Shown here piece by piece: positions 1 through 22,121 of a stretch of 22,121 bases of DNA. The notes beneath the pieces are model-generated. The model saw only the letters and a list, made by a program, of their open reading frames with translations, made no database searches and had not been told where the DNA came from. Every line of letters starts with the position of its first letter. The first letter of the stretch is position 1. The position numbers were made by a program, and so were the translations under genes. The DNA lies in IMG/VR virus record IMGVR_UViG_3300037488_002211, positions 1-22,121 of that record. The stretch is one strand, 5' to 3'. Origin of the DNA: a virus.

Positions 1-43
1 AATGAATACATTTGGATTTGCATTACATACAGTAGGAGCATAA
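1..43 (+). CDS. 3' end of an upstream gene (partial, product unknown)
   Basis: The reading frame starting at base 2 is open from the window edge to TAA at 41-43, one base before the next ATG. The visible residues are NTFGFALHTVGA after a possible internal Met. This tight spacing matches the other structural genes. The frame starting at base 1 is also open until base 57, so the choice of frame is an inference from spacing. Too little is visible to name a product. Confidence 0.4.
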   Translation, partial: MNTFGFALHTVGA

Positions 44-44
44 T

Positions 45-626
45 ATGTTTGAATTAACTGACGAAGCATTACAAAGATTGGGAACGGTCTTCATTAACTT
101 TTATAAACAAAAGGTACAACAGAAGATCTACCCTTATGCGCCAGGTTATAGAGGAGAGGGAACAATAAGACCAGGAAGTCCTGGTAATAAAGTTGCAACA
201 GGTCAGTTATTAAACTCATTAACAGCAACGGTTGTTAGAACACCACAAGGTTCTCAACTTGTTATTACCTACATGGACTACTTCGAAGCAGTCAATTTAG
301 GTAGAAGACCTGAAAAGAAAAAAGTTCCAATAAGTGCCTTACTTGATTGGATTAAAATAAGAGGAATAAAAGGCAGAAATAAAAGGGGAAGATTTATACC
401 AAATCTTTCATTGGCATTCGCAATACAAACCAACATATACAAGTATGGCATCGCTCCTTCTAATATTTATGACAAAGCAAGAGATTCATTTGAAGACTTA
501 TTGGAAAATCCTCCAGCAGAATTTAGAGATGAATACGAGTCATTATATGAAGCAATTGGTCGAGATGTTGAAAACTTTATGGACAAAGTTGTTACGAAAG
601 AATTTCAATCAATAATAGAATTATAA
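45..626 (+). CDS. Putative tail-completion / neck protein (HK97 gp10-like)
   Basis: This 193-residue protein probably acts at the head-tail joint or tail terminus. The pattern resembles small gp10/Z-type tail-completion proteins: an N-terminal helix, then VATGQLLNSL (about residues 50-59), a beta segment ending near YMDYFEAVNLGRRP, a basic VPISALLDWIKIRGIKG segment (about 94-110), and SLAFAIQTNIYKYGI. A helical acidic C-terminus follows. An AGGAG stretch lies upstream, but it is part of the preceding frame and is unlikely to be used for initiation. The next gene starts two bases after the stop, so the two are probably cotranscribed. The assignment rests on residue pattern and location only; it could be another small tail or neck component. 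Confidence 0.5.
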   Translation: MFELTDEALQRLGTVFINFYKQKVQQKIYPYAPGYRGEGTIRPGSPGNKVATGQLLNSLTATVVRTPQGSQLVITYMDYFEAVNLGRRPEKKKVPISALLDWIKIRGIKGRNKRGRFIPNLSLAFAIQTNIYKYGIAPSNIYDKARDSFEDLLENPPAEFRDEYESLYEAIGRDVENFMDKVVTKEFQSIIEL

Positions 627-627
627 A

Positions 628-2310
628 ATGAGTTTAGATTTAACCATATTACAGAAACCACTTGCAGTTTCAGAGTCACACTCCGATCATACATGGAATG
701 TTGCCCTTAACGATTATTCCGCATATACTGACATCAGATTGGTTGTTGATGTTTATAAGAACCCATATAGAAATGATTTGGGACCAAACAACACAAAAGG
801 AACAAGCCAAGATTCAGGAAAGTTTGGAAGATTATTAATCCCTTCCAATGAATTTGGTAATTGCATATTCAATGTTGAAACTGTTATTAGAAATTTCACA
901 ATTGCTAATCCAAGAAACATGACAATGGTCTATACAGGATCATCAAGTAATGCTTTAAATAATCCTTATTTGGTGAATGCTTATACATCATCAACAGTTT
1001 CAATAACAGGTCTAACATCACAAGCAACAATCTCTTCTGACAGACCATCGTATATTACCTTTTCTAACGGGTTTAACGGGGGTTATGATGGATTTGAGAA
1101 CATATACCACATCAATGAATATAGACTGATTTATGGGGTCCAATTCACTTCTGGTGGGACAACACAGGTAATCATTCCAACTGACTATTCAGCCTATACA
1201 TCTTACGATGAAATCAATGGTATTATTTCCCCATATTCTGCTTCAACACAACCTTATGGTATAATGATTTGGCCTGGTGTTCAGGACAATAAGAGATTTG
1301 GTTATGCTGACAACAATCCAAACTTTGATTATTACTACGATCCGTCAAACCTGTCAGGAAAATATAACTATTGGAACTATAAAATATTTGACTTTGCAAT
1401 GGATCAGGGATTCAATCCTTATAATGTTAAGGGTCAATTCATGGCAACATTTGGGGAAGAAACAATTCCAATGACAATCTCTGGTGGATCTGTATTCCAA
1501 ACTCGTTATAGAACTCACTATTATAAATGTCCAATATTACTTCCATTTATTTATGGAGACAATCCACTTTATAATAATTCATCTGTTGTTAATTCTGTTA
1601 CATTCCTACAAAAGTTAAATAACAATAACCAAATGAATTATGAGGTTTCATCTTCATCAGACATAGGTTATACAAATAATCCATTTAGTCCTTATTCATA
1701 CTTGGGACAAAGAATTGCATATGCAGTATGGAAACAAAATCCAAACGCATATACTCAATCTGATGTTGCAGTTTATTTAAGTTCAGGATCATGTGATTAC
1801 AATTATGTTTCTGGTGTTTCAGAAATCGTTCAATATAAAATGGTTGGAGAAGAATGTTTCAACGATCCAATTAGTTTCATGTTCTTAAATCGTTTTGGAG
1901 TTTGGGACACTTATACCTTCACAAAAAAGAATACAAAGAAATATACTCCCGACAAAAAAGTATATTCACAATATAAAACATTAAACACAAAGGTTTGGAA
2001 TAGACAATCATATGATTCATTGGAGACAGTGTTCTATGGTAAAGCAGATGAACTTGTTACAGTTGATTCAAATTATGTTAATCAAAATGATGCAGTTGTT
2101 ATTGAAGAGTTGTTATTGTCCCCTTATGTTTACATCATGGGCGACAACTATACTCCAATAAATAATCAAGAAATTATTCATCCGTATTTGATTCCATGTG
2201 TCGTACAAAATAAAGAAGTAAAAGTGTTTGAACAAAAGTATGAGCGTATATTCCAATATACAATTGAACTTAAACAAACTCCTTACAGAAGATTTGAATT
2301 ACCAATTTAA
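628..2310 (+). CDS. Putative tail structural protein, 560 residues
   Basis: The protein is rich in Tyr, Asn, Ser and Thr, has no obvious membrane segment or signal peptide, and looks largely beta-structured, which fits a virion protein. The N-terminus (MSLDLTILQKPLAVSESHSD) is followed by an Ig-like or beta-sandwich-like stretch and a long aromatic-rich region. A more charged C-terminal part begins near residue 420 with FLNRFGVWDTYTFTKK. I recognise the general style of tail-tip-associated proteins in Bacteroidota phages but cannot assign a family. The gene sits between the tail-completion-like gene and the large tail-tip-like gene with 1-2 base gaps, suggesting one operon and one assembly. 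A shorter overlapping frame at 1277-1474 is a shadow. Confidence 0.55.
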   Translation: MSLDLTILQKPLAVSESHSDHTWNVALNDYSAYTDIRLVVDVYKNPYRNDLGPNNTKGTSQDSGKFGRLLIPSNEFGNCIFNVETVIRNFTIANPRNMTMVYTGSSSNALNNPYLVNAYTSSTVSITGLTSQATISSDRPSYITFSNGFNGGYDGFENIYHINEYRLIYGVQFTSGGTTQVIIPTDYSAYTSYDEINGIISPYSASTQPYGIMIWPGVQDNKRFGYADNNPNFDYYYDPSNLSGKYNYWNYKIFDFAMDQGFNPYNVKGQFMATFGEETIPMTISGGSVFQTRYRTHYYKCPILLPFIYGDNPLYNNSSVVNSVTFLQKLNNNNQMNYEVSSSSDIGYTNNPFSPYSYLGQRIAYAVWKQNPNAYTQSDVAVYLSSGSCDYNYVSGVSEIVQYKMVGEECFNDPISFMFLNRFGVWDTYTFTKKNTKKYTPDKKVYSQYKTLNTKVWNRQSYDSLETVFYGKADELVTVDSNYVNQNDAVVIEELLLSPYVYIMGDNYTPINNQEIIHPYLIPCVVQNKEVKVFEQKYERIFQYTIELKQTPYRRFELPI

Positions 2311-2312
2311 TA

Positions 2313-5300
2313 ATGGCGTTACAGATTAGAACAGAAGTTTCTGGTGTTTATAAATTCCTTGATCTTTACAAAGATGAACCTGTATTGTTGTCCCTGTCAT
2401 TCGCAGAACTTCAAGACATAACAAAGAAGAATTCAGCATTCTCGAAATCATTCTCCGTTCCTGGTTCACAAAGAAATAATGAAATATTTAACTTCTTCTA
2501 TGAACTGAATTCAATCCCATTGGACTTCGATCCCAATAATAAATTCGATGCAGTATTATTATGGGATGGTTATGAAATATTACAAGGTCATATAAGACTT
2601 AATGGGGTGTCCATTGCTGATGATGAGATCATATACCAAACAACATTTTATAATCAAATTGGGGACCTTGCAGCAAACATTGGGGACAAGTTCTTATTCA
2701 ATACAAACCTCTCTGGTTTAACACATCCATTCACACAGAATGTAATCCTTGAATCACAGATCGATCCCAACTTATTTAACCTAACAGGATCAACAAATTA
2801 TTCATACCAATCAGGATCAACATTATGGGGTCTATACAATATTGGTTATGAATATACAACAGGAACAACAGTTAATTCTGCTGTCTCACCACTTGTTCAA
2901 TTCACACCGGTAATTACTTCTGGTGGAACAATAACATATAGTGCACAAACAGGATTTTTTGACAACATCAATACTCCTGTAAACAATTATTACTTTAAGC
3001 CAACCATTCAGGTTAAAGCATTATACGACGCAATTTGTCGTGATGCTGGTTATGAAATTGAATCTGACTTTTTCAACACAAGTTATTTTGAACACTTCTT
3101 TATGCCAATGAAGTATTTGGATGAAACAATATACCCAAGAAACGCAATCATTCCTTGTTACAAATACGCAAACTCTGACATCACACCAACCTTCGCTGGT
3201 GTATACACAAATCCATCATCAGGTGTGACTTGTAATACACTTGGATTTTCTGCCAATACAACAACCATACAAACCATTCCTGAATTTGAAGGAACTTATA
3301 CATGGAGATTTCAATTCACAGTAAACCCAACTTCATCCGCTGATTGTAATGATTATTTTTACACACCATATTTGTATTTCTATTTCAATGATGGTGTTTC
3401 AACAACACAATTATTAGCATCAACTTATTGTTCAGGATCAACAACCGTTGACTTAACTCAAGCATTTATATTTTCAGGACAATCAAACATTTCATTCTTC
3501 TTTGCTGGTGAGAATGTTACAGTAACAAATTATACTGCTGAAATATTAAGTGGTCCAAGAATTATTCCATCAGGATCAACTGTTGATTATGCTCTTGAAT
3601 TCCCTGACAACGATTATACTCAACTTGATTTCATTACATCGATCAACAAGTATTTTAATCTTGTTATGGTTCCAAATCCTGACAAACCAAAATCATTACT
3701 TGTTGAACCAATCGTTGATTATATTGGTAAGGGACCTGTATTAGATTGGACAACAAAAGTTGATTTCTCTCAACTACAATCCATATACCCAACAACATCT
3801 TTATTGAACGGAACATTACAATATGAATTCCGTACCGATCAGGATTATGCCAACCAAGACTTTAAAACACAAACCAACAGAACATTTGGAACAGACAAAT
3901 TCAAATTAGGTTTGGAGTATAAAGACACCATAACAAAATTTGATTACCAGTTCTCATCACCGATCGACATCACAATACAGAACGCATATGTTCCCCTATT
4001 AACATTGGGGTCAATGTCAAAAGTAAAAACCGTTGACAAGGATGGTCAATCACAACAAACATTCGTTCCATTTAAAATATTACCAAAGTTAATATTCAGA
4101 GGTCCAACACTTCCTGTTGACAATTATGGATTCGTTGGATTAAGTGGAGTAACAGGAACAGCAGTTTGTAATTCAGGTATTACATTTAATACCACAACAA
4201 CATGTCCAATTTATTATAATGATTGTGATGGTATTCAACAAGTATATTACCCAACTGTTGGATCTAATACAATTCCTTCATGTGCCGATCCATCAACTAT
4301 TAGATCCGCTTTAATATGTTTTCCTGTTCCAATAGTTACAATTACATCAACAGGAACAACTTGCGGTGGAATATTCTTTGGATCACCATTCCAATATTGG
4401 TATATGGATGGGATTCAACAATCAAGATTTAATAATCTAAACAGATTTACAACATACCCATTTGCCTATACAGGATTCTCTCACTATTGTAATTTTAGAG
4501 GGGAAGACAGAACAGACATCACACCATCAGAATTTGTATTCCAATCAGAAGATCTATATGACATTTATTACAAACCTTATGTTGATGATTTGACAAGTGC
4601 TGAAAACAAGATCTATGCCTGTAAGATTTATTTATACCCACAAGAGATTCAACAATTAAGATGGAATGAAAGAATTCTAATCAACAATACTTTTTTCAGG
4701 ATCAATAAGATCACCAACTGGAATATAACCGAACCAAGTATTTGTGATGTTGAATTTATTAAATTAACAAAGGAATACCCTGGTCATAGAGTTCTTTATT
4801 ATGATCTTGTTCCATGTGCTGGTGGATCAGAACTACATTCCAATTCAGATCTTAACTACCACTTATATTCATACGCAAATAATTATGTAACACTTTTTGA
4901 CACAGACAATACTTCATTGGGTTGTTATAATGTCCAAATTGGAGCCTATAATTCAGGGTATACATACAATCAATACTTCATCGGATCGGCTTATACAAAC
5001 AATCTTGTAAATGTTTTCAGTGATTGTGGATGTAGTGCAAGAACATCAATGGATCTTGTTCAAGAAGAGCCAGGATTAGACAGGTATTTTGTTTATAAAG
5101 GAACTGTTTGTAACTCTTCAACAGAAATATATTTCAACTCAACAAATCCATCTCTTGAAACAACAGGATTGGTTCATAAAGTTTATAACCCAACATTATT
5201 CTCTGACTATTGTCTTTCAGGAATTACTCCTTACTTCACAATTGAAACAGATTATTCAGAGGTTGCCTCTTATTCATCTTGCACAGAATGTGCTTGTGTT

Positions 5301-5855
5301 CAATGTTATGAATATACATTTGGACCGGCAAATACAAGTGGACTTCTTGAATGGCAAGATTGTGATGGAATTGTGTCTGATGCATTTGTTAATCAGGGTG
5401 AGTTCTATACCATCAGTTGTATAGGGGCTCGTGAAGGAACAGTAAGTGGTGATGGTCCAATTGTTCAAGGTTCGTTATGTTCTGACAGTTGTATAACACC
5501 CACCCCCACAAGAACGCCTACTCCCACTCCAACTCCTGGTTTGTCTCCAACCCCAACCTCAACAACAATATTGGCAACACCGACTTCAACACCAACTCCG
5601 AGTTCAACCCCAACAAATTTTGATTACTATTATGCTGATGAGTATGGATGTAATTACCCTGGTTGTTCTTATGTGGCTTCAAATGTTGTTGTGGCATTCC
5701 CAACAGGATCATCTGTAAATGTTGGAACTTTCTATTCTGAATTATACCCAAGTGGTTATGTTTACCAAATCACAGGATCAGCACCATCAGGACCAGGATT
5801 AATATTAACAACCGTTGGAGCAAGCAAGAATTGTAATTTTGTTTGTACCGTATAA
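2313..5855 (+). CDS. Large tail-tip/baseplate-like protein with C-terminal Thr/Pro linker
   Basis: This is a 1180-residue probable virion protein. The first 130 residues carry a pattern I associate with baseplate or tail-tip proteins of Bacteroidota phages: LSFAELQDITKKNSAFSKSF, then SVPGSQRNNEIFNFF and a dG-x-x-i-l-x-G-h-i segment (DGYEILQGHIRLNG). A long beta-rich body follows. Near residues 1010-1055 is a Cys-rich module (CACVQCYEYTF ... WQDCDG ... CSDSC). Residues about 1061-1102 are almost pure Thr/Pro/Ser. A short terminal domain of about 75 residues contains YGCNYPGCSY and ends CNFVCTV. The linker probably separates the body from a terminal binding domain. The function is inferred from position and layout; no enzymatic motif was seen. 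Confidence 0.6.
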   Translation: MALQIRTEVSGVYKFLDLYKDEPVLLSLSFAELQDITKKNSAFSKSFSVPGSQRNNEIFNFFYELNSIPLDFDPNNKFDAVLLWDGYEILQGHIRLNGVSIADDEIIYQTTFYNQIGDLAANIGDKFLFNTNLSGLTHPFTQNVILESQIDPNLFNLTGSTNYSYQSGSTLWGLYNIGYEYTTGTTVNSAVSPLVQFTPVITSGGTITYSAQTGFFDNINTPVNNYYFKPTIQVKALYDAICRDAGYEIESDFFNTSYFEHFFMPMKYLDETIYPRNAIIPCYKYANSDITPTFAGVYTNPSSGVTCNTLGFSANTTTIQTIPEFEGTYTWRFQFTVNPTSSADCNDYFYTPYLYFYFNDGVSTTQLLASTYCSGSTTVDLTQAFIFSGQSNISFFFAGENVTVTNYTAEILSGPRIIPSGSTVDYALEFPDNDYTQLDFITSINKYFNLVMVPNPDKPKSLLVEPIVDYIGKGPVLDWTTKVDFSQLQSIYPTTSLLNGTLQYEFRTDQDYANQDFKTQTNRTFGTDKFKLGLEYKDTITKFDYQFSSPIDITIQNAYVPLLTLGSMSKVKTVDKDGQSQQTFVPFKILPKLIFRGPTLPVDNYGFVGLSGVTGTAVCNSGITFNTTTTCPIYYNDCDGIQQVYYPTVGSNTIPSCADPSTIRSALICFPVPIVTITSTGTTCGGIFFGSPFQYWYMDGIQQSRFNNLNRFTTYPFAYTGFSHYCNFRGEDRTDITPSEFVFQSEDLYDIYYKPYVDDLTSAENKIYACKIYLYPQEIQQLRWNERILINNTFFRINKITNWNITEPSICDVEFIKLTKEYPGHRVLYYDLVPCAGGSELHSNSDLNYHLYSYANNYVTLFDTDNTSLGCYNVQIGAYNSGYTYNQYFIGSAYTNNLVNVFSDCGCSARTSMDLVQEEPGLDRYFVYKGTVCNSSTEIYFNSTNPSLETTGLVHKVYNPTLFSDYCLSGITPYFTIETDYSEVASYSSCTECACVQCYEYTFGPANTSGLLEWQDCDGIVSDAFVNQGEFYTISCIGAREGTVSGDGPIVQGSLCSDSCITPTPTRTPTPTPTPGLSPTPTSTTILATPTSTPTPSSTPTNFDYYYADEYGCNYPGCSYVASNVVVAFPTGSSVNVGTFYSELYPSGYVYQITGSAPSGPGLILTTVGASKNCNFVCTV

Positions 5856-5867
5856 AATATTTAGATT

Positions 5868-7475
5868 ATGAATTGTATTGTCTACACAAATAATGATGAA
5901 TTTTCAGGTTCAAAAGAACTTTCAGGAACAACATGCGGAGGTTCTTCAGGTTTCTTTTATTTAAACTATGGTGATTCAATTTGTATGGACATAGATCAAC
6001 CAATAATTCTATGTGATTATTTTAGTATTGGAGGTATGTGCCCGACTCCAAGTGTTACTCCATCGAATACTCCAACCATAAGTGTTACTCCAAGTATAAC
6101 ACCAACAGCAGTTTTCTGTGATCAAATTGCTATTGAAAATGTTGGACCATTTTCAGGTTATTCAATTTTTACAAGAGCAACAAATGGTTATGTATTAACA
6201 GGTGGTAGTCCAACTTACAAATATGAATGTTCTTCTTATTTCGGTAATAATTATGTGGTATACACAAGTTCTACGAGTTCAAGACTTATAATATATTCTC
6301 CTGTATTTTTTGGTGGAGGTCCTTTCGACAAATTCATTCTATGGAATACTCTTAACAATACCTGTGGAACTGGTATGCCAGGTCTTTCAGTACAAGATTT
6401 TTGGAATACAGGATTTACATATAATGGGGTAATTTACCCTGAACCAGGAATCGGAGGTTCTTCTAATACTAATTTGATTTATTTAAACTGCCCGCCAGGA
6501 CCAACTTTAACAACAACTCCATCTCAAACCGCCACACCAACACAAACTCCAAGTGTAACTCCAACTTTAACTCAAACACAAACTCCGAGTTCGACTATTG
6601 GTTCAACATCAACGCAAACTCCAAGTAATACACAAACTGTCACACCAACTAATACTCAAACACAAACGAACACACCTACTCCAAGTGTAACCGCAACTTT
6701 AACTCCTACCACCACCCCAACTTTAACTGTTTGTCCTGAAACTAATAATTGTATGGAGATCACAGTAACAGGTGCAACAGAAGAATTCTTCCCATCAATA
6801 GAATATAACAACTGTTATGGAACTCTAATCAATGAGGCATTTACAACAAACGGAACAAGGTACAGATGTGTTCAATTTGTTTCTGGTGTCGCACAAATAT
6901 TCTCTTATACAGGAATGCCGGAACCAACAATCTATGGTGGAAACTGTAACTCTTTTGAATGTCCTGGTGGTGTTGTTCCATTAACACCCACCCCCACACC
7001 AACTGTAACTCAAACAATGACACCAAGCACAACGATTGGATCAACACCAAGTAATACACAAACTCAAACTGTCACTCCAACGAATACAAATACTCCAAGT
7101 ATGACCCAAACAAACACTCCAACACCAAGTGTTACATTAACAGCAACAACTGCTGGTATTGACATTACAAATGGATCATTGGACATACAAATTAGTTCTG
7201 TTTATGTGAATAGTGTTGTAACAACTGTGATCGGTGGATCATTACCAAACACAACTGGTAATGGAACTAATTTAGAAACAACACAAGTAGGAGTTTATAC
7301 TGTTGAAGTAAATTATAGTGCGGGTGTAGCAGGTCAAAAAATTACTTTAACTGACAGTGATTTATTTTCAACTTGTCAAAATACAAGTACAGGTAGTAAT
7401 ACAATGACCTTTACATCAGTAAAAGTTGCAACTTATACAAATGTAATAATTGACGCACAAGACGGAACTTGTTAA
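5868..7475 (+). CDS. Thr/Pro-rich modular tail protein, 535 residues
   Basis: This beads-on-a-string protein alternates small domains with Thr/Pro/Ser/Gln linkers at about residues 57-81, 211-288 and 372-426. The first domain (1-56) has several Cys and the motif SGTTCGG. The third domain (about 289-371) starts CPETNNCMEITV and contains NNCYGT and GGNCNSFECPGG; it resembles the Cys-rich module near the end of the preceding gene, so the two genes seem to share a domain. The last domain (about 427-535) is beta-rich and ends DAQDGTC. There is no signal peptide. It is likely an accessory tail fibre or tail-tip decoration that contacts the host surface. The family is not recognised. Confidence 0.55.
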   Translation: MNCIVYTNNDEFSGSKELSGTTCGGSSGFFYLNYGDSICMDIDQPIILCDYFSIGGMCPTPSVTPSNTPTISVTPSITPTAVFCDQIAIENVGPFSGYSIFTRATNGYVLTGGSPTYKYECSSYFGNNYVVYTSSTSSRLIIYSPVFFGGGPFDKFILWNTLNNTCGTGMPGLSVQDFWNTGFTYNGVIYPEPGIGGSSNTNLIYLNCPPGPTLTTTPSQTATPTQTPSVTPTLTQTQTPSSTIGSTSTQTPSNTQTVTPTNTQTQTNTPTPSVTATLTPTTTPTLTVCPETNNCMEITVTGATEEFFPSIEYNNCYGTLINEAFTTNGTRYRCVQFVSGVAQIFSYTGMPEPTIYGGNCNSFECPGGVVPLTPTPTPTVTQTMTPSTTIGSTPSNTQTQTVTPTNTNTPSMTQTNTPTPSVTLTATTAGIDITNGSLDIQISSVYVNSVVTTVIGGSLPNTTGNGTNLETTQVGVYTVEVNYSAGVAGQKITLTDSDLFSTCQNTSTGSNTMTFTSVKVATYTNVIIDAQDGTC

Positions 7476-7485
7476 ATGACGAACT

Positions 7486-7659
7486 ATGAAATTTATATTT
7501 GAAAATGGGGATTATGTTATAACACCATCAGATCCCAAAACACTAAACCTAAATATTGAAGAACTCAAAATGTCTTTCCCACTTATTGTGGACAATAAAC
7601 ATTTGTTTGAGTTTCTTGACCTAACAGAGCAAAATGGCAAAGAAGAAAGTAGAAGTTGA
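7486..7659 (+). CDS. Small 57-residue protein overlapping the tape measure start
   Basis: The frame opens at ATG 7486 and ends at TGA 7657-7659, encoding a protein that begins MKFIFENGDYVITPSDP and ends EQNGKEESRS. It fills the only gap between the 535-residue gene and the tape measure gene and overlaps the latter by 26 bases, so the two may be translationally coupled. A nine-codon frame at 7476 ends just after this start and may be a leader or chance. Tail assembly chaperones usually sit just before the tape measure gene; this protein is shorter than those, and no convincing slippery site was found. The function is unknown. Confidence 0.6.
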   Translation: MKFIFENGDYVITPSDPKTLNLNIEELKMSFPLIVDNKHLFEFLDLTEQNGKEESRS

Positions 7660-9925
7660 TGTTGACATTAATGTGGAACTCGAACCGAGTTTAAAAGCAT
7701 TAAGAGAACTAAAAAAACAACTTAAAGAAACCGCAGCAGGATCAGAAGATTTCAAGAGGCTGACCGCACAAATTGATGACATGGAAGACTCCTTAAAAGG
7801 AGCAAAAGCCGGTGCAACAGATTGGGTTGATTCATTGGAGAATGCTGGTGGTCCACTTGGAATGGTGGGTGCTGGTATTAACAGAATGAAGGTTGCCTTC
7901 ACATCATTTAACACAGCACTTAAAGCATCGATCATTGGTTTAATTGTGAGTGCTCTTGCTGGTCTTGTTGCTGCTTTTAGTTCCAACGAATCAGCAATGA
8001 AAAAACTTCAACCATTATTTATTGGTTTGGAGAGAATTCTTGGTGGAATATTTAGAGCGATGGAACCACTCCTTGACATCTTCATTGAGATGGTCATGGC
8101 TGTATTGCCCCCACTTACAAAAGGTATTGGTGTTTTCTATTCAGTTTTATTTGGTTTATTTACTCTCATCAAAGATGTGGGTGTGGGTGTTGGAAAAACT
8201 CTTAAAGGTATATTCACATTTGATTGGGATTCAATCACAGAAGGTGTTACACAGATCGCAGGATCAATAGGTAATGCAGTCAAAGCCGGTGATCAGGCAT
8301 ATGCAAGATTCACCGCAGGAACAAAAGAACAAACAAAGACAGAGAAAGCGAATCTTGCAGAGAGACAGAAGAACAACGATGACGCACAGAAGAAAAAAGA
8401 AGAAGCAGCAAAGAAAGCACTTGAAAAAGCAAAAGCAGATCTTGATGCAAAGATCAAATTAGAAACTGACAAGGAAAATACTTCAAGAGACAATTTGAAG
8501 AAACTTCTTGATCAGAGAATGAATCTTGAATTAAGTAATGCTGAACTTACTGAAGCACAGAAAGAAGTAATCAGACAAGACTACGCCAAGAAATTGGAAG
8601 AAGCGGTCAAAGCAGATGAGGACAAGAAAAAGAAACAAAGAGAGGCTGATCTTGATGCACAGATTCAACTTGAAATAGACAAAGAGAAAACAAGAAAGGA
8701 TGAATTAAAACTTTTATTGGATGCTCGTATGGCAGAAGAGTTGTCCAATCTTGAATTGAGTGAGGCACAGAAAGAAGTTATTAGAGCCAAGTATGCAAAA
8801 CAATTAAAGGATGCAATCAAGGCTGATGATGAAGAAGCAAAGAAACAAAGACAAGAAAAACTTCAACAACAATTAGATGAGGCACAAGGTAATTCAGAAC
8901 AACAAATTGAGATTTATACAAGTCTCCTTAAAGAGGTTAGTACTGATGAAAAATATTCATTAGAAGAAAGAGCAAATTTAAGAAAGACTTATTCCGAGGC
9001 AATCTTAAAAATAATTGACAATGAATTTGAGGCGGAGACACAATCAATTCAAAATAAATTTGGTGAATTCGCAAACTTTGACAAAGACTATTATGAGGAA
9101 CAAAAAGCAGCATTAAAAAATCAGTTAGATCAATTAAACGCATTAAGAGAAGATGGTGCGATTACAGAAGATGAGTTCAATAAGAGAAAAGCAGGAAACT
9201 TAAAAGCAAGAAAAGAACTTGACAAATTAGAAGTAAAATCTTCTCAAGAAAAAACAGCACTCATTAGTGACGCATTAGGAAACTTGTCAAACATTGTTGG
9301 TAAGGACACCGTTGCGGGTAAAGCATTCGCAATTGCCAAAGCAACAATCGACACATACCAATCAGCCGTTGCTGCCTATAAATCACTTGCAAGTATTCCT
9401 GTTATTGGTCCCGCATTGGGTGCCATCGCAGCCGCATCAGCAGTTGCCACAGGTATTGCGACAGTAAAGAAGATCGTACAAGTTCAGGTTCCTGGCGGAC
9501 CAGGTGGTGCGAGTGGATCAATTCCAACAACACCGGGAAATACAACACTTCCCCCATCTCCAATTGCTGTGAATGCAACACCACAAAGAAAAGCATCAGG
9601 AGGATTGGTGAGTGGACCAGGAACATCAACATCAGATTCAATTCCAGCATTATTAAGTGATGGTGAGTTTGTTGTTAATGCAAGATCAACACAAGTATTT
9701 AGACCATTACTTTCAGCCATCAACGCAACGGCAGGGATGCCACAATTCGCAGTAGGTGGATTGGTTAATGGAAGAATGAAAAAAGATCCTGACAACACAG
9801 AAAAAATTGCTTCAGCAGTTGAGAATGCATTCGCATCACAACCGATCAGAACTTATGTAACTGCTGCAGACATTTCAAACCAACAACAATTTGACAGAGT
9901 AATCAAATCTCGTTCTCTGATCTAA
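7634..9925 (+). CDS. Tail tape measure protein
   Basis: This 763-residue protein sets tail length and lies inside the tail tube; it may take part in DNA ejection. The N-terminus (1-80) is charged and helical. Hydrophobic stretches occur near residues 95-115 (ASIIGLIVSALAGLVAAF) and 125-182. Residues about 235-560 are lysine/glutamate-rich coiled coil including a 70-residue tandem duplication. A second hydrophobic Ala/Gly region spans about 570-615. The C-terminus has the pattern typical of tape measure proteins, ASGGLVSGPGTSTSDSIPA followed by LLSDGEFVVNARS. At 763 residues, the helical part would correspond to a tail of roughly 100 nm. That is the usual rule of thumb, not a measurement. Confidence 0.9.
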   Translation: MAKKKVEVDVDINVELEPSLKALRELKKQLKETAAGSEDFKRLTAQIDDMEDSLKGAKAGATDWVDSLENAGGPLGMVGAGINRMKVAFTSFNTALKASIIGLIVSALAGLVAAFSSNESAMKKLQPLFIGLERILGGIFRAMEPLLDIFIEMVMAVLPPLTKGIGVFYSVLFGLFTLIKDVGVGVGKTLKGIFTFDWDSITEGVTQIAGSIGNAVKAGDQAYARFTAGTKEQTKTEKANLAERQKNNDDAQKKKEEAAKKALEKAKADLDAKIKLETDKENTSRDNLKKLLDQRMNLELSNAELTEAQKEVIRQDYAKKLEEAVKADEDKKKKQREADLDAQIQLEIDKEKTRKDELKLLLDARMAEELSNLELSEAQKEVIRAKYAKQLKDAIKADDEEAKKQRQEKLQQQLDEAQGNSEQQIEIYTSLLKEVSTDEKYSLEERANLRKTYSEAILKIIDNEFEAETQSIQNKFGEFANFDKDYYEEQKAALKNQLDQLNALREDGAITEDEFNKRKAGNLKARKELDKLEVKSSQEKTALISDALGNLSNIVGKDTVAGKAFAIAKATIDTYQSAVAAYKSLASIPVIGPALGAIAAASAVATGIATVKKIVQVQVPGGPGGASGSIPTTPGNTTLPPSPIAVNATPQRKASGGLVSGPGTSTSDSIPALLSDGEFVVNARSTQVFRPLLSAINATAGMPQFAVGGLVNGRMKKDPDNTEKIASAVENAFASQPIRTYVTAADISNQQQFDRVIKSRSLI
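8435..8854 (+). repeat. Two tandem 210-bp (70-codon) repeats in the tape measure gene
   Basis: Residues 268-337 and 338-407 of the tape measure protein are tandem copies. Both begin ADLDA and share the pattern LELSNAELTEAQKEVIR versus EELSNLELSEAQKEVIR, followed by YAK and a KAD segment. The copies differ at many codons, so the duplication is not recent. Such in-frame duplications lengthen the coiled coil and hence the tail. Confidence 0.85.
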
Positions 9926-9962
9926 AAGTGGTAAATCAACAAATAATTAATATTTAAAAATA

Positions 9963-11582
9963 ATGACTCGCATTGTAGAACTTTTCATTGACGATGAATT
10001 TGATGAGAGTGGTATTGAAGCCATCTCTCTCGTTTCTCGTCCCGCACATGAAGAATCATGGATTGCATTTAATGCCGAAGATTCAAATGAAAAATTGGAG
10101 CCTGAATACATTTATAAGGAGGATGACTTCTGTAATCACAACCCCAAATTAGACGAATTAGGAGAACCATATTCAGACTTAATTAATGAAGGTTGGGAAG
10201 TATTCAAAGTTGAGAAAATAACTCCTGCAATGGTCAGGAAAATGTCAATGGAGAGATTCTCTGATCCTAACTCCCCATCATTTTTGGACAACGATCAATA
10301 TAGAATCAGATTTAAGTATGTTGGTATTAGAGATGACAAGAACAGAAAATTCTGTGCTGACATGCTTGCAAAGAATAGAGTATACAGACAAGAGGACATC
10401 GACAACTTAACTGACTCCGTAGCAAACGAAGAGTTCGGTTTTTACAATATATTTTTATGGAGAGGATCATTTAACTGCCGACACACATGGGTTAAGTTAT
10501 GGTACGCTCCAACAGGTAAGATTAGAAATTCAGGATCATCAACCAGAGGGGTTGAGAGAGGACCTGAATCACAACCATCATCATTACAACCTGACACAAG
10601 ACCTGACACAACAATCAATTCACCTAATCCATCTAAACAATGGAAACCAGGAATGCCAAGAACAGGTCCAAACTTATTTGCTGAAGGTGGATTGGAAGAT
10701 GCATGTTGGGAAGGTTATGAACCAATAGGAACAAAAATCCTTGATGGTAGAGAAGTTCCAAACTGTGTTCCAATTAAAATGACAGAAGATGATTTTGCTG
10801 ATGCCATTTCTGATTACCCCGAAGGTGTAAAGAACGCAGCCAAGAAGGCTGTGGATTACGCAGAAAAAAATGGTTGGGGATCATGTGGAACTCCAGTAGG
10901 AAAAACAAGAGCATCACAATTAGCAAAAGGTGAGAACATTTCTGTTGACACAATCAAGAGAATGTATTCATATTTAAGCAGACACAAATCTGATTTAACA
11001 TCTTCAAAGAGTTATGACGAAGGTTGTGGAAAATTGATGTATGATTCTTGGGGAGGTGAAGCCGGTCTTTTATGGGCAGAGAGAAAGTTAAAACAACTTG
11101 AAAAAGAGAAGATGACTTTTGCTGTGGCTAATGAAGACAAAAAAATTGTTGTGGGTGCTGCAATGGTTCCAAACAAAATGATTAGTCGTTATGATGAGTT
11201 GGGAAATTTATATTATGTATTTTTTTCAAAGCAATCAATTAGAAAACTTGCAGACAAATTTTTGAGACAAAAAAGAACTGATGAAACCAACATTGAACAT
11301 GATGGAATTAAATTAGGTTCTGACAAAGTATACATAACTGAATCATGGATTTCAGAAGATCCAATCAAAGACAAATCAAACCTATTTGGTTTTGAATTAC
11401 CAGCAGGTACATGGTTTGTTCAGATGAAGGTTGATGATCCAAAGGTTTGGAAATCAATAAAAGAAAACAACTTAACTGGTTATTCGGTTGAGGGGTTATT
11501 CGCAGAGAAATCTGTTTTCTCAAAGGAAGACAAGACCATAAACAAAATAAAAAATATACTAAAATCAATCACAGATGAATAG
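9963..11582 (+). CDS. Head-morphogenesis (Mu F-like) / XkdF-like prohead protease fusion
   Basis: This 539-residue multidomain capsid-assembly protein has an N-terminus (ELFIDDEFDESGIEAISLVS) like those of XkdF-type phage proteins. Residues about 113-176 match the pattern of the Mu F-like head-morphogenesis C-terminus: FKYVGIRDDKNRKFCADML, VYRQEDID, and a WRGSFNCRHTW end. A Pro/Ser linker follows (about 190-235), then CWEGYE...VPNCVP (248-270). Next is a segment with GTPVGKTRASQLAKGENIS and YDEGCGKLMYDSWGGEAG (about 309-367). Residues about 385-520 resemble the putative serine protease XkdF (peptidase S78-like), with SWISEDP, FELPAGTWFVQMKVDD and GYSVEGLF. His446 and Ser461 are only candidate catalytic residues. 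It lies just before the scaffold-like and capsid genes, as expected for a maturation protease, and overlaps the next gene by 8 bases. Confidence 0.7.
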   Translation: MTRIVELFIDDEFDESGIEAISLVSRPAHEESWIAFNAEDSNEKLEPEYIYKEDDFCNHNPKLDELGEPYSDLINEGWEVFKVEKITPAMVRKMSMERFSDPNSPSFLDNDQYRIRFKYVGIRDDKNRKFCADMLAKNRVYRQEDIDNLTDSVANEEFGFYNIFLWRGSFNCRHTWVKLWYAPTGKIRNSGSSTRGVERGPESQPSSLQPDTRPDTTINSPNPSKQWKPGMPRTGPNLFAEGGLEDACWEGYEPIGTKILDGREVPNCVPIKMTEDDFADAISDYPEGVKNAAKKAVDYAEKNGWGSCGTPVGKTRASQLAKGENISVDTIKRMYSYLSRHKSDLTSSKSYDEGCGKLMYDSWGGEAGLLWAERKLKQLEKEKMTFAVANEDKKIVVGAAMVPNKMISRYDELGNLYYVFFSKQSIRKLADKFLRQKRTDETNIEHDGIKLGSDKVYITESWISEDPIKDKSNLFGFELPAGTWFVQMKVDDPKVWKSIKENNLTGYSVEGLFAEKSVFSKEDKTINKIKNILKSITDE

Positions 11583-12582
11583 TAAACAAGCAATAGGCAA
11601 AATAATGAGTATTCTTGGACTTAAGGCACAATCATTTTATGAGGCGAAAACTGAACAAGGGATCCCTGTAAAAATTGATGGTGATTTAGAGATCGGAGCA
11701 CCAATATATGTGTCTACTGAAGAAGGCATGATTCCTGCACCGCAGGGAACACACAAACTTGATGACGGTTCTGAAATTGAAGTTGATGAAGACGGCAAAG
11801 TTTCTAAAATCAAAATGGGCGACATGGAGATGGAAAAAACTGAAGACGAAAAAATCGAGGACAAGAAAAAAGAAGCGGACATCAAAGACGAAACGATGTC
11901 TGAAAATTTCGCTGATGTTACGATGAAAGACGGCAAGATGATTAGAATTAGTTCAGAGGAACCAGCAGTGGGAACGATGGCTAAAGAAATCAACTATGAC
12001 GGAACCCTTTCAGCACTTGCTGATGGTAGTTACGAAACTAAAGATGGAAAAGTTATTTCCATTGTTGGTGGAGAAATTATGGGTGTTCAATCGAAATCAG
12101 ATGCGGACAAAGCAGCAGGAAAATTCGTTGAAGCGAAAACATATGATGGAGCAATTTTGGAATCCCCAACTTTTGATGTGGGTGAAACAATCGATGTTGT
12201 TAAAGACGGAGAGAAGACACCAGCACCAGACGGAGAACACCAAATTGAATTAAAAGATTCTGAAGGTAATGAAGTAAAGATCAGAGTAATTGTAGCGGAC
12301 GGTAAGATCACAGAAAGATCCAATGTTGAAGAAACAGAGGAAGAAGAAATGATGACCGCTGTTGAAATTGCTGAAATCTTTTCTCAAGCACTAAAGAAAC
12401 TTGAAAACAAAATCGATGCAATCGCACAAAAACAAACTGAACTTGATGGATCATTTAAGAAATTCTCAAAGGAACCAGCAGGTGAAAAGGTTTATAACCA
12501 AAAAACCATAACACAAAATTTTTCTCAAGTTGATCGTTTAGATCAGTTTAGAAGATTAAGAGATGCAATGTCTCAAAAATAA
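11575..12582 (+). CDS. Putative capsid scaffold / head-associated acidic protein
   Basis: This 335-residue strongly acidic, Lys/Glu-rich protein lies between the protease fusion and the capsid gene, the usual place for a scaffolding protein. It contains repeated small beta motifs: IYVSTEEGMIPAPQGTHKL and IDVVKDGEKTPAPDGEHQI are related, each followed by a DG-rich strand pair. Residues about 85-110 are a run of charged residues. The C-terminal part (about 255-300) is a predicted coiled coil with KKLENKIDAIAQKQTELDG, and the tail ends in a basic segment (RLDQFRRLRDAMSQK) of the kind that can contact capsid subunits. The ATG lies inside the end of the upstream gene. A capsid-decoration protein is an alternative. 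Confidence 0.5.
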   Translation: MNSKQAIGKIMSILGLKAQSFYEAKTEQGIPVKIDGDLEIGAPIYVSTEEGMIPAPQGTHKLDDGSEIEVDEDGKVSKIKMGDMEMEKTEDEKIEDKKKEADIKDETMSENFADVTMKDGKMIRISSEEPAVGTMAKEINYDGTLSALADGSYETKDGKVISIVGGEIMGVQSKSDADKAAGKFVEAKTYDGAILESPTFDVGETIDVVKDGEKTPAPDGEHQIELKDSEGNEVKIRVIVADGKITERSNVEETEEEEMMTAVEIAEIFSQALKKLENKIDAIAQKQTELDGSFKKFSKEPAGEKVYNQKTITQNFSQVDRLDQFRRLRDAMSQK

Positions 12583-12606
12583 AACTAAAAAAAATAAAAA
12601 AATAAG

Positions 12607-13578
12607 ATGAAAAAAAATCTTTCAAAAATGTCATTTACAACAAGTGGCTACGATTTAACAGGACTACAAAGTTATGTGGATCAATTGAATTCTGACATCA
12701 TTTCAGAAGCAGTTCTTACACCACAAACAATGAAGTATTGTAATGTGATTCCTGGTATTAAAGGAACACAAAATGTGAACTTACTTTCTGAAACTTTAGT
12801 AGTTCAGACAGGTACAACTTGCGGTTGGGAAAGTTCAGGAGACACTACATTCACAGTTGCTCCATTAACAGTTTCTCAACTTAAAGTTAATCAAAGTCTT
12901 TGTTTGCAAGAATTAAATACCGTGTGGCTTGGTCAATATTTGGGACAGGGATCCTATAATGAGACTGTTCCTTTCGAACAAGCGATTGTAGATTTACAAA
13001 CAAAACAAATTAAGCGTTATAACGAAGATTTGTTATGGAATGCATCAAGTGCTTCTACAAGTTTTTCTGGTTTCAAAGAATTACTTGCAAACACTGCTGG
13101 TGTTGTTGCATTAACTGGTCAAACAGCATTATGTTCTGTTACAGGTTCTTCAACAGTTCAACAAGCATACACTGTTCTTGCACAAGTTGACAACATCATC
13201 AATGCTTTCGACAGAAACATTTATGGTAGAGAAGATCTTGTAATCTTCATGTCTCAAGCACAATTCAAATGTTATTTAGTTGCAATCAGAAATGTAAACA
13301 ACTTCCATTTCAGTGAACCTACATTAGGTCAAGTTTATGAAGTATTCCATCCTCAAACAAACATCAAAGTTGTTGGAGTTCCTGGTCTTAACGGATCAAA
13401 CTTAATCGCAGGATCAGCACAACAATACTTTTTAGTAGGAACAGACTTAATGTCTGACGAAGATTCTTACAGAATGTGGTGGTCTCAAGACTTCCAAGAA
13501 GTTAGAATGGCGGTAAATTGGAAATTAGGAACTGCAATTGCGTTCCCACAATTTTTCGTTACTAACGGATTGTCATAA
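12607..13578 (+). CDS. Probable major capsid protein
   Basis: This 323-residue protein follows the protease fusion and the scaffold-like gene. It starts MKKNLSKMSFTTSGYDLTGL and continues with a helical segment (YVDQLNSDIISEAVL) and then beta-rich regions. VPFEQAIVDLQTKQIKRYNEDLLWN (about 119-143) resembles the long spine-helix region of HK97-type capsids, and a late IYGREDLVIFMSQAQFKCY segment resembles the peripheral/axial part. I infer an HK97 fold from these features, the length and the position, not from a search. It is flanked upstream by a very A-rich spacer (12583-12606) and downstream by a perfect 9-bp hairpin, consistent with a highly expressed message. Confidence 0.7.
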   Translation: MKKNLSKMSFTTSGYDLTGLQSYVDQLNSDIISEAVLTPQTMKYCNVIPGIKGTQNVNLLSETLVVQTGTTCGWESSGDTTFTVAPLTVSQLKVNQSLCLQELNTVWLGQYLGQGSYNETVPFEQAIVDLQTKQIKRYNEDLLWNASSASTSFSGFKELLANTAGVVALTGQTALCSVTGSSTVQQAYTVLAQVDNIINAFDRNIYGREDLVIFMSQAQFKCYLVAIRNVNNFHFSEPTLGQVYEVFHPQTNIKVVGVPGLNGSNLIAGSAQQYFLVGTDLMSDEDSYRMWWSQDFQEVRMAVNWKLGTAIAFPQFFVTNGLS

Positions 13579-13584
13579 TTAATT

Positions 13585-13611
13585 GTGAGAGGTTGAAATA
13601 TTACCTCTCAC
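13585..13611 (+). terminator. Hairpin just after the capsid gene (terminator or mRNA-stabilising)
   Basis: GTGAGAGGT at 13585-13593 and ACCTCTCAC at 13603-13611 form a perfect 9-bp stem with a 9-base A/T-rich loop. Only three T follow before an A-rich stretch, so it is a weak intrinsic terminator on the plus strand. It may end part of the transcripts or protect the capsid mRNA from 3' exonucleases. Confidence 0.6.
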
Positions 13612-13653
13612 TTTAATAAAAAAAAATAAACTAATCTAATAAATTAATATAAA

Positions 13654-14178
13654 ATGGCTTGTAATTTAAATTCAGGAATTGCGTTAGGATGTAGAGATGT
13701 AGTAGGTGGTGTCCAAACAATTTGGATGACTGACTTCGACAACATCACAGCATTAAGTGCAACAACTGGTGACACCATTACTTCAATTTCAGGAACAGGA
13801 ACTTACTTCAAGTTTGAATTGATTAGAACTTCATCTCAATTTACAGAGACTGTAAACGCTTCATTAGAGAACGGAACAGTTTTCTATACAGGTGAGTTAG
13901 TTCTTTACTTCAACAAACTTGATCAAGACAAGAGAAACATCCTTAAAACTTTAGCACAATCACCGAGAGTCTCTGTGGTTATGGAAGACAACATAGGACA
14001 ATACTTTTACTTGGGACAAACATACGGAATGTATGTAAGTGCTGGTAGTGCTGTGACTGGTAAAGCATTAGGAGATCAACAAGGTTATAATGTAACATTA
14101 CAATACCTTGAACCAAATCCAATGAATGAACTTTCTGGTACTCTTGCATCTGTTGCTGCAGGTATTACTGTTCAGTAA
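13654..14178 (+). CDS. Probable major tail (tube) protein
   Basis: The protein has 174 residues, with an N-terminus MACNLNSGIALGCRDVVGGV, then alternating beta strands. The pattern of a GGV...W segment, TYFKFELIRTSSQFTE, a middle helix (LDQDKRNILKTLA) and VVMEDNIGQYFYLGQTYGMY fits the small tail tube proteins I know from Bacteroidota phages. It stands alone between two hairpins directly after the capsid gene, as expected for an abundant virion protein needing its own mRNA dosage. The start has no Shine-Dalgarno motif but is preceded by TAATATAAA. No family search was possible; a capsid decoration protein is the main alternative. Confidence 0.55.
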   Translation: MACNLNSGIALGCRDVVGGVQTIWMTDFDNITALSATTGDTITSISGTGTYFKFELIRTSSQFTETVNASLENGTVFYTGELVLYFNKLDQDKRNILKTLAQSPRVSVVMEDNIGQYFYLGQTYGMYVSAGSAVTGKALGDQQGYNVTLQYLEPNPMNELSGTLASVAAGITVQ

Positions 14179-14193
14179 TAAAAAATAATATAC

Positions 14194-14223
14194 ATCACAA
14201 GGGGATTAATTTTCCCTTGTGAT
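14194..14223 (+). terminator. 12-bp hairpin after the tail tube gene
   Basis: ATCACAAGGGGA (14194-14205) pairs with TTCCCTTGTGAT (14212-14223) with one G-T pair and a 6-base loop. A TATTTAT tract follows in place of a clean T run. It resembles a partial terminator or stabilising structure. A GTG start at 14219 for the next gene would lie inside the stem, which argues for the ATG at 14237. Confidence 0.65.
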
Positions 14224-14236
14224 TATTTATACGCAT

Positions 14237-17029
14237 ATGATCTTACTTAAAACAAATCAATTAAATAAAATAATAACAACCGTTTCACAGAACGCAGAAC
14301 TTGCGACTCCTGAATGGTTATTTTCTTTCACTCACAAAATGAGTAAGGAAAGAGTTACTTTTATTCTACCTAACATTTCAACACATCAAGTTCGTTATGA
14401 TGAATTTGAATTTATTGAAGGTCAAGGCGTTAATGAGATTGCGTTCCCATATGAGGGACAATATATTTATGGGATCTATGAACAATATTCAGGATCAACA
14501 AACTTAAATCCTGCTCTTGCTTATAACAAAGTTGAGTCAGGTCTTGCGTTATTAATCGCAATGTCAGCCAATACAACAAATGATTATTACATTGAGTATA
14601 TTTCTCCTGATGAGGACAATTCAAATATAATTTTTGCTCCTGGTGAATTAAACCCACCATCCCCAACTCCGAGTGTTACAGCATCAAATACTCCCACACC
14701 CACAGTAACTCCAACGAATACTGCCACTCCAACTGTCACTCCATCAATGACACAAACCGTTTCTGTGTCAACTACACCAACGAAAACTCCAACCCAAACT
14801 GCCACTCCGACAAAAACATCTACAAGTACTCCAACTAATACACCAAGTAATACTGCTACAAACACGCCAACACAAACACAGACGAGTACACCAAGTCAAA
14901 CACCAAGTAATACTGCAACAAACACTCCAACACAAACACAGACAAAAACTCCAACACCAAGTATTACTGCGAGTAAAACTGCCACACCAACACCAAGTAT
15001 TACCGCAAGTCAGACACAAACACAAACTCCAAGCCAAACTGTCACGCCTACACCAAGTATTACTGCGAGTCAGACAGTCACGCCTACTCCGAGTATTACT
15101 GCAAGTCAAACTGCCACACCAACGCCGAGTATTACTGCAAGTCAAACTGCCACACCAACGCCGAGTATTACTGCAAGTCAAACTGCCACACCAACGCCGA
15201 GTATTACAGCAACTCAAACACAAACTTCAAGTCAGACGATGACTCCAAGTATTACAGCAAGTCAAACGATGACTCAAACACAGACTCCGAGTATTACACC
15301 AACCTCAACTCCTGCATACCCTTCATTAAGATTTTGGATTGATTCATCTGATCTAACAACAATCACCAAAGATGTAAACAATAAAGTTTCTCGTTGGGAT
15401 GACAAAGGACCTTATGGTTATGATCTAATTCAATCTAATAGTGCAAATCAACCACTTTATACAGCATCAACATTGAACCCACAAGTAACATCAATTAATT
15501 GTGTTTCTTTCAATGGTCTTACTACAACTGGTGGAACCTTTATGTCTGTTTCAGGAATTTCATTTGCTGACACAGGGTATACTTATTTCTTTGTTGCTGG
15601 TATTTCAAGAGATGAGGCAGAAGGATTTGCATTTTCATTGGATGGTCCAACAAGTTCTCCAACCATAGAATCAAATTATTATTTATATTCTCAAAATCAG
15701 GGTGGTGGAGGAGACAGAGTTTATGTTGGTGCAGACAATACATTCTGGTATGCTAATTTGGAAGCAAATTCTGCTGACACAATTTCAAGAGCATCAGGAT
15801 TATTCTTGGGAGTTGTTACAGGTATAACAAATTCTACATCACAAGCACAATTGAATGGTATTACTTTGACTCTAAATCAAACAGGAACAACAACAGACAC
15901 AATAACATCAATTGCTGTTGGTGGTCAAACAGGATCGACAACACAATTCTTGGCACTTTCTGAAGTGATGGAAATAATTGTGTTTGACACAGTTCTTTCT
16001 GCAGCACAAATTTCAGTAATTCAATCAGGATTGGAATCAAAATGGTTATATTCTCAATGGTTGGTGACTCCAACCCCCACTCCAAGTGTTACTCCAACAC
16101 AGTCGATGACTCCAACTCCGAGTATTACTGCAAGTCAGACGATCACTCCAACTCCGAGTGTAACTCCAACCCAAACTGCTACTCCAACGCCTTCGGTAAC
16201 TCAAACTGGTACTCCTGGTCCATCTACAACCCCAACCCAAACTAATACTCCGAGCCCAACACCATTCTCACCATTCACTCTTAATCCAATGATTTGGATT
16301 GATTTTAACGACACATCAACTCTTTCTTTAAGAAGTGGTCAGTATGTTCAATCGGTGTCAAATAAAGGAAACTGGACATCATTTACAGGGTTCTCACAAA
16401 CTACTGCTGCAGATCAACCAAGTTGGTCAGCATCAACAATGGGAACATCAAAATCTGCGGTTACAATTTCAAATGATTGGTTGGTTTCAAATACATTTAT
16501 AACAGGAACATCTTGGAATACATTTGTGGTAATGAAGTTCTCATCTTCAACACCATCATTCTCGGTTGTTTCAGCAGCAGGAACTTCTCCAAATGTGGGA
16601 AGTGGTGGTGGACCTGGATTCTGGTCTCCAATTGTTCCTCAACCAGCATCACCAAACTTCCGTTATACTAATGCATTGGATCAGAATGGATCAATAACTC
16701 AACATAGAGTTAGATTTAATGGTTATTCAGGTTATAACACAACACAAGTATGTCAATCTTATATTTCCAATACAGCAACAACTGTGGTTGATTACATGAC
16801 TTTCAATAATTCAGGAACAACTGAAACAATATTAAAATCAAACTTAACTCAAACAGGGATGCCAGGAACATATACTGGTGGTACAACATTCTCGATCATC
16901 AATTCAATTGGATCTACTGATGTTGTTATAGGTGAAATTGGTGAGATCATTATGTATAATAAAGAATTAACATCATCAGAACAATCTACATTAATAAACT
17001 ATTTGAAAACAAAATGGGGAATAACATAG
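14237..17029 (+). CDS. Tail fibre/adhesin with two lectin-like domains on Thr/Pro/Ser linkers
   Basis: From the ATG at 14237 the protein has 930 residues; an in-frame GTG at 14219 lies inside a hairpin and is less likely. Residues 1-135 form a domain starting [20 protein letters not shown], a type I associate with short Bacteroidota phage tail proteins, probably the virion attachment part. Residues about 141-359 are a repetitive Thr/Pro/Ser linker including a 12-residue repeat. Residues about 360-608 form a concanavalin A/LamG-like domain ([19 protein letters not shown], then EIIVFD...LESKW). Linker 2 spans about 610-676. A second, related lectin-like domain (677-930) has [10 protein letters not shown] and ends [11 protein letters not shown]...YLKTKWGIT. 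The two domains look like duplicates. They probably bind host surface glycans. No hydrolase motif was seen. Confidence 0.7.
15038..15217 (+). repeat. 36-bp tandem repeat array in the fibre gene
   Basis: Five in-frame 36-bp units encode variants of [12 protein letters not shown]. Copies at 15110-15145 and 15146-15181 appear identical, and 15182-15217 differs by two bases. The two copies upstream (15038-15073 and 15074-15109) are more diverged. Degenerate versions extend on both sides through about 14659-15315. The near-identity of the central copies suggests recent slippage or unequal recombination, so linker length may vary between relatives. Confidence 0.9.
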
Positions 17030-17030
17030 C

Positions 17031-17297
17031 ATGAAAGGATTTATAAAATATAATGACATTACTGAATCTCAAGATCTAATAAGTTCAATTAATAGTTGTT
17101 TGGGATTACCTGCTGGTGAAACACAAACATGGGACACAACAACAAGTTATTGTACCATTGGACCAATAAGTGCTTATACAGAATTTTGGGGTTATGTTGT
17201 TAAAGTTGACACAGATCAAATGGGACAATGTTTAACACAAGAACAAATTAATTCAATTATTGAAATACCTGAAGACTGTAATATTTGTGGTCTATGA
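17031..17297 (+). CDS. Small hypothetical protein downstream of the fibre gene
   Basis: This 88-residue protein begins MKGFIKYNDITESQDLISS and ends with a Cys pair (EDCNICGL); four or more Cys are present in all. It has no membrane segment. The ATG is two bases after the fibre stop codon, so it is very likely cotranslated with the fibre and may be a fibre-associated chaperone or tip component. That role is inferred from position only. The family is not recognised. Confidence 0.6.
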   Translation: MKGFIKYNDITESQDLISSINSCLGLPAGETQTWDTTTSYCTIGPISAYTEFWGYVVKVDTDQMGQCLTQEQINSIIEIPEDCNICGL

Positions 17298-17327
17298 TTA
17301 TTGTGTTAAAAAACTATATTTAATATT

Positions 17328-18533
17328 ATGAAGGAAGAAATAAAATATGATGGTGATGACCTTATGAAGGTTTTTAACTTTGGTGCAGTTGCCAGAGTTC
17401 CAATCATTGAGGAAAATTTAATGGTCAATACAAGAACGCCATGGGTCTATTATGGACCTTCCAACTACGCACCCCAAGAAATTACTCGTTTATACAACAC
17501 AAGTCCCACATTAAGGGCGTGTATAACTTCAAAATGGTTTGGAGTAAGAGGAGAAGGAATTAAACTTGCATCAGGTGAAGATGATCGTTTAATGATGGTC
17601 AATTCTTTGGGTGACACTTTATATGATGTATATGCAAAAGCCGCATTAGATTTTATTTTATTTGGAGGATTTGCTCTAAATGTAGTTTGGAGAAGAGATC
17701 GTGAACAAGGATTTGAAATTTATTACATAGACTTTACTAAATTAAGAGCAGGAAAAACTGACATGAATGACAGGATCCAAGACTTCTACTATTGTGCAGA
17801 TTGGGCATTCCCTAAAAAGTTTGTTCCAAGAAGAATTCCAGCATTCAACTCAAACACAGAAGAGCCAAGTCAGATTTTTTATTACTCAACCCACTCAATT
17901 GGGAATAATTACTACCCAACCCCGACATGGTGGGCATCTGCTCTTGCTTCAAGCATACAAGTCGAGGTATTTAACTGGCATTACAACAACATCATCAATG
18001 GTTTAAGTCCATCTTTATTTGTTTCTTTAATGGGAGTTCCCGCACCGGAACAAAGAGAAGAGATTTATAAGAATATGATGAGCAAATATGGGGGATCAAA
18101 TCAAGCCGGAAAATTATTTTTAACATTCTCTGATTCAAGAGACATGGCTCCTGAAATAACACCAATCGCATCCAACTCATCTGACAAGATGTGGATGGAA
18201 TTAAACGACATGGTACAACAAGCGATCCTTACATCACACCAAATTAGTTCACCTGAATTATTGGGTATTATTACTCCTGGTGGTTTGGGAACTCCTGATC
18301 ACATCGAAGCACAGGACCATTTTTTCAATCTTGTAATCAAACCTTTGCAGCGTGAGATCCTTAATGTATTCGACAAGATCCTATTAATAAGAGATCGTCA
18401 ACCAGCAGAAATAATTGTTGATCAATTCCATATGGTTACAATTGCTGATCAAGCCCCAATTAAAGTGGAAGACATCAATGAAACAAAAGATGTTGCAGTT
18501 GATGAAATAAAAGATGAAACAATCCAACAATAA
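17328..18533 (+). CDS. Portal protein
   Basis: This 401-residue protein is expected to form the ring at the capsid vertex through which DNA is packaged and ejected. Recognisable portal features are an N-terminal segment ITRLYNTSPTLRACITSKWF, a helical AKAALDFILFGGFALNVVWR, IDFTKLRAG, a central NNYYPTPTWWASALASSI (about 193-210), SPSLFVSLMGVPAPE and a late ISSPELLGIITPGGLGTPDH (about 307-326) with HIEAQDHFFNLVIKPLQREI. The C-terminus is acidic. The stop overlaps the next start as TAATG. It is shorter than many portals but fits the compact HK97-type group. The gene's position at the end of the structural cluster is unusual. Confidence 0.85.
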   Translation: MKEEIKYDGDDLMKVFNFGAVARVPIIEENLMVNTRTPWVYYGPSNYAPQEITRLYNTSPTLRACITSKWFGVRGEGIKLASGEDDRLMMVNSLGDTLYDVYAKAALDFILFGGFALNVVWRRDREQGFEIYYIDFTKLRAGKTDMNDRIQDFYYCADWAFPKKFVPRRIPAFNSNTEEPSQIFYYSTHSIGNNYYPTPTWWASALASSIQVEVFNWHYNNIINGLSPSLFVSLMGVPAPEQREEIYKNMMSKYGGSNQAGKLFLTFSDSRDMAPEITPIASNSSDKMWMELNDMVQQAILTSHQISSPELLGIITPGGLGTPDHIEAQDHFFNLVIKPLQREILNVFDKILLIRDRQPAEIIVDQFHMVTIADQAPIKVEDINETKDVAVDEIKDETIQQ

Positions 18534-19141
18534 TGAGTCAATTTATAGTACCCCAAAATATTTGTTTAATTTCTGAAAATCGTCTGAAAAATTTTACAGA
18601 CATTGATTTAAATGTAACCAGTGCTGTGTTATTACCATTCATTCAAGTGGTTCAACAAACAAAGTTAGAATACATAATTGGATCAAGGTATTATGTTGAA
18701 TTACTGAATCAAGTTTCAGCATCAACACTAACAACAATAAATGAAAATTTCTTGAATTTTTATGCCGCTCCCATGCTAATTTGGAGTGCCTACGCAGAAG
18801 CACTTCCATCAATTTTTATGAGAATTAAAAATAATGGAATTGTTACAGGTGCTGAAAATACTGTAACCATCAAGGAGATGAATTATATGCAGGGCAAGGC
18901 AGATGACAGAGCACAATTCTTTGAAGCAAGAATTATTGAACAGATTGTTTGGAACTCAAACTTATACCCACTTGTTTGGCAGTGGACATCAAACGACGGG
19001 ATTCGCCCCCATTTAGGAAAGCAGTATTTTAGCGGAATTCATATTCCACCAAATGGTAGTGGGATGGACATAAACAGATTCAATTCTGCTGGTATGACAT
19101 ACTATGCGGGACCTGAATATGCATGTATTTATGGTTGTTAA
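18533..19141 (+). CDS. Putative head-tail connector / adaptor
   Basis: This 202-residue protein is encoded immediately after the portal with a TAATG stop-start overlap. It begins MSQFIVPQNICLISENRLKN, followed by a helical core (AVLLPFIQVVQQTKLEYIIG, FLNFYAAPMLIWSAYAEALP) and a C-terminal region rich in aromatic residues, Pro and Gly. Helical proteins of this size just after a portal are commonly connectors that seal the head and join the tail, and similar proteins occur in Bacteroidota phages and prophages. The assignment is by position and helical pattern; no diagnostic motif was identified. Confidence 0.5.
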   Translation: MSQFIVPQNICLISENRLKNFTDIDLNVTSAVLLPFIQVVQQTKLEYIIGSRYYVELLNQVSASTLTTINENFLNFYAAPMLIWSAYAEALPSIFMRIKNNGIVTGAENTVTIKEMNYMQGKADDRAQFFEARIIEQIVWNSNLYPLVWQWTSNDGIRPHLGKQYFSGIHIPPNGSGMDINRFNSAGMTYYAGPEYACIYGC

Positions 19142-19396
19142 ATGAACGAAACTTTATTATTATTTGTTTCAAATGCCTTAACAGGTATTGCCGCTTGGTT
19201 TGTTGGTAAAAAAAGACAACAAGCAGAGACGGACAATCAAGTATTACGCAATCTTGAACTTGCGATTGGATTATACAACAATATAATCGAGGACTTAAAG
19301 CAAGAGATCCATGAATTGAATATTAAAATTCAAGATTTGGAGAAAAAGGTTGATGAATTACATCAAGAGAATAAGAGATTAAAATCAAGTTTATAA
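19142..19396 (+). CDS. Small membrane-anchored coiled-coil protein
   Basis: This 84-residue protein has an N-terminal hydrophobic segment (LLLFVSNALTGIAAWFVG, about residues 5-22), a basic stop (KKRQQ) and then a long heptad-like coiled coil to the end (LKQEIHELNIKIQDLEKKV). The likely topology is an N-out membrane anchor with a cytoplasmic coil, given the basic residues after the helix. Candidates are a lysis-related protein such as a small holin or spanin-like protein, or a membrane-bound accessory. No lysozyme or amidase was seen next to it. The ATG follows the upstream stop directly, and its own stop overlaps the next start as TAATG. Confidence 0.7.
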   Translation: MNETLLLFVSNALTGIAAWFVGKKRQQAETDNQVLRNLELAIGLYNNIIEDLKQEIHELNIKIQDLEKKVDELHQENKRLKSSL

Positions 19397-19776
19397 TGCC
19401 AGAAACAGAGAAAGAAGACCTATTCGTTATACAGCCGAGGAAGTCAGAAGGAAGGGGATCTTATATTACAAGATGTTCCAACAATTCAAAGATGAAAAAT
19501 CAGTTTCCAAACATGAAGGAAAGATTGGGATTCTGTTTGAATTCATTTAATGCCTATTACAAATACTGGTCAAGATTGGAAGAGTTTGCAGAAGTACCTG
19601 AAGATTCTGCGTTGGGTATGTGTATTGCCAAAGAGAAGTCAAAAGGATTTACATACCAAGAGGCTTATGCCAGATGTGCAACAAAATCTGTTTCACCAAA
19701 TGTTACAGTTGTTTTGAATGAAGACGATGATGATGACATCATTCAAGAACCAGTATTGGGATCACCAAAAAAATAA
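19396..19776 (+). CDS. Small Cys-containing phage protein, 126 residues
   Basis: The core SYITRCSNNSKMKNQFPN followed by MKERLGFCLNSFNAYYKYW fits a short motif (C-x-n-FP-x-x-x-x-R-x-x-x-C) seen in many phage head-cluster and protease-associated proteins. A second similar Cys pair follows (MCIAKEKSKGFTYQEAYARC). The C-terminus is strongly acidic (NEDDDDDIIQEP). It is the last gene before the terminator region and ends the structural operon. The motif is known from phage proteins, but I cannot name its function; metal or partner binding through the Cys pairs is possible. Confidence 0.6.
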   Translation: MPETEKEDLFVIQPRKSEGRGSYITRCSNNSKMKNQFPNMKERLGFCLNSFNAYYKYWSRLEEFAEVPEDSALGMCIAKEKSKGFTYQEAYARCATKSVSPNVTVVLNEDDDDDIIQEPVLGSPKK

Positions 19777-19822
19777 TTTTGTTGTCCTTGAGTTGTAATT
19801 CACATCAATTATATTTATAATC

Positions 19823-19879
19823 GTTAGTGAGTTGTTGTAATCCATTCAAACTTGTCATTATTCTTTTTCCCTCACTAAC
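19823..19879 (+). repeat. Long-loop inverted repeat at the end of the structural block
   Basis: GTTAGTGAG (19823-19831) is the exact reverse complement of CTCACTAAC (19871-19879), with 39 bases between. The arms lie between the last structural gene and the terminator. It could form a structured 3' UTR, a small RNA or a protein-binding site. The rest of the 19777-19992 gap holds the terminator and a candidate promoter listed below. Confidence 0.6.
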
Positions 19880-19894
19880 TTCCTATTTATACAA

Positions 19895-19929
19895 GGACCG
19901 ATTGTTTACCCACTTTCGGTCTTTTTTTT
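19895..19929 (+). terminator. Intrinsic terminator of the structural operon
   Basis: GACCGA (19896-19901) pairs with TCGGTC (19916-19921), extended by a G-T pair, around a 14-base loop, and is followed by an eight-T run (19922-19929). It follows the last structural gene and precedes the small-gene block, so it likely separates two expression units. Confidence 0.85.
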
Positions 19930-19939
19930 GTCTGATCTA

Positions 19940-19970
19940 TTGACCTTTACCCTCCTATACCCTATTATTG
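19940..19970 (+). promoter_or_regulatory. Candidate Bacteroidota-type promoter for the small-gene block
   Basis: TTG at 19940-19942 is followed after 20 bp by TATTATTG (19963-19970), one base from the TANNTTTG consensus. It lies just after the terminator and 22 bases before the ATG at 19993. The mismatch makes it weaker than the promoters further right. Confidence 0.45.
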
Positions 19971-19992
19971 TAATAATAAAAAAACAATAATT

Positions 19993-20145
19993 ATGGGACA
20001 AAGTAAAAGAATGTTTGAAGAGATGGAATTAATGATGATTCCTGATGATCTTGATTACCAATATGAACAATGGCTTGCAGAGAAATCTGCTTACGAAGAA
20101 ATGTTGGCTGATTCACAAGGATTTATTAACTTCGCACAACAATAA
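19993..20145 (+). CDS. Small acidic protein, 50 residues
   Basis: ATG 19993 opens a 50-codon frame ending TAA 20143-20145. The protein starts MGQSKRMFEEMELMMIPDDL and ends SQGFINFAQQ; it is mostly helical and acidic with many Met. It is the first gene after the terminator and candidate promoter, has A-rich sequence before its start and uses the same codons as neighbours. The function is unknown; short acidic proteins of this kind in phage early regions often bind host proteins, which is only a general inference. Confidence 0.65.
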   Translation: MGQSKRMFEEMELMMIPDDLDYQYEQWLAEKSAYEEMLADSQGFINFAQQ

Positions 20146-20169
20146 ATTATAATTTTAATACAAGAAAAA

Positions 20170-20385
20170 ATGAGAGTAAAAGAAGAACAAATCGTATGGC
20201 AAAATCAATCGCACCTTTCAAGACAATGGTTCGTTGATCATCAAATTAGACCTGATCTATTGGACATCTGCTTGGTCACAGATGTATTGGTTCAATTCTG
20301 TCAATTGGGTCCAACCAAAGAGGTTAAAGAAAGAATGGAAACCATGAAACAATATTTAAGTAAAAAGTATGGAAAAAAAATATGA
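20170..20385 (+). CDS. Small hypothetical protein, 71 residues
   Basis: The protein starts MRVKEEQIVWQNQSHLSRQW and ends with a basic tail (KKYGKKI). It looks helical, with no membrane segment or Cys-pair motif. It follows the 50-residue gene after 24 bases with no promoter motif between, so the two are probably cotranscribed. Its 3' end overlaps the next gene by 17 bases in another frame. The function is unknown. Confidence 0.65.
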   Translation: MRVKEEQIVWQNQSHLSRQWFVDHQIRPDLLDICLVTDVLVQFCQLGPTKEVKERMETMKQYLSKKYGKKI

Positions 20386-20644
20386 GGTAGTTCTGACCTT
20401 TATAATGCCTAATCAACAAGAGGCATTTGTAATATGGGACATTGAATTATATGCAATTGCAAGAAAGGGTGAAAAATTGGAAGAGTTTTTAATGGATGGA
20501 TCCAAGAATGGATTTGGTGTGTCCCCGATCACAGTGTATGTTGGAATATTTTTAAATCCAAAACTTATGGAGGTGGAAACACCTTTTGGTATGGAGAATA
20601 TATTAGTAGGAAAACATATATTAGATTTGGACATATTTGAATAG
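20369..20644 (+). CDS. Small hypothetical protein, 91 residues
   Basis: The ATG at 20369 lies inside the preceding gene. The protein is mixed alpha/beta: MEKKYEVVLTFIMPNQQEAF, a central GSKNGFGVSPITVYVGIFLN and an acidic end (LDLDIFE). A strong hairpin with a T run follows shortly after the stop, so this is the last gene of a three-gene unit starting near 19993. No family was recognised. Confidence 0.65.
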   Translation: MEKKYEVVLTFIMPNQQEAFVIWDIELYAIARKGEKLEEFLMDGSKNGFGVSPITVYVGIFLNPKLMEVETPFGMENILVGKHILDLDIFE

Positions 20645-20662
20645 GGTTTATATGTTTTAATT

Positions 20663-20699
20663 AATGATCATCAAAATAAATTTGGTGGTCATTTTTTTT
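20663..20699 (+). terminator. Intrinsic terminator after the three-gene unit
   Basis: AATGATCATC (20663-20672) pairs with GGTGGTCATT (20684-20693), including two G-T pairs, with an 11-base loop and a T run to 20699. The right arm abuts the upstream element of the next promoter, so the end of one unit and the start of the next are merged. Confidence 0.8.
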
Positions 20700-20712
20700 G
20701 CCCGTACCTTTG
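20681..20712 (+). promoter_or_regulatory. Bacteroidota-type promoter P1
   Basis: TTTG (20681-20684), 20 bp, then TACCTTTG (20705-20712) is an exact match to the consensus. A leader GTAAAAATTAAAATATAAAA follows, and the ATG is at 20734. The expected transcript start is about 7 bases after the motif, leaving a very short leader. Confidence 0.85.
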
Positions 20713-20733
20713 TAAAAATTAAAATATAAAACT

Positions 20734-21057
20734 ATGGAAAATTTAGTAATCACATTCAAGTACAAATCAGGAGATCTTACACAACTTGTGTCTACATCAG
20801 AATTTCAAAAATTAACGGACAGGTTTGGTCTTGTGGAATTGCAGAACATTTTATTAGATGATGAAAAAAATTGTTTGAGGGTGGGAGTTGATCCCGATCA
20901 AGTATTGGTTGATGTTTATGAGGATGCGAGATTAGTTCCTGTTCCATCAGAATTTGGTACTTTAAGTCATTTTTTAGGAGAACCTTATGAGTATAAAGTT
21001 CAAGGAAAAAAACTAAAAAATCTTTTGTCAGTATTAAATAATTCAGTAACTTTGTAA
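20734..21057 (+). CDS. Small hypothetical protein, 107 residues
   Basis: The largest gene of the small-gene block. It starts MENLVITFKYKSGDLTQLVS and contains VGVDPDQVLVDVYEDARLVP; it appears mixed alpha/beta and acidic and ends in NNSVTL. Promoter P1 lies directly upstream. Its last codons and stop (GTA ACT TTG TAA) are part of promoter P2 for the next gene. The family is unknown; an early host-interaction role is conceivable but not shown by sequence. Confidence 0.7.
   Translation: MENLVITFKYKSGDLTQLVSTSEFQKLTDRFGLVELQNILLDDEKNCLRVGVDPDQVLVDVYEDARLVPVPSEFGTLSHFLGEPYEYKVQGKKLKNLLSVLNNSVTL
21024..21054 (+). promoter_or_regulatory. Bacteroidota-type promoter P2, inside the 3' end of a gene
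   Basis: TTTG (21024-21027), 19 bp, then TAACTTTG (21047-21054) matches the consensus exactly and lies within the end of the 107-residue gene. The stop codon TAA begins at the next base. A leader TAAAAATTAAAA similar to the others leads to the ATG at 21071. Confidence 0.85.
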
Positions 21058-21070
21058 AAATTAAAACATT

Positions 21071-21346
21071 ATGACAACTCTAAACATCAACATCGTTACA
21101 GGTCTTCAAATGGAAGGACCAAATGTTTCTTTAACTTTTTGTATTGATTCAAATTCGAATCTATGTGCAAGATTTTGGCAACCATTTACTGAAAAAGTTT
21201 ATACAGAAATACCTGTGAAACATTGGACAGGTGCTACTGCGGCTATATGTACTTTCTTACATTTGAACGGTGAATCAAAAGAACAAGTTAAATCCAAAGT
21301 TCAAAAAATTATTCATGGTATTCAAAACAATTTAGTAACTTCGTAA
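21071..21346 (+). CDS. Small hypothetical protein, 91 residues
   Basis: The protein starts MTTLNINIVTGLQMEGPNVS, has two Cys and a central FWQPFTEKVYTEIPVKHW, and ends with a helical KEQVKSKVQKIIHGI. The final codons GTA ACT TCG TAA mirror the end of the preceding gene and form the -7-like motif of promoter P3. The leader and end arrangement suggest it was built from the same expression cassette. No family was recognised. Confidence 0.7.
   Translation: MTTLNINIVTGLQMEGPNVSLTFCIDSNSNLCARFWQPFTEKVYTEIPVKHWTGATAAICTFLHLNGESKEQVKSKVQKIIHGIQNNLVTS
21336..21343 (+). promoter_or_regulatory. Degenerate promoter P3 (-7 element only)
   Basis: TAACTTCG (21336-21343) differs by one base from TANNTTTG, and no TTTG or TTG is found at the usual distance upstream. 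The downstream leader, GTAAAAAATAAAACT then ATG, is nearly the same as at P1 and P4. It could be a weak promoter or a decayed copy, with read-through from P2 supplying the message. Confidence 0.5.
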
Positions 21347-21357
21347 AAAATAAAACT

Positions 21358-21627
21358 ATGGAAACAATTTTAAAAATGAATTACGGACAACATATGTTGT
21401 TCTCTTACCTTTGTATTTCAATTGCCGCTATGAAAGAAGAATCTGTATTAACCTATGAAGTATTAGATGAGTTAATCAAACAAGTCATAGAATTGACTGA
21501 TGTAGAACATTATGATTCGATCGAAGAATGTCCCGATCATATGATCATGGTTAATCCACAAGACTCTTATGGAATATTCTGTGACTTTTGGGACGAGAAC
21601 GAAGTTTATTTTGTAGAATACCTTTAA
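21358..21627 (+). CDS. Small acidic hypothetical protein, 89 residues
   Basis: The protein starts METILKMNYGQHMLFSYLCI, has a helical central part (YEVLDELIKQVIELTDVEHY) and a C-terminus rich in acidic and aromatic residues (IFCDFWDENEVYFVEYL). The whole is strongly acidic. Its final part carries the -33-like TTTG of promoter P4. The function is unknown. Confidence 0.7.
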   Translation: METILKMNYGQHMLFSYLCISIAAMKEESVLTYEVLDELIKQVIELTDVEHYDSIEECPDHMIMVNPQDSYGIFCDFWDENEVYFVEYL

Positions 21628-21640
21628 TAACTTACCTTTG
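21610..21640 (+). promoter_or_regulatory. Bacteroidota-type promoter P4 with a longer leader
   Basis: TTTG (21610-21613), 19 bp, then TACCTTTG (21633-21640) matches the consensus exactly. The leader begins like the others (TAAAAATTAAAA, ATAAAACT) but then has 30 extra bases, 21662-21691, before the ATG at 21692. The extra segment starts CGGGGACAGG and ends AACAACT, repeating the ACT that normally precedes the ATG. Confidence 0.85.
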
Positions 21641-21691
21641 TAAAAATTAAAAAATAAAACTCGGGGACAGGATTACTGAACATCAACAACT

Positions 21692-21988
21692 ATGGAAAAA
21701 TTTGTTTTTACCTTTGATGAATTAGAAAGATTACAACAATTAATTTTAGAGTGTAATGAATATTGTGGAACATACGACACGGCACCATCCTACAATGATT
21801 TCCTTGACAAAATTATTGGTGATGACTGGCAAGAATTGATGGGTGAGTGGGATGATTTGTATAGTATGGAAGGAAGTATGGATTTTTATTTACAAGTTTT
21901 GAAGGGTCATTATTCCAAGTCATTAAAGGATTGGGAATTACAAGGAAAAGAATTATTACAACAAATTTTGGTAGAATCAGAAGATTAA
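21692..21988 (+). CDS. Small acidic hypothetical protein, 98 residues
   Basis: The protein starts MEKFVFTFDELERLQQLILE and is acidic and aromatic, with a region GDDWQELMGEWDDLYSMEGS and a helical end (ELLQQILVESED). The N-terminal style (ME plus a short strand) is like that of the 107-residue gene product. It is driven by P4 with the longest leader of the set and is followed by a strong terminator. No family was recognised. Confidence 0.7.
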   Translation: MEKFVFTFDELERLQQLILECNEYCGTYDTAPSYNDFLDKIIGDDWQELMGEWDDLYSMEGSMDFYLQVLKGHYSKSLKDWELQGKELLQQILVESED

Positions 21989-22029
21989 TTTAACCTTTTA
22001 ATTAGTAGTGTGTTTTAATAGTGAAGAAG

Positions 22030-22058
22030 AACCTCATCAGAAATGATGGGGTTTTTTT
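22030..22058 (+). terminator. Strong intrinsic terminator closing the small-gene block
   Basis: AACCTCATCA (22030-22039) pairs with TGATGGGGTT (22044-22053) with one G-T pair and a GAAA tetraloop, followed by more T. In the reverse direction it also has a stem and a pyrimidine-rich downstream tract, so it may work both ways between convergent genes. Confidence 0.9.
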
Positions 22059-22060
22059 AT

Positions 22061-22121
22061 TCAAAATGTTTTGAAATATTGTCCTTTGTTCTTTCCTTGT
22101 ATGGTAATACCACCCCAAATC
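22061..22121 (-). CDS. Possible 3' end of a convergent gene (partial)
   Basis: On the minus strand a frame is open from the window edge to TGA at 22063-22061. It ends WGGITIQGKNKGQYFKTF, with codon choice like that of the other genes, and stops just before the terminator, which is a natural place for a convergent gene to end. Only about 19 codons are visible. Another minus frame is also open, and a plus-strand ATG at 22101 exists, so this is a weak call. Confidence 0.3.
   Translation of the reverse strand, partial: IWGGITIQGKNKGQYFKTF

What the first reader, a model, noticed from the sequence alone, without database searches (positions are those of the whole stretch)
1..22121. Complete absence of GATA and its complement TATC across 22 kb
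Reading every line and line join, I found no GATA and no TATC in the window. From approximate base composition I estimate about 130 of each by chance. Near neighbours are common: GATT, GATG, GATC, GACA, AATA, TATA, TATT, TATG, CATC. The gap cuts across all reading frames. Asp before a codon starting with A is written GAC (for example Asp-Ile in the capsid gene at 12694), and Tyr before a codon starting with C is written TAC (for example Tyr-Pro at 3786). It also covers intergenic DNA. Nearly all genes are on the plus strand, so an mRNA-level effect such as a sequence-specific ribonuclease would remove only one of the two words from this strand. Loss of both suggests a double-stranded DNA target. 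Possible causes are a host restriction or other defence system recognising an asymmetric GATA-containing site, a phage-encoded nuclease that spares its own genome, or a binding site that must occur only once elsewhere. I know of no described system with this exact avoidance.
Basis: partly seen in the sequence, partly recalled or inferred. Interest (0 to 1): 0.95.

Follow-up and report, generated by a model that had tools for sequence, protein, structure and literature searches.

The report
Phage genome purged of nuclease's target
This virus of bacteria has removed the four-letter word GATA from its whole DNA, most likely because it carries its own DNA-cutting enzyme that cuts at GATA; relatives of that enzyme in ocean viruses go with total absence of GATC, which points to a way for a virus to tell its own DNA from its host's without marking it.

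Summary
The gap is confined to one phage clade: about 20 contigs lack GATA, 225 other relative loci have it at 0.83 or more of expectation. Every clade record reaching the early genes carries a 190-230 aa PD-(D/E)XK-like protein that outgroups lack; the contig overlapping the window's last 127 bases carries it 967 bp past the window's end. Homologues in many unrelated phages, including cultured SAR11 phages, predict absence of GATC: 171 of 175 gene-bearing loci have none (12 found, 5,170 expected; one 119-kb contig 0 of 280). 28 matched loci with another gene at the same place have normal GATC (725/809), and two phages of one host strain differ as the gene does. GATC-type proteins carry T-G/N-N where GATA-type carry Y/W-x-T. 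Best explanation: a phage-encoded restriction-like endonuclease without a methylase, to which the genome is immune because it holds no target site; this clade's enzyme switched from GATC to GATA. Cleavage, and the purpose (host DNA breakdown or exclusion of rivals), are inferred, not shown.

The parts
1..22121 (.). Whole record free of GATA and TATC on both strands, coding and intergenic
21995..22121 (.). 127 bases identical to the start of L288 (IMGVR_UViG_3300037488_002095), which carries the GATA-type nuclease gene at L288:1095-1724 (+), 967 bp past the window's end; the gene itself is outside the window
12607..13578 (+).
9963..11582 (+). Protein with XkdF-like serine protease domain (PF14550), head maturation protease type
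17328..18533 (+). Portal protein; marks the closest clade members
7634..9925 (+). Tape measure protein
5868..7475 (+). Thr/Pro-repeat protein, probably fibre or adhesion, found mostly in the GATA-free clade (context only)

Best explanation
The phage encodes, as an early gene, a small PD-(D/E)XK-like endonuclease that cuts double-stranded DNA at GATA. No cognate methylase is needed, because selection by the phage's own enzyme has purged GATA/TATC from the genome; host DNA and co-infecting phage DNA, where the word is common (about every 120 bases at this base composition), would be cut. The enzyme belongs to an undescribed phage-borne family (matches phrog_13596, 'unknown function') whose usual target is GATC. 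In the window's clade the specificity switched once, from GATC to GATA; the genome was purged of GATA, while GATC is common in it. Shown: absence of the word, its co-occurrence with the gene, the same rule for GATC across many unrelated phages, matched and same-host controls, lack of adenine methylases, predicted fold and conserved acidic/lysine residues. Inferred: cleavage itself, the exact cut, and the purpose (breakdown of host DNA for nucleotides likeliest, about 60%; exclusion of rival phages about 30%).
For: (1) Gene and word go together: the 7 contigs with the GATA-type gene have GATA 12/765 expected while GATC is abundant; no outgroup has the gene even with sensitive HMMs. L286 and L288 were found through the gene alone and obeyed the rule (0/58, 0/72). 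(2) Homologues predict GATC absence: 171 of 175 loci have zero, total 12/5,170; contigs of 119, 99.6, 65 and 64.6 kb have 0 of 280, 238, 188 and 166. (3) Matched control: 28 IMG/VR loci with another gene at the same pol-exonuclease place, or a distant relative of that gene, have GATC 725/809, none zero. (4) Same host strain HTCC7211: HTVC109P (gene) 0/68, HTVC119P (no gene) 100/105; no R-M systems identified in SAR11 genomes and GANTC is the methylated word (PMC9516812). (5) Predicted fold: the GATA-type model's top structural matches are PD-(D/E)XK nucleases (I-Ssp6803I Z 9.6, NhoI/Eco15I about 9); E15, E54, K56 and E83 are (nearly) invariant. (6) A diagnostic motif separates the specificities: T-[GN]-N (N in 128/128) against [YW]-x-T (6/6); GATA-types form one side of a branch (SH-aLRT 96). 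(7) 33 of 34 gene-bearing records lack PF01555 and all lack PF02086 methylases.
Against: No biochemistry. The GATA specificity arose once, so phylogenetically it is a single event; its weight comes from the GATC-type replication. The gene lies outside the window and is linked to it by an exact 127-base contig overlap. Twenty distinct GATA sites survive in other clade members (preceded by T12, C5, G3, A0), so purging is not complete everywhere. One GATC-type locus (L405, SGN variant) keeps 6 of 32. The short GATC-type proteins lack the canonical Asp before E-x-K and their model has weaker fold matches (best Z 7.1). Many window relatives lack GATC without having the gene, so word loss can also have other causes.
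Confidence: 0.88

Rival explanations
1. Host defence: the hosts of this clade carry a restriction or other DNA-targeting defence that recognises GATA, and the phages lost the word to escape it; the nuclease gene is incidental.
For: Word avoidance by phages under host restriction is well documented (PMC6286503). The window's outgroups lack GATC without the nuclease, and those that keep GATC more often encode a methylase, which fits host restriction there. A clade-only trait could reflect a host change.
Against: A gene of the same family predicts absence of a related word in unrelated phages and hosts. Same-host phages differ as the gene does. No R-M systems were identified in SAR11 genomes (PMC9516812). 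Asymmetric Type I/III sites are not systematically avoided by phages (PMC6286503).
Confidence: 0.07
2. The protein is a non-cutting partner, such as a GATA/GATC-binding packaging, replication or regulatory protein of nuclease fold, whose binding elsewhere in the genome is harmful, so the word is purged.
For: No activity was shown; short GATC-types lack the canonical Asp; fold matches include Holliday-junction resolvases, which bind DNA structures.
Against: E-x-K is invariant across 134 sequences; binding alone should rarely select for zero copies in 119 kb (0 of 280).
Confidence: 0.04
3. Mutational or editing bias: an enzyme or polymerase of these phages changes GATA/TATC during replication, with no selection against cutting.
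For: Sense GATA in a relative corresponds most often to GACA in the window (51 positions), and the gap includes intergenic DNA.
Against: Replacements at TATC are varied (TACC, TTTC, CATC, TATT), at all positions, and partly follow synonymous choices; the bias would have to be switched word for word with a nuclease-like gene.
Confidence: 0.01

Closest known systems
Type II restriction endonucleases of the PD-(D/E)XK fold (NhoI/Eco15I, HinP1I, PvuII; GATC enzymes such as DpnII/MboI from general knowledge)
   Same: Predicted fold, short defined target word, expected double-strand targeting
   Different: Phage-borne, no adenine methylase partner in 33 of 34 records tested, self-protection by absence of the site; an asymmetric GATA target is not known to me for any restriction enzyme
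T4 EndoII/EndoIV (DenA, DenB) and T7 gp3/gp6 host-DNA-degrading nucleases (general knowledge)
   Same: Phage nucleases that attack host DNA; in T7-like pelagiphages the gene sits between the DNA polymerase and exonuclease genes
   Different: T4 spares its DNA by base modification and T7 enzymes have no short target word; here discrimination would be by absence of the word
Chlorella virus restriction endonucleases (general knowledge)
   Same: Virus-encoded site-specific endonucleases
   Different: Those come with cognate methylases protecting sites that are present
Phage homing endonucleases and ICP1 Odn (general knowledge)
   Same: Act on rivals while the own genome lacks the cleavable site; the homing enzyme I-Ssp6803I is the top fold match (Z 9.6)
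   Different: Long, rare targets and gene mobility; here a 4-base word is missing genome-wide
Restriction-site avoidance in phages (PMC6286503) and GANTC depletion in about half of pelagiphages (PMC9516812)
   Same: Short words depleted in phage genomes
   Different: Here the selection appears to come from the phage's own gene; GANTC depletion does not follow this gene

Membership tests
PD-(D/E)XK nuclease superfamily | common nuclease core fold (alpha-beta-beta-beta-alpha-beta) | tested here: met
   GATA-type AF2 model pLDDT 78.6; its best structural matches are PD-(D/E)XK nucleases, Z 9.6 to 8; GATC-type model weaker, best Z 7.1
PD-(D/E)XK nuclease superfamily | Asp ... (Glu/Asp)-x-Lys catalytic residues | tested here: inconclusive
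   GATA-type: D41 and E54-x-K56 invariant; intermediate GATC-types D45, E58, K60 invariant; short GATC-types have E-x-K but no canonical Asp
phrog_13596 (unknown function) | profile match | tested here: met
   E 9.3e-12 and 5.5e-10
Type II restriction-modification system | cognate DNA methyltransferase | tested here: not met
   PF02086 in 0 of 34 and PF01555 in 1 of 34 gene-bearing records; C75C1 and C72C1 carry Dcm-like cytosine methylases of unknown specificity
Type II restriction-modification system | site-specific cleavage of a short word | not testable with these tools
   inferred from absence of the word only
Host restriction-site avoidance | avoidance follows the host's restriction repertoire | tested here: not met
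   HTVC109P and HTVC119P, same host strain, differ as the gene does; 28 gene-free matched loci keep GATC. Tested for the GATC type; the host of the window's clade is unknown
Homing endonuclease | long target and mobility of its own gene | not tested
   mobility not examined; the missing word is 4 bases and missing genome-wide, unlike a single long target

The most novel reading that the evidence does not exclude
A widespread class of virus-encoded restriction enzymes works without modification: the virus tells self from non-self by having purged a 4-base word from its entire genome (up to 119 kb), and the word can be switched (GATC to GATA, a palindrome to an asymmetric site) by changes that include a three-residue motif.
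Probability: 0.85. Interest if true: 0.96.

Novelty: categorically new. Interest (0 to 1): 0.94.

Why it matters
It would be a further way for a virus to wield a sequence-specific nuclease safely, besides DNA modification and long unique targets. Each such genome states its enzyme's specificity by what it lacks, so target words can be read from sequence alone across many uncultured phages. It shows that word avoidance in phages need not mean host restriction, which affects how avoidance is used to infer hosts and defence, and it explains total GATC absence in phages of SAR11, hosts in which no restriction-modification systems were identified. It also offers a small enzyme family in which a switch of specificity can be studied, and a possible source of an enzyme with an asymmetric GATA target.

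Tried and rejected
Codon/protein constraint (rejected). Type III-like tolerance of one orientation: in the first loci all leftovers were TATC in the sense strand, but over more records it is 14 TATC to 6 GATA, so dropped. mRNA-level avoidance: both words are lost from the sense strand. A GATC nuclease of the same family in the window's GATC-free outgroups: none found with either HMM over six frames, and no gene cluster separates GATC-free from GATC-bearing outgroups. GANTC as the true target in pelagiphages: not linked to the gene. Plasmids: no homologues. Bacterial genomes: 5 hits, all in MAG contigs. PDB sequence search: no relative. Pfam and NCBIfam: no family above cut-off. PADLOC: only marginal hits, E about 0.01. 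Ten literature searches (open-licence PMC papers only) found no description of this gene family or of a methylase-free phage enzyme whose site is purged; subscription papers and preprints could not be searched.

Full report
OBSERVATION. The window is a 22,121-base virus record. GATA and TATC occur 0 times; a Markov model built on trinucleotides expects 84 and 101. Shuffling synonymous codons in 23 ORFs gives means of 93 and 90 and minima of 76 and 70 in 300 shuffles. No other non-palindromic 4-mer is comparable. AGCT, ACGT, CTAG and CGCG are also absent, with small expectations. GATC is in excess (124 vs 78).

WHERE IT HOLDS. A scan with the putative capsid protein gave 80 relatives in IMG/VR. 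The six closest (86-89% identity) have 0-7 GATA against 34-167 expected; the other 74 have normal GATA, and most of those have no GATC instead. With three further genes the picture is bimodal: 33 loci from about 20 contigs are at or near zero, and 225 other loci lie at 0.83 or more of expectation. So the gap is a trait of one clade, not of the family.

THE GENE. Comparing proteins of 36 records showed one gene in every clade record that reaches the early region (G001, G004, G027, G030, G031) and in no outgroup. It encodes 190-230 aa with an E in the first helix, D41, E54-x-K56, and a following block IEFES.GK.SGI..T.ADY. The AlphaFold2 model (pLDDT 78.6) has the secondary-structure order of the PD-(D/E)XK core. 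Its best structural matches are I-Ssp6803I (Z 9.6), NhoI/Eco15I (about 9), Hjc, RecU and HinP1I. Pfam and NCBIfam hold no such family; PHROGs calls it unknown.

THE WINDOW'S OWN COPY. The window ends before this gene. Its last 127 bases equal the first 127 of L288 (IMGVR_UViG_3300037488_002095), the kind of overlap seen between neighbouring contigs of one assembly. L288 carries the gene at 1095-1724, followed further on by the terminase, and has 0 GATA/TATC (72 expected). Joined, 30,775 bases hold 0 of 256. L288 and L286 were first found through the gene alone, so their lack of GATA is an independent confirmation. Another record that matches this stretch (G031 = L251/L289) carries the same gene.

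THE GENERAL RULE. tblastn found homologues in up to 37 cultured or reference phage records, mostly SAR11 podophages. All six genomes first fetched had zero GATC (65-156 expected; HMO-2011 over 50 of its 55 kb) and normal GATA. IMG/VR scans with alignments of the family gave 80 and 79 more loci, a genome scan 5. Over 175 GATC-type loci 171 have no GATC; 12 sites were seen where 5,170 were expected. HTVC019P is counted twice, as GenBank and IMG/VR record. Four whole contigs of 119, 99.6, 65 and 64.6 kb hold none of 280, 238, 188 and 166 expected. Exceptions: L405 6/32, L384 2/38, L385 2/31, and L365 2/13, whose two sites lie in the last 32 bases of the stretch.

CONTROLS. HTVC200P, HTVC119P and S28-C10 are close kin of gene-bearing pelagiphages but have a different gene (endonuclease VII/HNH-like by eye; annotated 'endonuclease' in S28-C10) between polymerase and exonuclease; GATC is 60/96, 100/105 and 128/124. 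HTVC109P grows on the same strain as HTVC119P, has the nuclease and has 0/68. A scan with the HTVC200P gene gave 28 IMG/VR loci (22 close, 6 distant relatives of that gene): no nuclease, GATC 725/809, none zero. No R-M systems were identified in SAR11 genomes and GANTC is the methylated word there (PMC9516812). The cause therefore goes with the phage gene, not the host. In pooled gene-bearing loci GATC is the only 4-mer near zero (2/1757 and 6/2442), and in the clade GATA is the lowest (13/832).

SPECIFICITY SWITCH. In the family alignment the columns of L285 residues 77-79 read T-[GN]-N in GATC-types (T 127/128, N 128/128) and [YW]-x-T in all six GATA-types; the next residues are L-F against mostly I-A. 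L405, the leaky GATC-type, has SGN. GATA-types form one side of a branch (SH-aLRT 96), so one switch suffices; the direction GATC to GATA is inferred from the breadth of the GATC type. Where a GATC-free relative has sense GATA, the window most often has GACA, sometimes GATC. Twenty distinct GATA sites survive in other clade members, preceded by T12 C5 G3 A0, unlike relatives (P about 6e-4). This suggests that AGATA is cut best, or that some contexts are tolerated.

NO METHYLASE. PF02086 is absent from all 34 gene-bearing records tested and PF01555 from 33 of them; the exception is G027. G030, not among the 34, also has PF01555. C75C1 and C72C1 have Dcm-like cytosine methylases, in C75C1 next to the nuclease gene. 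Other methylase families were not searched systematically.

MECHANISM. Shown: absence of the word, association with the gene under controls, predicted fold, lack of adenine methylases, one switch. Inferred: the protein cuts (or nicks) its word; the phage is safe because it has none; host and rival DNA are not. The place beside polymerase and exonuclease in T7-like pelagiphages, and at or near the head of the early gene row in the window's clade, fits breakdown of host DNA; exclusion of rival phages is the alternative, and both can be true. An asymmetric 4-base target for a PD-(D/E)XK enzyme is unusual; a monomer that nicks each strand at its own site would fit.

LIMITS. No biochemistry; one origin of the GATA type; the window's copy is linked by contig overlap; the literature search covered only open PMC papers. 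Window relatives that lack GATC without this gene show that other causes of word loss exist, there probably host restriction.

Noticed in passing
window 1-22121: The DdeI word CTNAG is absent too (CTCAG/CTGAG 0 of 21 and CTAAG/CTTAG 0 of 15 expected), as are AGCT, ACGT, CTAG and CGCG; cause unknown, possibly host restriction.
   Followed up: no
outgroup records G007, G010, G013, G014, G018, G019, G021, G026, G032-G034, G036, G038: GATC is absent (0 or 1 copy) although no member of the nuclease family was found; relatives that keep GATC more often encode a PF01555 methylase. Suggests a host GATC restriction system or a different phage nuclease.
   Followed up: partly
L280, L376 (HTVC019P, HTVC109P) and L284 (HMO-2011): Further words are missing: GCGC, GGCC, CCGG and CCAGG at zero in the two pelagiphages, CCAGG in HMO-2011. 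They may mark other phage nucleases. GANTC depletion does not follow the nuclease gene.
   Followed up: partly
L282:16131-17923 (phage C75C1): The nuclease gene overlaps a Dcm-like cytosine methylase gene by 4 bases, like a restriction-modification operon, yet the genome still has no GATC.
   Followed up: partly
L405:2-451: The one family member with SGN instead of TGN sits in a leaky contig (6 GATC of 32 expected), a natural hint that this motif matters for specificity.
   Followed up: partly
window 5868-7475 and 14219-17029: Large Thr/Pro/Ser-repeat proteins (TPTPTPS...), probably fibre or adhesion proteins; relatives of the first are mostly in the GATA-free clade.
   Followed up: no
clade records L001, L003, L120, L169, L182, L186, L250, L251: The 20 surviving GATA sites are preceded by T12, C5, G3, A0, which departs from relatives.
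   Followed up: yes
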